64,000 nucleotides of DNA from Peristeroidobacter soli (GTDB taxonomy: Bacteria > Pseudomonadota > Gammaproteobacteria > Steroidobacterales > Steroidobacteraceae), in contig NZ_RYEV01000004.1 of NCBI RefSeq assembly GCF_004138485.1, positions 1,238,803 through 1,302,802 on the forward strand, in the 5' to 3' direction. The notes beneath the pieces were generated by a model that worked only from the letters and a program-made list of their open reading frames with translations, was not told the DNA's origin and did not search any database. Position 1 is the stretch's first letter; each line of letters starts with the position of its first letter. Of the stretch, positions 1 to 64,000 are shown piece after piece. The position numbers were made by a program, and so were the translations under genes.

Positions 1-19
1 CACATCGTTCAGCCGTCAT
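1..19 (-). CDS. Possible first codons of a gene running off the left edge
   Basis: On the minus strand an ATG at position 19 follows a purine-rich AGGGAGAG stretch about 7 bases upstream, a good ribosome-binding site. The frame is open for the six codons before the window ends. It would be the next gene downstream of the sigma/FecR pair, where a TonB-dependent receptor is usual. Nothing more can be said from six codons. Confidence 0.25.
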
Positions 20-168
20 CACACTCTCCCTAAAGTGTTGCCGCCCCCAGATTGTGTCGTCCCCGCCCCACCGTCGACGGCGGGTGATTGTTCTTGTCTG
101 GGAGCTATGACGAATGGCGCGCGCGTTGTTGTACGCCGGCCGTGAATTTTTTGTGACGCTGCGAGCGT

Positions 169-1134
169 CTACTTGCGACTCAACAGCACGTCGCCGTTGG
201 CGAGCGGTTCGATGTCGATGTCATAAGCTTGATTCACGCCCGCCAGCCAACCATCGAGCGAAGCGGCGAAAGCCGTGCCGGTGAATGGAATTCTGGCCAC
301 TTCGGGATCGGTGATGATGATCTTGCGCGTCGAATAGCGATTCAGATCCTCGACCACCGAGCCGAGCGGCTCGTAGATGTAGGCGAGCTCACCGTTGCGC
401 CAGGCCAGCACGGTTGCAGGATCGACGCTGGCGAGCGATGCGGTTCGTTGCTTCGCGAAGTACGTGAGCTGATAGCCCGCCTCGGTTCGCCACACAGCCT
501 CTTTGCGATCCTGGGTCATGCCGCGCACCTCGACAGTGCCTTCCTCGACCGTCACGGTGATCTTGTCGCGATACCTCCTGACATCGAAGGCCGTGCCCAC
601 GGCTGTGACACTGACTTCCCCCGCACGCACCACGAAGGAGCGCGCCTCGTCATGCTTGACCTTGAAGTAGGCTTCGCCGGAAGACAGATCGAGCTGCCGA
701 TTGGGACCGTTGAAATCCATGTTCACTCGGCTGCGCGCGCCCAGAATCATTTTCGAACCGTCCGGGAGCGTGGTAGCGCGATGGGGCAGCGAGGCCGTGG
801 ATTGTGTCGGCGCCGTTGCGCTCGTGACGTCATATCGCGACATCAATAGGGTCGCAGTGATGACGGCGATACCGGCGGCGATCGCCCACGCGGCGATGAG
901 CCGCGGGCGCTGCATCCGGAATCCCGGCGCTTCCTTGAGCGCGTCCAGATTGCGCCATTGACGCTGGACCTGCTCGAACGCGGCAAAGTTTTCCGGGTCC
1001 TCGTCGCACCAACGCAGCCAGTCGAGATATTCGGCCTCGGTCCGGCCGGCTCCCTCCAGGCGCACCAGCCAGTCGCTGGCCTCGCTCAGTCGACGCGCCC
1101 GTCGCTGATCGACCGCTCGCTCCGTCGATGTCAT
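169..1134 (-). CDS. fecR: FecR-family anti-sigma/sigma regulator
   Basis: Inner-membrane regulator of the FecR family, which relays the state of an outer-membrane receptor to a FecI-type sigma factor. The 321-residue product has an N-terminal cytoplasmic DUF4880-like segment with conserved Trp residues (WLVRLE, WLRWCDEDPENF), one transmembrane helix at about residues 79-98 and a periplasmic FecR domain (LPDGSKMILGARSRV, GEAYFKV, RSFVVRAGEVSVTAVGTAFDV). It ends in a DUF4974-like tail. I chose the ATG at 1134 rather than the one at 1149 because it gives an exact ATGA overlap with the sigma-factor stop, implying translational coupling. The cognate receptor is probably beyond the left edge or is the receptor at 6524-9106. 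Confidence 0.9.
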   Translation of the reverse strand: MTSTERAVDQRRARRLSEASDWLVRLEGAGRTEAEYLDWLRWCDEDPENFAAFEQVQRQWRNLDALKEAPGFRMQRPRLIAAWAIAAGIAVITATLLMSRYDVTSATAPTQSTASLPHRATTLPDGSKMILGARSRVNMDFNGPNRQLDLSSGEAYFKVKHDEARSFVVRAGEVSVTAVGTAFDVRRYRDKITVTVEEGTVEVRGMTQDRKEAVWRTEAGYQLTYFAKQRTASLASVDPATVLAWRNGELAYIYEPLGSVVEDLNRYSTRKIIITDPEVARIPFTGTAFAASLDGWLAGVNQAYDIDIEPLANGDVLLSRK

Positions 1135-1721
1135 GGGATGACCTTCCATGATTCCGCGGAGGAATGACCTTCACACCGCAGACAGATATAAACCAGTGCA
1201 CGACGGATATATCGGCGCACCATGCGCTCCTTCAAACCGGTGAGCGCCGCCACTTCTTCGATCGAACGATCCGCCAGCTTGTGCAGTGTGAATATTTTAC
1301 GGCAGGTGTCGGGCAGCTCGGCGACGGCCTGCTTCAGGAGGATGAGCTCCTGAGCGGCGATCGCCGCGCGCTCACCGTGCGGCTCGGCGAACAAATCGTC
1401 GGCCGGCTCCAGCCGGTCGATCTGGCCCCGGATGCGTCGCTGGCGGATCCGATCGATAGCCAGGTTCTCGGCGATCCGATACAGGTAAGAGCGCAGGTAG
1501 CTGATCGCGCCCGATTTGTCTTCGAGCTGCAGCAGCTTGACGTAGGCCTCCTGCGCGATCTCCATGGCCTCCTGCTCATCCTTGAGCCGGGTCATGAGCA
1601 GGCCCACCAGCTTGCGATTGTGCTCGCGAAACAGGTGGACGACGGCGTCCGCATGACGATGCCCGGCCGTTGCATCCTGGTCGGGTGGCTGCGCCTGTGC
1701 GGTGAGCTCGGTGGAATTCAC
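1131..1721 (-). CDS. FecI-type ECF RNA polymerase sigma factor
   Basis: A 196-residue ECF sigma factor with region 2 at about residues 28-95 (FREHNRKLVGLLMTRL, then AQEAYVKLLQLE and AENLAIDRIRQRR) and region 4 at about 125-185 (LPDTCRKIFTLHKLADRSIEEVA, then an HTH). It starts with GTG. Its stop overlaps the FecR start by four bases, the classical fecI-fecR layout. It lies 81 bp downstream of an S9 peptidase gene on the same strand, so it may be partly co-transcribed with the receptor/peptidase block. It lacks regions 1 and 3, as expected for this family. Confidence 0.9.
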   Translation of the reverse strand: MNSTELTAQAQPPDQDATAGHRHADAVVHLFREHNRKLVGLLMTRLKDEQEAMEIAQEAYVKLLQLEDKSGAISYLRSYLYRIAENLAIDRIRQRRIRGQIDRLEPADDLFAEPHGERAAIAAQELILLKQAVAELPDTCRKIFTLHKLADRSIEEVAALTGLKERMVRRYIRRALVYICLRCEGHSSAESWKVIP

Positions 1722-1802
1722 AACGACTCTGCGACCTTCCCTCCACTGTATAGCTATGACGTATGAACCGGGAAAACCGGTACTCGCCGCAACGACCGGC
1801 CC

Positions 1803-4346
1803 TCAGCCCGCTTCCTCGAGCGGTGGCGCAACTTCTTCGAACCACGCCTGGATCCGCTCCAGCAGGTCGCGACTGTTGGCCGGGCTCTGGATGCCGTGCC
1901 CCTCGCCCCAATAACGAACGAAGCGCGCCCGCTTGCCCTGGCGATAGAGCGCGTTGAAGAACTCCTCGCCCTGCTGAATCGCCACGTAATCCATGTCCCC
2001 CTGCACGATCATGAGCGGGGTCTCGACCCGGTCGACCGCGAATATGGGGCTGTTGCGTAGATAACGATTCAGATCTTCCCAGGGCGGTGAGCCCATGGCG
2101 GTCTGGCCGCTCTCCATCAATTGCATCATCGACAGGAACTCCTGCGGCTCGCTGGCGTAGCGCCTGCGAGCGTCGAACTGACCATACAAGCTGATCAGAT
2201 TCGACAATCCCGCCAGCGCCACGCCGCCGGCAAATCGGCGCGTCTGCGTGAGCAAGCCGTAAGTGGAAAAGCCGCCGAAGCTCCCGCCCATCACGAACAA
2301 GCGCTTGGGATCGGCCACGCCCGTGGCCACCGCCGCATCCACGGCAGGCAGCACGCCATTCGGCAGCTTGAGCATGGGATCGTCGGTCTTGCCCCACGGG
2401 TTCAATGGCATGCTCGGTAACAACACGGCATAGCCGCGCGCCGCCCAGATCTGCGGACTGTAGGCACTCAGCCACCGGCCAAATTCGAGGCTCGACGGCG
2501 GCACCTCGGAGTACACCGAGCCGGCGTACACCGAAGTGATCAACGGATAGCGCCGCCCCTTCTCATAGCCGACCGGCAACAACAGCCACCCCTTCAATGC
2601 ATCGCCATCGAGGCTGGTGTACTCGAGCAGTCGCCGTTCGGGCTGGATGAGGTCACGCAGAAAGCCGTTGGCGTCGATCAACAACTGTGTCGGGGCGCCT
2701 TGGGGGGCGAGCCAGAGGCGCAAGCCGTCGCCATCGTTGGCGTAGAACGCGGCTTGTCCGCTACGGGGCGAATAGCTGAGCAACTCCGCCTTGGGCGCGG
2801 GTGTCGCCAACGCCGCGACCCGATTCGCCGCGAGATCGACACGATGCAATTGCAACTCAGCGGCGCGCCGTATCCCGAGCACCAGGTCATCGTACTCGTG
2901 CCCTTGCTCGGCATACTCCGTCAAACCATCGTTGGTGGTGGCCGGCCAGACGATCCGCTCGATCTTCTCGCCGAATGCCGGCAAGGCGCGGGAGACGCGG
3001 CCACTCGCAACCTGCAATCGCCATAGCTCTTCCTTGGCGAGCCCGACGAACGATGCGCGTCCCCGCTCCGCCCAGAATTGTTCCGGCACGACGGCCATGC
3101 CCTTGGTCAAGTTGCGACGCTTGCCGTCCAACGAGACTCGCCACCAATCGCGACGCGCATCGGGTGCCGTGGCTCGCTCATCTAGACGCTCGGCAGCTCG
3201 AATCAACAAAGCCCCATCCGCGGTCCATTCAATCTGCGGCGGAACCCACCAGGCGCCGATGGTCGTGGTATCCAGCGGACCAAGCTCGAGCATCTCGACG
3301 GTGCCACGCGCGGGCGTGCCAACATAAATCCGCTGCGACCCATCGCCCCCTTCGGCGAACCCAGTGAACACGACACGATCTCCCCGAGGCGACCAGCGCA
3401 CGGCGTCGACGCGAGCGTCGCTTGCGACCTTCTCCGCTGTCAGCAACCGGCGGCCCGACAGATCGACCACATCGATCGTGTAACGTGTCTTGCCCGATTG
3501 AATCAATTTGATGCCGGCCTGCGGAACACTCACTCCGACCTGGCGACCGTAGGCGATGTACTCGCCGCGTGGCGAAGGTGTCAGCGCGGTACTCGAACGA
3601 TCCGCCACGATCGACGCTTCACCTGTGCGAACGTCGAAGCGCACCAACCGTCCTTGCGGTCGTTTGCTCACATCCACGGGCACGCCGCTGTCGAGCACGC
3701 TCACCGTCGATTGCTCGCCGCGCCGGGTTTTGGGCCATTCCTCGGCGGCGATGCGCTGGCTCTGACGCTCGATCTCCAAACCGATGGGACGCCCGCCCTC
3801 GGGCAGCAGCGGACACAACACGTGCCCGGCATCCAGCCACAGATGCGGCGGACGATAAATCTTGCCGTCGATATCCACGCCGCGCTCACTCAATCGCCGT
3901 AGCGTGTTGGTGCGGCTGTCCCACACCCACAGCCACACGTTGTCGGCGATCACCGGCCCCCGCGTCGACAACATCGCAAGATAGCGACCGTCCGGCGACC
4001 AGACCGGCGACCACCAGCCCGAGCCATCCTCGGCGCCTCGCGTGACATTGACGGGCTCGGCCGCACCCGGCGTCTTCACCCACACATCGGCGCGATCGTT
4101 GTCCCACAGGAACTGGATGGTGTAGTCCCGCACCGTCTGGTCGCTGCGACGGCGGGTGAACGCCATCGACTTGCCATCGGGCGCGAATGCCACAGGCCCG
4201 CCGTAATAGGTCCCGAGCCCCTCGAGACGATAGGTATCTTCCAATGTGACGGGACGCTGAGCGGCCGGCGCTGCATCGGCTATTGAAACAATCGACGTGA
4301 GTGCCGCCATGACGACGGCACGGCGAACCATTTGCAGAACGAACAT
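1803..4346 (-). CDS. Exported S9-family prolyl oligopeptidase
   Basis: An 847-residue serine peptidase of the prolyl oligopeptidase/acylaminoacyl peptidase family. It opens with a Sec signal (MVRRAVVMAAL to ADA) and continues with a beta-propeller of TolB-like repeats (FAPDGKSMAF, WSPDGRYLAML, WSPRGDRVVFTG). The C-terminal alpha/beta-hydrolase domain carries the nucleophile motif GGSFGG, an acid in GDMDYV and the His in GEGHGI, so the triad looks complete. It should act on peptides in the periplasm. It follows the isopeptidase-like gene by 39 bp and is probably co-transcribed with it and the upstream receptor, pointing to cleavage of the imported ligand. Confidence 0.9.
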   Translation of the reverse strand: MFVLQMVRRAVVMAALTSIVSIADAAPAAQRPVTLEDTYRLEGLGTYYGGPVAFAPDGKSMAFTRRRSDQTVRDYTIQFLWDNDRADVWVKTPGAAEPVNVTRGAEDGSGWWSPVWSPDGRYLAMLSTRGPVIADNVWLWVWDSRTNTLRRLSERGVDIDGKIYRPPHLWLDAGHVLCPLLPEGGRPIGLEIERQSQRIAAEEWPKTRRGEQSTVSVLDSGVPVDVSKRPQGRLVRFDVRTGEASIVADRSSTALTPSPRGEYIAYGRQVGVSVPQAGIKLIQSGKTRYTIDVVDLSGRRLLTAEKVASDARVDAVRWSPRGDRVVFTGFAEGGDGSQRIYVGTPARGTVEMLELGPLDTTTIGAWWVPPQIEWTADGALLIRAAERLDERATAPDARRDWWRVSLDGKRRNLTKGMAVVPEQFWAERGRASFVGLAKEELWRLQVASGRVSRALPAFGEKIERIVWPATTNDGLTEYAEQGHEYDDLVLGIRRAAELQLHRVDLAANRVAALATPAPKAELLSYSPRSGQAAFYANDGDGLRLWLAPQGAPTQLLIDANGFLRDLIQPERRLLEYTSLDGDALKGWLLLPVGYEKGRRYPLITSVYAGSVYSEVPPSSLEFGRWLSAYSPQIWAARGYAVLLPSMPLNPWGKTDDPMLKLPNGVLPAVDAAVATGVADPKRLFVMGGSFGGFSTYGLLTQTRRFAGGVALAGLSNLISLYGQFDARRRYASEPQEFLSMMQLMESGQTAMGSPPWEDLNRYLRNSPIFAVDRVETPLMIVQGDMDYVAIQQGEEFFNALYRQGKRARFVRYWGEGHGIQSPANSRDLLERIQAWFEEVAPPLEEAG

Positions 4347-4385
4347 GGAAACTCCACTGAAGAGATCGAACTACTCTGGCCGGCT

Positions 4386-6503
4386 TTAGCGACCGGCACT
4401 CCATTTCTCGCGCATCGCTCGCCAGCGACCGTATTGCTCCGCCTTGGCCGGATCGGAATCTTCCTTGCCCAGCAACCAGAAATCGAACCAGTCGATGTTT
4501 TCCTGCATCGCCGTCAATCGGTTCCTGGGCTGATGGAACAAGTGCGACTCGTCGGGGTAATACACCAGCTCGGTCGGCACACCGGCGTCGCGAAGCGCGG
4601 CATTGAGCTCGAACTGAGTCGAATGTCCGCCGGCGACCTGCTGAAGCATCGGACCAGCGGCACGAGCCGCGCGAAACGTGGGCGACAGGCGCTCATAGCG
4701 CGGCACCGCCGCGCGATCATAAGGCGAGCCACCGTAGACAGCCCGATAGGATGAACTGTTCGAGAAATATCCGGACGGTTCGAGATAACCGCCATCGCCA
4801 CTGGAGGCCACTCGAAACATCTTCGATTGAGTCATGGCGACGTTGACCATTTGCGATCCCGCGCTGTAGCCGGCAATGCCCACCCGGCCCGCATCCACTA
4901 CTCCCTGCGCCGCGAGATCCTCCACCGCCGCTTCGAAGCTTCGCACCGTATTGATCCAGATCAGATCCTGGACCCGTTCGAGGGGCAGTGAGCCCGACCC
5001 GCCCCACTGCGCATACGCGGCGGTGAGCTCGGCCGAATCGGACATCGCCGGCTCATTCATCGCGATGACGATGTAGCCGCGTTCGGCCCAGGCCTGGACC
5101 GGATAGTCCCATTGAAACTCGACGCTCGCGAATCTCTGATCCGCGTCACCGCCGTGAGTGACGAGGATCGCCGGATATTTGCGAGTCGCCTCATGGTTCC
5201 TCGGATACACGACGTAGCCACTCGCCTTGTAGCCATCGCGATTCGTCCACATCCTCGGCACGATTCGCAACGGTGCGATGGCGGAGTGACTCGGAGAAAG
5301 GTCGACCACCGACGTCACGTTGCCCTTGCGGGGATTCAGGCGCACCAGCTCCGGCGGCGAGACCATCGACTCACGAATACAAACACCGGCCGTAAATGCA
5401 CGATTGACTGAGCAATGGGTCAGGCTGCCCTCGACCCGCACCTCATCCACGCCGCCGGATCTCGTGACCCTCACCAGCCCATATCTCGGGTTTTCGTAGT
5501 ACCGGATGCCGATCAGCGCAACGTCGCCCTCGGGTGACCTCCAGTTCTGCGACGCGCGCGGATCGCCGAGCCTGAACGCAACCCGCCCACGCTCGATCAC
5601 CGAACCATCCCGCAACGTCTCGATGAGCTTGCGGTCGTTGCCGAAGCCCGTCGTCGTCAGCGAACCGCCGCGCGGTCCCGGGATGTCGTGCCTCGGCGCG
5701 TAGAAATCCGACTCACGCCCGACGACCTCGGCCTTCGATTGCTTACGCGACCATCGACGATGCTCGAACGATTCATGATCGCTGGCGCGCGCCCAATAAG
5801 TTAAGGAAGAAGCGTCGGCGCCCCACTCGACAGCATAAAAGCCTGCGGCAGTCGCATCGATACGGTCCAGCATCACATCGCGACCGTCGGCACCCCTGAT
5901 GTGCAGCTCGATGGGGCTACTGCCATACGCTGTGAACAGCGGCAGGAAGCGAGGATTCACCGTCCGCGCATCCGCGGCCTTCGACGTCCTCTTCGCATAC
6001 CAATAGCTTTTGCCATCCGGTGCCCAACCGTAATCGGAGATCCCGAAGGGGTGCAGCCCCTCCATCGCCGAGCCCACCTGATCGAGATCCCGATTGACCA
6101 GCACCGCCTCAAACCGGCCCGTGCCATCGATCCGATACAGCTGCACTCCCTCTCCTATATCGGCCAGCACGCTCAAGTCGGTCGAGCCTGGAATGATCCG
6201 CAGCTCGCTGAGCCATGAGGAGGACTTCAGCTCACGATCGACTCCCGTCGCAAGATCGACCCGACGGAGACTCGACAATTTCGCGTTCGTCGCGAGATCG
6301 CCGCGGCGGATGATGTATGTCGCTTGCTTGCCGTCCTCCGATATCAGGAGGTCGACGACCTCCGGTGCCGCCGCAATGTCCTGCAACGTCCAGGCGCGCG
6401 GCGGTGAAACCGGCGTCGCGGCAAGCGCGGCGATGGAGATCGACATCATCGCCACGCCGGAAATCAAACGGCCCCGTCGCGAGACCCGCGTTTGTGAATT
6501 CAT
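4386..6503 (-). CDS. S9-family peptidase resembling Atxe2-type lasso peptide isopeptidases
   Basis: A 705-residue exported S9 hydrolase; the ATG at 6503 is chosen because a clear signal peptide follows (RRGRLISGVAMMSISIAALA). After the propeller comes a Cys-rich linker (HCSVN and GVCIRESMVSPPELVRLN), then the hydrolase domain with nucleophile motif GYSAGS and the His in DESHLFHQPRNR. The tail (NIDWFDFWLLGKEDSDPAK, then QYGRWRAMREKW) matches my recollection of the Atxe2 lasso-isopeptidase family, whose members open lasso peptides and sit with TonB receptors and FecI/FecR, as here. No lasso precursor, PqqD-like, transglutaminase-like or asparagine-synthetase-like gene is visible in the window. 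The usual catalytic acid position reads AGGHST, so the acid is uncertain. Peptidase assignment is firm; isopeptidase activity is inferred. Confidence 0.7.
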   Translation of the reverse strand: MNSQTRVSRRGRLISGVAMMSISIAALAATPVSPPRAWTLQDIAAAPEVVDLLISEDGKQATYIIRRGDLATNAKLSSLRRVDLATGVDRELKSSSWLSELRIIPGSTDLSVLADIGEGVQLYRIDGTGRFEAVLVNRDLDQVGSAMEGLHPFGISDYGWAPDGKSYWYAKRTSKAADARTVNPRFLPLFTAYGSSPIELHIRGADGRDVMLDRIDATAAGFYAVEWGADASSLTYWARASDHESFEHRRWSRKQSKAEVVGRESDFYAPRHDIPGPRGGSLTTTGFGNDRKLIETLRDGSVIERGRVAFRLGDPRASQNWRSPEGDVALIGIRYYENPRYGLVRVTRSGGVDEVRVEGSLTHCSVNRAFTAGVCIRESMVSPPELVRLNPRKGNVTSVVDLSPSHSAIAPLRIVPRMWTNRDGYKASGYVVYPRNHEATRKYPAILVTHGGDADQRFASVEFQWDYPVQAWAERGYIVIAMNEPAMSDSAELTAAYAQWGGSGSLPLERVQDLIWINTVRSFEAAVEDLAAQGVVDAGRVGIAGYSAGSQMVNVAMTQSKMFRVASSGDGGYLEPSGYFSNSSSYRAVYGGSPYDRAAVPRYERLSPTFRAARAAGPMLQQVAGGHSTQFELNAALRDAGVPTELVYYPDESHLFHQPRNRLTAMQENIDWFDFWLLGKEDSDPAKAEQYGRWRAMREKWSAGR

Positions 6504-6523
6504 TCTTGTGCTCCCGAAGTCTC

Positions 6524-9106
6524 TTACCAGTGCTTTGCCACGGAAACGCTCAGGAAGCGACCGATCACCGACGCGTTGGTTGCGTCGTAGCGAGGCACAT
6601 AGACCGAGGTGTATGCAAACAGCGGTGGATCGCGGTTGAACAAGTTCTGCGCGGACAGCGACCACTCGAGACCCGACCACGCGCCCGCCTGTTCGCCGGT
6701 TCGATACTGGAGCGTGGCATCGACAGTGGTGAATGACGCCGTCTTCTTGGTGGCCCCGGTCGACCAGAAATTCTCCTCGACGCCACCGGTGTAGTTGGCA
6801 AAGGCCGATGCACTGAACCCGCCCAGGTTCCACACCGCGCCGAGGCGTGCGTTGAGCTTCGCAGGATTGTAGATGGAGCCGGACAGATCGTAGCTGCTCT
6901 GTGCCGAGGTCGTCTGTTGCGAGCTGTCGAGCCAGCTTGCCGAACCACGCACTGTCAGTCGGCCTGCACCGATGTGCAATCCGTACGACGCGGACAAATC
7001 GACGCCTCGTATCTGCTGTTTCGCCGCGTTGACGTAGGTATTGAAGAACATCGCAACGACGTTGGCAGGATCGTACGGCGCCCCCGTATTGTTGTTGAAA
7101 ATGGAGTTGACGATGACCGCGGCCAACTGCTCCGGCGTTGGCGAAAGGACCACGAACTCCGAATAGATGGGATTGCTGAGGGCTTCGGAAGAATTGCCGA
7201 TCGGCATGACCACGCGATCGGTGTAGTCGATGTCGAACCAGGTCAGCTCCGCCTTCAGATCGGGCAGCGCCTCGGGATGGAACGACAGCGAGGCGCTCCA
7301 GGTCCGTGCGTGTTCTGGGCCCAGCTCGGGATTGCCGCCGATGGTCGACAACAAAGCGGCATTGGCGGGATAACCTGCGCCACCGTAGTAGCGTGGCGGA
7401 TCGAGATAGGCATATTGCAGACCGGAGGTCTGGTACAAGGTCGGCGCCTTGAACGACTTGCCCCAAGACCCTTTGAATGTGAAATCCGCATTGGGGCCGT
7501 AGACGAAACCGAGCTTGGGCGTGGTCACGCTGCCGAAGCTGTCGTAGTCCTCACCGCGCATCGCCGCCGTCAGCATCAGGCGCTGGCCTTGGTCGCCAGA
7601 GGCAGCGGGACCGATCAACGGCAGGTTGAGCTCGGCATAGACAAACCGGCTGCTTTCTTCACCGTCCGCGGACATCCTGCCCGATCGAGGTAGGTAGAGT
7701 TGCAGACTGGTCGTGCGGTAGCCGGCGCCGACGGCAAGCCGCGCATCGCCGCCCTTCAATGCGAACAACGGACCTTCGGCTCCCAGCTCGTAGGTGCGAC
7801 TCTCGTTGACATACTCCGCTCGGATCACGGGTGTTGACACGCCGGTCGCGAGGGTCACCATGTCGGCGTAATTGAGCGTCTCATCCTCGCCCCAGGTCCC
7901 GCCGAGCGACAGCATCCAATCCCGAGGCAGCGTGAATTCGATCGTCGGCGAGACCAGCGAAGTCGTGGTCGTCGGCGTGTAGTGGTAGTACATGCTCGTG
8001 AAGCTGGCGTCGTACTCCTGATCGCGTTCCGTCCGCATCGCATCCAGCCGCACTTCGACGACATCGCCGAGCGACTGATGCACACTCAACAAGCCGCTGT
8101 CCTGCTCGATGCCCGGGTAGAGCGAATACGGATTCGGCAGGTTCGCCGCATAGTCCCGCTGGTTCGCATAGATGGGATCGATGGAGGAATTCTTGTAGGT
8201 CGCGATGACACCGCCGCTGGACCAGGTCGTGCCTGCGGTGACGGTGTACTCACGCGTCGTCATGCCGTCGTTGGTCGACGTGCCGTAACGTGCCCCGACC
8301 GTCACGCCCTCAAAGTCACGCTTGAGAATGACGTTGCCGACACCCGCCACCGCATCGGAGCCATAGACGGCGGAAGCGCCATCGGCAACGATCTCGATGC
8401 GTTCCAAGGCCTCCACTGGGATCGCGCTGATATCGACCGACTGTGCAACGCCGCCGTAAGCCATGCGCCGGCCGTTGAGCAGCGTCAACGTGGCATCCGG
8501 CCCCAAGCCACGCAAATTCAAGCCCGAGCCGCCGGTCAAGTTGCCATTGGCGATGTCACCCAGTGACGCCGACGTCGAGACCGCCCCCGGGTTCTGGCCG
8601 CCATTGAAGTTCTGCGGCAGGCTGCGAATCACTTCACCCAGATCGGAAAAGCCCTGTTCGCGAATGCTCGCCGCATCGATGCTGATGACCGGCGAGGGCG
8701 TTTCTCCACCGCGAATGTGCGACCCGGTGACCACGACGGTGTCGGTAACATCGCCACTTGCGCGCATGACTGAAACGGTGTGGTCATCGATGCTCTGCCA
8801 GGACAGCGCCGTTCCCTCCAGCAACAATGCCAGCGCCTGCTGCGTCGTGAAGCTGCCGTCGATCTTGCGCACCTGAACGCCCGCCACGGCATCCTGAGAA
8901 AACACCAGGGTGATATTGGCCTGCTCCGCGAACTGATTGAGCGCACTGGCCGCCGACTGCGCGGCGATGGTGAACGCCCTCTTTTCCGCCTCAGCCTGGG
9001 CGCTCGCGATATCGACGACGCCGCCCGTTGCCAGCGCAATCGAGAGCGCGCTCCAGAGCAATCTTTGCCGATAAAGATTCCGCGTCGAATGACGACTCAT
9101 GCTCAT
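6524..9106 (-). CDS. TonB-dependent receptor with N-terminal STN signalling domain
   Basis: An 860-residue outer-membrane transducer. After a signal peptide ending near ASA there is an STN domain at about residues 42-115 (FTIAAQSAASALNQFAEQ, GSFTTQQALALLLEG), a TonB-box-like stretch (TDTVVVTGSHI), a plug (LNLRGLGPDATLTLLNGRRM, AVYGSDAVAGVGNVILKRD) and a beta-barrel ending in an aromatic residue (VAKHW). STN domains contact FecR, so this receptor should both import its ligand and report it to a FecR. ATG at 9100 is an alternative start with better spacing from a GGGGAGAG ribosome-binding site. The isopeptidase-like gene starts 20 bp downstream, suggesting that the ligand is a peptide. Confidence 0.9.
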   Translation of the reverse strand: MSMSRHSTRNLYRQRLLWSALSIALATGGVVDIASAQAEAEKRAFTIAAQSAASALNQFAEQANITLVFSQDAVAGVQVRKIDGSFTTQQALALLLEGTALSWQSIDDHTVSVMRASGDVTDTVVVTGSHIRGGETPSPVISIDAASIREQGFSDLGEVIRSLPQNFNGGQNPGAVSTSASLGDIANGNLTGGSGLNLRGLGPDATLTLLNGRRMAYGGVAQSVDISAIPVEALERIEIVADGASAVYGSDAVAGVGNVILKRDFEGVTVGARYGTSTNDGMTTREYTVTAGTTWSSGGVIATYKNSSIDPIYANQRDYAANLPNPYSLYPGIEQDSGLLSVHQSLGDVVEVRLDAMRTERDQEYDASFTSMYYHYTPTTTTSLVSPTIEFTLPRDWMLSLGGTWGEDETLNYADMVTLATGVSTPVIRAEYVNESRTYELGAEGPLFALKGGDARLAVGAGYRTTSLQLYLPRSGRMSADGEESSRFVYAELNLPLIGPAASGDQGQRLMLTAAMRGEDYDSFGSVTTPKLGFVYGPNADFTFKGSWGKSFKAPTLYQTSGLQYAYLDPPRYYGGAGYPANAALLSTIGGNPELGPEHARTWSASLSFHPEALPDLKAELTWFDIDYTDRVVMPIGNSSEALSNPIYSEFVVLSPTPEQLAAVIVNSIFNNNTGAPYDPANVVAMFFNTYVNAAKQQIRGVDLSASYGLHIGAGRLTVRGSASWLDSSQQTTSAQSSYDLSGSIYNPAKLNARLGAVWNLGGFSASAFANYTGGVEENFWSTGATKKTASFTTVDATLQYRTGEQAGAWSGLEWSLSAQNLFNRDPPLFAYTSVYVPRYDATNASVIGRFLSVSVAKHW

Positions 9107-9115
9107 GCCTCTCCC

Positions 9116-9532
9116 CTACTTGTTGTTCGAGCCAGTGACGCTGTCACCGCTTCTAAGACGGGGCTGCGGAAAATTTCCGCTATCGTCACGCGAGCCAGTT
9201 ACCGATGTTTCGGAGGCTGGCCCGCACGCCTCGGGAACGCAGATGAGATACGCGCCCTCGCTGGTGCGCCGGTAATCCAGCGAGGTGCCCGCCAGCAGGC
9301 GACTGAGACCTTCCTCCACGCTGTAGCTGCCATATAACGCGCGACTGCGCATTCTTGCGACCGTGTCGTAAGAGAAGATCAGTGTCACATCCGCCTGCCG
9401 CGCAAACTCGTTCAATGCGGAGGGGGCCGGCCGGAGCGTGATGTCGAAGTGTTTGTGATCTGCATCGGCCCGCACACAGGCGCACAGCGCCCACGCGACC
9501 GCGAAAGGAATGATTCTGAACCCGTACCCCAT
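9116..9532 (-). CDS. Stand-alone STN (secretin/TonB short N-terminal) domain protein
   Basis: A 138-residue exported protein with a signal peptide (FAVAWALCACVRADA) followed by a single STN domain at about residues 28-98 (FDITLRPAPSALNEFARQ, GSYSVEEGLSRLLAG). The last part contains ETSVTGSR, which looks like a TonB-box/plug junction, but there is no plug or barrel. It ends 9 bp before the STN-containing receptor and follows a sigma/FecR pair. It could be a free periplasmic signalling partner for FecR, or the 5' remnant of a duplicated receptor. The intact frame, own start and signal peptide favour a working protein. Confidence 0.75.
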   Translation of the reverse strand: MGYGFRIIPFAVAWALCACVRADADHKHFDITLRPAPSALNEFARQADVTLIFSYDTVARMRSRALYGSYSVEEGLSRLLAGTSLDYRRTSEGAYLICVPEACGPASETSVTGSRDDSGNFPQPRLRSGDSVTGSNNK

Positions 9533-9626
9533 GCAGTCCGCAGTGACCTGGCGACGCCATTGCGCCGGTCCAGCGGAGACGGGTCAGGCGCGCGTTTCCG
9601 CCATGCCCCTCGCGGATGTCGCCTGT

Positions 9627-9928
9627 TAGGGCCTGTTAACACTCATTGGATGGGCTGCGACGAGCTATTGCGGTTCAGGGCTAGGCGCGACGACCGCCGT
9701 GTACTCTCCGTACATAAGGGAGGAGCAACGACGTCCTGAACCGCAATAGCTCGTCCCATCTAAGGATATTTATTCATTAAACGGGTTGCGCCTCCCGATT
9801 CTCATGAAACATGGGCCTGCAGCTGCGTTACAAAGCTTGCCCTCGCTACGCGAGGGCTGCGCTTTGCGCCTTGCTGAAGGCGATTGGAGGCGCAACGCAG
9901 CCCATCCAATGAGTGTTAACAGGCCCTA
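9627..9928. mobile_element. MITE-like non-coding element with 33-bp perfect terminal inverted repeats
   Basis: Positions 9627-9659 and 9896-9928 are exact reverse complements over 33 bases (outer end TAGGGCCTGTTAACAC). The outermost TA on each side can be read as a duplicated TA target, leaving a 298-bp element beginning GGGCCTGTTAACAC. Inside are a second inverted repeat of 20 exact bases (9660-9679 with 9735-9754) and a 7-bp-arm hairpin (9840-9856, loop TAC). No transposase frame fits, so it is a non-autonomous element moved in trans. TA targets occur with IS630/Tc1-type and some IS5-type transposases. It sits exactly at the stop codon of the fecR gene starting at 10981 and separates that gene from the STN gene. 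Confidence 0.85.
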
Positions 9929-10981
9929 GTGGCGCTCGCGTGCCTCGAGATAGATCACATTGTCCGCACCGCGCTGGACGGCGACCGGGAAGGCGCGCGT
10001 CAGCGCCGCAACGAAGCCATCGACGTCGCCCGTACGGAAACGACCGCCCATGCGCATCTCGCGAATGGCTGGATCGACCACGATCAGACGTTTGTCGCTG
10101 TAACGATTGACCTCTTCGATGGCACGCGACAACGGCTCGCCGTCGAACACGATTGCGCCCTCGCGCCAGGCCAACGCTTTACTCAGCAAGGCACTGGGCA
10201 GCGCCTCCACTGGCGATGGCGACTCCAACTGGAACCGCTGGCCCGCCAGCAGTTGCGTCGGCAGTTCGACATGAACTTGCGGCGAAATGACTTCTGCAGC
10301 TACCGATGGCGTCGGCTCCTGCCGCACTTCCACCTTGCCCTCAGTCACGATCACTTCGACCTGCTCGTTCTCGCGCAGGCGTACGTTGAAGGCTGTGCCG
10401 ATCGCGCGCACGCGCGTCTCACCCGCGATCACGACAAACGGCCGATCCGCATTTTTCGCGACGTGAAACAAAGCCTCGCCCTTGCGCAGGCGAACCGCAC
10501 GCTCCTCGGGTGTGTAGAGCGTCTCTACGATGGTGTTGGTATTGAGCTCGACCGTCGATCCATCCGCCAAGCGAGCGCTTCGGTGCTGACCTACGGCCGT
10601 GGACAACAACTGTGCCTCTGCGCTCTGCCGTTGCAACAGCACGCCAATGCTGACGAGGACCAACGAGGCCGCCACCGCCGCGCCAACCCAGCGTGCCACC
10701 CGATGCGGACGTCGCAGTCGTTCGGGTTCCGCCTGCAATCTGCGTTCTTCGGCGAGGAAGGTGGCAACCTTTTCCTCACGCTTCGCCTCGGCCAGCGTGT
10801 CGAGCGATTGCCAGACGCCGCCAAGCTCCTCGAATGCACGACGATGTCTCGGGTCGCGACGCAGCCATTGCTCCAGCGCCGCTCGCAGCTCAGGCCCGCC
10901 GCCATCATCCATCCGCCACACCCAGACCGCCGCCTCCTCCTCCACCTCGGCGAGTGTTCGCAGCTTCACCAGTTCGCTCAT
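9926..10981 (-). CDS. fecR: FecR-family anti-sigma/sigma regulator
   Basis: A 351-residue FecR protein: cytoplasmic N-terminus with the typical Trp/Arg pattern (AAVWVWRMDD, ALEQWLRRDPRHRRAFEEL), one transmembrane helix at about residues 98-116 and a periplasmic FecR domain (LADGSTVELNTNT, KGEALFHVAKNADRPFVV, RAIGTAFNVRL). A C-terminal segment with NRYSDKRLIVVDP follows. The ATG at 10981 gives an ATGA overlap with the sigma stop. Its TAG stop is built from the end of the MITE-like element. It should gate the sigma factor encoded at 10978-11562 in response to the STN receptor downstream. Confidence 0.9.
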   Translation of the reverse strand: MSELVKLRTLAEVEEEAAVWVWRMDDGGGPELRAALEQWLRRDPRHRRAFEELGGVWQSLDTLAEAKREEKVATFLAEERRLQAEPERLRRPHRVARWVGAAVAASLVLVSIGVLLQRQSAEAQLLSTAVGQHRSARLADGSTVELNTNTIVETLYTPEERAVRLRKGEALFHVAKNADRPFVVIAGETRVRAIGTAFNVRLRENEQVEVIVTEGKVEVRQEPTPSVAAEVISPQVHVELPTQLLAGQRFQLESPSPVEALPSALLSKALAWREGAIVFDGEPLSRAIEEVNRYSDKRLIVVDPAIREMRMGGRFRTGDVDGFVAALTRAFPVAVQRGADNVIYLEARERH

Positions 10982-11562
10982 CCAAGCTCTCCTTCGCCCG
11001 TATGCTTGCGCCGGATCGATGCAACATCCGCGGCCGGTGCGGCGTTCGTGAAGCCACGCTCCCGCAAATGATCGCGACAACGCACCAGTCCCTTCGCCAC
11101 GTGCTTCTCGATGGTGCTTTCGGAGATACCGAGCACGGCGCTGATATCCGCCTGAGATAATTTGTAGACCTTTCTGAGCACGAAGACCCGCCGGCAGATC
11201 GGCGGCAAACTGTCCACGGCAGCACAGAACGCTTCGAAGCGGCGCCGTGCGTCGAGTTGTTCCTCCAACTGCGGTCCATTCGCAGCGACACCGATGACAT
11301 CCACATCCGCCACCGAGTCGGTGGCGCGACTGGTGCGCCGTCGTCCCGACTCCACCGCCAGATTGTGCGCGATGGTGAGCAGCATCGCCTTGGGCGACTC
11401 GACTGCGCTGTAATCGGTGATGCCGTAGATACGCAGATAGGTATCCTGGATCACATCTTCAATGTCCTCATCGGAGGTCAGATACCTGCGCAGATACTTC
11501 CGCAGCATCGGCCGATGGCAGAACACCTGATTGAGAAACCATTCCTGACGATCGGGCGGCAT
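10978..11562 (-). CDS. FecI-type ECF RNA polymerase sigma factor
   Basis: A 194-residue ECF sigma factor; ATG at 11562 is preferred over an in-frame TTG 12 bases upstream. Region 2 includes YLTSDEDIEDVIQDTYLRIYG and AHNLAVESGRR. Region 4 includes LPPICRRVFVLRKVYKLSQADISAVLGISESTIEKHV, which is typical of FecI-type sigmas. Its stop overlaps fecR by four bases. It heads the block containing the STN protein, the receptor and two S9 peptidases, so it is the likely activator of that block when the receptor binds ligand. Confidence 0.9.
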   Translation of the reverse strand: MPPDRQEWFLNQVFCHRPMLRKYLRRYLTSDEDIEDVIQDTYLRIYGITDYSAVESPKAMLLTIAHNLAVESGRRRTSRATDSVADVDVIGVAANGPQLEEQLDARRRFEAFCAAVDSLPPICRRVFVLRKVYKLSQADISAVLGISESTIEKHVAKGLVRCRDHLRERGFTNAAPAADVASIRRKHTGEGELG

Positions 11563-11895
11563 GAAGACGAGCAACTGAGACAGCCGGCAGGAACACCAAT
11601 GAACCTCAAACGCCGCCCCAAGTAAAGCCTTTGGGGCGCTGTAACCTGCTGTTTCCGCGAATCACAGTGACGAGTGGCGGAAATCGATGCCTGGCCCGTC
11701 TTCAGACCTCCAGCCCGAAATTCGCCTCCGCCATGCCGGTCAGCGACTCGCTGCCCGGGTCGGCACTGCCGGGCCGGCATCGGTCATTTCCTATGCCGGC
11801 GGCCTCTCGAGCATCCTGATCCAGCTGGTGCGTCGGCCGCGGTAGGCAGCGGACGCACCATCGCGATCTGATCGGTGACGAGCGTGGCGGTCGAC
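11563..11895. other. Intergenic stretch, no gene recognised
   Basis: These 333 bases separate the sigma gene from the unknown exported protein. I see three short inverted repeats: CGCCCCAA/TTGGGGCG near 11613-11636, GCCCGG/CCGGGC near 11752-11774, and CCGGCAT/ATGCCGG near 11772-11799. None has a following T-run on either strand, so none is a convincing rho-independent terminator. At 11604-11610 the minus strand reads TTTGAGG followed 12 bases on by CCTG. This resembles the recurrent promoter of this window, but the essential CGTCT is missing. Confidence 0.5.
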
Positions 11896-12600
11896 TCAGC
11901 GTTGGTCTCGCATCCCGAACCAGAGCTTGCGTTCGCTGTCGGTTCTCGGTCGATACCACTCGACCTCGATGTGCCAGTCGTCCCCGTTGGAGCCGCCTCC
12001 TCCCCCTTTTTGCGCGATATCACTCCACGGCTGGCGCACGATTTCCTTCGCCAGCCGGTCGGCGATGTCTCTTGCCTCAGCTCCCGTACCGGTCATCTGC
12101 AACTCACAGAACGTCGTGCGGCAGTCGATTTTCAGCGTCGTGTACCGATCCGCCGGCAGATGCGACTCGATGTGCTGCCGTATCAGCATCTCCGTCGAGT
12201 ACGCCCAGCTGGCATCCTTGGGTTCAGCCTCCTTCTTCGCCCGTTCGCGCTGCTGCTGCAGTTGGTAGGCGCGGCTGGCGAGCGCGCGGGTGTCTTCCTC
12301 GCTCAGGTTTTCGATCGATATGCATCGCTGCTTCACGAACGCCGGCTCGCTGGACGAGGCCTGCGACTCAGCACGCACGCTGGTTGCCGTTTTTTCCAAG
12401 GCCTTGGCCGGCTCAACCCTCGAGACAGGCCGAACATTCGGACAGGATTCCCGTTGCTCCGGTTCAATGTTGACGGGCCCAATGGAGCCGGCCGGCAACT
12501 GTGCCGGCGCGGCGGTTTGCATGACTGGAGGAGCAGTGACACGGAGCACTGCGAAGCAGATGAGTGCGCCGACCACCGCACCGAACGCGAACATTTTCAT
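11896..12600 (-). CDS. Exported or membrane-anchored protein of unknown function
   Basis: A 234-residue protein I do not recognise. It begins with a hydrophobic segment (FAFGAVVGALICFAVL) that could be an uncleaved anchor or signal peptide. A low-complexity Ala/Pro/Gln linker follows, then a charged helix (YQLQQQRERAKKEAE, possibly coiled coil) and a C-terminal globular part with a close Cys pair in CRTTFCELQM, then WSDIAQ, a Gly run and HIEVEWYRP. The Cys-x4-Cys within a predicted beta strand resembles a motif in many uncharacterised exported proteins of gammaproteobacteria and myxobacteria and may be a disulphide. It is on the same strand as its neighbours but has gaps of 86 bp upstream and 333 bp downstream, so it is likely monocistronic. 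Confidence 0.65.
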   Translation of the reverse strand: MKMFAFGAVVGALICFAVLRVTAPPVMQTAAPAQLPAGSIGPVNIEPEQRESCPNVRPVSRVEPAKALEKTATSVRAESQASSSEPAFVKQRCISIENLSEEDTRALASRAYQLQQQRERAKKEAEPKDASWAYSTEMLIRQHIESHLPADRYTTLKIDCRTTFCELQMTGTGAEARDIADRLAKEIVRQPWSDIAQKGGGGGSNGDDWHIEVEWYRPRTDSERKLWFGMRDQR

Positions 12601-12686
12601 CGTGCCGCTCCGTGGCTTGCCCTTGAAGGCTTAGGTAGCCAGATTCCCTGAATTTCAGATCGACTTCAACCCGCCCGGAGCCAATT

Positions 12687-13622
12687 TCACCTCCCCAGCA
12701 GATAAAACAGCGCATCGTTCAGTGCCGGCGCGAACACCGAGGTGTGGGTCTGGCCGTCATAGATTCTGGAACGCCACTCCAGCTTGTCGTTGGCGGCCCG
12801 GTTCAGCGCGCTGATGGTGCGATTGAAGTGCTGGCCCAGCTCTTCATATAAAGCGACGCCGCCATTCAGCTCTCGCGAGCCTGCCGACAGGAACATCCGG
12901 GTTGGATGAGCCAGCTTGCCCTTCAGCAGCGTTTCGAACTGCCCGACGTAGTCCGCGTCGGTGCTGAAAATGCCCGGGCTGCCGAGCCAGTAACGGTCGA
13001 ACAGTCTGGATTGCTTCAGAAAGGCGTAAAAGGTGAAGGTCCCGCCGAAAGAACTGCCGAGAATACCGGCGGGCTTCTTGAGGGTGTTGTATCTGGAGCG
13101 GATGAAAGGATCCAGTTCCTGCTCCAGGAACGCCAGAAACTTGTCCGCCCCGCCGGGCGTGGTCGCGGGCGTGGTCGAGAGGCCGCCTTTCATCGAGGCG
13201 GGCACTGCATCCACCATCGTGTAGTCGCGCGTTCTAGCATTGGGTTGCCCGACCGGATAGTCGACGCCCACCAGCAGCACGGGCGGGAAGCCGGGATTGA
13301 TCAGATCCGCATATTGAAGCATGCAGATCGCGGCGCTCATGTTGAGCGCGAAGGATCCGTCCAGAACATAGATCACGTCGAGCGGCGGATTGTCGCCCAG
13401 CGGCGCGATGTGAGGCAGCGTCTTGGGCGGCGACCAGACACCGATGGCCATCTTGTCGCCCACCGCCCGCGACTGATATTCGAAGGCGTCGGTATTCCGC
13501 ACCGGCCAGGGCTGTCCGGTAGGTTTGAATCCGCTGGAATCCGCGGCGTGCACTACTCCTTCAACCCCCAAAGCGGCGGTCAAACCGACGCCCGACATCA
13601 GGAACTCTCGTCGTCCGAACAT
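12687..13622 (-). CDS. Tat-exported alpha/beta-hydrolase (esterase D/Fes-like)
   Basis: A 311-residue hydrolase of the putative-esterase family that includes Fes/IroE siderophore esterases and S-formylglutathione hydrolase-like proteins. ATG at 13622 gives a twin-arginine signal (GRREFLMSGVGL). The nucleophile motif is GSSFGG in GILGSSFGGTFTFYAFL, preceded by the conserved PPLDVIYVLDGS strand and followed by SRIYDGQTHTSVFAPALNDAL with the probable catalytic His. It lies 63 bp downstream of a TonB-dependent receptor and is probably co-transcribed with it, so it may hydrolyse an ester ligand brought in by that receptor. A siderophore role is possible but not shown. Confidence 0.8.
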   Translation of the reverse strand: MFGRREFLMSGVGLTAALGVEGVVHAADSSGFKPTGQPWPVRNTDAFEYQSRAVGDKMAIGVWSPPKTLPHIAPLGDNPPLDVIYVLDGSFALNMSAAICMLQYADLINPGFPPVLLVGVDYPVGQPNARTRDYTMVDAVPASMKGGLSTTPATTPGGADKFLAFLEQELDPFIRSRYNTLKKPAGILGSSFGGTFTFYAFLKQSRLFDRYWLGSPGIFSTDADYVGQFETLLKGKLAHPTRMFLSAGSRELNGGVALYEELGQHFNRTISALNRAANDKLEWRSRIYDGQTHTSVFAPALNDALFYLLGR

Positions 13623-13685
13623 TTCCAAATGCTCCTTCAAGTGCAGGGGCCGCGCGACCGGCACACGCGGCCCGCAGACTCACCC

Positions 13686-15926
13686 CTAGAAACCGGCGGA
13701 GAACGCCAGCGTGATACTGCGTGGCTGAATCACCGTTGCCACGTTATTGGCCACCGACAGATAGGCATGTTCGTTCAACAGGTTCTGCGCCCGGAGCTGG
13801 ATCGTGTAACGATCGAACTCCACGCCGCCTCGCAAGTCGACCGTAGTGATCGAAGCGAGCGTTCGCTGTGCGGCCGTAGTCGAGGCCGCGTAGTTGTTCG
13901 GCATGTCCGACTGATAGCGCAGCGTCGCGCCGAGCAGACCGGTCATGTCGTTCGTGAGCGAGATGCGCTGATCAGCCGTGAACGCCACCGTATATTCCGG
14001 CGTGAGCGGTAGATTGTCGCCGACCCTCGCGCCCGTGGCGGTCGAGACGCCCGGCAGCACGGAGACGATGCGCGCGTCGGTATAACCGGCATTTGCAGTG
14101 AGCGTCAGGCCCGAGATCGGCTGTGCTATCAATTCCAGTTCCACGCCATCGACCTCGGCGTCACCGCCGTTGGTTTGCAGCAGCACGCCGGAGGCATCGA
14201 GCGCGTTCAACTGAATCTTCTTCCAGTCGATGTGATAAACGGAGAAGTTGGTCGACAGCGCACCGTCCAGGAACGTGCCTTTGACACCTGCTTCGTAGTT
14301 CCACACCGTGTCCGGATCGATGAGCAGCGGCGCGCCGGGAGGCGGATTCGAATTGGTTTGCGGACCGCCGGGACGATAGCCGCTGGCCGCGCGCAGATAC
14401 GTGCTGATGCTATCGCTCGGGCGCCAACGCACCGTGGCCAGATAAGTGGACTGGCTGTCCTCGAACGGGAACTCCAGCTTGGGCAGACTGACATAAGCAT
14501 AGAGCGCGTTCGGCCCGCGGATCGAGGCGCGCTGTTCGTTGCGCGCGTAGCGAATGCCGCCCTGAATATCCAAACGGTCGGTGATGAAATAAGTCAGGTT
14601 GCCGTAGCCCGCCAGCTCTTCGTAATCCGACGTGGTCTGCGTGTGATACAGCAGGTCGAGCGGCGACGGCAGGTTCGCGCCAGTCGCCCTGTCTTGCAGA
14701 AGGATGTCGATGTCATAGACCGAATCCTCCTGCGTGTAGAACACGCCGCCCATGAACTCCACCGGCCCCATGCGGTTCGAAACGAAACGAACATCGGCCG
14801 TGAACTTGTCCATGCTCGGGCTGGGATTGGCCAAGGCGCCGGTGTTCGCCGGGATCGCGGTGCCGAGCACTACCGGGGCACGAGCTTGAGCGACTGGCAC
14901 ATAAGTGGACGTGGCGTCGCTGCGGGTATTCACGTCGTACTCGGCGTAGCTGGCGGACGCGATCAGCGAACCGGCGTCGAGACCGGCCCAGGTGAGCGTG
15001 GCGTTCGCCAGTCGATATTTCAGGCTCGAGCCGAAGTTCCGGTAATGGTCGTACTTATAATCTCCATACAGCGGCCGTTGCGTCCCTGGCACGAGACTCT
15101 CGTAGGAATAACCGTCGTTCTCGATGTTTTGAATCAGTCCGCTGACATCGATGGTGAGATCGTCGGTCGGTGTGGCACGCACGACGACACGACCGCCGTA
15201 CAGATCGGAGCTGTTCGCGTCCTCGGTGCCGGTCGCGACGTTGTCGGCAAATCCGGGCAGGCTGCGCTTGTAGCCGGCCGCCTGAATCGCGAGCTTGTCG
15301 CGAACGATCGGGGCGTTGAGCGAACCCCGGATCATGTAACCCTCCTCGCCACCGCTCATCGTGGTGAACTCGGTGCGCACGTTGCCGTAGGCCTCGCTGG
15401 CATCCGGCTTCTTGGTGACGATCCGAATCAGGCCGCCCAGGCTGGATGCGCCGTACAGCGTGCCCTGCGGTCCCTTCAATACTTCGATGCGATCGATCTC
15501 GGCCAATTCCGGCTCGGGCGTGACCAGCGCGCCTTGAGACAAGAAGCCGCTCGCAGTAAACACCGTGTCATCGACGTAATAAGCCGTCGTGTTGGTCGTT
15601 TGCTGTCCGCCGGTGTTCATACCGCGCAGGATGATGGTGCCCAGGCCGGGCGCGCCCGTGTCACGCTGACTCAGGCCGGGAACGAGTGATGCATAATCGC
15701 GAAAGCTCTGGACGCCCATCGTTTCGAGGTTCGCGCCCGTGATCGCGGTGATCGCCGACGGCGTGTCTCGCAGGCGCTCTTCTCGCCTGCTGGCGGTCAC
15801 GATGATTTCCTGGAGCAAGGACTCCGATTCTTCATGTCTGGGCGTGCCGTTGACGGATGTTTGCTCGGCCAGGGCGACGCTCGACATCGTCAGGCATGCG
15901 GCTGCAACTACGTGTGCTGTTTGCAT
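13686..15926 (-). CDS. TonB-dependent receptor
   Basis: A 746-residue receptor without an STN domain, hence a transporter rather than a FecR-linked transducer. ATG at 15926 has GGAAGG about 9 bases upstream and a signal peptide (VVAAACLTMSSVALA). The TonB-box/plug begins LLQEIIVTASRREERLRDTPSAIT and continues with RIEVLKGPQGTLYGASSLGGLIRIVTKKP. The barrel ends in LAFSAGF with the usual terminal Phe. A variant of the recurrent ECF-like promoter lies about 46 bp upstream of the start. The downstream esterase gene suggests an ester-containing ligand. Confidence 0.92.
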   Translation of the reverse strand: MQTAHVVAAACLTMSSVALAEQTSVNGTPRHEESESLLQEIIVTASRREERLRDTPSAITAITGANLETMGVQSFRDYASLVPGLSQRDTGAPGLGTIILRGMNTGGQQTTNTTAYYVDDTVFTASGFLSQGALVTPEPELAEIDRIEVLKGPQGTLYGASSLGGLIRIVTKKPDASEAYGNVRTEFTTMSGGEEGYMIRGSLNAPIVRDKLAIQAAGYKRSLPGFADNVATGTEDANSSDLYGGRVVVRATPTDDLTIDVSGLIQNIENDGYSYESLVPGTQRPLYGDYKYDHYRNFGSSLKYRLANATLTWAGLDAGSLIASASYAEYDVNTRSDATSTYVPVAQARAPVVLGTAIPANTGALANPSPSMDKFTADVRFVSNRMGPVEFMGGVFYTQEDSVYDIDILLQDRATGANLPSPLDLLYHTQTTSDYEELAGYGNLTYFITDRLDIQGGIRYARNEQRASIRGPNALYAYVSLPKLEFPFEDSQSTYLATVRWRPSDSISTYLRAASGYRPGGPQTNSNPPPGAPLLIDPDTVWNYEAGVKGTFLDGALSTNFSVYHIDWKKIQLNALDASGVLLQTNGGDAEVDGVELELIAQPISGLTLTANAGYTDARIVSVLPGVSTATGARVGDNLPLTPEYTVAFTADQRISLTNDMTGLLGATLRYQSDMPNNYAASTTAAQRTLASITTVDLRGGVEFDRYTIQLRAQNLLNEHAYLSVANNVATVIQPRSITLAFSAGF

Positions 15927-15971
15927 AGTGTCTACCTTCCCCATTTGAGTTATGAGAGTGCGCACCGCGTA

Positions 15972-15999
15972 AGACGCAGTCTCCGGGCTCAGCCGCAGC
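15972..15999 (-). promoter_or_regulatory. ECF-like promoter upstream of the 13.7-15.9 kb receptor
   Basis: Minus strand: GCTGCGG (15993-15999), 12 bases, then ACTGCGTCT (15972-15980). The spacing is identical to the other members of the set, and the -35 differs by one base from GCTGAGG at the sox operon. The CGTCT end lies 45 bases before the ATG. Confidence 0.6.
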
Positions 16000-16035
16000 G
16001 GCCTAGCCATTCGGTTAGGTACGACTCGCAGGGGG

Positions 16036-19000
16036 TCAGTGGAGCAATTTCACGTTGTCGTCCAGATTGCGTTCGATGAAGTTGTGATAGGGATCGACCA
16101 CCACGGCACCCGGCCGTTCGTTCACGATGAACTCGACCTGGGTTCGTTCGGCATCGATCCAGCGGCGCTCCGAGGCCAGCCACCGGGCGCTGTAACGATC
16201 GCCGCGGTTGATTTCCTCATCGACCACGGCGATCTGCACGGGTTCGTGAAGCGGCACGGACTGCTCGCTGCCCTCCGCGGTCCGCTCCATCTTTTTTGTA
16301 TGGATCGTGGCGATGACCTTGAAACGCCCGCCGGACAGGGTCTCGACGCGCGCCTCGCTCACGCTCAGATCGTGCAGCAGGATGCGCTCGAAATAATCGG
16401 TCAAGGTCTGCTGATACTGTTCCGGGGTGTGCGCGCGAATGATCGCCAACAGGTCGAGCGAAGTTGGATACGGCCCGCTGGCGAACGCCCACTTTGCAAA
16501 ATACTCGCGCAACGCCTGGTTCAACGCCTGTTCGCCGATCAACTCCTTGACGCCGTAGATCACCGGCGCACCCTTCCAGTAATGCACGTAATCGGTATCC
16601 GAACGCGAGCGATAGATCGGCACCTCGGCGAACTTGGATTTATTCCGGTCCGCGTTGTACTTCTTGATACTTTCTCGCAAAAAGCGCGCGACCATGGCTT
16701 TGTCGTAGGACTTCTCCAAGGTCATCAGGCCGGCGTATTGCGCGAGCGTCTCCTGGAGCATGGTCGCGCCTTCGACTTTGGCGGAGGTCACCATCAGGCC
16801 CCACCAGTTGTGGCCGGCTTCGTGGCCGACCACGTGCGTGCCCCAATCCACCGCGGAGTTCTTGCTCAGGTCGCTGACGAAGCCGGCGAACTCGCCCAGG
16901 GTCAGCTGACCCGAGTTGGAATTGGCGCCGGCGTCGAACGCTTTCTGGATGAGCCGGAACTCCGGGTACGGGAACGGTCCGAACTCGGCGGTGAAATATT
17001 CCACGGCGATCTTGAAATGCTTCATGAACTCCGCGACATGAAAATCGTCCGGCGGGTTGTAATAGATGGCGAGGTCGATGCCGGCGGCACGATCGCGCAA
17101 CACCCGGTACGCGCCCTGTTGCAAGGTCAGCGCCAGCGAGATGGGCGTTTTCGACCTGTAATGAAAGAACGCCCGATCGCCCTGCTGCCAGCTGCGCACC
17201 AGCTCGCCGCCCATGAAGGCCACCTGGCCTTTGTCGACGCTGTACGTGCCTTCGAAATCGATGTTGTCGCTCTGACCGAACAAGCCATTGAAGTCGCGCC
17301 CCCAAGGCTCATCCAGCGTGGCGATGTGCGCGCGATCCTCGGGCAGGCCGTGCTTCGCGCGTTTCCTCGGGTCGCCCAGCGCGCTGTAGGACGAATAGCC
17401 GAGCACGTCCGGCATCACTTCCGACAGCGACAGAGCGGTGCCGCTGGTCTCCAGCCGGCTGCTGAGTTGTCCGCCAGGAAAATTCGAGAAGTCCACGTCC
17501 AGATCGAAGCGCACGGTACGCGTCTCGCCCGGCTGCATCGGCGAGGTAAAGCGGTAACGTGCCACATGAATATCGGCAAAGTCTTGGTCGACGACACCGC
17601 CCTCGACGCTCAGCTGCTTGACCTTCGCCAGCGGCGTGAGCGCCACATACAAAGTGTCGAAGGGCCGGTCGTGTTTGTTTCGAAGCACGATCTCGCCGCG
17701 GGACGTTGCACGTCGCGTCTGCAGATCGGTCGATAGATCCAGTCGCACCGACTTCATGACCGGCAGCGGCTTGTTCTCCAGCGGCCGCATCACCTGCTCG
17801 TAACGTAGCTGAGTCGCATCGGTCACGGCGTCGCTCGGCGGGATGGGATTGTCGACATAGTCTTCGACATACAGCCAGCGGCCGATCCCGGCGAACGCCA
17901 CCAAGCTGATCGCCAATGTGGCGGCCTGCGGCACACCGATGCGTCGCTTTGCCACGCGCAGGCGTTTGGCGATCCCCTCGTCCGTGCCCCGCCGCCACAA
18001 CAGATGCGAGAGCATCACCAGCACGGCCGACAGCGCCGCCCAATACAAATCGTATTTCAATCCTTCCAGTCGATAGAACGTGCTGTTCGCGAGCCCCGAG
18101 ATCGGGCTGGTCGGATGCGAGCCCGGCACCACCAGCGAGGGCATGTCGAACAAGGTCGAGCTGGCCAGGCTCACGGCGATATAGATCACCATGAACAGCA
18201 TGCCCAGATATTTGTTCGGCGACAGCACCTGGCCGATCAGCGCCAGCGCACCGACCCACAGGAACGGCAGCACGCGATATCCCATCTCCCGTAAATACAT
18301 GCTCGCATCGATGGGCGTGCCCTTGATCAGCTGCAGGATCACCATGGCGGCGATCGACACGGCCAGCAGCGCCGCCACCACGGTCCACAGCGCCAGCAGT
18401 TTGGATAACAGGAACACGGTATTACGCGCCGGCATCGCATCGACGATCTGGTCGAGCTTGACCTGTCGCTCACGCCACACCAGCTCGCCCGCGTAGTACG
18501 CGATCACGATCAGCAGCGGCAGGGTGAGACCGTCGCCCAGCGACTTGACGGCCACCCGTGTCAGCAACAACGGCGGCGCGCCGAACACCGGATCGACCAG
18601 CGAAGCGAGCGCCCAGGCATTGACGAAGCCGAGGATCATCAGCACCACGAACGGGATCGAACGGACCACCGCACGCACTTCGAGCCCGACGCGTCCGACC
18701 AGCTGCTGCCAGGCGGTGTTCCGGTCGTGCACCTGAGTTGCAATCGGTCGCTCGTCGACGTTTCGTTGCCCGGTCTCGGCGGGAACGTTTGCTTTGATCT
18801 GCGGGCTGCGCGGATAGGGATTGAACCGCACCAGTGTCCACGCCATCGCGGCGACGCCAACACCGAGCCAGATCAGGCGATTCCACAAGAACGTACCGGC
18901 GAGCGGCGCGAGCTGAGTGTTGAGCTCATAGGGCGTCCAATAGCGTGTGGTCAGATTCAGCGTGCTGATACCGAACAGATCCACCAGGAACACGAACGGC

Positions 19001-19596
19001 TCCATGCTCTCATCATTGATCGCGGCATTGCCCAGATTGAAGAGCACGAAGATCAGCACCGCGCCGGCGTAGGCGGCCAGCGTCTTGCGCGTCAAGGTCG
19101 ACACCGCGAACAGCAGCGCCGACAGCACGAACAAGTTGGGCACCGCCAGCACGACGAACGCATACAGATAGTGCCAGGCGTGGAACGGCCCGACGGTGCC
19201 GCTGGACCACGGCCCATGAGCGCCGGCGATCAACCCGGGAATGACGAAGGCGTAGCACAGGCAGGCCGCGAGCAGACTGCCGATGAAACGACCCAGCAGA
19301 TAGCCGCGCCACGACACCGGACAGGAGAACACCACTTGCCAGCTGTCGATCTCGAAATCGCGCGTCACCGACGAGGCCACCATCGAGGCGACCAGGAACA
19401 TCGCGAAGAAGCTCAGGATGTTGACGAACAGAATGATGTTGTTGGGGGCGTTGACGTTGATGTTGCCGCCGCCGACGATGTCGCCGGCGTACGCCATCAA
19501 CACCACACCCATCGCGGCGAACACCAGGCCGATGAACCAGAACTGTCGCGAGCGCGTCAGCTGCGCCAGCTCATAACGCGCAATCTCGCCGACCAC
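16036..19596 (-). CDS. ABC-2 permease fused to M1-family aminopeptidase
   Basis: A 1186-residue fusion. Residues 1 to about 590 form two ABC-2-type membrane bundles (FIGLVFAAMGVVLMAYAGDIVGG, SFFAMFLVASMVASSV, then a second set from about 320 with VVLMILGFVNAWALASL). The rest is an M1 gluzincin metallopeptidase with the zinc site HEAGH near residue 923 and the third ligand in LQETLAQYAG. It starts with GTG only 3 bp after the ATPase stop, so the two form one transporter. This permease/M1 architecture is known as a family, but its substrate is not. The peptidase domain probably faces the periplasm and trims N-terminal residues from peptides. Confidence 0.88.
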   Translation of the reverse strand: MVGEIARYELAQLTRSRQFWFIGLVFAAMGVVLMAYAGDIVGGGNINVNAPNNIILFVNILSFFAMFLVASMVASSVTRDFEIDSWQVVFSCPVSWRGYLLGRFIGSLLAACLCYAFVIPGLIAGAHGPWSSGTVGPFHAWHYLYAFVVLAVPNLFVLSALLFAVSTLTRKTLAAYAGAVLIFVLFNLGNAAINDESMEPFVFLVDLFGISTLNLTTRYWTPYELNTQLAPLAGTFLWNRLIWLGVGVAAMAWTLVRFNPYPRSPQIKANVPAETGQRNVDERPIATQVHDRNTAWQQLVGRVGLEVRAVVRSIPFVVLMILGFVNAWALASLVDPVFGAPPLLLTRVAVKSLGDGLTLPLLIVIAYYAGELVWRERQVKLDQIVDAMPARNTVFLLSKLLALWTVVAALLAVSIAAMVILQLIKGTPIDASMYLREMGYRVLPFLWVGALALIGQVLSPNKYLGMLFMVIYIAVSLASSTLFDMPSLVVPGSHPTSPISGLANSTFYRLEGLKYDLYWAALSAVLVMLSHLLWRRGTDEGIAKRLRVAKRRIGVPQAATLAISLVAFAGIGRWLYVEDYVDNPIPPSDAVTDATQLRYEQVMRPLENKPLPVMKSVRLDLSTDLQTRRATSRGEIVLRNKHDRPFDTLYVALTPLAKVKQLSVEGGVVDQDFADIHVARYRFTSPMQPGETRTVRFDLDVDFSNFPGGQLSSRLETSGTALSLSEVMPDVLGYSSYSALGDPRKRAKHGLPEDRAHIATLDEPWGRDFNGLFGQSDNIDFEGTYSVDKGQVAFMGGELVRSWQQGDRAFFHYRSKTPISLALTLQQGAYRVLRDRAAGIDLAIYYNPPDDFHVAEFMKHFKIAVEYFTAEFGPFPYPEFRLIQKAFDAGANSNSGQLTLGEFAGFVSDLSKNSAVDWGTHVVGHEAGHNWWGLMVTSAKVEGATMLQETLAQYAGLMTLEKSYDKAMVARFLRESIKKYNADRNKSKFAEVPIYRSRSDTDYVHYWKGAPVIYGVKELIGEQALNQALREYFAKWAFASGPYPTSLDLLAIIRAHTPEQYQQTLTDYFERILLHDLSVSEARVETLSGGRFKVIATIHTKKMERTAEGSEQSVPLHEPVQIAVVDEEINRGDRYSARWLASERRWIDAERTQVEFIVNERPGAVVVDPYHNFIERNLDDNVKLLH

Positions 19597-19599
19597 CGC

Positions 19600-20463
19600 T
19601 CAATCCTCCGCGCCGATGATGGAGAAGTACAGGTGTTCGAGCAGCGGCTCGACCGGCGAGAAGCCATTGGGCTGCGCATCCGCCAGCACGTCGACGACCA
19701 GAGCACCGGACACATAGCGCGACAGAATCAATCGATGTTGTGCCTTCACCTTGGCGAGATCGTTGCGGCCAATCTCCTTGCGCCAGAGCTTGCCGCGCAA
19801 CTGCGACGTGAGCGCATGCGGCGAGCCGTGCGCGACGATCTGGCCGCTGTTCATCACGGCCATCCTCGGGCATAGATCCCACACGTCCTCGACGATGTGA
19901 GTCGAGAGGATCACCACTACGTTCTCGCCGATCTTCGCCAGCAGATTGTTGAAGCGATGCCGCTCTTTCGGATCGAGACCCGCGGTGGGCTCGTCCACGA
20001 TGATCAGGCTCGGCGTTCCGAGCAGCGCCTGGGCGATGCCGAACCGGCGCAACATGCCGCCGGAATAGGTGCTCACCGCTTTGTTTCGTTTGTCGTAGAG
20101 ATGCACGAGGTTCAGCATGTCCGACACGGTGCTGCGCCGGGCACTCGCGGGGATGCCTTTCAAAGTCGCGAAGTGCATGAGCAAATCCCAGCCGGACACG
20201 CCGGGATAGACGCCGAAGTCCTGCGGCAGATAGCCCAACCTGGCTCGCAACGTCGCCGGCTCCGCCAGCACGTCCAGGTCGTCGAAGCGGATGCTGCCCT
20301 GGTCGGGCAACTGCAAGGTCGCGATGGTCCGCATCAACGAAGATTTGCCGGCGCCGTTGGGCCCGAGCAGCCCGAACATGCCGGCGGGCACGTCGAGCGA
20401 CACGTCCTGCAACGCGTGCACGCCATTGGGATAGGTCTTGCCTAGATTCTGGATACTGAGCAT
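19600..20463 (-). CDS. ABC transporter ATP-binding protein
   Basis: A 287-residue ATPase with Walker A GPNGAGKS, Q-loop in YLPQDFGVYP, signature YSGGMLRRFG, Walker B LIIVDEPTAGLDP and a switch His in LSTHIVED. It partners the permease/M1 fusion 3 bp downstream and follows the STN receptor by 31 bp, so receptor, ATPase and permease-peptidase probably form one operon. The C-terminal half after about residue 215 resembles other ABC-2 (NatA/CcmA-like) ATPases. Confidence 0.92.
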   Translation of the reverse strand: MLSIQNLGKTYPNGVHALQDVSLDVPAGMFGLLGPNGAGKSSLMRTIATLQLPDQGSIRFDDLDVLAEPATLRARLGYLPQDFGVYPGVSGWDLLMHFATLKGIPASARRSTVSDMLNLVHLYDKRNKAVSTYSGGMLRRFGIAQALLGTPSLIIVDEPTAGLDPKERHRFNNLLAKIGENVVVILSTHIVEDVWDLCPRMAVMNSGQIVAHGSPHALTSQLRGKLWRKEIGRNDLAKVKAQHRLILSRYVSGALVVDVLADAQPNGFSPVEPLLEHLYFSIIGAED

Positions 20464-20494
20464 GAGTCGTCTCTGGTCGTCGTCTCGAGCGCTA

Positions 20495-23014
20495 TCAGCG
20501 GGTCGCCATGCTCAACCCGATACCGATCTGGCGCGGACGCGGTCGCGCCCCCGAGAAGGACGTGTTGAACGGATCGATCTTGCCGTCCTCGTCGGTCAAG
20601 TTGCGTCCGAACAAATAAACGTCCAGCGCCTTGAAACGAGCGCCGACGCGCGTGTTCAGAAAATACAGATCGTCGGAATAGCTGGTCAGCTGCGTCTCGG
20701 TGTACGGCATCCGCTCTTGATATTGGCCGGTAATATTCAGATACGCGGGCACGGCACCGAGGCGGAACTCGTAGTCCGCGGTCAGCGAACCGGAGAGGCG
20801 CGCCACGAAATCCATCGGGTCGTCTTTCTTCTTGTCGAGCGTGGCGACGTCGTACTGGGCATCGATGTAGCTGCCGCCAAGCCCGAGGGTCAACGCCGGC
20901 GTTGCCCGCAGACGAATGTTCCAATCGAAGCCCGTGCCCGTAGCCTTGCCGCCATTGGTGGTCACCGAAAACGGCGAGCCGACGAAGGGAGTGAACAAGG
21001 ACTGAACGTCCTTCCATTCGTTGTGGAACACGGCTCCTTCCAGAACCAGCTTGCCCTGCGCGAACACCAGCTTGGTGCCCACCTCGTAGGTCCACAGATC
21101 TTCCGGATCGTAGCTCGGTGCAATGACCACGCCGGGAGGCGCGACTGTCAGATTGAAGCCGCCGCTGCGGAAGCCCTGCGCCGCGTTGAAATACACCATG
21201 CGATCGTTGGAGAAGCGGTACGCCAGGTTGAAACGCGGCGTGAGCGCATCGAACGTCGCCTCGCCTTCGGTGACGGTCGTCGGCAGGCCGGGCGTCAGCG
21301 TGCGGTTGACCTGGTGCTGCTCGTCCTCGTACCAGCGCAGGCCGACGGTCGCCTCGAGTCGTTCGGTGAGTTTCCAGGACGACTCGCCGAACACCGCCTT
21401 CGACTTGGATGTCATCGGGGCATAGGCCGTCAGCAAATTCATGTCGGGGACGATGCCGGGCAGCGCGCTGACCACGCTCAGTTGGGTGTAGCTGTCCTCC
21501 AGATATTCGAACTTTCGATAGAAGGCGCCCGCGGTCCAGGACCACCGGCCATCGGTGTTGGAGGTCAGACGGAATTCCTGACTGAAATCTTCGGTGCCGA
21601 CCACACCGTTCAGCAGCGCGCCTTGGAACAACGGCGGGCTGGGCGGGGGCGGATTGAAGAGCGCCGCATACCCTTCGACCGACACCGCGACGCTGTAATC
21701 GCGATTGACCTGAGCGGTCGAGCTCAGCAATTTCACGGCGCCGAAGTCGTAGTCGACCGTCAGGTTGTAGAGCTCGTATTCGTCCGACAGTGGCTGGGGC
21801 AGAGAATTGGTCGCGAGCCCGTCCCCGGTCCCGGAGTTGATGCCATCGCCTTCGACCTTTTGCTTGAGCAGCATGAAACCGATCTGCAACGACTCGGTCG
21901 GCGCCCACAGACCCTTCAACCGCCCGGTCCTGGTCTCGACGTTGTTGATGTCTTCCCTGCCCAGCACGGTCTCGTCGAGCCAGCCGCCCACATCCTGAGC
22001 CAGGCCGACGACGCGTAGTGCGAACTTGTCTTCGACCAATGGAATGTTCGCGAAGGCGCTGACACTCGTGCTGGCATCGCCGCCATTCGTGTCGTAGTAC
22101 TCGCCGTCGACCCCGAAGCTGTAGGCGTCGAGCCGAGGCTTGCGAGTGATGATGCGAATCGTGCCGCCCATCGAGCCCTCGCCGAACAAGGTGCCTTGCG
22201 GCCCGCGCAACACTTCGACGCGCTCGATGTCCAGAGGACGCACGTCGGTGCTTTGACTGGCGTTGCGGCTGCCGGTGGCGACTTCATCGAGATACGTTCC
22301 AACGGTCGGCAAGCCGCTGCGGGAAGCGATGCCCCGGATGAAATACTGCTGCTGATTGGGCGCGGTGTTGATGGCGGTGAAGCCCGGCACCGAGTACGCC
22401 AGATCGGCGAGAGTGACGGCGCCGCTGGTGGTGACCTGATCCGAAGTCAACACGGAGACGCTCAGTGGCACATCGAACAGCCGGGCTTCGCGCTTGGTCG
22501 CGGTGACCACGATTTCTTCGAGGCTGATGGTTTCTCGCGAGCTTTGCTGTGCGGCCAACTGCAACGGCTGCCGATCCGACGCGAGCGGCATCTGTTCGTT
22601 GCTCTCGCCGAGTGCCGCGGTCCTCAACAGCTTCGCTTGATTGTTTCCAGACTTCCGAGCCTTGGCCGGATCGCGGATCAGCAGGACGCCCGAAGGCGTT
22701 CGATCGGCGATCAATCCCGAGCCCGCGAGCAGCAGATCCAATGCCTGATCCGTGGTGTACGCACCGGCCACCGCCCCGCTGCGCTTGCCCTCGACCAGCT
22801 CCTGAGAAAACAACAATTGTTCGTTGGCCGCGGCGGACAGCGCTTTCAGCGCGTCGGACAGCGGCTGAGAAGGAATCGACAAGTCGTGCACGATGGCACG
22901 GGCGGCGGCGGGCTGAGCGGCGAGCGACGCTGCGCCGGCCAGCAGAATAGCGCTGCAAGCAGTTGCTGAGAGGGCCAGCCGGATGCTGCCTCGAATGCCC
23001 GGGGTCGTAGCCAT
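20495..23014 (-). CDS. TonB-dependent receptor with N-terminal STN domain
   Basis: An 839-residue outer-membrane transducer: signal peptide, STN domain at about residues 42-115 (LSIPSQPLSDALKALSAAANE, GAYTTDQALDLLLAGSG), an unusually long linker to about 165, a TonB-box region (ISLEEIVVTATKREARLFDVP) and a plug (VEVLRGPQGTLFGEGSMGGTIRIITRKP). The barrel ends in LSMATR, so it lacks the usual terminal aromatic residue. The sigma/FecR pair lies immediately upstream, making this the likely sensor for that pair. It probably heads an operon with the ABC ATPase and permease/M1 genes. Confidence 0.9.
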   Translation of the reverse strand: MATTPGIRGSIRLALSATACSAILLAGAASLAAQPAAARAIVHDLSIPSQPLSDALKALSAAANEQLLFSQELVEGKRSGAVAGAYTTDQALDLLLAGSGLIADRTPSGVLLIRDPAKARKSGNNQAKLLRTAALGESNEQMPLASDRQPLQLAAQQSSRETISLEEIVVTATKREARLFDVPLSVSVLTSDQVTTSGAVTLADLAYSVPGFTAINTAPNQQQYFIRGIASRSGLPTVGTYLDEVATGSRNASQSTDVRPLDIERVEVLRGPQGTLFGEGSMGGTIRIITRKPRLDAYSFGVDGEYYDTNGGDASTSVSAFANIPLVEDKFALRVVGLAQDVGGWLDETVLGREDINNVETRTGRLKGLWAPTESLQIGFMLLKQKVEGDGINSGTGDGLATNSLPQPLSDEYELYNLTVDYDFGAVKLLSSTAQVNRDYSVAVSVEGYAALFNPPPPSPPLFQGALLNGVVGTEDFSQEFRLTSNTDGRWSWTAGAFYRKFEYLEDSYTQLSVVSALPGIVPDMNLLTAYAPMTSKSKAVFGESSWKLTERLEATVGLRWYEDEQHQVNRTLTPGLPTTVTEGEATFDALTPRFNLAYRFSNDRMVYFNAAQGFRSGGFNLTVAPPGVVIAPSYDPEDLWTYEVGTKLVFAQGKLVLEGAVFHNEWKDVQSLFTPFVGSPFSVTTNGGKATGTGFDWNIRLRATPALTLGLGGSYIDAQYDVATLDKKKDDPMDFVARLSGSLTADYEFRLGAVPAYLNITGQYQERMPYTETQLTSYSDDLYFLNTRVGARFKALDVYLFGRNLTDEDGKIDPFNTSFSGARPRPRQIGIGLSMATR

Positions 23015-23068
23015 GGCGTACCTTTGCTGTTGTGAGTGTGGCCAGATTCAGTGACTCGACACTCATTC

Positions 23069-23096
23069 CGACGGACCATCGGAGCAAACCCGCAGC
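23069..23096 (-). promoter_or_regulatory. Candidate ECF-like promoter upstream of the 20.5-23.0 kb receptor
   Basis: Minus strand: GCTGCGG (23090-23096), 12 bases, then GGTCCGTCG (23069-23077). The -35 is identical to that of the 13.7-15.9 kb receptor and the spacing is the same. The -10 is CGTCG rather than CGTCT, so this is a weaker candidate. Confidence 0.4.
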
Positions 23097-23122
23097 AGGC
23101 CGTTACAATTTTGTTGCTGGTT

Positions 23123-24205
23123 TTATTCTGTCGCCGCGGTGAGCTGAATCTCCGCGCTGCCGGTGCGCTCGCTTCGCACTGGAAAATAGGTCGAGATGGC
23201 CTCGACGAAGGCATCGGCATCGCCTGCCGTGAAGACGCCGCTCACTTCGAGGTTGGCCACGGACGGACTCACCTCGATCTGCAATTTCGAGTAACGATTG
23301 ACTCGCTCGGCGGCGCTCGCCAGCGGTTCGTTGTCGAAGAACAAGCGGCCGCTCTGCCAGGCCGTGGCCCGCTCCACATCGATCTTCGGCACCATCGTGG
23401 CCCGGCCGTTGGCACGCACCGTCAGTCCCTGACCGGCCGTGAGCTCGACGACCGACGCCGCTGAGTTTCTTTGTCTCGGAGGCAGCGCCGACGTTTGTTC
23501 GGCCGCGGCGGCCGGCGGCGTCGGTGCACTTGATGCTACCGCGATACCCGTCACCGCCACGCGCCCTTCCAGCAAGGTCACGAGTACGGTCTCGCCCATG
23601 CGCTCCACGTTGAACTGCGTGCCGTGCGCGACGACCGTCTGATCGCCGGCCTGCACGCGAAACGGTCGCAGTGGATCGCGGGCCACGTCGAAGCGAGCCC
23701 TGCCCCGTTCGAGCATGAGCAGCCGCACGCCGTCTGTATATGCCACTCGAACCCGCGACTTCGCATCCAGCGTGACCACCGAACCGTCGTCGAGTCGGAG
23801 CGCGCGCTGTTCGCCGATGCCGGTCGAATACACGCCTTGCTGTAAATAGAAATAGAGCGCGCTGCCGATCAGCACGACACAGACCGAGGCAGCCAGCGCC
23901 ACGTGATGGGAGAACCAGGCTCGAACCGACCAACGTCCGCTGGCGGCGCGGCGGGCATCGTCGAGCGCGTTGCGTCGGGCGACCATGACCTCCGGAGCCG
24001 CGGCGTGCGCACCGATGCCGGACCAAGCGGCCGCGACCTGCCGATAAGCCAGCTCGTTGCGCTCGTCGCTATCGATCCAGCGCTTGAACTCCGGCAGATC
24101 TTCGACCCGCGCGTCTTCCGAACGGACGCGCACGAACCATTGCGTCGCCTGCTCCAGGCGATCGTCCGACTCCGGACCCGGCATTGAATCCGTCAACTTG
24201 CTCAC
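23123..24205 (-). CDS. fecR: FecR-family anti-sigma/sigma regulator
   Basis: A 360-residue FecR protein starting with GTG, which overlaps the sigma stop as GTGA. It has an N-terminal segment (QATQWFVRVRSED, FKRWIDSDERNELAYRQV), a transmembrane helix at about residues 104-125 (VALAASVCVVLIGSALYFYL) and a FecR domain (LDDGSVVTLDAKSRVRV, RGRARFDVARDPLRPFRV, AHGTQFNVERM). A Pro/Ala-rich insert at about 225-250 precedes the C-terminal domain with NRYSKLQIEVSP. It ends 108 bp before the STN receptor, its probable partner. Confidence 0.9.
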   Translation of the reverse strand: MSKLTDSMPGPESDDRLEQATQWFVRVRSEDARVEDLPEFKRWIDSDERNELAYRQVAAAWSGIGAHAAAPEVMVARRNALDDARRAASGRWSVRAWFSHHVALAASVCVVLIGSALYFYLQQGVYSTGIGEQRALRLDDGSVVTLDAKSRVRVAYTDGVRLLMLERGRARFDVARDPLRPFRVQAGDQTVVAHGTQFNVERMGETVLVTLLEGRVAVTGIAVASSAPTPPAAAAEQTSALPPRQRNSAASVVELTAGQGLTVRANGRATMVPKIDVERATAWQSGRLFFDNEPLASAAERVNRYSKLQIEVSPSVANLEVSGVFTAGDADAFVEAISTYFPVRSERTGSAEIQLTAATE

Positions 24206-24768
24206 TTGGAGTGCATCCGACGCGTCAGGTGCAACAGCGCCCGGCTGATCTGTTTCTCGACGCCGCTCACCGAAATGCCGTACAGCTCGGCGATCTCGCG
24301 CACCTTCAGATTCTCGAACCGATACAAATGGAACATAGCACGAGTCCGCTCGCCCAACTCGTCCAGAGCCGACAGCGCCTCCTGCAGGGTCCTCTCCCCC
24401 AGTACGACGCGCTCCGGGGACAAACCCTCAGTGAGCGCGTCGGCGAAATCGGCCACGGCCTCGGAGGGCAGCGGTTCTTCGACGCCATGCGAACGGACTT
24501 TGCGGGCCCGATCCCGCAACAGATTGACGGCGATACGAAATACCAGGGCTTCGGCATTCAGGATCGGGCCGTGTTCCAGACTGCGCAGCACCCGTTCGAA
24601 AACGTCCTGAGTCAGGTCTTCGGCCTCGGCGGCGCTGCGCACCCGGCGGCCGAAGTACGCCAGCAACGCCAGCCGATAGCGACTGTCGAGGTGCGCGAGC
24701 AGTGCGCTGGGCGCGTCACGAGTCGCCAGGCGCAACGGGCTCTGCTGTCGTGACGAATCGTTGGCCAT
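24202..24768 (-). CDS. FecI-type ECF RNA polymerase sigma factor
   Basis: A 188-residue ECF sigma factor with region 2 (FGRRVRSAAEAEDLTQDVFERVLR, AVNLLRDRARK) and region 4 (LDELGERTRAMFHLYRFENLKVREIAELYGISVSGVEKQISRALLHL). It starts only 7 bp after the S9 peptidase stop and overlaps fecR by four bases. The sigma/FecR pair is therefore probably read through from the peptidase promoter at 27242-27269, which would place this sigma under the control of the ECF-like promoter set. Confidence 0.9.
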   Translation of the reverse strand: MANDSSRQQSPLRLATRDAPSALLAHLDSRYRLALLAYFGRRVRSAAEAEDLTQDVFERVLRSLEHGPILNAEALVFRIAVNLLRDRARKVRSHGVEEPLPSEAVADFADALTEGLSPERVVLGERTLQEALSALDELGERTRAMFHLYRFENLKVREIAELYGISVSGVEKQISRALLHLTRRMHSK

Positions 24769-24775
24769 GGGATCT

Positions 24776-27202
24776 TCAGGAGGCTGGTTCGGCGGCCGGC
24801 ACCGGGGACGGCGGCTCCTGCCCGAGCAAATGCCGGACGAAGAAGTCCCAGGTCCGGCGGATGCTATACGGATTGCGGCTGTTGGCGTGGTTTCTATTGG
24901 GAAGATACAGCAACTCGAAATCGCGGTTGGCCGCGATCAACGCATCGACGAGCTGCAACGTCGAGCCGGGCACGACGTTCTCGTCCAGCTCGCCCATGAT
25001 CATGAGCAGCTTGCCCCGTAACCGTGCCGCCTGCTGTCGCCCATCCGCCGCCGTCCAATTGCGGGGCACTTCGGTGGGCGAAGGCCGCAGCTCGGAACCA
25101 TCGCTGTAGACAGGTCGGCCTTGAAACGTGGTCCAGTGATAGTCGAGATACATGTCGTGCATGCTGCCCGGAGGCACGCCCGCGACGCCGACTTTGTAGA
25201 AGTCCGGAAATTCGAGCATGCCGCGCAGTGAACTCCAGCCACCGTAGGACGCGCCGGTGATACCGACGCGTTGCGCATCGATGTAGGCGAAGCGCTGCGC
25301 CAGTTGCTGGAGGGCGGCGACGTGATCGTCGAGTCCATTGATGTTGAGTTTGCCGAAGCCCGCTTGCGAGAACTCGCGCGAGCGATACGCCGTACCGCGT
25401 GCATCGATCACAACTGCGATGAACCCGAGACGTGCGAATGCGGCGGCAGATGCGATCCCCGGCGGACCCTGTAGCGCCTGAGTAAAACTGCGCGGCACGA
25501 CCGCCGTCAATGGACTGGCGTACTGCGTGTCGATGACGGCGTATTTACGATTCGGATCGAAGTCGGCCGGCTTGTACATCACGCCGTAGAGATCCGACTT
25601 GCCGTCGGCGGCTTTGACCACGAACTCCTCGGGGGCTCGAAACCCTGCAGCGAAGAGCTGAGTCGCATCGGCCGTTTCGACGACCGCGACCCGGGCGGCA
25701 TCGTCGGTCCGGCGAATCAGCGTTTGCGTGACCCCGTCGATGGGCGAGCTGTTGTAGACCGCGAACTTGCCGCTGGGTGAAATCACGTCGTAGCCCACGG
25801 CCCCGTCGATGGACAGCACGTCGTTCCAGGGACTGGTGATCAAATGATCGCCGGGCTCGGGCGTCAACAGTTTCAGGTCCGAGCCATCGAAGTTCACCCG
25901 ATACAAGTATCGATAGTAGGGATTGCCCGGCTCGCGCCCGCCGGCGGTGAAGTAAATGCGTCGACGCCGCTCGTCCACGTGCACCACGTCGCGGACCAGC
26001 CAGTCTCCTTGCGTGATGCGATTCTTCAACGTGCCGGTGAGCGCGTCGTATAAGTAGAGATGTCCCCAGCCATCGCGTTGTGAAAACCAGATGACTTCGC
26101 GACCGTCGGCGGTGGCGCGCACGTTGGGAGGATTGTAGGAGGTGCTGTTGAGATCGACGCGTGGCTCGCCCCGCTCTTCGATCACCGTGCGCACGGCACC
26201 GGTCTTCAAGTCGGCATCGAAGAAGTACGCCGATTCCATGTTGTCGCCGAACGCCACCGCCAGCAGTCGTTGGTTGTCCGGACTCCACCAGGTCTTGCGA
26301 ATGGCGAGCAGATCCTGTTGCAGCACCAGCAGCTTGTCGTACGGATACTCGATGCGACGATGCTCACCGGACGCCACGTCGAACACGAACCATTCCAAGG
26401 TCGCGGGCCGCTCGCCCACCAGCGGGATGCGAACCTGGTGCACCTTGGGCCGGAAACTGCCATCGGCCGGCGCCGATTCGAGGAATGGATATGCCGCCAC
26501 GTGTCGCTGATCGACGCGCGATACGATGAATCGCCTGGAATCGGGCGACCAATAGGATTCCAACGGCGGCGGGCTGACTCCGGAACGCAGCCGGGGTACG
26601 AACGCCGCTTTCCAGCCATCGGGCGTGATGCCGTAGCCGAAATTCGCTTCGCCATCGTCGGTGAGCGCGCGCTCCTGACCATTGATCACATCGCGCAGCC
26701 AAAGATTTCCGTCGCGCGTGAATGCCGCCCACTTTCCATCGGGAGAAACGATCATTCCCGCGGTGGTCTTCGTCGCCAGCGTGCACGCCGCAGGGCTCAA
26801 CGTACAAACGTAGTCTTTGCCCTCGATGGAGGCGCGCAACTTGGATTGCGTCCACTGGCCCGCGGCATCGATGCCGGCGACTGGCAGCTTCTTCGCATCG
26901 ACCGGCTTGCCGCTCGCCTCCGACAATGCATTGGCCAGGGCGCGATGCTCGAAGGCCGGACGCTTGCGGCCATTCGCGGCGTCGACGATCACGAACTCCT
27001 GACCGGTCGCGGTTTCGCGCCGATACCAGAACTCATCGCGCCCCGGCAGCCAGTGAGGCACGACGCGTTCGTTGAGTACCAGCGCACCGATGCGATCGGA
27101 CAACAGCGCCTCGGCCTGAACATAATCTTCATGGGTGACGGCCGCCGCCGGCACGCAATTCACAAAGGCAAGCGCCACCAGCGCCTTGCTGACGTTTCGC
27201 AT
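24776..27202 (-). CDS. Exported S9-family peptidase (DPP IV-like)
   Basis: An 808-residue serine peptidase with a signal peptide (ALVALAFVNCVPAAAV), a DPP IV-type N-terminal propeller (FTRDGNLWLRDVINGQERALTDDGE, YWSPDSRRFIVSRVDQR, FTAGGREPGNPYYRYLYRV) and an alpha/beta-hydrolase domain. The domain has GASYGG as nucleophile motif, the acid in GELDENVVPG and the His in NRNHAN. DPP IV relatives remove dipeptides from N-termini. It is a paralogue of the next gene upstream (27282-29552), with the same domain order and many shared blocks, so the two arose by tandem duplication. An ECF-like promoter lies 40 bp upstream. Confidence 0.9.
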   Translation of the reverse strand: MRNVSKALVALAFVNCVPAAAVTHEDYVQAEALLSDRIGALVLNERVVPHWLPGRDEFWYRRETATGQEFVIVDAANGRKRPAFEHRALANALSEASGKPVDAKKLPVAGIDAAGQWTQSKLRASIEGKDYVCTLSPAACTLATKTTAGMIVSPDGKWAAFTRDGNLWLRDVINGQERALTDDGEANFGYGITPDGWKAAFVPRLRSGVSPPPLESYWSPDSRRFIVSRVDQRHVAAYPFLESAPADGSFRPKVHQVRIPLVGERPATLEWFVFDVASGEHRRIEYPYDKLLVLQQDLLAIRKTWWSPDNQRLLAVAFGDNMESAYFFDADLKTGAVRTVIEERGEPRVDLNSTSYNPPNVRATADGREVIWFSQRDGWGHLYLYDALTGTLKNRITQGDWLVRDVVHVDERRRRIYFTAGGREPGNPYYRYLYRVNFDGSDLKLLTPEPGDHLITSPWNDVLSIDGAVGYDVISPSGKFAVYNSSPIDGVTQTLIRRTDDAARVAVVETADATQLFAAGFRAPEEFVVKAADGKSDLYGVMYKPADFDPNRKYAVIDTQYASPLTAVVPRSFTQALQGPPGIASAAAFARLGFIAVVIDARGTAYRSREFSQAGFGKLNINGLDDHVAALQQLAQRFAYIDAQRVGITGASYGGWSSLRGMLEFPDFYKVGVAGVPPGSMHDMYLDYHWTTFQGRPVYSDGSELRPSPTEVPRNWTAADGRQQAARLRGKLLMIMGELDENVVPGSTLQLVDALIAANRDFELLYLPNRNHANSRNPYSIRRTWDFFVRHLLGQEPPSPVPAAEPAS

Positions 27203-27241
27203 CTGAGCCGGTCCTCATCGATAATTCCCCTGGCGCATAAA

Positions 27242-27269
27242 AGACGCAGGCGGGAGAATCATCCTCAAC
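27242..27269 (-). promoter_or_regulatory. ECF-like promoter of the S9 peptidase/sigma/fecR unit
   Basis: Minus strand: GTTGAGG (27263-27269), 12 bases, CCTGCGTCT (27242-27250). The -35 and the CCTGCGTCT block are identical to those of the amidase operon. The CGTCT end lies 39 bases before the ATG. Confidence 0.75.
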
Positions 27270-27281
27270 GCTCGCGCCCTG

Positions 27282-29552
27282 CTATTGCAAGGCCGACCGC
27301 CACTGCGCCGGCGGCGGCGCGACGATCTCATAGTTGTCGGGCGGCGTCGCTTTCAGCAAGTGCTCGACGAAGTAGTCCCACTTCCGGCGAATGAAATAGA
27401 AATCGGTGCGCGCGAAGTCGTGCGTGCGCCCGGGCAGGTACAGCAGGTCGAACGACTTGTTGGCTTTGATCATCGCAGCGGCGAATTGCAAGGTGACGGC
27501 CGGATAGGCATTCTCGTCCAGATCTCCATAGACGATCATCAGCTTGCCTCGCAGCCGCTCCGCCAACGCGCCGTTGTCCGCGCTCCGGTAGTTTTCTGGA
27601 ACTTCGCGGCCCGTGGGATTGATCGACTGACCGTCGCTATAGACCGGCGCGCCCAGGTACGAGATGGGATACATGCCCTGATAGTTGTGACTGCCGGCCG
27701 AGGCCACGCCCACCTTGTAGAAATCCGGCCGCATCAGCATGGCATGGGCCGCGCCATAGCCGCCGAAGGAATGCCCCTCCACACCCACCCGGTCCAGATC
27801 CATGAACGGATGGCGCTTCGCCAGCTGCGTCAACACGGCGACATGATCGTCGATCATGTAGTCACCGTAGTTTTGATACAGATGGTTGCCGAAGCTCTTG
27901 GAACGTTTGATGGTACCGCGCACATCCATCACGACCATGACGAAACCGAGTTCTTTCTCGGCGTTCACATACTTCGGGTCCATCACCGCCTGCATGAAGG
28001 TACGTGCCGTAATCGCCATCTGCGGCCCGCCGTAGAGATGTTCGATCACCGGATAGCGGGCGTTGCTATCGAAGTTCGTCGGTCGATACAGCAAGCCATA
28101 CAGATCCGTGATGCCGTCCGCCGCCTTGGCGACAAACGGCTCCGGGGGCTGCCAGCCCGTCGCATATAGCGCGCTGGCATCGGCTTGCTCCAGCGTCGCA
28201 ATCAGTTTTCCTTCGGTGGTTCGCAGCACCGACACGGGCGGCTTGTCCACCGTCGACCACGTATCCACGAAGAAGCGGCCATTCGGAGCAACGGCCAGCA
28301 CCGAGGCGCCACCGCCGAGCGCGGCGGCAAATGCGGCGTCCAGCGGTTGTGAGATCTCGTGATCGCCCTGCTCCGGCGTCAGCAACTTCAGCCCTCGACC
28401 ATCGAAGCCGACGCGATACAACTGACGGTAGTACGGATTCCAGCCAGGCTCGCGGCCCGCCGCGGTGAAGTAGACGAAGCGTCGCTCGCTATCGACATGA
28501 ATCACATCTCGCACCAGCCATGAGCCCGAAGTCAGCCGGTTCTTGAGCTTGCCGGTGTGCAGGTCGTACAGATACAAATGTCCCCAGCCATCCGCCTCGG
28601 AGAACCAGATGACTTCGTGAGAGCGCGGCAGGATTCGAATGTTCGGCCCGCTGTACAGCGTGTTGTTGATGGAGATGAAGGTGTCGCTGGATTCGGTGAG
28701 TACCTGACGCACTCGAGCCGTGCGTAGATCGAGATCGAACACGCCAGCGATTTTGTGTCCGCTGATGCCGAAGAAATAATAGTGCCGTGCGTCGGCACTC
28801 CACTCGCCACCTCGCACGGCGAAGTCGGCCAGCGGCACGGTGTAGGAACGTTGCTCGCCACTGGCGACATCGATGACGGAACGATGCTCGACCGCCTTGT
28901 TACGATCTCCGGGCAACGCGAGGCGCAGTTCGTGAGCGACCGGTCGCGCGCTGCCGTCGGCTGGCACCGATTCGAGGAACGGATATCGACCCAGCAGTCG
29001 TTCATCGGTGCGTGACACCAGCAGGCTCCTGGAATCGGGCGACCACTCGACGCCGAACGGTGCTGGCGGCGTCTTCGCACGGCGCATGGGGATGGCGCGC
29101 AGGCTGGTATCCGCCAGTTTGCCGTAAGCGAAATATTCCTCGCCGTCGCTGGTCAGACGCCGTTCTGCGCCGTTCGACAACTGGCGCACCCATAGATCGT
29201 GCTCACGCGCGAACACCGCCATCGATCCGTCCGGTGAGATCGACGTTCCCTCCGGCGCGACGACGGGCGCGTCCCCGACCGGTGGCTTCGCAAGCGTCTC
29301 GCGCTTGCCGGTGGCTGCATCGACCACGACGACCTCTCGCCCATCCGCCGTGTCGCGCCAGTACCAGAAGCGCTTGCCGCCTTCGAGCCAGTGCGGATCC
29401 ACTCGCGAATTGCGCACCTTGCCCATGAGGTTGAACGGTAGAAAGCTCGCCGCGCGGGCGTAGTCGTTCTCGTCGACTTGCCGTGCCGGAGCGGCATGCA
29501 CCGGGATCGATAGAAACGCGACCAGCAAGCCGCACCAACTCGTTTGTTTCAT
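27282..29552 (-). CDS. Exported S9-family peptidase (DPP IV-like)
   Basis: A 756-residue peptidase with a signal peptide (CGLLVAFLSIPVHAAPA), a DPP IV N-terminal propeller (YWRDTADGREVVVVDAATGK, WSPDSRSLLVSRTDER, FTAAGREPGWNPYYRQLYRV) and a catalytic domain with GHSFGG, GDLDENAYPA and GRTHDF. It starts 11 bp after the amidase gene and should share its promoter. Together with its neighbouring paralogue it gives the cell two periplasmic dipeptidyl-peptidase-like enzymes with different nucleophile contexts (GASYGG and GHSFGG), which suggests divided specificity. Confidence 0.9.
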   Translation of the reverse strand: MKQTSWCGLLVAFLSIPVHAAPARQVDENDYARAASFLPFNLMGKVRNSRVDPHWLEGGKRFWYWRDTADGREVVVVDAATGKRETLAKPPVGDAPVVAPEGTSISPDGSMAVFAREHDLWVRQLSNGAERRLTSDGEEYFAYGKLADTSLRAIPMRRAKTPPAPFGVEWSPDSRSLLVSRTDERLLGRYPFLESVPADGSARPVAHELRLALPGDRNKAVEHRSVIDVASGEQRSYTVPLADFAVRGGEWSADARHYYFFGISGHKIAGVFDLDLRTARVRQVLTESSDTFISINNTLYSGPNIRILPRSHEVIWFSEADGWGHLYLYDLHTGKLKNRLTSGSWLVRDVIHVDSERRFVYFTAAGREPGWNPYYRQLYRVGFDGRGLKLLTPEQGDHEISQPLDAAFAAALGGGASVLAVAPNGRFFVDTWSTVDKPPVSVLRTTEGKLIATLEQADASALYATGWQPPEPFVAKAADGITDLYGLLYRPTNFDSNARYPVIEHLYGGPQMAITARTFMQAVMDPKYVNAEKELGFVMVVMDVRGTIKRSKSFGNHLYQNYGDYMIDDHVAVLTQLAKRHPFMDLDRVGVEGHSFGGYGAAHAMLMRPDFYKVGVASAGSHNYQGMYPISYLGAPVYSDGQSINPTGREVPENYRSADNGALAERLRGKLMIVYGDLDENAYPAVTLQFAAAMIKANKSFDLLYLPGRTHDFARTDFYFIRRKWDYFVEHLLKATPPDNYEIVAPPPAQWRSALQ

Positions 29553-29563
29553 GAAGGAAGGTC

Positions 29564-31231
29564 CTAGCCGACGGGGGGACGACGCGCTTGCACGCCGAGG
29601 CGGGCTTCCAGGATTCGCGCCAGTGCGATCATCCTGCCCTCCTCGAACAAGCGGCCGTGAAAAGTCACATTGCGCGTGATCGTATGCCGCGAGCCCTTGC
29701 TGTCGGCGGGCGCGAAGAAATTCTCGATGGACCGGGCGCGGCTCGGGCTCTGCGCAAAGCCGGCTCGCAGCGTCAGCCCGGGGTGGCCGGTGAAATTCAT
29801 GATCGCGAAAAACTCGAACGATCCATACGTGGGACCGAACACCATGTCGACGTCACTGTACAGCGAGTGGATGTGCTGCATCACCAGCCGGCGAAATCGT
29901 TCCAGCTGCAGATAATCCACCGCCGAGAGCTGCCGCGCCTTGCGCCAGTTCGCCGGCCAGCCGACCCGATTCACGAGCTGAGCGTCGCGGCCGGACAGTC
30001 CCAGATCGTCGAACACCGCCGCGGATTCCACATACAAATTTTCCAGCAACGCCATGTACGGCAGCTTCGGCAGCTCCACTGGCACGAGAGTCACGCCGAT
30101 GTCCTTCAATGCCTGCAAGGCTGCGAGCTCGGCGGTGGCAGCGACTTTCTCCTGCGTCTTCTCGAAGCCGACCTGACCGAACCAGGCCTCCGAATATCCG
30201 ATGCGCAGCTTGCTGGGGTCGATAGCGGCGTCGTAGCTGAATCCCATGTCGATGGAACACGCGGAGCTGGGATCGCGACCATTGATCGCGGCGAGCACCA
30301 GCGCCGCGTCTTCGACGCTTCGACACAACGGCCCGATGCGTTCGAGACTGGGAGTCAGCGGCATGGCGCCCCGAACCGGCACGCGGCCGAAGGTCGGGCG
30401 CAACCCGACGATGCCGCACCGGTCGGCGGGATTCAGGACCGATCCCAAGTTGTCCGTACCGATGGAGAACGAGCACAACCCTGCCGCGGTCGCCGCGCCG
30501 GATCCGGAACTCGAACCGCCTGCCGGCTCCTCCAGATTCCAGGGATTCATGCATTCGCCGCCGAACCACTCCCAGCCATTGGCGAGCTCGCCCATGGCCA
30601 CTTTACCGAGCAACACGGCGCCGGCCTCCTGGAGCATGCGAGTGACGGCGGCGTCCTCGGTCGGCACGCGATCGCGAAACAGCGCGCAGCCCCAAGTGGT
30701 AGCGATTCCTTTAGTATCGAACGTGTCCTTCAAGGAGTACGGCACGCCGTGCAACGGGCCACGAATCTTGCCTTGCTCGAGCTCAGCATCCATCGCGGTG
30801 GCCTGCGCTCGCGCCAGATCCGCAGTCACCGTGATGTAGTAGTGAAGTTTCGGCTCCAGCCGCGCGATCCGCGCCAGATAGATTTCCGTCAGGCGCCGCG
30901 ATGAAATCTGGCCAGTGCGCAACCAATGGGATTGATCGGTGACGGGCGCGAACGCAATGTCCGTATCGCTCGCCGGCAGCTTGGGAATTCTCCGCGCGGC
31001 CAGCTGCAGCGAGTTCGTCTGCGGAGGGTATTCGACGCCAGGCAATCTGGGATCGAAATGCACGGCCGGCTGCAACGAGCGAGGCAGATCGAGATCGCGT
31101 AACGCCGCGACGGTTCTCGCTTGCGCCGGCAACGTCACTCCAGAGTCGGACGCCGGTTCGGCACCGATGGCGGCCAGCGGAGCGACGGCAGCGGCTAATA
31201 CGCCACCGACAAAGAGATCTCGTCGTTTCAT
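29564..31231 (-). CDS. Amidase-signature family hydrolase, probably Tat-exported
   Basis: A 555-residue amidase-signature enzyme. The N-terminus (MKRRDLFVGGVLAAAVAPL) is twin-arginine-like. The Lys/cis-Ser/Ser triad is visible: Lys168 in PYSLKD, Ser240 in GGSSSGSG and Ser264 in SIGTDNLGSVLNPAD. The residue spacings (72 and 24) are those of the family. The nucleophile loop usually reads GTDxGGSIRxPA; here it is LGSVLNPA, so substrate contacts differ. Family members hydrolyse linear amides such as fatty acid amides, peptide amides and carbamoyl compounds. It leads an operon with the S9 peptidase 11 bp downstream. Its ATG is only 8 bases after the -10 CGTCT, so the transcript may be nearly leaderless. 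Confidence 0.88.
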   Translation of the reverse strand: MKRRDLFVGGVLAAAVAPLAAIGAEPASDSGVTLPAQARTVAALRDLDLPRSLQPAVHFDPRLPGVEYPPQTNSLQLAARRIPKLPASDTDIAFAPVTDQSHWLRTGQISSRRLTEIYLARIARLEPKLHYYITVTADLARAQATAMDAELEQGKIRGPLHGVPYSLKDTFDTKGIATTWGCALFRDRVPTEDAAVTRMLQEAGAVLLGKVAMGELANGWEWFGGECMNPWNLEEPAGGSSSGSGAATAAGLCSFSIGTDNLGSVLNPADRCGIVGLRPTFGRVPVRGAMPLTPSLERIGPLCRSVEDAALVLAAINGRDPSSACSIDMGFSYDAAIDPSKLRIGYSEAWFGQVGFEKTQEKVAATAELAALQALKDIGVTLVPVELPKLPYMALLENLYVESAAVFDDLGLSGRDAQLVNRVGWPANWRKARQLSAVDYLQLERFRRLVMQHIHSLYSDVDMVFGPTYGSFEFFAIMNFTGHPGLTLRAGFAQSPSRARSIENFFAPADSKGSRHTITRNVTFHGRLFEEGRMIALARILEARLGVQARRPPVG

Positions 31232-31239
31232 CCCCCTTC

Positions 31240-31267
31240 AGACGCAGGCAGGACAGCGAGCCTCAAC
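31240..31267 (-). promoter_or_regulatory. ECF-like promoter of the amidase/S9 operon
   Basis: Minus strand: GTTGAGG (31261-31267), 12 bases, CCTGCGTCT (31240-31248). It is a perfect match in both blocks to the promoter at 27242-27269. Confidence 0.78.
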
Positions 31268-31323
31268 GCGGCCGGCCAGCGCCGGGCCATGCCGCGGCCA
31301 CTCGCAGTTCCGTTCCGAGCGGC

Positions 31324-31409
31324 ACGGCGATTGACGGCCGGTGGAGATTGGCTCCGTTCGAGCCGTACGGCGATTGAGGGCCCGCTGGGGATTGGCCCCG
31401 GTCCTGCGT
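31324..31409 (+). repeat. 43-bp imperfect tandem duplication covering a promoter
   Basis: Copy A (31324-31366) and copy B (31367-31409) both start ACGGCGATTGA and align over 43 bases with one single-base gap and about nine mismatches. Copy B contains the functional-looking GCTGGGG-N12-CCTGCGTCT promoter. Copy A has the matching GGTGGAG but lacks CGTCT. Confidence 0.7.
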
Positions 31410-31411
31410 CT
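31384..31411 (+). promoter_or_regulatory. ECF-like promoter of the unknown gene/POT transporter operon
   Basis: Plus strand: GCTGGGG (31384-31390), 12 bases, CCTGCGTCT (31403-31411). The -10 block is exact; the -35 differs from GTTGAGG at two positions. The ATG at 31422 is 10 bases after CGTCT. Confidence 0.65.
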
Positions 31412-31421
31412 TTATAGAGTC

Positions 31422-31967
31422 ATGAGCATTCAGATCGTTTCCATTCTCGGTCAGTCGCCCTTGATGCCAGCGTCGTTTCGACCCGCTTCGAGCATCGGGG
31501 TCAACCCGCTGACCGCGATGGCGTCGCCCTCGGAGGTGACGACGCAGGCGATTCTGCCAGTGCGCGCACCGGCGCCTCGGATCTGGCCACATATCCTTCA
31601 TTCCAGTGCGTGGCGCGACGATCCGATGCTGAAGCCCCTGCCGCCGCTGAACCAGCGTGCTCGTTTCAAAGCAGTCCACCGCGAAGCCCCCGACGATGTT
31701 CTGTACTACCTCGACATCGTCGAAATCCTGGAAGAACAGCGGAAGATCGCGCGCCTGAGTGCACCCGACCGCTCGCCCCTGGGCTATGAAAGTTGGGTGC
31801 TCACGCCACAGGATGACGTGACCATGCTCGAATACTGCGTCTGTGGCTCGCCCGCCATCGCCGAACATCGCAGCCGCTACCGGATCGTTCGCGAGCTGGA
31901 AACCTTGAAACGAATCGTCGAGGGCGCCGCCACCGGATTGTGGCAACCGCCGTCGCCCGCGTCTTAA
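31422..31967 (+). CDS. Protein of unknown function, first gene of the POT transporter operon
   Basis: A 181-residue protein I do not recognise. The ATG at 31422 is 10 bases downstream of the ECF-like -10, giving a leaderless or almost leaderless message; ATG at 31626 (114 codons) is the main alternative. The N-terminal third is Pro/Ser-rich and probably disordered. The C-terminal part (RFKAVHREAPDDVLYYLDIVEILEEQRK, YESWVLTPQDDVTMLEYCVCGSP, YRIVRELETLKRIVEGA) looks like a small cytoplasmic alpha/beta domain, with no membrane segment and no metal site. It is 43 bp upstream of the POT transporter gene and co-directional. A long antisense frame also covers this stretch, but the promoter and the compact C-terminal domain favour this strand. 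Confidence 0.55.
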   Translation: MSIQIVSILGQSPLMPASFRPASSIGVNPLTAMASPSEVTTQAILPVRAPAPRIWPHILHSSAWRDDPMLKPLPPLNQRARFKAVHREAPDDVLYYLDIVEILEEQRKIARLSAPDRSPLGYESWVLTPQDDVTMLEYCVCGSPAIAEHRSRYRIVRELETLKRIVEGAATGLWQPPSPAS

Positions 31968-32010
31968 CTTTTTCCCAGCCGAGATCCGACGTTTGGCGCA
32001 CCCATCGGGC

Positions 32011-33486
32011 ATGTTCTCTCAGCATCCGCGCGGTCTGTTCATCTGCTTCGCCACCGAGCTGTGGGAGCGTTTCAGCTACTACGGGATGCGCGCGCTGCTG
32101 ATCTTTTATCTGATGCAGCACTTCCTGTTCTCCGAGCAGGAGAGTTATCTCATCTACGGCGCCTATACCGCGCTGGTCTACATGACGCCGGTGCTCGGCG
32201 GTGCCATCGCCGACCGTTATCTCGGCGCACGCAAGGCGGTGACGCTGGGCGCCGTACTGCTGACCCTGGGTCATTTCGGAATCGCTTTCGAAGGCTCGCT
32301 GCAAATCTTCTATCTGTCGCTCGCGCTCATCATCGTCGGCGTCGGTTTCCTGAAGACCAATGCCTCCACGCTGGTCGGCACGCTGTACCCACCCGACGAC
32401 GCCCGGCGCGACGCCGGTTTCACCATCTTCTACATGGGCATCAACATCGGCGGTGCCGCCGCGCCGTTGTTGTGCGGCTGGCTCGGACAAACCTATGGAT
32501 GGCGCTATGGATTCGGCCTGGCGGGCATCGGAATGTTGGCGGGATTGCTGTTTTTCCTGCGCGGCCAACCGCTGCTGATGGGTCATGCGGAGCCGCCGAA
32601 TGCCGCCTGGCTGCGTGAGCCGGTCTTCGCCCGCTTGAGTCGGGAAACCGCGATCTACATTGCAACGATCGCACTGGTCCTGGCGGTGTGGCTGATCATG
32701 AATCGGCGCGAAGTCGTCGGCCCCATGCTGGCCACGTTCGGCACCCTCACCGGCATCGTCATTCTTTATTACGCATTCGCGCGTTGCACACCGCAGGAAC
32801 GGGACCGCCTGCTGGTGTGCGCGACCCTGCTGGTCTTCACCATCGCCTTCTGGGCGCTCTATGAGCAGATGGGCAGTTCGTTGAACGTGTTCGCCGATCG
32901 CATGGTGGACCGGCGCGTGCTCGGCTACGAGATTCCCGCGTCGATGTTTCAATCGCTGCCGTCGATCTTCGTCATTCTGTGCGCGCCGCTGGCCAGCAGC
33001 TTGTGGTTGTATCTGGGTCGACGCAATCGCGAGCCCTCCGCGGCCGTGAAGTTCACGCTCGCCATCGCTCAAGTCGGGCTGGCCTTTCTGGTGCTGAGCC
33101 TCGGCCTGAAGCTCACCGAGCCCGGCCAGAAGATCGCGTTGGGCTGGTTCGTACTGAACTTCTTTCTGCTCACCAGCGGCGAGCTTTGCCTGGCGCCGGT
33201 GGGCATGTCGATGGTCACCAAACTGGCGCCCCAACGAATCGTCGGCGTCATGATGGGCGCGTTCTTTCTGGCTTACTCGGCGTCGAGTTTCATCGCCGGC
33301 CGGATCGCGCAGCTCACGGCGACGGGTCACCCCGCCACCTTGGAAAGCTACGCTCAGATCTACACCACGCTGGGATGTGTGGCGCTGGCCGCCGCGCTAC
33401 TGCTATTGCTGCTCGCGCCGGTGCTGACGCGACGCGCACAGGAACGCGTCGCCATCGGACCATTGCCGCGCCCTGAAGTTAGTTGA
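32011..33486 (+). CDS. POT-family proton-dependent oligopeptide transporter
   Basis: A 491-residue inner-membrane symporter for di- and tripeptides. It has the POT signature ELWERFSYYGMRALL at residues 17-31, DRYLGARKAV after helix 2, the FYMGINIGGAAAPLLCGWLG motif and about 14 hydrophobic helices. ATG at 32011 is preferred because homologues begin with HPRGLF close to the start; a TTG at 31993 is in frame. It follows the unknown gene by 43 bp. Its last 8 bp overlap the end of the convergent amidohydrolase gene. It would import the small peptides released by the exported S9 peptidases nearby. Confidence 0.93.
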   Translation: MFSQHPRGLFICFATELWERFSYYGMRALLIFYLMQHFLFSEQESYLIYGAYTALVYMTPVLGGAIADRYLGARKAVTLGAVLLTLGHFGIAFEGSLQIFYLSLALIIVGVGFLKTNASTLVGTLYPPDDARRDAGFTIFYMGINIGGAAAPLLCGWLGQTYGWRYGFGLAGIGMLAGLLFFLRGQPLLMGHAEPPNAAWLREPVFARLSRETAIYIATIALVLAVWLIMNRREVVGPMLATFGTLTGIVILYYAFARCTPQERDRLLVCATLLVFTIAFWALYEQMGSSLNVFADRMVDRRVLGYEIPASMFQSLPSIFVILCAPLASSLWLYLGRRNREPSAAVKFTLAIAQVGLAFLVLSLGLKLTEPGQKIALGWFVLNFFLLTSGELCLAPVGMSMVTKLAPQRIVGVMMGAFFLAYSASSFIAGRIAQLTATGHPATLESYAQIYTTLGCVALAAALLLLLLAPVLTRRAQERVAIGPLPRPEVS

Positions 33487-34720
33487 TGTCGTTACGGATG
33501 AACTCGCCGGCTCGCATGATGACGGACAGATGCCGGCCCTCCGCCAACAACGACAGATTCTTCAGCGGATCGCCATCGACCACGATCAGGTCGGCGTAGG
33601 CATCCGGCGCCACGCAGCCCAGTTTTCCCTCGTGCTGAAGTATCGCTGCGTTGTTCGAGGTTGCCTGGCGCAATATTTCCACGGGCGAAAACACCTCGCT
33701 TCGTAGCGTGAACTCGCGCCGCTCCTGCACGTAGGTATCTCCGAGCAGGTCCGTGCCGAAACCCACTCGCACGCCGGCCTTGCGCATCGATTCCATGCCG
33801 GCGATCGCTCGCTGACGTGCGTATTCGATCTTCTCCTGACTCGCCGCGGGAAAGCCCAGCTTCTTGCCCATCTCGGAAATGGCGAAGATCACCGCCATCG
33901 TCGGCACCACGAACGCGCCCTTCTCGGCGATGAAGCGAGCCGTGTCGTCATCCATCAACGTTCCGTGCTCGATACAACGCACGCCCAGCTCGACACAGCG
34001 TCGCGCCGAGTAGGCCGGGTGACAATGCGCCGTGACGTAACTCCGGCGCTCCTGCGCCTCGTGCACGATGGCGCTGATCTCGTCGTCGCGATATTGATTC
34101 ATCCAGATGGGATCGCTGGGTGAAGCGACGCCGCCCGAACCCATGATCTTGATGCAATGGGCACCACGACGCAGTTCCTCGCGCGCGGCTTTGATACATT
34201 CATCCAGGCCATCCGCGACCACACTGAGCGTGTTGGAGTGCCCGCAAGAACAAAGTCCGCCATCCTCGTGCTGGCTGTCACCAGGTTCGCGGAAGTCGCC
34301 GTGCCCGCCCGTCATCGACAATGCCTTGCCGGCGTAGAAGAACCGCGGTGCGACCAGCAAACGTTCGTCGATGGCGCGCGCCAGACTCCAGTCGCCGCCG
34401 CCGACATCTCGCACCGTTGTAAATCCACTTTCCAGTGCGAATCGCAACATACGAATCGCATGCGCGGTCCGATACGGCGTGCCGGAATGATCGACTTTGT
34501 GAATGTTCACGTCGCTCGCGTACACATGAATGTGCGCGTCGATGAGGCCGGGCATCAGCGTCTTGCCCGCAACGTCGATCACATGCGCGTCGGCGGACTT
34601 GATCGGTGTCGCCGACACCTCTCGAATACGATCGCCCTCGACCAGGACCTGCATGCCTTCCTGACAATCTTCGCTCGTGCCGTCGAATACGCGCGCATTC
34701 TTGAACAGAATCCCACTCAT
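33479..34720 (-). CDS. Metal-dependent amidohydrolase (imidazolonepropionase/Xaa-dipeptidase-like)
   Basis: A 413-residue enzyme of the amidohydrolase superfamily, closest by pattern to the prolidase-like and Xaa-Arg dipeptidase branch of COG1228. It has the HxH metal motif in DAHIHVY, a probable carboxylated Lys in HCIKIMGSGG, metal His residues in TAHCHPAYS and RCIEHGTL, and the catalytic Asp in VGFGTDLLGD. ATG at 34720 starts a typical metallo-dependent hydrolase N-terminus (ILFKNARVFDG). No signal peptide, so cytoplasmic. It is 5 bp downstream of the GGT-like gene and surely co-transcribed, suggesting hydrolysis of a dipeptide or cyclic amide delivered by that enzyme. Confidence 0.88.
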   Translation of the reverse strand: MSGILFKNARVFDGTSEDCQEGMQVLVEGDRIREVSATPIKSADAHVIDVAGKTLMPGLIDAHIHVYASDVNIHKVDHSGTPYRTAHAIRMLRFALESGFTTVRDVGGGDWSLARAIDERLLVAPRFFYAGKALSMTGGHGDFREPGDSQHEDGGLCSCGHSNTLSVVADGLDECIKAAREELRRGAHCIKIMGSGGVASPSDPIWMNQYRDDEISAIVHEAQERRSYVTAHCHPAYSARRCVELGVRCIEHGTLMDDDTARFIAEKGAFVVPTMAVIFAISEMGKKLGFPAASQEKIEYARQRAIAGMESMRKAGVRVGFGTDLLGDTYVQERREFTLRSEVFSPVEILRQATSNNAAILQHEGKLGCVAPDAYADLIVVDGDPLKNLSLLAEGRHLSVIMRAGEFIRNDIN

Positions 34721-34725
34721 GATTG

Positions 34726-36432
34726 TTACCCCTTGAGGCCATCCGCGACCGCGCAGCGACGCGGGTCCGCCACCGCCGTGTACTTGCCGGTTTTTTCGTC
34801 TCGCGCGATCACGGAGAAAGATCCCATGTGATAGTCGTAGCTCGGCGTCACGCTCACACGCACGCCCAGCTTGTGCAGATCCTCCACCACGCCCGGCGCC
34901 AGCCGGTCTTCGATCACCACGCCCCGGTTTTCGGTCATGGCCAACATGCGAGGCGCATCGACACTGGCGTAGGGATCGAGTTTGAAGTCGAGCGCGTAGG
35001 TGAGCACTTGAGGCACCGTGCAATGAACGTTGCCGGGTGAGCCCGCGGACAGCACCGGACGACCGTTCTTCAACACCATCGTGTTGCCGATGATGCAGCG
35101 GACTTTCGCGCCCTTCACCAACGTCGCATCGATGGCGCTCGCGAGCGCGCCGAACGTCGCATGACTGCCCACCATCGGCACGCCGCCGATGACCATGCCG
35201 GGAATGCCCGAGCCCTGCAGCGTATTCATCATCTGCACCCAATTGCCCTCGGCATCGACCACCGCCAGCTCGCACGAGCCCGACGGCTGCGGATTCTCGG
35301 AGCGACCGAGTCGCGGCCGGCCGCCGGAGCCCGAGATCAACGACAGTAGATCTGCGCCGCCGGAGGGGCCGTCGCCGCTCAAGCGCAGATGTTCGGTGAG
35401 ATCGACTTTGGGACGCGACGTTCTGATCATCTTCGCGAGGTGCGCGTGATAGGCGTCGTCGAGCAACTCGTCGCGCGGCACGCCGTAGACCTGATCGTCC
35501 TGCGCATATTCCCAATGCCGCGCGCCCTGCCGAAGCGCATGCCCCATGGCCCAGATGTGATCGGCGGAACCCGGCTTCATCTGACGAATGCCCAGATGTT
35601 TCAACACACCGAGCGCGATGGCGGTGTAGATGCCCTGGGCCTGCGGCGGGCCGAGACTCACGATCTCGTATTCCTGATGGGCGAAACGGATCGGCTCCAC
35701 CCAGCGTGGCGGTGTCTCCGTCATGTGCTCGGGCGTGATCTTCCATCCCATCTGGTTGGCCTTTTTCACGAACTGCCGGCCCCAGGCGCCGGTGATCATG
35801 TAGTCCGGCCCGTGCTCGGCCACTCCCTTGAGCGTCGTAGCAAGCCCCGGCGGCACGAACACGTCGCCCACGTTCGGGAAGAAGCCCTTGGGCTGATAGA
35901 AGTCGCGACCTTCGGGGAAATAACAAACGAACTTCTCGCCGAAAATGTTCACACCGAATTCGAACGTGGAGACCGGATGGCCCTGCTCCGCCCAGGTGAC
36001 GGCATCCCGGCACAGCTCGCCCCAGGGGCGAGAGCCGAAACGTTCGTGAATGGCTTTGAGCCCGGGCATGAAGCCGGGAATGATGGCCGAAGGCGGCAGG
36101 TTCGCGTACGGTCCCATGCCTTGCGGCACCGGCTTGAACGGCGGCAGACCGGAGGGAAACGCGCCGAGACTGTCCAGCTGATGGATCTTACCGGTCTTGG
36201 CTTCGTAATAAAGAAAGGTCACGAGGCCGGCGTGATTGGTCATGAACGGCTCGACTGCCGCCTGCACCAGACACCCGGCGATGCCCGCGTCGGCCGCGTT
36301 TCCGCCGCGCTTGAGCACGTTCACCATGGTCTCGGTGACGATGGCGGAATCCGTGGTCACCGCCGCGTCGAGCCCACCCACCGGCGTCTTCGGGCCGGGA
36401 TTCAAAATATAACGAGAGAGGTCAGCGGTCAC
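34726..36432 (-). CDS. Gamma-glutamyltransferase-family protein with divergent active site
   Basis: A 568-residue member of the GGT Ntn-hydrolase family, starting with GTG at 36432; no signal peptide is evident from this start. Family features are clear: AVTTDSAIVTETMVNVLKRGGNAADAGIAG near the N-terminus, GLVTFLYYEAKTGK and the small-subunit core VVDAEGNWVQMMNTLQ. At the autoprocessing site, where GGT has Thr-Thr-His, the sequence is GSCEL (Ser386, Cys387). The SSMSPTIV substrate loop reads CIIGNTMVL, and the GSPGGSRI oxyanion segment reads GSPGNVHC. Classical gamma-glutamyl chemistry is therefore doubtful. The second copy at 60912-62705 shares these replacements. It is in an operon with the amidohydrolase. 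Confidence 0.82.
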   Translation of the reverse strand: MTADLSRYILNPGPKTPVGGLDAAVTTDSAIVTETMVNVLKRGGNAADAGIAGCLVQAAVEPFMTNHAGLVTFLYYEAKTGKIHQLDSLGAFPSGLPPFKPVPQGMGPYANLPPSAIIPGFMPGLKAIHERFGSRPWGELCRDAVTWAEQGHPVSTFEFGVNIFGEKFVCYFPEGRDFYQPKGFFPNVGDVFVPPGLATTLKGVAEHGPDYMITGAWGRQFVKKANQMGWKITPEHMTETPPRWVEPIRFAHQEYEIVSLGPPQAQGIYTAIALGVLKHLGIRQMKPGSADHIWAMGHALRQGARHWEYAQDDQVYGVPRDELLDDAYHAHLAKMIRTSRPKVDLTEHLRLSGDGPSGGADLLSLISGSGGRPRLGRSENPQPSGSCELAVVDAEGNWVQMMNTLQGSGIPGMVIGGVPMVGSHATFGALASAIDATLVKGAKVRCIIGNTMVLKNGRPVLSAGSPGNVHCTVPQVLTYALDFKLDPYASVDAPRMLAMTENRGVVIEDRLAPGVVEDLHKLGVRVSVTPSYDYHMGSFSVIARDEKTGKYTAVADPRRCAVADGLKG

Positions 36433-36469
36433 GAGCGCTCCTATCTGCTGGCGGCGAGTGAGAGAGCAA

Positions 36470-36497
36470 AGACGCGGCCCGAGCCGCGACCCACAAC
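36470..36497 (-). promoter_or_regulatory. ECF-like promoter of the GGT-like/amidohydrolase operon
   Basis: Minus strand: GTTGTGG (36491-36497), 12 bases, GCCGCGTCT (36470-36478). The CGTCT end lies 37 bases before the GTG start. Its -35 abuts that of the divergent MFS promoter. Confidence 0.75.
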
Positions 36498-36498
36498 G

Positions 36499-36526
36499 AT
36501 TGTGGGACGACGACCGAGCTGCGTCT
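36499..36526 (+). promoter_or_regulatory. ECF-like promoter of the MFS transporter gene
   Basis: Plus strand: ATTGTGG (36499-36505), 12 bases, GCTGCGTCT (36518-36526). Only 8 bases separate CGTCT from the GTG start at 36535. The two divergent -35 elements form the inverted repeat CCACAA-CGA-TTGTGG. Confidence 0.75.
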
Positions 36527-36534
36527 GAGAGTAC

Positions 36535-37815
36535 GTGAAAAACCCTCCGATCACGCATCCCAGCGAGTTGTACAGCCCGGTGCGGCAATGGTCGCTGCTG
36601 GCGGTGTTGTTCCTGGTCTCCACCTCGAACTTCGTTGATCGCAACATCATCTCGGTGCTGCTCGAACCCATCAAGGCGGAGTTCGGCGTCTCCGATACCT
36701 TGCTCGGTCTGCTCACCGGCATCTCATTCGCGGTGTTCTATGCGACGCTCGGCATTCCGGTGGCACGCCTGGCGGATCGCGGCAATCGCAAGATCATCAT
36801 CACGCTGTCGCTGACGATCTGGAGCGTCATGACCGCGCTGTGCGGCCTGGCGCAGTCTTTCTGGCAACTCGCATTGGCGCGCGTCGGCGTCGGTGCCGGC
36901 GAAGCGGGCGCGCTGCCGCCGGCGCAATCGCTCATCGCCGATTACTTCGGTCCGACCCGTTGCGCGCGAGCGCTGGCCATCTTCATGTCGTCGTCCATGT
37001 GCGGCTATCTGCTGGGCTTCGTGGCCGGCGCGCACATTGCGACGATGTATGGTTGGCGCGCGGCGTTCCTGATCGTCGGCCTGCCCGGCCTGGCGCTCGC
37101 GGTCCTGGTCCATTTCGTTTTGCACGAGCCGCGAACGCTGCCGCAGTTCCGTCCGCTGCCCGGTTCGCAGGAATCGCTCGGCGCGACCTTTCGAGCGTTG
37201 GCGGCCAAGCGCTCGTTCGTCTATCTGGTGATCGCGATGGTGATCTACTTCCTGATCGCCTACGGCGGCATCGTCTTCCTGCCTTCTTACATGGTCCGCG
37301 TGTTGAAGGTGACGTTGGCCGAAGTGGGCACCGCCTACGGCGCGGTGACTGCCGCCGGCTCGATCGTCGGCACCGTGCTCGGCGGTTTCGTGACCGATCG
37401 ACTGTCCAAACGAAACATCGCCTGGCTCAGTTGGTGGCCGGCGCTCGGACTGGTGTTGTGCTGGCCGTTGTACGAAGGCATGTTGCTCGCGCCCAGCTTC
37501 GCCATCGCACTGACGTTCGCGGGATTGGCGGGGATCATGCTCAATGCCGCGGTCCCCGCCATGTTTGCCTGTCTGCATGCGATCTGCGGTTCGGCACGAC
37601 GTGCGATGGCGGTGGCGGTCGTGTTCTTTTTCGCCAATCTGCTCGGCCTGGGACTCGGCCCCGTGCTCGCCGGCGCGATGAGCGATGCCTTCAGTGCCGT
37701 GTATGGTCCTGTGGGAATCCGTTACGCTCTGCTCATCGTATTCGTCCTGCTGTTACCGTGTGCCTGGCTGCTGGTGAAGAGCGCCAGGCACGTGGCAACG
37801 GACGTAGAGGCTTAG
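36535..37815 (+). CDS. MFS transporter (spinster-like)
   Basis: A 426-residue major facilitator with 12 predicted helices. Helix 1 reaches the conserved NFVDRNIISVLLEPIKAEFGVSD region, followed by the loop 2-3 motif ARLADRGNRKIIITLSL and the helix 4-5 motif GVGAGEAGALPPAQSLIADYF. The pattern is typical of spinster-like carriers of organic acids or small metabolites. The start is GTG at 36535; a GTG at 36580 is possible. It is divergent from the GGT-like operon and expressed from a facing promoter of the same type. Its stop is 3 bp from the convergent hyuB stop. Confidence 0.9.
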   Translation: MKNPPITHPSELYSPVRQWSLLAVLFLVSTSNFVDRNIISVLLEPIKAEFGVSDTLLGLLTGISFAVFYATLGIPVARLADRGNRKIIITLSLTIWSVMTALCGLAQSFWQLALARVGVGAGEAGALPPAQSLIADYFGPTRCARALAIFMSSSMCGYLLGFVAGAHIATMYGWRAAFLIVGLPGLALAVLVHFVLHEPRTLPQFRPLPGSQESLGATFRALAAKRSFVYLVIAMVIYFLIAYGGIVFLPSYMVRVLKVTLAEVGTAYGAVTAAGSIVGTVLGGFVTDRLSKRNIAWLSWWPALGLVLCWPLYEGMLLAPSFAIALTFAGLAGIMLNAAVPAMFACLHAICGSARRAMAVAVVFFFANLLGLGLGPVLAGAMSDAFSAVYGPVGIRYALLIVFVLLLPCAWLLVKSARHVATDVEA

Positions 37816-37817
37816 CC

Positions 37818-39590
37818 CTACGCCGCCTTTCGTTGGCGTCGAGTCGCTTCCGTCGCCGCCATATCCAAAGCGTACGAGCCCTCGGCGCCGGTGATGACGA
37901 CACCATAGTCGCGCTGGCTGCTCTCCAAACTGACATAGCCGCCGATGACATCTTTCAGCACCAGCGCCGGATCGCGATCGAGCGGGTTGCCCCAGCCACC
38001 GCCGCCGCCCGTCTGAATCAACAACCGCTCGCCCGCCGGCAACGCCCAGCCGCTCACTTTGCCGATGCGACGCTCATGAGGCAGACCGGCACTGATGAGC
38101 ATGTCGTTCGGCAACGCATCCGCGCCGCCATCCACGCCCCACGCCGGTGACTTGGTCTGCTCGATGGTGCCGATCAGCTTCAGATCGATGAGCGCCTTCC
38201 ATTGTTTGCGCACACCCAGCCCGCCACGGAATTTGCCGGCGCCGGCCGAGTCTTGCCACAGCTCATATTTCTCCACCAGCACCGGCCAGCGCTCCTCCAT
38301 GATCTCCGCCGGCACATTGGAGGACTCGCCGAGCGAGTACAGGATCAGCGCGTTCTCACCGTCCCGATCCTGACTCGCGCCCTGCCCGCACCCTTCATCC
38401 GCTCCGCCGGCGAAGTAGCTGCCGTCCGCGAGATGACCGGAGAACATCACGCCACCCAGATCGCCACCGGAACGCGCCACCGATTTTTCCGGCGCGATCT
38501 GCGCGACGATCCGGAACAGCGACTCGCCCATGATCATCGCCGCCCAGCCATAGAGGAACACCGGCGCGGGCGCCTTGGGATTGAAGATCGAACCCTCCGG
38601 CGAAATGACTCGCAGCGGACGAAAGAAACCCTCGTTGGCGTCGTAGTTGGGCCCGATGATCATTTTCATCACCAGCCGCACCGCCGACACCGTCGACGGA
38701 AATGGCGAATTCACCGGCCCCACCTGCTGAGGTGCCGAGCCGGTGGTATCCACGGTGATCTCATCGCCTGAAATTCGAATGGTGGCTTTGAGCGGCACGC
38801 TGTCCTGACCGATGCCGTCGTTATCCATCGACGATTCCACCGACCACTCGCCGTCGGGCATGGCTGCAATCGCCTGCCGTGCCACGCGCTCGCCATGATC
38901 GAGAATCTGGATGGCTGCCTGTTCCACCGTGCCGGCGCCGTATTTCTTCACCAGCTCGCCGATGCGCTGAGCACCGTAGTTGCAGCAGGAGATCTGCGCG
39001 GTCAGATCGCCGACCACGCTGTCGGGCATGCGCGTATTGGCGCGAACGATGTCGACGATTTCCCGATCGAGCTTGCCGCGCTTCATGACCTTGACGCCGA
39101 ACAATTGCAGACCTTCCTGCCAGATGTCGGTGGTGTCCGTGGCATAGATGTCCTTGGCACCGAGATCCATCCAATGCGCCTTGACCGCCGTGTAGCCGAA
39201 GATCTTGCCAGCGACGAAGATCGGTCGAATCACCGCCGCGTCCTGCGAGTGCGACCCGACCCAGTACGGATAGGTCGACAACAGCACGTCGCCCTCCTCG
39301 ATATTCTCGACGCCCAGATACTCGACCACCTGACGGATGGTGAAGGTGAGCGTGCCCATGAAAAATGGAATGCCGGGCCCCTCGGCGATCAGCTCGGCAT
39401 CGCGGTTATAGATACCGAGGCTGAAATCGATCATCTCGTAGATGATGGGGTTGAACGAGGCGCGCACCAGCGTATTGCGCATCTGGCGCGCGGTGGACTG
39501 ATAGAAGCTGCGAATCACTTCGACGGTGATGGGATCGGGCCGCGCCGATGGGCTCGACGCGATGGCCGGTACAGTGGCTGATTTCAGCAT
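37818..39590 (-). CDS. hyuB: Hydantoinase/oxoprolinase B-family subunit
   Basis: A 590-residue HyuB-type subunit of ATP-dependent hydantoinase/5-oxoprolinase systems. It has the family N-terminus DPITVEVIRSFYQSTARQMRNTLVRASFN, the IGDVLLSTYPY-like segment EGDVLLSTYPYWVGSHSQD, GSAPQQVGPVNSPF and the C-terminal Gly-rich loop TGGGGGWGNPLDRDP. It follows hyuA by 12 bp in the order receptor-hyuA-hyuB. HyuA and HyuB together open lactam or hydantoin rings (5-oxoproline, N-methylhydantoin) using ATP. The neighbouring sarcosine oxidase operon makes N-methylhydantoin an attractive but untested substrate. Confidence 0.9.
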   Translation of the reverse strand: MLKSATVPAIASSPSARPDPITVEVIRSFYQSTARQMRNTLVRASFNPIIYEMIDFSLGIYNRDAELIAEGPGIPFFMGTLTFTIRQVVEYLGVENIEEGDVLLSTYPYWVGSHSQDAAVIRPIFVAGKIFGYTAVKAHWMDLGAKDIYATDTTDIWQEGLQLFGVKVMKRGKLDREIVDIVRANTRMPDSVVGDLTAQISCCNYGAQRIGELVKKYGAGTVEQAAIQILDHGERVARQAIAAMPDGEWSVESSMDNDGIGQDSVPLKATIRISGDEITVDTTGSAPQQVGPVNSPFPSTVSAVRLVMKMIIGPNYDANEGFFRPLRVISPEGSIFNPKAPAPVFLYGWAAMIMGESLFRIVAQIAPEKSVARSGGDLGGVMFSGHLADGSYFAGGADEGCGQGASQDRDGENALILYSLGESSNVPAEIMEERWPVLVEKYELWQDSAGAGKFRGGLGVRKQWKALIDLKLIGTIEQTKSPAWGVDGGADALPNDMLISAGLPHERRIGKVSGWALPAGERLLIQTGGGGGWGNPLDRDPALVLKDVIGGYVSLESSQRDYGVVITGAEGSYALDMAATEATRRQRKAA

Positions 39591-39602
39591 GGCGGGAGAT
39601 CC

Positions 39603-41666
39603 TCAGCGTCGGGTGATGATCAGGTTGCCGACACTGTCGACGGCACAGGTGTGATGATGGCGGACCACCGTGGTGGTCGTGGCCTCTTCGATGAGCGCCG
39701 GACCGACGATGACATTGCCGGCCTTGAGTCGCGCCCGATCGAAGATGCGAAACTCTCGCGCCTCGCTTTCCAGAAAGTCGTGGACCGTGCGGCGCCCCTT
39801 GCGAGCGCCTTCCGGATCCGGCCCGCCGCGCTCGATCGGACTCAGTGCCGGCGCTGGAATTTTTCCAATGGCCTTCACCCGCAAGGTCACGATGTCGGCG
39901 GGTGCGCCGAGCCGATAGCCATACACCGATTCGTAGACGCTCTGAAATGCCTCATAAAGCTTCGACATGCTGTCCGGCCCGTCGAGCGAGGACGGCACCG
40001 GCACGGACACCGAATGCTCCTGACCGGCATAGCGCAAGTCGGCGCTACGAAACAATTGGCGTCGATCTTCCGGCACGGCTTCGCGCACCAGTTGTTCCCA
40101 ACCACGTCTTTCCAGTGTGGCGAATTGCCCTTCGAGACTCCTGGCATCGGTGCCGTCGAGGCGCTGCGCGATGGTCTGCACGACATCGTGTCGCAGATCC
40201 ACCATCAGCATGCCCCAGGCCGAGAACGCCGAAGGCAGAATGGGAATGATGGCCGCGGGCAGACTGAGCTCGTCCATCAGATGAGCGCCGAACAGTGCGC
40301 CGCCGCCACCGAAGCACAGCATGCTGAAGTCACGCGGATCGTCGCCGGTCTCCGAAGTCATGCTTCGGATCGCTTCGGCCATGTGACTCATTGCAATACG
40401 CAGAATGCCGCTGGCCGCGTGGTTCACCTCCAGGCCCAGGGGTTTGGCGATCTGTTCGCGAATGCCCGCGATAGCGCCGTCTACATCCAGCGCCATGTTG
40501 CCGCCGAGGAAGTTGTCGGGATTGATGAAGCCGTTGACGACGAATGCGTCCGTCACGGTGGGTTGCGTGCCGCCGCGCCGATACGCAATCGGGCCAGGTA
40601 CGGCACCGGCGCTTCGCGGACCGACATACAACGCCCCCGCGCTGTCGATGCCAGCGAGACTGCCGCCGCCTGCACCGATCGTGCGAATGTCGAGTGTGGA
40701 AATCAGAATGGGATAACCGTTCACCTTCAACTCGCGTTGCGTGCCGGCGTTGGCCGCCTTGATGGTGGCGATGTCGAAGCTGGTGCCGCCGACATCCATC
40801 GTGATCAAGTTGGGACGCTCCAACACATTGGCGAGATACAGGCCGCCGATGACGCCGCCCGCGGGCCCCGAGAACAGCATGTTGATCGGGCTGCCCTTCG
40901 CGGCCTCCGCCGTCATGCCGCCGCCATCGGATTTCGTCAGCACGATCTCGCCGGCGAAGCCGCGTCGAGTCAGCTCACGTTGCAAATTGCCGATCCAGCG
41001 CTCGACGACAGGCGCGAGATACGCATTCAGAATGGTCGTCATACTGCGTTCGAACTCACGATGCTCGGGCACCACCGAGGACGAAATGGCGACCGATACG
41101 TCCGGCAGCTCTTCGAGCAGAATCTCTCGCGCCCGGCGCTCGTGCACAGAGTTCTTGAACGAATGCAGAAAACAGACGGCCACGGTCGAAACATCGGCCT
41201 CCCTGATCTTCCGCGCCGTCGCTCGCAGCTCCGCTTCATCCAGCGGTTCTAGAACTTCGCCGCGCGCATTGAGACGCTCGGTCACTTCGAAGCGCAGTTC
41301 GCGGGGCACGATCTGCTGCGGCTTGTGATACTTCGGGTTGTACATCTCGGGGCGGTTGTATCGCATGATCTCCGGAACGTCGCGGAAGCCACGCGTCGTG
41401 AGATAGGCGGTACGCACGCCTTTGCGTTCGAGCAACGCATTGAGCGCGGTGGTCGAGCCATGCACGAAGAATCGATCGACCTTGCGCAGATCGACGCCGG
41501 CTTTGTCGATGGCCGCGAGCACGCCTTCCAGCGTGTTGTGCGGCGTGGTCGATGCCTTGTCCATCGTGAACGTGCCGGCGGCCTCGTCCAGCACGACGAT
41601 GTCGGTGAAAGTGCCGCCGGTGTCGATGGCGAAACGGGTGCCGGTGCTTTGAGTCTGGGTAGCCAT
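39603..41666 (-). CDS. hyuA: Hydantoinase/oxoprolinase A-family subunit
   Basis: A 687-residue HyuA-type subunit with an actin-like ATPase fold: phosphate loop FAIDTGGTFTDIVVLDE at residues 12-28, second motif NLITMDVGGTSFDIATIK, and CFGGGGALFGAHLMDEL. The hinge TLRVKAIGKIPAP and a terminal beta domain follow. Length and motif order match N-methylhydantoinase A/5-oxoprolinase. It starts 11 bp after the upstream receptor gene stop, so TBDR-hyuA-hyuB is one transcription unit. No signal peptide, so the receptor's ligand would need further transport or periplasmic processing before reaching this enzyme. Confidence 0.92.
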   Translation of the reverse strand: MATQTQSTGTRFAIDTGGTFTDIVVLDEAAGTFTMDKASTTPHNTLEGVLAAIDKAGVDLRKVDRFFVHGSTTALNALLERKGVRTAYLTTRGFRDVPEIMRYNRPEMYNPKYHKPQQIVPRELRFEVTERLNARGEVLEPLDEAELRATARKIREADVSTVAVCFLHSFKNSVHERRAREILLEELPDVSVAISSSVVPEHREFERSMTTILNAYLAPVVERWIGNLQRELTRRGFAGEIVLTKSDGGGMTAEAAKGSPINMLFSGPAGGVIGGLYLANVLERPNLITMDVGGTSFDIATIKAANAGTQRELKVNGYPILISTLDIRTIGAGGGSLAGIDSAGALYVGPRSAGAVPGPIAYRRGGTQPTVTDAFVVNGFINPDNFLGGNMALDVDGAIAGIREQIAKPLGLEVNHAASGILRIAMSHMAEAIRSMTSETGDDPRDFSMLCFGGGGALFGAHLMDELSLPAAIIPILPSAFSAWGMLMVDLRHDVVQTIAQRLDGTDARSLEGQFATLERRGWEQLVREAVPEDRRQLFRSADLRYAGQEHSVSVPVPSSLDGPDSMSKLYEAFQSVYESVYGYRLGAPADIVTLRVKAIGKIPAPALSPIERGGPDPEGARKGRRTVHDFLESEAREFRIFDRARLKAGNVIVGPALIEEATTTTVVRHHHTCAVDSVGNLIITRR

Positions 41667-41677
41667 GAAGTGGGTCG

Positions 41678-43867
41678 TCAGTAGCTGTAGGTGAACTCGA
41701 TGCCGTAGCTGCGTGGCTTGTTCATGGCGCGCGGATAACCGCCGGCCAGCTGCACCACTTCGAGCTCGGCCTGGCGAGTGCTGAACAAGTTGCGAGAGAA
41801 CGCCACCACCCGCCAGTTGTCGCTCTCGACACCGAGCCGCGCATCCACGAAATCTTTGGCGGGAATCCGCGAAGTCTCATTTCTGCCGAGATACATCGAA
41901 GCGTTGTAGCGGTAGTCGATGTGGCCGATGGCGTACCAGTCGCCCATCAAAGGATGCCGCGTATTCAAGGACACGTTGCCCGTGAGCTTCGGCGCGAACG
42001 GCGACCGGAAACCATCGACATCCTTCGAGTCGAGGTAACCCACGCCCGCATCCAGACTCACCGCGCTGCTCAGCGCGATGGAAGTCTCCAGCTCCACGCC
42101 GTCGATGTCGGTTTCGGGCAAGGTCACCGGCTGGCGATACGGCGGCTGATTGATGACGGTCGAGAACTGTTGATCGGAGTAGTCGATGTGGAAGGCCGAG
42201 ACGTTGGCCATCATGCGGCCGTCGAACAGCGTCGACTTGAGGCCGACTTCGATGTTCTCGGTCGACTCGGGCCGCGTGAAACCGCCCGAGGCGAAGAAGC
42301 CGGCACGAAAGCCTTTGGACCAGGTGGCATAGGTCATGAGATCCGGCGTCCAGCGATAGCTCAGCTGCACCTTAGGCTGCACTTTGCTCGCGGACTCTTC
42401 TTGGGAGTTCACCAGCGCACCGTTCTTGTCGCGCACTTGAACGATCGCGGTCTCGTTGCGATCCGTATAGCTGGTATTGGTGTAGTCGTTCTCGTCGTAG
42501 CGGGCGGCAACCGTCAGCTCCATGCGATCGGTAAGATCGCCCGAGATCTGGCTGTACACGCCCCACCATTCATCCTTCTTGCCGTTCCAGAGCGGAAACA
42601 GCGTCAGCAGACTTGCCGTCGGCGCCAGGATCCAGCTGGCATCGAAACCGTTGAAGCTCTCGCGGTGAAGATAGGAAGCGCCGGCGAGCCAGCGGATGCG
42701 CCCGGCGCCGTTGGAAACGATGCGCAGATCCTGAGTGAAGGTCTGCAGGTCGTCGACGCTGCTGAACAGATCGTCGATGGGCTGACCGGGCGCGGCGTTC
42801 GAGCCGAACGCCGGCCCCAGCAGACACGCCGCCTGCACGCCGGGCACGCTGGGATCGTCGATCGCGGGATGGTCCGGATCGTCGTAGCACACGCTCGAAT
42901 CGATATCCTGTTTGATATCGCTGTAGCCGCTCACCGAAATCAGTGAGGCCTTGGCGAAATCCACCGTGGCTCGCAAGGAAATATTGCCGAGCTTGCGATC
43001 GTCCTCGCCGGGGAAACGGCGGCGCGGTTCGGTGCTCGCGCCGAAATCGTCGATCTGATCGGGGCTCGACAATTTGCCCTGATAGGTCGAGCCGTTCTGC
43101 TCGCGCACGTACTCGCCGCGCAGATCGAGCTCCACGTTCGAGGTCGGGGTGTAGATGAGCCGCGCGCCGACTTTCTGTTTCTTCTCGAAGTCCAGGTCGA
43201 GCCCGTTGCTCTTGCTGTCGATCAGGCCGTCGCTGTCGCGATAGCTGCCTTGCAGCTGGAAGCGCAACAGATCTTCGCTCAGCGGGCCGGAGACCATGCC
43301 GGCGACCGAGCGATCGTTACCGTTCGCGTAGGCTGCCCGCAGCCTGGCGCGAAACTCGTCGTCGGGTTTGCGCGTCACGACGTTGATGGCGCCGGCGATG
43401 GCGCCTGCCCCGTACAACGCGCTTTGCGGCCCGCGCAGCACCTCGATGCGCTCGATGTCGTCGAGCGAGCCGCTCTTGATGCTGTCGAGCGAGCTCGATG
43501 GCACGCCGTCGATCATGAAGGTGACCGGCGCCCAGCCTTCCTGGCCGTTGCCGATGCCACGCATCGAGATGAAGGCATAGCCGCTGCGATAACTGGTGCC
43601 ATCGCGGAAGGTCAGGTTCGGCACCTTCGACATGAAGTGTTCCACCTGCGTGATGCCGGCCGCCTCGATCCGGTCCGCCGTGATCGCGGTGACGGGATCG
43701 GGCACTCGCTGCAGGCTTTCCTCACGCCGGCGCGCGGTCACGACGACGTTCTGGAGAATCACCGCGCCCGGCTCCACCGATTGCGGTTGCTGAGGCTCTT
43801 CCGCCAGCACGCCCCCCGTCATCCCCAACAGGACGGCCGTGACTGGAAAACTGCATGCTCGAATCAT
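41678..43867 (-). CDS. TonB-dependent receptor of the hyuAB operon
   Basis: A 729-residue receptor without an STN domain: signal peptide (FPVTAVLLGMTGGVLAEE), TonB-box region (VILQNVVVTARRREESLQRVPDPVTAI), plug (IEVLRGPQSALYGAGAIAGAINVVTRKP) and a barrel ending in IEFTYSY. It leads the operon with hyuA and hyuB. Upstream, the minus strand has a CGTCT at 43918-43922 but GTGTCGC at the -35 position, so membership in the ECF-like promoter set is not supported. Confidence 0.92.
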   Translation of the reverse strand: MIRACSFPVTAVLLGMTGGVLAEEPQQPQSVEPGAVILQNVVVTARRREESLQRVPDPVTAITADRIEAAGITQVEHFMSKVPNLTFRDGTSYRSGYAFISMRGIGNGQEGWAPVTFMIDGVPSSSLDSIKSGSLDDIERIEVLRGPQSALYGAGAIAGAINVVTRKPDDEFRARLRAAYANGNDRSVAGMVSGPLSEDLLRFQLQGSYRDSDGLIDSKSNGLDLDFEKKQKVGARLIYTPTSNVELDLRGEYVREQNGSTYQGKLSSPDQIDDFGASTEPRRRFPGEDDRKLGNISLRATVDFAKASLISVSGYSDIKQDIDSSVCYDDPDHPAIDDPSVPGVQAACLLGPAFGSNAAPGQPIDDLFSSVDDLQTFTQDLRIVSNGAGRIRWLAGASYLHRESFNGFDASWILAPTASLLTLFPLWNGKKDEWWGVYSQISGDLTDRMELTVAARYDENDYTNTSYTDRNETAIVQVRDKNGALVNSQEESASKVQPKVQLSYRWTPDLMTYATWSKGFRAGFFASGGFTRPESTENIEVGLKSTLFDGRMMANVSAFHIDYSDQQFSTVINQPPYRQPVTLPETDIDGVELETSIALSSAVSLDAGVGYLDSKDVDGFRSPFAPKLTGNVSLNTRHPLMGDWYAIGHIDYRYNASMYLGRNETSRIPAKDFVDARLGVESDNWRVVAFSRNLFSTRQAELEVVQLAGGYPRAMNKPRSYGIEFTYSY

Positions 43868-44084
43868 GTCGCCCTCGGGTCGTGCCCTGTTCTGTTCTGA
43901 TCTGTCTGATCCAGCGAAGACGCGAACAGACTAACGACGCGACACCGACACGCTCAATGCACACGGAGGATGGAACGGCGGCTGAAAAAGAACGAGGGTC
44001 GGAGGGCTCGCACCTATTCGTTTGGATAGGGGTCCTCGCCATCCTCGCCTTGCGACGGCTCGGAGGCGGTGGCACTCTCGGACA

Positions 44085-46823
44085 GTGACCGACAAATCGC
44101 TCGTGGTCCACTTCACTCAGCCCTCGGCGAGCCGGCCGGTCGGCTCGCCGTATCGATTCGTTCCTCAGGTGGGGCTCGAGACGCCGGTCGAGCGTGCCGA
44201 TCTCCACACGACGTTCGCAGCGGCACCAGCTCGCGGCGTCACATTGCTACAGGCGCCCGCCGGCTACGGAAAAACCTATGCCCTCGCGCAATGGGCCAAG
44301 ACGGCGCGGGCCGCGGGATCGACGGTCGCCTGGATCAATCTGACCAAAGCGGATCGCGGCAAGCGCGCCTTCGTCGCCGCACTCACCGATGCCCTGGCCG
44401 CCGCGCAGGTCATGCCGCATGGCTCGGAGCGCCCGATCTCTCATCTGCACGAAGATGCGCTCGACGCACTCGATGGGCTCATCGTCACCGCCGCCCGACA
44501 TCCAGCCGAGCTGCTCATCGTTCTGGATGACTTTCACAACGTCGACGGTCCCGACATCGCCGCGATCCTGGACACGCTGTTCGTGCGCCTCTCCAGCAAT
44601 GTGCGAGTGGCCATCAGCAGCCGATTGGCGGTCGGGCTCGCCTCGTCTCGCCTGATTCTGCAAGGCCGTCTGCAACGAATCGACCGCGCCGCGCTTGCCT
44701 TCAGCAAGAAGGAAGCCCAGGCGCTGTTCGCCTCCTCGTTCACGCCGGCTCAATTGAAGGAGGCGTACGCGCTCTGCGAAGGCTGGCCCGCGATGTTGCG
44801 ATTTGCGCAGCTGTGCGGTGAGGAGTGGCGCCGCTCCGAGCGCATCCTGGAACAGGTGCCCACGTTTGCGAACCACGTGAAGGACTTTGTCGTCACCGAG
44901 TTGCTGGCCGACCTCGATCCGGCGTCGGTGGACTTTTTGATCGAGACGTCGGTCATCGAAGTGCTGCGTCCGGATTTTGCCGATGCCGTCCGGCAACGAA
45001 CCGACAGTCGCGCGATGCTGGACGATCTCACGGCGCGAGGTACGTTTCTTCAGTGCCTGGAAATCGCCAACGTTTCCTGGGTGATTGCTCCGTTGGTGAG
45101 GCGCGTGCTGTATCGATTGCTTCAGAGCCGTCGGGATCTGGATGCGAGCACTCTCCACAACCGCGCGGCCCAGTGGCTCGTCGAGCACGCGTCGCTGCGC
45201 GACGGCGTCCTGTCGTTCATCGCAGCCGGCAATCCGGAAGCGGCTGCGCGAGCCATCGAGCAAGTCGGTGCATTGAATGTCGCGGTCAGTCGCGGCGACA
45301 CCGCGCTACGAAACGTTCTCGATCTGCTGCCACCGGAACACATCCGGGCCTCGCCCCGACTCAGCCTCGGCAAGATCTTCGTCGATTTCAAACAAGGAAT
45401 GCAAAGCGAAGCGCAGCAGATGTTCGAGGAGCTGAGTCGGGTCACCGAAGGCTTCACGCGTGAGCGCGGCGGTCCCGGCAGCGCCGAGCTACAAGTGGAC
45501 GCGTTGCTGGTCCGCTGCCTGATGCAGTTCTACATGGGCGGCACCTTGTCCCAGGCGCGCTTGAAGTCGCTGGAGCAAGAGCTCTCGCTGATGAGCGGCG
45601 TCGAATACCGTCGCTCGGTGATGATCTATATCTTCCTGGGCCTGTATCAGCACATGCGCGGCGATCTGGATCTGGCGCACGACAGTTTGCTCCAGGCGGA
45701 GCGCGCCAACGTTCAGGAACACTCGGCATGGGAAGCGCTCTGGCTCAAGCATCACTTTGCGACGGTGGCGTTGGCGCGCGGCAATCTCGCCGAGGCGCGC
45801 CGCATGTTCCACGCCGGACAACGGCAGTGGCGCGAGGAGATTCAGCACGAAACCAGTTTCTTCAGCCTGACCAAGGTGCTGCTGGCCGAAATCGACTACG
45901 AACTGGACGATGTCAACGAGGCACGCAGCAAGATCGACGAGGCCACGTACACCGTCGAGCACGTCGAAACCTGGTTCGAGATGCTGGCGTCGCTGTACGA
46001 AACCGTGGCGCTGACCAGTTACACGCTCAACGGCGCGTCGAGCATCGAACCGATGCTGGCCAGGCTGGAAAGCATTCCGCGTTCGAGCAAGCTGCTACAC
46101 AACTTCCTGCCGGCCCTGCGCATGCGGCTCGCCCTGCTCAACGAGGACGACGAGGGGGCCGCTGAGATCTGCAGCCGTCACCGTTTCGCCGCTCGCTGGC
46201 ACGATGCCGCCAGCCTGGACGAATTCGCCTGGCGCGAGTGGGATTTGATCGGCCTGTCGCTGGCGGAGCTGGCTTTCAACGAACGCCGGCCCGCCGATGC
46301 CACCGCGATTCTGCAACGTCTCGAATCCGATGCCAGCCGTCGCGGACGCAAGCGAGCCTGGGTGCGCGCACTCGTGCTCAAGAGTGCTCTGGCCCATGCG
46401 AACGGTCAGAGCGACGCCGCCCACGCGACACTCGTCGCCGCGCTGGAGATCGGCTCGGCCAATGAATATCGGCGAACGTTTCTCGACATGCGGCGCTATC
46501 TGCGGCGACCGCTGGAAGCGCTGCTAGCGAGCCGTGCCGTCCCGCTGGAAAAGCATTTGCAGACATTCGGCTCCAAACTGCAGACCCTGCTGGGCCGGGG
46601 GACGAGCCCTGCCAAAGCATCGACCCCTGCGTTATTGAGCGCGCGGGAACACGAGGTGCTGATCGAGATCAGCCTGGGACATTCCAACAAGGTGATCGCG
46701 CGCAAGCTGGGGCTGTCCGAGCCCACGGTGAAATTTCACGTCCAGAACATCTTTCGCAAGCTGGACGTGCGCAAGCGCACGACGGTGGTCGCCGAAGCTC
46801 ACCGGCGCGGCGTGCTTCCCTGA
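44085..46823 (+). CDS. MalT-like LuxR-family ATP-dependent transcription activator
   Basis: A 912-residue regulator with the STAND architecture of MalT. Walker A APAGYGKT is at residues 57-64, Walker B follows in ELLIVLDDFHNVDGPD, then a long TPR-like helical region from about 400 to 830 that normally binds the inducer. The C-terminal LuxR HTH (LSAREHEVLIEISLGHSNKVIARKLG, then TVKFHVQNIFRKLDV) closes the protein. The start is taken as GTG 44085; a TTG at 44022 with GGAGGG upstream is possible. It is divergent from the receptor-hyuAB operon, which makes that operon its most likely target. It ends 2 bp from the convergent tetR stop. Confidence 0.9.
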   Translation: MTDKSLVVHFTQPSASRPVGSPYRFVPQVGLETPVERADLHTTFAAAPARGVTLLQAPAGYGKTYALAQWAKTARAAGSTVAWINLTKADRGKRAFVAALTDALAAAQVMPHGSERPISHLHEDALDALDGLIVTAARHPAELLIVLDDFHNVDGPDIAAILDTLFVRLSSNVRVAISSRLAVGLASSRLILQGRLQRIDRAALAFSKKEAQALFASSFTPAQLKEAYALCEGWPAMLRFAQLCGEEWRRSERILEQVPTFANHVKDFVVTELLADLDPASVDFLIETSVIEVLRPDFADAVRQRTDSRAMLDDLTARGTFLQCLEIANVSWVIAPLVRRVLYRLLQSRRDLDASTLHNRAAQWLVEHASLRDGVLSFIAAGNPEAAARAIEQVGALNVAVSRGDTALRNVLDLLPPEHIRASPRLSLGKIFVDFKQGMQSEAQQMFEELSRVTEGFTRERGGPGSAELQVDALLVRCLMQFYMGGTLSQARLKSLEQELSLMSGVEYRRSVMIYIFLGLYQHMRGDLDLAHDSLLQAERANVQEHSAWEALWLKHHFATVALARGNLAEARRMFHAGQRQWREEIQHETSFFSLTKVLLAEIDYELDDVNEARSKIDEATYTVEHVETWFEMLASLYETVALTSYTLNGASSIEPMLARLESIPRSSKLLHNFLPALRMRLALLNEDDEGAAEICSRHRFAARWHDAASLDEFAWREWDLIGLSLAELAFNERRPADATAILQRLESDASRRGRKRAWVRALVLKSALAHANGQSDAAHATLVAALEIGSANEYRRTFLDMRRYLRRPLEALLASRAVPLEKHLQTFGSKLQTLLGRGTSPAKASTPALLSAREHEVLIEISLGHSNKVIARKLGLSEPTVKFHVQNIFRKLDVRKRTTVVAEAHRRGVLP

Positions 46824-46825
46824 GA

Positions 46826-47518
46826 TCAGCTTCTCTTGCGCCGCTTCGATGTTTCTTTCGCGACCGCCCTGGTGCGGGTTTTGGCCGGCGCCGCCGGCTC
46901 GCCCTTGCCGATGGCCCGCAACGCATTGAACAGGTTGTCGCTGGCCTCGCGGCCGGTGAGCACCTTGTAGTAATAGGGAATCAGGCGCAGACGCTCTTCC
47001 TGCGGCTCTCGCATGGCGAGTGCGTGATAGCCGACTTGATGGAAATAAACCACGCGGGCGCGCACCAGCCGCTCGGACTCATCGTAGGTCTCCGGTGAGA
47101 ACAGCAACTGCACGAGATTGATCCACTCGTTGTCCACCCGATGCATGACGTCCTCGACGGTCGCATCGCCTCGCGCCCAGGTGCGAATGGCCATGCCGAA
47201 CGCCGGCGACTCGGTGCCCTCGCGCACCCACCACTCGATGAGCTCGGTCAGGTCGGGCGTGGAACTGGCCCAGCGGGCGCGAATGGTCGAGATGGCGACG
47301 TAATTGTTGACTTCCCAGTCGTGCAGCAGAGCATTCAACAATTCGTCGCGATCGGTGAAGTGCCAATAGAAACTGCCGCGTGTGGCGCGCAGATCGTTGG
47401 CGAGACGATCGACCTTGACGCTGTCCACGCCGGATTTCACCAGCACCTTGCGCGCCGCCGCGATCCAGTCCTCGCGCGACTTCCTTCTGCCCGTGACGGT
47501 GAGCGAATCTGCGGCCAC
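46826..47518 (-). CDS. TetR-family transcriptional regulator
   Basis: A 230-residue regulator. The N-terminal HTH spans about residues 15-60 (WIAAARKVLVKSGVDSVKVDRLANDLRATRGSFYWHFTDRDELLNALL). It is followed by a helical ligand-binding/dimerisation domain and a basic tail rich in Lys and Arg (TRTRAVAKETSKRRKRS). It is divergent from folD, and an 18-bp palindrome overlaps the folD promoter. The same palindrome type recurs upstream of the sigma factor at 52819-53352. Divergent orientation and shared sites make this protein the best candidate repressor of both. Confidence 0.9.
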   Translation of the reverse strand: MAADSLTVTGRRKSREDWIAAARKVLVKSGVDSVKVDRLANDLRATRGSFYWHFTDRDELLNALLHDWEVNNYVAISTIRARWASSTPDLTELIEWWVREGTESPAFGMAIRTWARGDATVEDVMHRVDNEWINLVQLLFSPETYDESERLVRARVVYFHQVGYHALAMREPQEERLRLIPYYYKVLTGREASDNLFNALRAIGKGEPAAPAKTRTRAVAKETSKRRKRS

Positions 47519-47618
47519 TTTGCTTCTCTTGGAATCCGGTCGAAGGGCTGCATATTAGCCCAACGTCGGTCGCGCCGCTTGACAGAAGTGACCCCTCGAA
47601 ACTCCAGTACTTTAAGGC

Positions 47619-47646
47619 TTGCGGATTCACCGGGGTAGGCTATTCT
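47619..47646 (+). promoter_or_regulatory. Candidate housekeeping-type promoter of folD
   Basis: TTGCGG (47619-47624), 16 bases, TATTCT (47641-47646). This is a weak sigma-70-like match, but its -10 overlaps the palindromic operator at 47645-47662, as expected for a repressed promoter. Confidence 0.35.
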
Positions 47647-47662
47647 GTACACAACTGTATGG
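47645..47662 (+). promoter_or_regulatory. Probable TetR operator at folD
   Basis: CTGTACA (47645-47651), 4 bases, TGTATGG (47656-47662), ending 7 bp before the folD ATG. The right arm is identical to that of the operator at 53399-53416, and the left arm matches its CCATACA at five of seven positions, with the same 4-base spacer. Confidence 0.6.
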
Positions 47663-47669
47663 AATATTC

Positions 47670-48563
47670 ATGAGCGCCAGAATCATCGATGGAGTCCAGC
47701 ATGCCCGGCGCTTGCGCGCCGGCCTGGCGACGGAAATTGCCGACTTCGTGGCGCGCACTGGCGTCCGGCCCAAACTCACGGTCATCCTGGTCGGGACCGA
47801 CGCCCCTTCCCGGCTCTATGTTTCCAACAAGGCGAAAGCATGCCGCGATGTCGGCATCGAGTCGGCGACGGTCGAGTTGCCCGCCTCGATCACGCTGCCA
47901 GAACTGCTTGCCGTCATCGATGCCGCCAATGAGGACAACGCCGTCCACGGCATCCTCATGCAATTGCCGTTGCCAGCGCATTTACCGGTGCGCGCCGTGC
48001 TCGAGCGCATCTCGGTCGACAAGGATGTGGATGGGTTCCACATGTACAACGTCGGCGGCCTGGTGCTGGGCTCGACCGTGTTCTCGCCATGCACGCCGTT
48101 TGGCGTGCAGAAACTGTTGGAAGCCGAGCAGATTCCCATCGCCGGGCAGAACGTCGTCGTGGTCGGCGCCAGCAACATCGTCGGCAAACCGACCGCGCTG
48201 ATGCTCATGCAGCGCGACGCCACTGTTTGTATCTGCCACGCGAAGACGCGCGATCTGGCTCAATTCACCATTCTGGCCGACATCCTGGTGGTCGCCGCGG
48301 GCCGGCCCAATCTGATTCTGGCGCCGATGGTGAAAACCGGCGCCGTGGTCATCGACGTGGGCATCAACCGGCTGCCCGATGGACGCATCGTCGGCGATGT
48401 CGATTTCGACGCCGTGCGCCGCAAGGCGTCGCACATCACACCCGTGCCCGGTGGTGTTGGCCCCATGACCATCACCATGCTCCTGCACAACACCTTGGTG
48501 GCGGCGCGCGCCTTGAGCTCAGAACTTCCGGCTCACGACGGCGCCGAACGTGCGCGGCTCTAG
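47670..48563 (+). CDS. folD: Bifunctional methylene-THF dehydrogenase/methenyl-THF cyclohydrolase
   Basis: A 297-residue FolD: it interconverts 5,10-methylene-THF, 5,10-methenyl-THF and 10-formyl-THF with NADP. Diagnostic motifs are SRLYVSNKAKACRDVGI with the catalytic Tyr and Lys, the Rossmann segment VVVGASNIVGKPTALMLM, and PVPGGVGPMTITMLLHNT. ATG at 47670 follows a TetR-type palindrome by 7 bp. With the sox operon and purU it completes the route from sarcosine-derived methylene-THF to formyl-THF and formate. Its last 45 bp overlap the 3' end of the convergent receptor gene, adding the tail SSELPAHDGAERARL. Confidence 0.96.
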   Translation: MSARIIDGVQHARRLRAGLATEIADFVARTGVRPKLTVILVGTDAPSRLYVSNKAKACRDVGIESATVELPASITLPELLAVIDAANEDNAVHGILMQLPLPAHLPVRAVLERISVDKDVDGFHMYNVGGLVLGSTVFSPCTPFGVQKLLEAEQIPIAGQNVVVVGASNIVGKPTALMLMQRDATVCICHAKTRDLAQFTILADILVVAAGRPNLILAPMVKTGAVVIDVGINRLPDGRIVGDVDFDAVRRKASHITPVPGGVGPMTITMLLHNTLVAARALSSELPAHDGAERARL

Positions 48564-50756
48564 CGGCATCACCAGGAACTCGGCGGGCGATGCGGCGACG
48601 AAGCCGTTGTAGCTGATATTTGTATAGTCGAAGCTGTCGAGCACGTTGCGCACGAACGCCGACACCTTCCACTCGCCCAACTCCATCGTCGCCCGCAGAT
48701 CGAGCCGATCGTACGCTTCGACCCGTTGGGTCTGTCCCAGCGACGCGAGGAAGCCGCCGTCCGACACGACGTATTCGTCGACGTAACGATAGTTCACATT
48801 CAACGCCAGGTCGCGGCTGCTCATCACCGGGAATCGGTACTCCAGCGTCAGGGAGCCAGTGATCTCCGGCACATATTCAAACGGCTCGCCATCGCGGACC
48901 ACGAAGGCGCCGCCCGCCGCCCGCTGCGTGAAGTCGGTGAACTCGGCATCCGTGTAAGCAAATGACAGCGAAGCATCGAAACGCGGCGTCGGCGAGAACG
49001 ACAGTTCGAGCTCGGCGCCCTGGCTGCGACTGCTGCCGGCGTTGGTGATGGTCGTCACCGGGACGCCGTTCGAGTCCGGCGTGACGGTCTGCAATTGTTG
49101 ATCCTTGATGTCGATGTAGTAGACCGCGACATTGGCGGACAACCGCTGCGCCGGCCACATGCCTTTCAAGCCCACCTCGTAGTTGATCGAGGTTTCGGCG
49201 TCGTAAGGCAGGACCGCATTGGCCGTGCTCGGGTAACGATTGAAGCCGCCCGCCTTCCAACCTTGGGCCGCGGTGATGTAGGAGCTCACCGAGCTGTTCC
49301 ATTGATAGGAGAGCGAGGCGGTGGACGACACATCGCTGAACGTGTCCTCGCCATCCAGCGTGAAGAACGTCGGATTCGCGTTCTCGATCTGCGTGATGTT
49401 ACGCAGCCGCTCGCCATCCACCGACACCGTCTCTCGCGAGAAGCGCGAGCCGAGCGTGAGCTCGATCTTGTCCGTCGCCTTCCAGCTGCCCTGACCGAAC
49501 AAGGCCCAGCCATCGCGATCGGTACCGAAGTCCTCGCGGATCGCCGTGCCTGCCAGGAACGCCACCGCCGGATCGATTCTGACGCCGCTGCCGATGTCGA
49601 AGGCGCGCTTCTGATCCTGAGTCTGATCGAAATAATAAGCACCGGCCAACCAGTCGAACGCACCGGCCTCGCCGGTCACGCGCAGTTCCTCGCTCCAGAA
49701 TGTCTGCTCGACCTGCGAGCGCTGATGCACCCCTTGGAACGTGATGGGGCCCGGCGCGACGCGCGATCCGGGCCTGCCGTTCGCGACCGTCACGGCCTGA
49801 TTCGTGCGCTCGCCGTCGAAATCGATGGTGATGTCCGACTCGACCTTGCGCAGACCGCTGATGGAGGTGAGCACGAACGCATCGCTCGCCTTCCACTCCA
49901 CCGTCAGCTGCACACCGCTATTGTCCTTGGTATCGTTACGATCGTTGTCGCTCTGGATGTCGTAACACTCACACGCCAGACGACTGCCGAGCGCGATCTC
50001 GTTGCCACCTCGATGAGACACATCCGCGGCCAGCGAGATCTCCACGTTGTCCGCCGCCAACCACCGCAACGTGCCGCGAGCCGAGTAACGGTCGTACGGA
50101 GCGCCGGGCTTGCCGGTCAGCGTGTTGTCGAGATAGCCATCGCTCTCGCCGTACTCGGCCGAGATGCCACCAAACAAGGTATCGGTCAGCGGGCCGCTCA
50201 CCGCACCGAGGACGCGGTACGTGTTGTATTCCGACAGCTCCATCTCCACCCGTCCGGCGAGATTCTGACTGGGCTTGCGCGTCACCAGGTTGAGCGCGCC
50301 GGCCTGCGTGTTCCGGCCGAACAACGTACCTTGCGGGCCGCGCAGGACCTCCAATCGTTCCAGATCCAGGAAGCCGATATCGAAGCCCAGCTGCGGTTGA
50401 TACATGCCATCGATGAACACGCCGGCGGCAGGTTCCTGGCCACCGTTGAAGCCCACGCCGCGCATCACGATGTAGACGAAGTCGGAAGTCGGCGCGGCGC
50501 CGCCGGACTGCGTGAAATACAGGCCCGGCACGCGTCCGTACAAATCGTCGACGGTGTCGATGCGATTGTCTTGTAGCGCCGTGGAGTCGAGCACGCTCAC
50601 TGCGAGCGGCACTTCCTGCAAGGTCTCGGCGCGCTTACGCGCGGTCACCACGACTTCTTCCATGCGCGATTCCTGCGCAATCACTGGCGTCGTCGCCGCC
50701 GACGTCGCCAGAGCTCCCAACAAGAATCGCGCGCCAAGCCGGTTGCGGGAATACAT
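48519..50756 (-). CDS. TonB-dependent receptor
   Basis: A 745-residue receptor without an STN domain. ATG at 50756 is preferred over an upstream in-frame start because a signal peptide (LGARFLLGALATSAATTPVIA) follows directly and the promoter is 35 bp upstream. The TonB-box region is MEEVVVTARKRAETLQEVPLAV and the plug includes LEVLRGPQGTLFGRNTQAGALNLVTRKP. The barrel ends in VVSRKF with the terminal Phe needed for assembly. It has its own ECF-like promoter just after the S9 peptidase gene, making it the outer-membrane importer of the proposed regulon. Confidence 0.93.
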   Translation of the reverse strand: MYSRNRLGARFLLGALATSAATTPVIAQESRMEEVVVTARKRAETLQEVPLAVSVLDSTALQDNRIDTVDDLYGRVPGLYFTQSGGAAPTSDFVYIVMRGVGFNGGQEPAAGVFIDGMYQPQLGFDIGFLDLERLEVLRGPQGTLFGRNTQAGALNLVTRKPSQNLAGRVEMELSEYNTYRVLGAVSGPLTDTLFGGISAEYGESDGYLDNTLTGKPGAPYDRYSARGTLRWLAADNVEISLAADVSHRGGNEIALGSRLACECYDIQSDNDRNDTKDNSGVQLTVEWKASDAFVLTSISGLRKVESDITIDFDGERTNQAVTVANGRPGSRVAPGPITFQGVHQRSQVEQTFWSEELRVTGEAGAFDWLAGAYYFDQTQDQKRAFDIGSGVRIDPAVAFLAGTAIREDFGTDRDGWALFGQGSWKATDKIELTLGSRFSRETVSVDGERLRNITQIENANPTFFTLDGEDTFSDVSSTASLSYQWNSSVSSYITAAQGWKAGGFNRYPSTANAVLPYDAETSINYEVGLKGMWPAQRLSANVAVYYIDIKDQQLQTVTPDSNGVPVTTITNAGSSRSQGAELELSFSPTPRFDASLSFAYTDAEFTDFTQRAAGGAFVVRDGEPFEYVPEITGSLTLEYRFPVMSSRDLALNVNYRYVDEYVVSDGGFLASLGQTQRVEAYDRLDLRATMELGEWKVSAFVRNVLDSFDYTNISYNGFVAASPAEFLVMPLEPRTFGAVVSRKF

Positions 50757-50791
50757 GTGCCAGTTCTCCGATGCTGTACGAGTCGCAGCAA

Positions 50792-50819
50792 AGACGCAGC
50801 GTATGCGTCGACCCACAAC
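50792..50819 (-). promoter_or_regulatory. ECF-like promoter of the 48.5-50.8 kb receptor
   Basis: Minus strand: GTTGTGG (50813-50819), 12 bases, GCTGCGTCT (50792-50800). The CGTCT end lies 35 bases before the ATG. The -35 equals that of the GGT-like operon at 36491-36497. Confidence 0.78.
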
Positions 50820-50830
50820 AGCTGGACGAA

Positions 50831-52822
50831 CTAGCGAGGCACGCTCCCGAAATATTTCAAGAACCAGTCGACGTAGCGCGTGGTGGCATCGAGCACTTCT
50901 GGAAACGAACGGATGCCGTGGCCGGCCGTGGGATAGGTCACGAGCACCGACTCGACGCCCTGCTCCAGCAGTGACCGATGAAACTCCAACGCCTGCGTCG
51001 GCGGCGTGTTCTGGTCCAGCGCGCCCGTGAGCTGCAACGTCGGCGTGCGCACACGGCTGGCATGCATCGACGGGCTGCGCTCGAAATAGTGGCCGCCGGG
51101 TTGATCCGGTTTGCCCTTCAGAAACATGGCATCGAAGTGCGGGATCTGCGACGTGCGATGCTGGCTGTACCAGTTGCTGACGCAGCTGATGGGAGCCGCG
51201 GCAGCGAAGCGCGTGTCCTGCGTGATCAGCCAGGCGGACATGAAGCCACCGTAACTGATGCCAGTCACGCCCAAGCGCTTGGGATCGGCGGTGCCATTCG
51301 CGACCAGCGCATCCAGTCCGGTGAGATAGTCGTACGTGTCCTCACCGCCCATGTCGCCGGCCACGTGTCGCGCGAAGGCCTGCCCACGGGCGCTGCTGCC
51401 TCGGGGATTGGGATAAAACACCGCGATGCCGTGATCGGTGAGCAACTTGGCGCCGCGCAATCGTCCTTGCCAGCGATTGCGATGACTCCACACCGGCCCG
51501 CCATGAATATCCATCACGACCGGCATCGGCCGGTCGACCGCGGGCTTCACCAGCCAGCCGTGGATTTCCAGGCCATCGCGGCCACGCCACATGACCGGTG
51601 CGATGTGCGCCTTGGCCGCTTCACGCTTCGGCCTGGCATCGAGCGACAGCATCACTTCGTAGTGACCGTCGCGAATCAGCACGATTTCCGGCGCGACCTC
51701 GTAGGCTTCGCCGACAGCGACGCAGCCACCCGAGGCCAAGGGCCATACCACGGGATACCAATTGCCGAACGTGCGATCGGTGCCGGCCCATTGCTCGGCG
51801 GCCTTGCCGGTCTCGACATCGACTTCGCCGACCACGGTCTCGAAAGCACGATGACCGGTGAACATCAGGTGACGCTCGTCGCGCCAGGCGACGTGCGTGA
51901 CATCGACGCCCGCGGTGTCGATGGTACGAACCCTGCCCGTAACGGTATCGATCAGCTTCAAGTCGCCGCAGACGATCAGGCGATCGCTGCACACGGCCTC
52001 GATGATCGCGACTCTGCGCCCGGCCGGCGATCCTGCCGGCACGCCAATCTGATCCGACGGCGTGAACAAAACATGCGACTCGCCGCCGCTCAGATCGAAC
52101 GATGTCAATTGCGCGCGATACCACGATCCCTCGCTGTGAGAACGCGAGGTGACGGCGGCGATGCGCTCATTACCCACCCACGTCGCTTCCCAGGGATTGA
52201 TACCGTCCATGGCCAGCGCAGCCATCTGCTCCGCCTCGACTCGGAATACAAACAAGCGGCGCCACAGATTCGCCGCGTCGCCGGTATCGACCGTGGGCAT
52301 CCATGCTGGCAACTGCGCGGACTGCGCCTGGCTGAAGGTGGTGTTGCCGCCCTGACAGCCCGCCAGATCCGCGCCGAAGCCCGCCACCAGCAACAGAATG
52401 CGCTGACCGTCCGGCGACCATTGCAATGCTTCGATGATGCCGTCGACGGCAGGCGCCGCTCGCACGTCGCTGCCATCGCCGCGAGCCAGATGGAGTTGGA
52501 AATTTCCCGCCTGGGCGCGATCCGAAATGAACGCCAGCCACGCGCCGTCCGGCGACCAGCGAGGCAGGCGATCGCTGCCATTGCCGGCTTCGACCCGCGA
52601 GAGCTTGCGACTCGTGAGATCCAGCAAACAAACCCGAGTGAGCGGCGCGCGCGACAGGTCTTCGTGCAGCGTGCCGGTGAATGCGACTCGCCCACCATCG
52701 GCGGAAGCGGCGAGGTCCGCCGCATCGACAATCCTGTCCTGTCCGACCGCGTTCAAGGTCCGGAAATAGTCGCAGACCTTGCCATACAGTTGTGTCTGTC
52801 TGATGTCCCGATCCACGCTCAA
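50831..52822 (-). CDS. Cytoplasmic S9-family acylaminoacyl-peptidase-like enzyme
   Basis: A 663-residue S9 peptidase with no signal peptide. The propeller shows PRWSPDGAWLAFISDR, LQWSPDGQRILLL and VTHVAWRDERHLMFTG. The hydrolase domain has HGGPVWSHRNRWQG (oxyanion region), nucleophile motif GISYGG, acid in GALDQNTPPTQ and His in TAGHGIRSFPE. The TTG start at 52822 overlaps the sigma stop as TTGA; a GTG two codons later is also possible. Translational coupling of a sigma factor to a peptidase is unusual and suggests that the peptidase works on, or limits, the peptide signal. It would digest peptides imported by the POT carrier. Confidence 0.88.
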   Translation of the reverse strand: MSVDRDIRQTQLYGKVCDYFRTLNAVGQDRIVDAADLAASADGGRVAFTGTLHEDLSRAPLTRVCLLDLTSRKLSRVEAGNGSDRLPRWSPDGAWLAFISDRAQAGNFQLHLARGDGSDVRAAPAVDGIIEALQWSPDGQRILLLVAGFGADLAGCQGGNTTFSQAQSAQLPAWMPTVDTGDAANLWRRLFVFRVEAEQMAALAMDGINPWEATWVGNERIAAVTSRSHSEGSWYRAQLTSFDLSGGESHVLFTPSDQIGVPAGSPAGRRVAIIEAVCSDRLIVCGDLKLIDTVTGRVRTIDTAGVDVTHVAWRDERHLMFTGHRAFETVVGEVDVETGKAAEQWAGTDRTFGNWYPVVWPLASGGCVAVGEAYEVAPEIVLIRDGHYEVMLSLDARPKREAAKAHIAPVMWRGRDGLEIHGWLVKPAVDRPMPVVMDIHGGPVWSHRNRWQGRLRGAKLLTDHGIAVFYPNPRGSSARGQAFARHVAGDMGGEDTYDYLTGLDALVANGTADPKRLGVTGISYGGFMSAWLITQDTRFAAAAPISCVSNWYSQHRTSQIPHFDAMFLKGKPDQPGGHYFERSPSMHASRVRTPTLQLTGALDQNTPPTQALEFHRSLLEQGVESVLVTYPTAGHGIRSFPEVLDATTRYVDWFLKYFGSVPR

Positions 52823-53352
52823 CCCTCGCTGTACTCGACGCCTGCGTTACGCAGAGCCGCGGTTGCCTGACTCACGTGCTTCTCGACCATGCTGACGGAA
52901 ATTCCCATCTGCGCGGCGATCCGGGCGTGCGACCAGGCCTCCAGTCGATATAACAAGAATGCCTCGCGTGTGCTGGGCCGCAGCTTAGCCAGCGTCTGCG
53001 CGACGATGCCGATCATCTGCATGGATTGCACGACGCTGGAGGGCTCGCCCTCCCCCATGTCGGAGAGCTGCACGTCGCCGGCCGGCACGGCCTGGCGCAT
53101 CATGCGGGTGTAAGTGCGCCGGCTGCGGTCCTTGACCAGATTGCAGGCCATCTTGAACGCGAAGGCCTTGAAGCTGCGAATCTCGCTGGGCGCGCCCATG
53201 CGCCACAGTCGCAGAAAAATCTCTTGAACCAGATCCTCGGCATCATCCAGCGAGCGCGTCTGTTGCGCGAGGAATGCGCGTAACGGCGCATCGAGCCCCC
53301 GGAACACATCGGTCATTCGCTCGCTGGCCATTCTTTCAGCTGCCACCGCCAT
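52819..53352 (-). CDS. ECF sigma factor without a FecR partner
   Basis: A 177-residue FecI-like sigma factor: region 2 (DDAEDLVQEIFLRLWRMG, MACNLVKDRSRR) and region 4 (LRPSTREAFLLYRLEAWSHARIAAQMGISVSMVEKHVSQATAAL). ATG at 53352 is chosen; ATGs at 53331 and 53316 are alternatives. Unlike the other three sigma genes in the window it is followed by a peptidase, not fecR, and no anti-sigma gene is nearby. Its control must therefore lie elsewhere: two palindromes of the TetR type sit upstream at 53399-53464. It is the best candidate to read the RYTGWGG-N12-SCYGCGTCT promoters, one of which lies directly after its operon. That assignment is inference. Confidence 0.85.
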   Translation of the reverse strand: MAVAAERMASERMTDVFRGLDAPLRAFLAQQTRSLDDAEDLVQEIFLRLWRMGAPSEIRSFKAFAFKMACNLVKDRSRRTYTRMMRQAVPAGDVQLSDMGEGEPSSVVQSMQMIGIVAQTLAKLRPSTREAFLLYRLEAWSHARIAAQMGISVSMVEKHVSQATAALRNAGVEYSEG

Positions 53353-53398
53353 AGGCGCCCCACCCCTGTTTCTTTGTCGGTCCAGAACGCTCGCCAAA

Positions 53399-53416
53399 CC
53401 ATACAATTCTGTATGG
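53399..53416 (-). promoter_or_regulatory. Perfect TetR-type palindrome upstream of the sigma gene
   Basis: CCATACA (53399-53405), ATTC, TGTATGG (53410-53416): 7-bp arms in perfect inverted symmetry with a 4-base spacer. It matches the folD operator in right arm and spacing. It lies 47 bp upstream of the chosen sigma start. Confidence 0.65.
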
Positions 53417-53446
53417 TTGGCCGAGCATACAACAGACCGGACGCTT

Positions 53447-53464
53447 CCGTACAGAAGTGTTTAG
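53447..53464 (-). promoter_or_regulatory. Second, degenerate TetR-type site
   Basis: CCGTACA (53447-53453), GAAG, TGTTTAG (53458-53464). The left arm matches CCATACA at six of seven positions and the right arm matches TGTATGG at five of seven. Centre-to-centre distance from the perfect site is 48 bp. Confidence 0.4.
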
Positions 53465-53506
53465 AAAGCGCCTTTGCGGCGCAAAAGAGGCGGATCGACG
53501 GATGGC

Positions 53507-54865
53507 TCAGAGAGCGGCGATGAGCACGGCGCAGATGGCGACCGGGCAGATGAATGCGAGCAGGATCCGGCAGCACCGGCGCAGGATCGGCGCGTCCACG
53601 GCCAGCTCCTGCTCGCCCAACGATGCCGGCAGGCGCCAGCCGATGAAGGCGCAGGTGAGCAAGGCGCCGACCGGCAACAGGATGTTGGAAGAAACGAAGT
53701 CGACGACATCGAACACGGTCTTGTGTTGAAACAGCGAGGTCCACGCCAGCGGGTGCCAGTCCTTCCACACGTTGAACGACAGCACGCTGCCCAGCCCCAG
53801 CCCCCAGACGATCGCGACCGAGCAGAACACCGCCTTGGGGCGCGAATAGCCACGACGTTGCTGAAGCCACGCGACCACGGGCTCCAGCCCCGCGATGGTC
53901 GGCGTCAGCGCGGCGAGCACCAGCAACAGAAAGAACAACGTTCCCACCAACTGCCCCGCGGGCATTTCCACGAACGCGGTCGGAAGCACGTTGAAGACCA
54001 GGTCCGGCCCTTGCGCGGGATTCAAGCCATATTGAAAGACCAGCGGAAACACCATGGCCGTGGCCAGCACCGACACGGTCACGATCGAGGCACTGATCAA
54101 CAGCGCGGAGCGAACCAGCGACACGTTGTTCGGCACATACGCGCCATACGCCAGCATGATCGCCATGCCCACACCGGTCGCATAGAACGCCTGACCGATC
54201 GCGGCGAGCACCAGGTCCGCCGAGAGCTTGCTCAGATCGGGCTGAAACGCGAATGTGAGACCGCGCACATCGCCCTGCACCAGCGCATAACCCACCAACG
54301 CCAGCAACAGAATGAGCAGCCCCGGCGCCCGCACCTTGTTCGCGATCTCGACGCCGCGATTCAATCCTCGCGCCGAAATCCAGCCGACGATGACCAGAAA
54401 CAACAGGTGCCAGAAGCCCAGTTGCCAAGGGCTCGCGAGGAAGCCCGAGAAATGCTCGGCGATCTCGGGTCGTGACAGCCCCATGATCTGACCGGAGGCG
54501 CACTTCCATGCATACGCGATCACCCAGCCGGCGATCACGGTGTAGCTCGAAATGATCAGCACACAGGCAATCGTGCCCAGCACGCCGATCCAGTTCCACG
54601 AGCGTGAGTAACCGAAAGTCGTCGCGAGGTGCCCCGCAGCCTCCGGCGGGCTCTGTCGCGATCTGCGGCCGATGATGAACTCGGCGACCAGCAGCGGCGT
54701 CGCGATCGCCACGCAGGCAAGGATGAACACCAGTAAGAACGTGCTGCCGCCATTGGTTCCCGCCAGATACGGGAACCGCCAGATGCTACCCAATCCCACC
54801 GACGCGCCCACTGCCGCGAGGTTGAAAGCAAACCATGAAGACCATCGGCCGCTGGTGGAACTCAT
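53507..54865 (-). CDS. Neurotransmitter:sodium symporter (NSS/SNF) family transporter
   Basis: A 452-residue LeuT-fold sodium symporter. Helix 1 carries the signature VGASVGLGSIWRFPYLAGTNGGSTFLL at about residues 18-44, followed by a charged loop (FIIGRRSRQSPPEA); 11-12 helices follow. Family members take up amino acids, betaines or related N-methyl compounds with sodium. It is the last gene of the soxBDAG-purU unit, 21 bp after purU, so sarcosine, glycine or dimethylglycine are reasonable substrates by context. Confidence 0.92.
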   Translation of the reverse strand: MSSTSGRWSSWFAFNLAAVGASVGLGSIWRFPYLAGTNGGSTFLLVFILACVAIATPLLVAEFIIGRRSRQSPPEAAGHLATTFGYSRSWNWIGVLGTIACVLIISSYTVIAGWVIAYAWKCASGQIMGLSRPEIAEHFSGFLASPWQLGFWHLLFLVIVGWISARGLNRGVEIANKVRAPGLLILLLALVGYALVQGDVRGLTFAFQPDLSKLSADLVLAAIGQAFYATGVGMAIMLAYGAYVPNNVSLVRSALLISASIVTVSVLATAMVFPLVFQYGLNPAQGPDLVFNVLPTAFVEMPAGQLVGTLFFLLLVLAALTPTIAGLEPVVAWLQQRRGYSRPKAVFCSVAIVWGLGLGSVLSFNVWKDWHPLAWTSLFQHKTVFDVVDFVSSNILLPVGALLTCAFIGWRLPASLGEQELAVDAPILRRCCRILLAFICPVAICAVLIAAL

Positions 54866-54886
54866 GCGATAGCCTTTGTCGTTATC

Positions 54887-55738
54887 TCAGGAGCGCAACA
54901 CGACGGTACGATTGCCGGTGACGAAGATGCGATGCTCGGCGTGCCAGCGCACGGCGTTGTTCAGCACCATGGCTTCGAGGTCGTGGCCGATCTCGACCAG
55001 ATCCTCGGGCTGCTGCGTGTGATCGACGCGCTGGACGTTCTGTTCGATGATGGGACCTTCATCCAGATCCGCGGTGGCATAGTGCGCGGTGGCGCCGATG
55101 ATCTTCACGCCGCGCTCGTAGGCTTGATGATAGGGCCTGGCGCCCTTGAAGCCTGGCAGGAACGAGTGATGAATGTTGATGCACCGGCCGGCCAGCCGCC
55201 GACAGGTCTCATCCGACAGCACCTGCATATAGCGGGCGAGCACCAGCAGTTCCGCGCCGGTGGACTCGAACAGGTGAAGGATTCGCGCCTCCTGTTCCGC
55301 CTTCGCGCCGGGCTCGATGGGATAGTGATGAAACGGCAGCCCGTACCACTGCGTGAGCCGCTCGTGCGTGGCGTGATTCGACACGACGCCGACGATGTCG
55401 ATGGGCAACGTGCCGATGCTCCAGCGATGCAACAGGCTGTTGAGGCAGTGCCCTTGCTTGGACACCGCCACCAGCACCTTGCAGCGACGCTCCGCTTCAT
55501 GCAGGCCCCAGTCCATTCCGTACCGCTCGGCCGTGACCGCGAACTCCTGGCGCAGCGTATCCAGCGACGGCAACGTGTCGCCTTTGAACATGGTCCGCAT
55601 GAACGAGCGTTGCGACAACGCATCGACGAAGTGCGCCGCTTCGATGATGGAACCGGAGCGCTCGGCGATGAAACCGGAGATCGCGGCGACGATCCCGGTG
55701 CGGTCGGGACAGGAAATGGACAGCGTGAACTGGGGCAT
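54887..55738 (-). CDS. purU: Formyltetrahydrofolate deformylase
   Basis: A 283-residue PurU: hydrolyses 10-formyl-THF to formate and THF. An N-terminal ACT domain (FTLSISCPDRTGIVAAISGFIAE) precedes the formyltransferase-fold catalytic domain with INIHHSFLPGFKGARPYHQAY and GATAHYATADLDEGPIIEQ, which hold the catalytic Asn, His and Asp. The ATG at 55738 starts exactly at the family N-terminus; longer in-frame upstream sequence is noise. It is 5 bp after soxG. In sarcosine oxidase operons purU recycles THF from the C1 units released by demethylation. Confidence 0.96.
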   Translation of the reverse strand: MPQFTLSISCPDRTGIVAAISGFIAERSGSIIEAAHFVDALSQRSFMRTMFKGDTLPSLDTLRQEFAVTAERYGMDWGLHEAERRCKVLVAVSKQGHCLNSLLHRWSIGTLPIDIVGVVSNHATHERLTQWYGLPFHHYPIEPGAKAEQEARILHLFESTGAELLVLARYMQVLSDETCRRLAGRCINIHHSFLPGFKGARPYHQAYERGVKIIGATAHYATADLDEGPIIEQNVQRVDHTQQPEDLVEIGHDLEAMVLNNAVRWHAEHRIFVTGNRTVVLRS

Positions 55739-55743
55739 GATAC

Positions 55744-56235
55744 TCAACGATTCAAGAAAGGATCGCGCAGCGCATGGGTCAGCCATTGACCGAGGTAGTC
55801 TGCAAAGCTGCGGTCGTAATAAAGATCGAACGACGTCTCGTGATGGCGATGCGCCACCACCGGCACGGCTGCGAATCGAGTGCGCGTGCATCGAGTGGAC
55901 CAATCGATACCCGCCCCCATCGACAACAGCGCCGGCGCGGTCTCACCTCGAACCGTGGCGCAATTGAGCCCCGCCGATACATCCACTGCGTGATGTCTCA
56001 CGGTCGCGAACTCGCTGGCACACATCGCGATCAGCTTTTCCGCCGACAGCTGATCGCTCACCAGCAGCCACTGATCCGGTCCCAGCGACAGCACCGTCAC
56101 CTCGCCCGACGTCTTCGCCTCGAGCATGCCCGGCAGCCCATATCGCACGGCCTCGTTCGCCGCCGACATCCCTATACGCAAACGAACCTTGGCCCGCCGC
56201 GGATGCGCGTCCATCTCGACCAGTCTGTCAGCCAT
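55744..56235 (-). CDS. soxG: Sarcosine oxidase gamma subunit
   Basis: A 163-residue gamma subunit of heterotetrameric sarcosine oxidase. It has the short GcvT-like fold with LRIGMSAANEAVRYGLPGM, VLSLGPDQWLLVSD, HHAVDVSAGLNCATVRGETAPALLSMGAGIDW and the terminal YYDRSFADYLGQWL. Its start overlaps the soxA stop by 8 bp and purU follows after 5 bp. The gamma subunit is structural and contacts alpha. Identification rests strongly on operon position because this family diverges quickly. Confidence 0.88.
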   Translation of the reverse strand: MADRLVEMDAHPRRAKVRLRIGMSAANEAVRYGLPGMLEAKTSGEVTVLSLGPDQWLLVSDQLSAEKLIAMCASEFATVRHHAVDVSAGLNCATVRGETAPALLSMGAGIDWSTRCTRTRFAAVPVVAHRHHETSFDLYYDRSFADYLGQWLTHALRDPFLNR

Positions 56236-59191
56236 TCATGCGCTCTCCGGCAGGGTCGAAAAACGCAGGCTTGACCACTCGGGCCTGCAGTGTGCGCCCC
56301 TCATCGAAAACAGTGACGATCTCATCGATGCGCGCATGACCTCGTTCCAGCAACCCCAAGCCGATCGACCGTCCCAGCGTGGGACTGAAAGCCGCCGACG
56401 TAACGAATCCCTGGCTACGCTTGGGTGACGTAGAAATGACGTGCGCGCCAGCCACCAGCGAGGCCCCCGCCTCCACCGGTTCCAAGCCCACGAACTGACG
56501 TCGCGAGGTCTCCTGATCGGCGGTGCGCAACAGCGAGCGACGACCGACGAAGTCGCCGGCCTTTTTCTGGACCATGGCACCGAAGCCCAGGTCCAGCGGA
56601 TTGGTGGTGCCGTCGGTGTCCGATCCCACGTGCAGAAAGCCCTTCTCCAAACGCAGCACCAGCCAGGCTTCGAGCCCGATGGGCGCGATGCCGAGCTGCG
56701 CCCCCCGCTGCATCAGCTCGTCCCAGAACGCTTCGGCCTCGTTGGCGGGAACACTGATTTCATAACTCAGCTCGCCGGTGAAGCTCACGCGCTGAACACG
56801 CGCACGCCGGCCTGCAAGCTGCCCTTCCCGATAGTTCATGTGCGGGAACGCGGCGGCGGAGAAATCGATATCGCCCGGCAACTGCTGCAACAGAGTCCGC
56901 GCCGCTGCGCCGGCCAAGGTGAGCACGGCCCACTGCGTCGTCACCGGCATCAACACCAGATCGAGATCCGGCCATTCGCATTGATGCCACTCTTCGAGCC
57001 AGCCGGCGATGCGCTCGGCATTGGCGCCCGTGGTGCTGACCAGATAATGCTCGGGCGACAGACATGCGAACACGCCGTCATCGATGACGATGCCATTCTC
57101 GTTGAGCATCAGCCCGTAGCGCACTTTGCCCGGCTGCAGCGAAGTGACATTGTTCATGTAGATGCGATGTAAGAAGCGTGCGGCATCGGGGCCCCGCACT
57201 TCGATCTTGCCGAGCGGCGAACCTTCGAACAGACCGAGCGCCGTGCGCACCGCTTGCACTTCGCGGTTGATCGCCGCTTCGCGAGTCTCGGCGCCACGCA
57301 AGTAACAAGCCGGACGTTTCCATCCGCCGTAGTCGTCGAGCTGTGCACCGTGCCTGACATGCCAGCGATGCGCCGGCATATGACGCGGCGGTACATACAG
57401 ATCGCCCGTGGCGCCGCCGGCAATGGCACCGAACGTCACCGGCATGAACTGCGGCCGATAGGTGGTCGTGCCCAGCGTTTCGATCCCACGCCCGGTCAGA
57501 TCCGACAGCACGGCCAGTGCATTCAGATTGCTGGTCTTGCCCTGATCGACGGCCATACCGTTGGTGGTGTAGCGCTTCAAGTGCTCGACCGCGACGAAGT
57601 TTTCGCGAACCGCCAGCTCGATGTCGGACGTGGTCACGTCGTGCAACAGGTCCACCCATTGCCGTGCCGCTGAAGCCTGCGGCGCGCGACGAACGGCGCG
57701 GATTCCATTCGTCTCCGATCGATGCTCGCGACCTGCGTCTCTTGGCACAGGTCGGCTCTCGGCCGCCGCTTCTCGTCCCGCGTGAGTGCCGCTCGCGATC
57801 GCGCTCGAAACTGCAAACTCCGCATTCGCGGCGCCGACGATCCGCACGCGCTGACGACAATTGTCAGGAAGAATGCAGGCCAGCGACGAGTCGTAGCGCA
57901 CCTTGCCGCCGGCCTGTGAATACAGATGCACCGTCGGATTCCAGCCGGAGGACACGGCCAGCGCATCGCACGGAATCCAAACCCGGTTGGCGCCGAGACT
58001 GCGACCGTCGTTGGCGAGTTCATCGACCGCAACGGCTTTCAACGTGGTCGAACCGCGCGTGTCGACGACCATGGAAGAGCGAAGCACCTTGATGCCTCGT
58101 TGCTGGATACCCTCTTCAATGTTTCGCGCCGCGTTCGTCCGGGCATCGACGACTGCGGCGACCTCGATACCCGCATCATGCAGGTCGAAAGCCGTTCGAT
58201 ACGCATCGTCATTGTTGGTTGCAATCACCGCGCGACGGCCGGCGGCCACGCCATAGCGATTCAGATAAGTCCGCATCGCGCCTGCGAGCATGATGCCGGG
58301 ACGATCGTTATGAGCGAATACGAGCGGCTGCTCGATGGCGCCCGTGGCGAGCACGACCTCGCGCGCACGGATGATCCAGAACCGTTGTACCGATCCGTCC
58401 GGATGTTCTTTATCGGACAGGTCGAGCGCGGTGAGCACGTTGTGATCGTAGTAGCCGGCCACCAGCGTTCGCTTCAGGATCCGGACGCGAGGCGCGCGTG
58501 CAAGCTCGCTCACCGCGGCGTCGATCCAGCTCTTGGCGGTCCGACCTTCAACCTGCACTCGTTCGTGCAGCGCTCGTCCGCCGAGTTCGCCATCCTGTTC
58601 GATCAGTGCCACTTGCGCACCTGCACGGCTCGCTTCCAATGCTGCCGCGAGACCGGCAATACCCGCACCGACGACCAGCACGTCGCAACGCAAGTGATGC
58701 CGGAAGAACGAGGTCTTGTCGTCGCCGGTCGGCAAGGTGCCGAGGCCCGCCATGCGACGGACCGCATCCTCATAGGTGTGCCAGTTCGGCCACTTGAACG
58801 TCTTGTTATAAAAGCCGGCCGGCAGCAACCCGTGCACGCGGTCGAAGATGCGGCCCAGATCGAAGTCGACGCTGGGAAAACAATTCTCGCTGGTGACGAC
58901 CATGCCCTCCACCAGCGGCTGCAGGGTCGCACGCACCAGCGGCACGGCCAGACCGTCGATCTCGACCCGCAGCAGCGCATTGGGCTCTTCGACACCGGCC
59001 GAGAAAATGCCGCGAGGACGGTGATATTTGAAACTGCGCGAAACGACGCTGATGCCGTTGGCCAACAGCGCCGACGCCAGCGTATCGCCAACGTGACCGA
59101 CCAGCGCGCGGCCATTGAAAGTGAACGACACCTTGCGCGCGCGGTCCAGCTGCCCCCCCTTCTCCACCCGATGGGCGCCGGAGCGGCTCAT
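56228..59191 (-). CDS. soxA: Sarcosine oxidase alpha subunit
   Basis: A 987-residue alpha subunit, the usual length. The N-terminus has the 2Fe-2S-like ubiquitin fold remnant (VSFTFNGRALVGHVGDTLASALLANG). An NAD-binding domain follows (CDVLVVGAGIAGLAAALEASRAGAQVALIEQDGELGG near residue 170), then a second dinucleotide motif around ATGAIEQPLVFAHNDRPG. The C-terminal GcvT-type THF-binding domain (GLFEGSPLGKIEVRGPDAARFLHRIYMNNV) is where formaldehyde is transferred to THF to give 5,10-methylene-THF. ATG at 59191 overlaps the soxD stop as ATGA. Confidence 0.95.
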   Translation of the reverse strand: MSRSGAHRVEKGGQLDRARKVSFTFNGRALVGHVGDTLASALLANGISVVSRSFKYHRPRGIFSAGVEEPNALLRVEIDGLAVPLVRATLQPLVEGMVVTSENCFPSVDFDLGRIFDRVHGLLPAGFYNKTFKWPNWHTYEDAVRRMAGLGTLPTGDDKTSFFRHHLRCDVLVVGAGIAGLAAALEASRAGAQVALIEQDGELGGRALHERVQVEGRTAKSWIDAAVSELARAPRVRILKRTLVAGYYDHNVLTALDLSDKEHPDGSVQRFWIIRAREVVLATGAIEQPLVFAHNDRPGIMLAGAMRTYLNRYGVAAGRRAVIATNNDDAYRTAFDLHDAGIEVAAVVDARTNAARNIEEGIQQRGIKVLRSSMVVDTRGSTTLKAVAVDELANDGRSLGANRVWIPCDALAVSSGWNPTVHLYSQAGGKVRYDSSLACILPDNCRQRVRIVGAANAEFAVSSAIASGTHAGREAAAESRPVPRDAGREHRSETNGIRAVRRAPQASAARQWVDLLHDVTTSDIELAVRENFVAVEHLKRYTTNGMAVDQGKTSNLNALAVLSDLTGRGIETLGTTTYRPQFMPVTFGAIAGGATGDLYVPPRHMPAHRWHVRHGAQLDDYGGWKRPACYLRGAETREAAINREVQAVRTALGLFEGSPLGKIEVRGPDAARFLHRIYMNNVTSLQPGKVRYGLMLNENGIVIDDGVFACLSPEHYLVSTTGANAERIAGWLEEWHQCEWPDLDLVLMPVTTQWAVLTLAGAAARTLLQQLPGDIDFSAAAFPHMNYREGQLAGRRARVQRVSFTGELSYEISVPANEAEAFWDELMQRGAQLGIAPIGLEAWLVLRLEKGFLHVGSDTDGTTNPLDLGFGAMVQKKAGDFVGRRSLLRTADQETSRRQFVGLEPVEAGASLVAGAHVISTSPKRSQGFVTSAAFSPTLGRSIGLGLLERGHARIDEIVTVFDEGRTLQARVVKPAFFDPAGERMNG

Positions 59192-59523
59192 GACAGACTT
59201 CCTTCGCTCGTACGCACGCGCTTCGGTTGCGCTTCGCGCGCCGGCGTCACTTCGGACAGCTGCGGCTTCGCGGCGCCCATGAGATAGACCGCGAGGATCT
59301 CGTGCGTCACGGTGTCGCGTGCCACGTTGAACCAGCGGCCGCAGCCGTACGAATGCAGCCAGCGCTCGTAGGCGATGCCTTTCGGATTGATACGATTGAA
59401 CAAGTAGTCCGCCCAGACACGATCGTCGACGTCGAGCGCGGGGCGAGTCACGTGCGACTCGCCGCCGAAACGAAATTCTTCTTCGTCGCGCACGCCGCAG
59501 TAAGGACAAGAGATTTGTAACAT
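59188..59523 (-). CDS. soxD: Sarcosine oxidase delta subunit
   Basis: A 111-residue zinc-binding delta subunit. Cys6 and Cys9 (CPYC) together with His57 and Cys61 in WLHSYGCGRWF fit the known Cys-Cys-His-Cys zinc site. The FGGE, RPALDVDDRVWADYLFNRINPKG and NVARDTVTHEILAVY segments are typical of the family. The last 30 residues are a charged tail longer than the core needs. Its start overlaps the soxB stop by one base (TGATG) and its stop overlaps soxA by four, so the subunits are translationally coupled. Confidence 0.95.
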   Translation of the reverse strand: MLQISCPYCGVRDEEEFRFGGESHVTRPALDVDDRVWADYLFNRINPKGIAYERWLHSYGCGRWFNVARDTVTHEILAVYLMGAAKPQLSEVTPAREAQPKRVRTSEGSLS

Positions 59524-60767
59524 CAGTGAGCCACTCCAGCCGCCGCGCCTTCATCGATCAGCGCGCCGCTGGTGAAGCGCTCCAGGCCGAACTTCGCGAT
59601 CAAGGGATGGGCTTTGCCCGTGGCCACGGTATGCGCCATGGTGTCGCCACCCGCCGGGATCGCCTTGTAACCTCCGGTGCCCCAGCCACAGTTGACATAG
59701 AGCCCGGGCACGGGCGTGCCGCCCATGATGGGTGTCGTGTCGGGTGTGATGTCGACGATGCCCGCCCACTGGCGCATCAAGCGCAACTGACGGAAGGCCG
59801 GGAACAGTTCGAGCAACGCGGTGACGTTCTGATAGAAGGCCGGCAGACCGCCGCGCTGCGCGTAGCTCGTGTAGATGTCCGCGCCGCCGCCGAACACCAG
59901 TTCGCCGCGATCGGATTGACTGACGTACATGTGCACCGTCGGCGACAGCACGACAGTATCGAGGCAGGGCTTGATCGGTTCGCTCACCATCGCTTGCAGC
60001 GCCATGCTGCTGATGGGCAAACGCAGCCCCAGCTTGCCGGCGAGCACAGTGGAGTGACCCGCCACAGACAGGACGACACTGCCCGCGGCAATCGTGCCCT
60101 GAGAAGTCTCTACGCCGACGACACGCTCGCCCTGCCGGCAAAACCCCGTGACTTCACATTGCTGAATGATGTCGACGCCCAGGGCATTGGCACCGCGCGC
60201 GTAACCCCATGCGACGGCATCGTGTCTGGAAATGCCGCCGCGTCGCTGGATGAATCCGCCGTGCACGGCAAAGCGTGCCTCCATATTCATGAGCGGCACC
60301 AGCTTCTTGATCTCCTCGGGCGTCATCAGCTCCGAGTCGATGTCGTTCACCTGAATGGCATTGGCCCAACGACGCAGACTCTCCAGCTCATGATGACTGT
60401 GCGCCAGGGTCAGGATGCCGCGCTGACTCAACATCACGTTGAAGTTCAGATCGCGACTGAGCCCCTCGTAGAGCTGGAGCGAGTGTTCGTAGAACGCCGC
60501 GCTCTCCGGCCAGAAATAGTTGGACCGCGTGACCTGCGTGTTGCGCCCGGTATTGCCGCCGCCCAGCCAGCCTTTTTCCAGCACCGCGACGTTGCGGATG
60601 CCATGCTTCTTGGCCAGATAGTAGGCGGTGGCGAGCCCGTGGCCGCCGGCGCCTACGATGACGACATCGTAGGCTTTGCGGGGCGTGGGGCTGCGCCATG
60701 CCTGGCTCCAGCGCCGGTGTCGTCCCAGCGCGCCGGAGAGCAAGGAAAAGAACGAGTAGTGATGCAT
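59523..60767 (-). CDS. soxB: Sarcosine oxidase beta subunit
   Basis: A 414-residue FAD/FMN subunit that oxidises sarcosine to glycine. The FAD motif is VVIVGAGGHGLATAYYLAKKHG at about residues 35-56. GRNTQVTRSNYFWPESAAFYE and the C-terminal GWGTGGYKAIPAGG are typical, and GGISRHDAVAWG holds the His that carries covalent FMN in characterised enzymes. ATG at 60767 is chosen over a TTG 21 bases upstream because the ECF-like promoter ends at 60806. It is the first gene of soxBDAG-purU-NSS. Confidence 0.95.
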   Translation of the reverse strand: MHHYSFFSLLSGALGRHRRWSQAWRSPTPRKAYDVVIVGAGGHGLATAYYLAKKHGIRNVAVLEKGWLGGGNTGRNTQVTRSNYFWPESAAFYEHSLQLYEGLSRDLNFNVMLSQRGILTLAHSHHELESLRRWANAIQVNDIDSELMTPEEIKKLVPLMNMEARFAVHGGFIQRRGGISRHDAVAWGYARGANALGVDIIQQCEVTGFCRQGERVVGVETSQGTIAAGSVVLSVAGHSTVLAGKLGLRLPISSMALQAMVSEPIKPCLDTVVLSPTVHMYVSQSDRGELVFGGGADIYTSYAQRGGLPAFYQNVTALLELFPAFRQLRLMRQWAGIVDITPDTTPIMGGTPVPGLYVNCGWGTGGYKAIPAGGDTMAHTVATGKAHPLIAKFGLERFTSGALIDEGAAAGVAH

Positions 60768-60805
60768 TCGACGAAAAGACTGCTTCAAGGGTCGTGTCTG
60801 CCCTA

Positions 60806-60833
60806 AGACGCAGCAGCTGACTGTTTCCTCAGC
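60806..60833 (-). promoter_or_regulatory. ECF-like promoter of the sox operon
   Basis: Minus strand: GCTGAGG (60827-60833), 12 bases, GCTGCGTCT (60806-60814) followed by TA. The CGTCT end lies 38 bases before the soxB ATG, a spacing shared with both GGT-like genes, the 27.2-kb peptidase and the 50.7-kb receptor. Confidence 0.78.
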
Positions 60834-60911
60834 GGACCTTTCTCGACCCGCCGGACGCCCTCAATCGCCGTACGGCTCGGATAAGACATCGCCTGCAGTC
60901 TCGCAACTATG

Positions 60912-62705
60912 TCATATCCCGCCGGCGCGGCCCGCGCGGCGCGGGTCGGTGCTCGCACTGAGCAATCCCGTCTGCGGATCACGCCAGGCCTGCTGATAGG
61001 ACCCCATGTGGAAGTCGTAGGGCGGCAGCGGACTGAGCTTTGCGCCGATTCGTGCCAGGTCGCGCAACACCCGTTCCGGAATCCGCGTCTCGATCTCGAT
61101 CGTATTGTCGTCACGCATCGGCAACATGCGCGGCAGGACGGCGGCTTCGTACGGATCGTAGCTGTAATCGAGGACGTTCGACAGCATCTGCGGCACCGTG
61201 CAATGAACATTGCCGGGCGAGCCAAACGACAGATAAGGCTTGCCGTCCTTGAGCACCATGGTGTTGCTCATGACCGAACGCATCCGACTGCCCGGCACGC
61301 CCAGCCAGCCGGCGATCGCCGCCCCCATGTCGAACGCCGCGTGGCTGCCGATCATGGGCACGCCGTCGCACACCATTCCGGGAATGCCGCCCGACTGCAG
61401 CGTGTTCATCATCTGCGCCCAGTTGCCTTGCGCATCCACGCAGGTGAGCTCGCAGCTGCCCGACGGTTGTTTCGGTTTGGTATCCGGCCCCGACGCACTC
61501 CAGCCGAAGGCCTGCAGTTGCCCCCTGGCGGTGGTGAGCTCGATGTGCCGGGTGAGATCGACGTTGTTCTTCGGACGCGAGCGCTTGAGAATTTCCGCCA
61601 GGCGCGCGTGATAGTCCTCCGACATCCAGATGTCGAGCGGCACGTCGAAGAACTGCGGATCGTGCAGATGACCCAGTTCGAAATGGGCACGGCGCAGCGC
61701 GTGGCCCATGTAATAAAGACTGTCGGCCGACTCGCTGTAATGACCCAGCGAAGCAACATCCAGATGCTTCAGGATGCCGAGCACCAGGTTGCAATACAGG
61801 CCCTGACGCTCGGGCGGTGCCGGCTGCGCGATCTCGTAACCCTTGTGCCGATAGCGCAGCGGCTCCATCCAGCGCGGCGCATTCGCCGACAGATCCTCGA
61901 TCTTGATCTGCCAGCCCACCTGATGCGCCAGCTCCACGAAATGTCTGGCCCAGTCGCCGTGCGTGAAATATTCCGGGCCCTGGTCGGCCAGCTTGCGCAG
62001 CGTCTTGCCGAGCTCGGGATTCTTGAGCCGCTCGCCCACCGAAGGCGTGAAGCCATTGGGCGTATAGAGCGCCCGCATCGCTGGAAAATACGTGTTGCCG
62101 TCGAGCTCGAAATCCAGCACCGAGCGGGTGAATTCATCGAGCGGAAAGCCCTCCTCCGCCCACGGAATCGCCGGTTCGACCAGCGACGCCCAGGGGCGAC
62201 TGCCGAAACGCGTATGCATCGCCTGCATGCCGGGCATGAAGCCGGGAATGCACGCCATCGGCGGACCGGCCGCGACACCGCCCAGCCCCGGTGGATAGGT
62301 GCGCATCGGCGGCAAGTCGGGATGCAACGTGCCCATACTGTTCAAGTAATGCGTGGTGCTCGACTTCGCATCCCAATACAAACAACTCACCGTGCCGGTG
62401 TGGTTGGTCATGTCGATCTGCACGGTCGCTTGCGTGATCGAGCCGGCGATCACCGCATCCATGGCATTGCCGCCGGCCTTCAACACATCGAGCATGGTCT
62501 GCGTCACGATGGGATGCTGGCTGCTGGCGACGGCGCGCTTACCGCGCACCACTTCTTTGGGACCCTGACGAGACAGATCCTTGAGTGAGAATTGCCCATT
62601 CTGCGTGGAGCCACGGGCCGCGGCATCGGCGACCGAAGTGCCGGCGGCGAGGCCCGTTGCCACCAGGCCCGCGCCTCGGATGAATTGACGACGATCAGTA
62701 GCCAT
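60912..62705 (-). CDS. Tat-exported gamma-glutamyltransferase-family protein with divergent active site
   Basis: A 597-residue GGT-family protein with a twin-arginine signal (TDRRQFIRGAGLVATGLAAG), so periplasmic, unlike the copy at 34726-36432. It shares that copy's altered catalytic region: GSCEL (Ser417, Cys418) instead of Thr-Thr-His at the autoprocessing site, SVMSNTMVL at the substrate loop and GSPGNVHC at the oxyanion loop. Otherwise the fold is intact (ASSQHPIVTQTMLDVLKAGGNAMDAV, VDAQGNWAQMMNTLQ). It has its own ECF-like promoter and lies between the sox operon and a receptor gene. Amide or gamma-glutamyl hydrolysis is possible; standard transpeptidase activity is unlikely. Confidence 0.82.
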   Translation of the reverse strand: MATDRRQFIRGAGLVATGLAAGTSVADAAARGSTQNGQFSLKDLSRQGPKEVVRGKRAVASSQHPIVTQTMLDVLKAGGNAMDAVIAGSITQATVQIDMTNHTGTVSCLYWDAKSSTTHYLNSMGTLHPDLPPMRTYPPGLGGVAAGPPMACIPGFMPGMQAMHTRFGSRPWASLVEPAIPWAEEGFPLDEFTRSVLDFELDGNTYFPAMRALYTPNGFTPSVGERLKNPELGKTLRKLADQGPEYFTHGDWARHFVELAHQVGWQIKIEDLSANAPRWMEPLRYRHKGYEIAQPAPPERQGLYCNLVLGILKHLDVASLGHYSESADSLYYMGHALRRAHFELGHLHDPQFFDVPLDIWMSEDYHARLAEILKRSRPKNNVDLTRHIELTTARGQLQAFGWSASGPDTKPKQPSGSCELTCVDAQGNWAQMMNTLQSGGIPGMVCDGVPMIGSHAAFDMGAAIAGWLGVPGSRMRSVMSNTMVLKDGKPYLSFGSPGNVHCTVPQMLSNVLDYSYDPYEAAVLPRMLPMRDDNTIEIETRIPERVLRDLARIGAKLSPLPPYDFHMGSYQQAWRDPQTGLLSASTDPRRAGRAGGI

Positions 62706-62742
62706 GCAACTTCTCTCCGATGATTGAAACGCCTGCCGTCCA

Positions 62743-62770
62743 AGACGCGGCAGGCGGCCCTCGCCACAAT
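62743..62770 (-). promoter_or_regulatory. ECF-like promoter of the exported GGT-like gene
   Basis: Minus strand: ATTGTGG (62764-62770), 12 bases, GCCGCGTCT (62743-62751). The CGTCT end lies 37 bases before the ATG, exactly as for the GGT-like gene at 36432. Confidence 0.77.
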
Positions 62771-62785
62771 GGCGCTGGCTCGCGC

Positions 62786-64000
62786 TCAGAACTGCGCGGT
62801 GAAGGACAGCTGGTAGGTTCGATCCGGTGTGAACCCGATCTGCACGGGTAACCCCATTGCGTCGGCGGTCGCGGCCGACACCGCCAACGACTGCGAGGCC
62901 GCCGCGATCCTGTGCTCGCCGGCCACGTTCAACACCTGCAAGTTGACGCCAAACCGATCGTTCCAGCTGATGGCGGTGCGGGCGTCCACGAACAGCGTCG
63001 AGGGAATCGTATAGAACCGCGTGCCCGTGTCGCCGGGAAAGCTCGAGTCATATTCGCTGCGATAACGCAGTCCGCCGCCCAGGCTCCAAAGTTTGTTGCC
63101 GCCAAACGGCAGTGAGTAGTCCGCCAGCAGGCCAGCTGCCCATTCCGACGTGAGCGGCAGACGATCGCCCACCACCGCGCCGCCTCGTGCTCCCGGCAGC
63201 AGACGGGTCATCTCCGCATCGGTGTACGAAACATTCGCCGACACCGTGAATGAGCGGACCGGCGCAAACGTGCCCTGCAACTCCACGCCCCGGCTGCGCG
63301 CATCACCCGCGTTGCCGATGACGGTGTTGGTGCCATTGAAGTAGTTGAGCTGGATGTTGGTCCAATCGATATAGAACACCGTCGCGTCCGCCCGCAGCCG
63401 GCCGTCCAGGCCCGCGGTCTTGAAGCCGATCTCATAGTTCTTGGTTTCATCCGGATCGAACGATGAAGTGCTGGTCGGACCGCCCGGCCGCCAGCCCGTC
63501 GCGTAGCGGGCATACAGCATCGACTCTCCGGGCAGATGCCAGCGCACTCCCAGCGATTCGGTCAGCACATCCTCGTTCGACTCGCCCCCCGAGCGGGCGG
63601 GAAAGAGGCCGATCAGCTGCAGGTAGCCGCTCGCCGTCACGTCGCGGTCCTGCTCGTTGTGGCTGTAGCGAACGCCCGCCGACACGTCCAAGGTCGATGT
63701 GATGTAGTACGTGACGTTGGCGAAGCCCGCGTACTCGGTCGACTTCGTATCGTTGATCACCGTTTGATAATTGGACAGCAGGGCCAGCGTCGGCGCCAAT
63801 GCCGGTGGCGGCGGCGCGCCGTAGTTATAAATGATATTGGTGCCGCTGACGTAGCGGTTGTCTTCATCGGTATAGTACAGGCCGGTCATCCATTCGAACT
63901 TCTCGCTCGGCGCGGACGCCAGGCGCAGTTCCTGAGTGAATCGCTCGGTCGACGGCGCCACGGGACCGGCCGCCTGCAACAGCGACGCCAGCGCGCCGAA
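62786..64000 (-). CDS. TonB-dependent receptor, C-terminal part (start beyond the right edge)
   Basis: The last 404 codons of a receptor whose frame stays open through the right edge; an internal TTG is not a real start. Only beta-barrel strands are present (FTQELRLASAPSEKFEWMTGLYYTDED, GYLQLIGLFPA, LYARYATGWRPGGPTS, DETKNYEIGFKTAGLDG, FVDARTAISWNDRFGVNLQVLNV), ending in YQLSFTAQF with the terminal Phe. Plug, TonB box and any STN domain are outside the window. The GGT-like gene starts 80 bp downstream with its own promoter. Confidence 0.88.
   Translation of the reverse strand, partial: FGALASLLQAAGPVAPSTERFTQELRLASAPSEKFEWMTGLYYTDEDNRYVSGTNIIYNYGAPPPPALAPTLALLSNYQTVINDTKSTEYAGFANVTYYITSTLDVSAGVRYSHNEQDRDVTASGYLQLIGLFPARSGGESNEDVLTESLGVRWHLPGESMLYARYATGWRPGGPTSTSSFDPDETKNYEIGFKTAGLDGRLRADATVFYIDWTNIQLNYFNGTNTVIGNAGDARSRGVELQGTFAPVRSFTVSANVSYTDAEMTRLLPGARGGAVVGDRLPLTSEWAAGLLADYSLPFGGNKLWSLGGGLRYRSEYDSSFPGDTGTRFYTIPSTLFVDARTAISWNDRFGVNLQVLNVAGEHRIAAASQSLAVSAATADAMGLPVQIGFTPDRTYQLSFTAQF

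Follow-up and report, generated by a model that had tools for sequence, protein, structure and literature searches.

About eleven near-identical promoters in one stretch of the Peristeroidobacter soli genome are apparently recognized by a single dedicated sigma factor, a FecI-like ECF protein encoded at 52819-53331 (positions refer to the window, the whole 64,000-nt stretch of DNA analyzed). Judged from sequence, the shared element is likely the -35/-10 promoter of this sigma, defining a local regulon of about eleven promoters, and the sigma is likely controlled at the level of transcription by a TetR-family protein and not by FecR. The sigma lacks the membrane-bound brake usual in its family and is probably under repressor control instead.

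The element, RYTGWGG-N12-SCYGCGTCT, has eight exact matches in the window versus none in 100 shuffles. Scanning the 9,374,132-base genome also returns eight exact matches, every one inside the window (reversed-pattern control, 1+0). The looser pattern RYTGDGG-N13-SYGCGTCT has ten, all in C3:1266044-1310350, a stretch of 45 kb (control, 2+0). With two mismatches allowed, the element is not enriched genome-wide (651 matches versus 903 in the control), so the signal comes from the exact matches and where they lie. Because all of these lie within 45 kb around the sigma gene, the regulon is local and not “dispersed,” as the preliminary description had it, and a genome-wide regulon was rejected. A matrix derived from 19 sites in six genomes outside the genus gives its 11 highest ranks in 400 kb to the ten own sites and the variant at 15972, although the 11th ties with an intragenic place. 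A comparison of intragenic and upstream positions over the same 400 kb, proposed beforehand as a refuting check, favored the promoter reading: ten of the best 11 places were intergenic and one overlapped the end of a doubtful ORF; places of lower rank are nearly all intragenic. The genome scan, the orthologous upstream regions in eight genomes, and the matrix made without the own genus support the earlier proposal of ECF-type promoters serving an uptake-and-degradation regulon.

Sites exist at all eight promoter positions originally listed (27242, 31240, 31384, 36470, 36499, 50792, 60806, and 62743). They share the pattern given above except for 31384, whose GCTGGGG block departs from it at W. 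That list lacked the exact site at 31937 (+) and a further site beyond the window, at window-coordinate 71521 (-). The reported distance of 35-39 nt between CGTCT and the start codon was reproduced in five cases (39, 37, 35, 38, and 37 nt to the called start for 27242, 36470, 50792, 60806, and 62743, respectively). The distance is 8 nt for 31240 and 36499 and 46 nt for 31937. At 31384, CGTCT would lie 10 nt before the start if ORF 31422-31967 were real. This ORF has no Pfam match and was rejected as a conserved target because no homologue was found at E<=1 in the relatives’ loci compared. Two variant sites had also been suggested. The one at 15972 holds up (rank 8 or 11 in 400 kb when scored with other genomes’ matrices), and in G239 a site precedes a receptor homologous to 13686-15887. 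The other, at 23069, scores 0.8 bits and was rejected as a promoter. No strong site accompanies TBDT genes 41678-43822 and 62786-65041, the hydantoinase genes, or two further GGT genes of the stretch.

Table 1. Predicted promoters, genes, and candidate operators, in window coordinates.
Feature	Position	Strand	Context and basis
Probable promoter (GCTGCGG variant)	15972..15999	-	Before TonB receptor 13686-15887
FecI and FecR genes	24202..24768 and 23123..24184		Closely downstream of S9 peptidase 24776-27202
Predicted promoter	27242..27269	-	Before S9 peptidase 24776-27202
Predicted promoter	31240..31267	-	Before amidase 29564-31231 and S9 peptidase 27282-29552
Promoter-like site	31384..31411	+	Target ORF 31422-31967 doubtful
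Predicted promoter	31937..31964	+	Before POT carrier 32011-33486, 46 nt
Predicted promoter	36470..36497	-	Before GGT-family gene 34726-36432 and amidohydrolase 33479-34720
Predicted promoter	36499..36526	+	Before MFS carrier 36535-37815 (GTG start); back to back with 36470
TetR-family repressor gene	46826..47518	-	Pfam TetR_N; proposed control of sigma gene and folD/tetR
Candidate operator	47645..47662		tetR-folD intergenic; 2 mismatches; rank 3 in 400 kb
folD	47670..48563	+	Divergent from tetR; Pfam
Predicted promoter	50792..50819	-	Before TonB receptor 48519-50756
S9 peptidase gene	50831..52816	-	Directly behind sigma gene; Pfam
Operator-like palindrome	52782..52799		Just inside the S9 peptidase gene behind sigma; 2 mismatches; rank 4 in 400 kb
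FecI-like ECF sigma gene, 170 aa	52819..53331	-	Pfam Sigma70_r2/r4_2; proposed reader of the promoters
Proposed TetR operator, perfect palindrome CCATACAATTCTGTATGG	53399..53416		Upstream of sigma gene; rank 2 in 400 kb, relatives’ matrix
Second, weaker candidate operator	53447..53464		Upstream of sigma gene; 3 mismatches; rank 5 in 400 kb
PurU-like formyltransferase-family gene 54887-55738; SNF-type sodium symporter gene 53507-54811	53507..55738	-	Pfam
soxB, soxD, soxA, soxG (THF-linked sarcosine oxidase type)	55744..60767	-	Pfam DAO, SoxD, SO_alpha_A3/GCV_T, SoxG (SoxG match weak)
Predicted promoter	60806..60833	-	Before soxB; kept in 8/8 genomes with the same sigma type
Predicted promoter	62743..62770	-	Before GGT-family gene 60912-62705

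The sigma gene, the tetR gene with its proposed operators, and the occurrence of the same promoter class at FecR-linked FecI-like sigmas were absent from the preliminary description. The sigma exceeds the cut-off of TIGR02937, the sigma70-ECF superfamily model (70.4 bits versus 42.9), and stays below those of the FecI equivalogs (NF041727, 60.5 versus 260 bits; NF007232, 60.7 versus 185 bits); it is FecI-like only in its kinship with FecR-linked sigmas. Its own genome (G000) encodes many FecI-like sigmas and several FecR proteins. For the S9 peptidase behind the sigma gene, the Dpp5 and lasso-isopeptidase models match far below cut-off, and lasso-peptide isopeptidase and Xaa-Pro dipeptidase were rejected as protein names on these scores.

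This sigma type was found in eight genomes (G000, G129, G035, G020, G167, G039, G239, and G265) from three families of one order. This count is a minimum, since only part of the 61 genomes with a sigma match at 1e-28, among 396 of the order, were inspected. Among 200 genomes of the same family, G129 has the sole close sigma homologue (88%) and is also the only other genome with many exact element matches (seven). The element lies upstream of soxB in all eight genomes that carry the sigma type. Of the top 30 soxB loci, all 6 with the sigma have the element (scores 11.4-26.0) and none of the 24 without the sigma does (at most 2.7), these 24 controls also being more distant homologues. The strict form YTGWGG-N14-YGCGTCT gives 28 matches across the eight genomes versus 15 in the control; G167 has none, and the sole match in G039 lies outside the system. 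In none of the eight genomes was a FecR match found at a distance of up to two genes from the sigma; in five a TetR gene was typed there, and in G000, G129, and G035 neither. The sigma tree requires two changes for the eight proteins and does not establish a single origin.

More distant sigmas are mostly of the FecR-linked kind. A search for close named relatives gave at least 322 sigma homologues, of which the best 80 share at most 40% identity with it; nearly all of those with a typed neighborhood are FecR-linked. In FecR-linked relatives, the element’s spacing gives nine intergenic upstream matches versus 0-3 for nine other spacings. Four of the nine lie between fecR and the next large, receptor-sized gene, the position expected of a fecA promoter. 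At E<=1e-40, a threshold close to the 1e-41 of the G239 member and therefore prone to miss more distant members, the sigma search returned only the own genome among 369 of the class, and the own genome plus G1120 and G1122 among 398 of the phylum. The G1122 homologue is FecR-linked; G1120 was covered by a motif scan only. In G312, a related sigma gene sits beside GGT, S9, M19, and DUF885 genes, without TetR, FecR, or the element at 10 bits.

A TetR homologue occurs in all eight genomes. Its gene adjoins the sigma gene in five (G020, G167, G039, G239, and G265), lies 5.3 kb away in G000 and about 12 kb away in G035, and is on a separate contig in G129. Palindromes resembling CCATACA-N4-TGTATGG stand upstream of the sigma gene in seven of the eight genomes; in G265, none was found there with up to four mismatches. 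In four genomes, these candidate operators lie at a predicted promoter of the sigma gene in a clear context. In G035, G020, and G167, TTGACA-N17-GATnCT is followed about 4 nt on by a candidate operator. The G000 and G129 sigma genes have no good sigma70-like promoter (best 7/12). G129 has a palindrome at a place similar to 52782-52799. The top operator-matrix match in 400 kb lies upstream of an RND efflux pair, which indicates that palindromes of this type are common.

We infer the following circuit. TetR would occupy the palindromes preceding the sigma gene as well as at tetR/folD until an inducer frees it from the DNA. This inducer might be an N-methyl amino acid or a one-carbon intermediate. 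Once TetR is off, the sigma would accumulate, possibly aided by transcription reading through from the sox genes that precede its gene, and would drive the TonB receptors, S9 peptidases, amidase, GGT-family hydrolases, POT and MFS carriers, and soxBDAG. The outcome would be uptake and degradation of peptides with N-methylated residues. A bolder reading, possible but doubtful, is that a surface-signaling sigma was rewired, losing its FecR brake, keeping its promoter code, and gaining a cytoplasmic TetR metabolite sensor. The result would be a product-sensing, self-amplifying switch for N-methylated (sarcosine-bearing) peptides, such as competitors’ nonribosomal peptides, and prolyl-type peptidases would cut these at the N-methylated residues.

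Other readers of the element can be considered. It is very unlikely to be the bipartite site of a classical activator, such as the MalT-like LuxR protein (44085-46823) or the regulator of AraC type encoded immediately beyond the window’s right end. Both regulators are encoded within the stretch, and two fixed blocks could serve as half-sites; however, the blocks are not repeats of one another, their spacing is fixed, and in two cases the element stands 8 nt before the start codon. Moreover, no gene in the G129, G035, G020, G167, and G039 stretches compared has a LuxR-MalT homologue as its best match, and in other genomes the element is also present next to FecI-FecR pairs. This last observation also fits a reading in which another sigma of the own genome, such as FecI 24202-24768, recognizes the promoters and sigma 52819-53331 is a mere passenger. 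The position of that FecI gene behind site 27242 and the abundance of FecI-like sigmas in the genome agree with it, but the element tracks the 52819-53331 sigma type and its gene set across eight genomes, and on the G129 contig examined the homologous S9 gene has no FecI behind it. We consider this reading improbable. FecI 24202-24768 would itself be a target or a member of a cascade.

A different possibility accepts sigma 52819-53331 as the reader and places its control in an anti-sigma, FecR or another, whose gene lies elsewhere, with TetR regulating only folD and itself. The separation of TetR from the sigma in three of the eight genomes, the several FecR proteins of the own genome, and the AcrR-like palindrome at the RND pump are compatible with a distant anti-sigma. 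Weighing against it are the palindromes before seven of eight sigma genes, at predicted promoters in four, and the TetR homologue in every one of the eight genomes, and we judge it unlikely. That the element is a chance or housekeeping promoter pattern has almost no probability: although its two-mismatch versions are no commoner than the control, this explanation is refuted by the shuffles, by the exact genome matches in one stretch, and by the cross-genome matrix prediction.

The kind of system is known, and its proposed wiring is new. As in FecI-FecR-FecA, a FecI-like ECF sigma has TonB receptors among its predicted targets, with a sigma-type promoter before a receptor gene (site 50792), and in four FecR-linked relatives the same promoter class occurs after fecR, ahead of the next large gene. 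Unlike in that system, no FecR lies beside the sigma, the proposed repressor is TetR-type, and the targets are peptide and sarcosine genes. The STN signaling domain was not found at E<=0.001 in the receptors at 13686, 41678, 48519, and 62786; receptor 20495-23014 has it and groups with the other FecI-FecR pair. PMC9249621 describes E. coli fecI as repressed by Fur, so there is precedent for a FecI gene under a repressor. ECF203, as the group is described in part of PMC8999054, comprises proposed TetR-controlled ECF sigmas that lack an anti-sigma and have a TetR gene nearby. By that description the present sigma resembles it, but the example named there is from Streptomyces, and the part covered gives no operator or regulon. 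Dedicated control of sarcosine or creatine catabolism is likewise described, in the parts covered, for Bacillus thuringiensis sarcosine genes (sigma54 and SoxR; PMC4941409) and Corynebacterium creatine genes (AmtR, a TetR-family protein; PMC8864220). These sigma and regulator types differ from those proposed here, and the same parts mention no ECF sigma. No description of the regulon was found in the titles and abstract openings of open-licence literature on ECF sigmas with TetR, sarcosine control, and N-methylated peptides.

In a lineage with abundant FecI-FecR systems, the sigma and its promoter code can now be named and directly tested. Annotation of a subclass of FecI-like regulons can draw on the code, which reads YTGWGG, 14 bases, NGCGTC. 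If the proposed circuit is true, a FecI-type sigma moved from surface signaling to an internal repressor while its promoter code was retained. Sarcosine oxidase, C1-folate enzymes, and peptide uptake would then be joined in one regulon, which would indicate an unrecognized class of nutrient.

The putative ECF promoter element RYTGWGG-N12-SCYGCGTCT matches exactly eight times in the window and never in 100 shuffles, and these are its only matches in the 9,374,132-base genome (control, 1+0), where the window occupies C3:1238803-1302802. The pattern of the preliminary description is real. Its regulon had been called dispersed, which does not hold: all ten exact genome matches of the loosened form RYTGDGG-N13-SYGCGTCT (control, 2+0) lie within C3:1266044-1310350, on the contig that carries the window. 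Judged from sequence, the regulon is real and well bounded, and its sigma factor is identifiable as a FecI-like ECF protein. Loose element matches are uninformative because, at two mismatches, the control (903) exceeds the genome (651). The strict form YTGWGG-N14-YGCGTCT has nine of its nine own matches in the stretch (control, 7). It is less clean over the eight genomes with the system, meaning this sigma type with its gene set (28 matches vs 15 control): a genome scan gave no match in G167, and the single match in G039 falls outside the system. A matrix built from the ten own sites scores them at 25.5-32.3 bits, a circular test; elsewhere in 400 kb no place exceeds 16.4.

Pfam matches in the stretch comprise S9 peptidases, an amidase, POT and MFS carriers, GGT-family enzymes, an amidohydrolase, TonB receptors, soxB-D-A-G, a PurU-like gene, and an SNF symporter. 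CGTCT had been placed 35-39 bases ahead of the start codon in five cases, and the same five were counted at window sites. The distance to the called start is 38 nt at a site beyond the window (before a DUF885 gene identified by Pfam), 46 nt for the POT gene, and 10 nt at 31384, provided its ORF is real. At the amidase and MFS genes it is 8 nt, and their transcripts would be nearly leaderless if transcription begins 6-9 nt past CGTCT. Sites 36470(-) and 36499(+) form a back-to-back pair, an arrangement that recurs in G129 (a same-family genome), G035, G020, and G039. In the matrix scan, the genes for hydantoinase A and B and some of the receptor and GGT genes of the stretch lacked a strong site of their own.

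Coordinates of the regulatory genes and of other features in the window
Feature	Position	Strand	Context
Sigma gene	52819-53331	-	between SNF gene and an S9 gene
TetR gene	46826-47518	-	divergent from folD
TonB receptor with hydantoinase/oxoprolinase A and B genes behind it	37818-43822	-	within the stretch
1186-aa protein, ABC-2 membrane and M1 peptidase domains fused	16036-20463	-	adjoins ABC ATPase
ARAGORN tRNA-Met call, probably a false match	13165-13254	+	overlaps opposite-strand esterase gene

Of 200 genomes from the same family, G129 alone has a close sigma homologue (88%), along with seven exact element matches. Homologues in G035 (45%) and G020 (38%) each have two exact sites within ~5 kb of the sigma gene. 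An exact match occurs at least once in 31 of the 200 genomes, mostly as a lone site with no relation to this sigma. In the neighbourhoods examined from G129 (several contigs), G035, G020, and G167, the sigma gene is accompanied by sox, GGT, SNF, receptor, POT, and DUF885 genes; the sets are smaller in G039, G239, and G265, the last two from two other families of the order. When orthologous upstream regions were compared, the element preceded soxB in all eight genomes that have this type of sigma, seven times on the same contig as the sigma gene and, in G039, on a different one; four of the eight vary at its final base or at the base preceding GCGTC. Called soxB starts lie 100 nt (G035) and 140 nt (G265) from the element, and two further sites in G239 lie ~300-360 nt ahead of called starts, so some starts may be miscalled. 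In a control, 113 genomes had a soxB match and the best 30 loci returned were scored. The element was found at six of six loci with this sigma type (-62 to -74, 11.4-26.0 bits) and at none of the other 24 (<=2.7 bits), with a matrix that includes the own site and negatives that are also more distant homologues.

Cross-prediction used 19 chosen sites from G035, G020, G167, G039, G239, and G265, with spacer columns zeroed. Eight pattern matches with no plausible target were omitted (G035 19310, two on G035 C10, G167 31055, G039 C18 6664, G039 C6 7934, G265 30070, and one on G265 C65). In 400 kb, the top 11 ranks go to the ten own sites and 15972, which supports this earlier variant, located before a TonB receptor gene, as a regulon site. 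The 11th place, 36470 (15.6 bits), is tied with an intragenic place. Adding seven G129 sites (two intragenic matches omitted) gives a gap of 16.6 vs 15.1 bits.

BLAST typing of 67 sigma neighbourhoods gave 54 with FecR within two genes, five with TetR, and eight with neither; five FecR references were verified by Pfam. The tree (60 FecR rows, eight of this system, five neither) includes the own genome, G129, and G035, assigned to the system by hand because their TetR lies farther off, and six own FecI rows that were added under the label FecR, of which five have a FecR neighbour checked by Pfam. Six of the eight system sigmas form a clade (95/95), with G039 and G239 not securely placed; of 200 bootstrap trees, 31% group all eight together. 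FecI-FecR modules recur at window 1-12000, 23123-24768, and, to the left, C3:1224423-1232940, with receptor-sized genes close by (five FecR and five FecI verified by Pfam).

Forty mostly FecR-linked loci (683 kb; 14 hand-added, G1120 included without a FecR check, L218 a copy of L106) contain nine intergenic upstream and six other matches to [CT]TG[AT]GG-N14-NGCGTC. Nine other spacings give 0, 3, 0, 0, 0, 1, 0, 0, and 0 intergenic upstream matches. In L112 (Caulobacter), L130 (Sphingomonas), G074, and G1122, a site separates fecR from the large gene that follows it, which in G1122 encodes a TonB receptor according to Pfam; sites also stand ahead of M16 peptidase genes in G298 and G1122. Given sites at one spacing in FecR-linked loci, the sigma appears to use the promoter code common to a FecI-like subclass. 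GGTGAGG...GCGTCT sites also occur at L111 5912(+) (Acidovorax), between FecI-like and FecR genes, and L121 11569(+) (Janthinobacterium). In L220 (G312, 5469-20000), a related sigma adjoins GGT, S9, M19, DUF885, and MFS genes; the locus has no FecR, TetR, or element and is perhaps a third wiring.

The regulon is likely under a TetR switch, as candidate operators suggest. Ahead of its sigma gene, the own genome has a perfect palindrome of the CCATACA-N4-TGTATGG type (53399), and G129, G035, G020, G167, G039, and G239 have similar ones with 1-3 mismatches; G265 has none there at up to four mismatches. Further own copies lie at folD/tetR (47645) and the start of the S9 gene (52782). A matrix of 11 candidate operators from relatives ranks an RND efflux promoter region first in 400 kb, then 53399, 47645, 52782, and 53447 (18.4-23.4 bits; sixth place, 12.9). 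The candidate operator follows TTGACA-N17-GATnCT by ~4 nt in G035, G020, and G167, and candidates overlap TTGACA-N17-GATAAC in G039; the own genome and G129 have no good sigma70 match upstream of the sigma gene. An FHQ[VI]GY stretch is conserved in the TetR homologues of all eight genomes. TetR control of an ECF sigma is already proposed for ECF203 (PMC8999054, section 3.1).

THF-linked N-demethylation fits the combination of FolD, the PurU-like enzyme, and Sox subunits that have a folate-binding domain. The S9 prolyl-type peptidases (S15 in G035), the M19 dipeptidase in G020, POT, and TonB receptors suit peptides with N-alkylated residues. We tentatively infer a sarcosine-bearing peptide as the substrate, a somewhat doubtful identification. 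The system is of a known kind; its wiring and targets are new.
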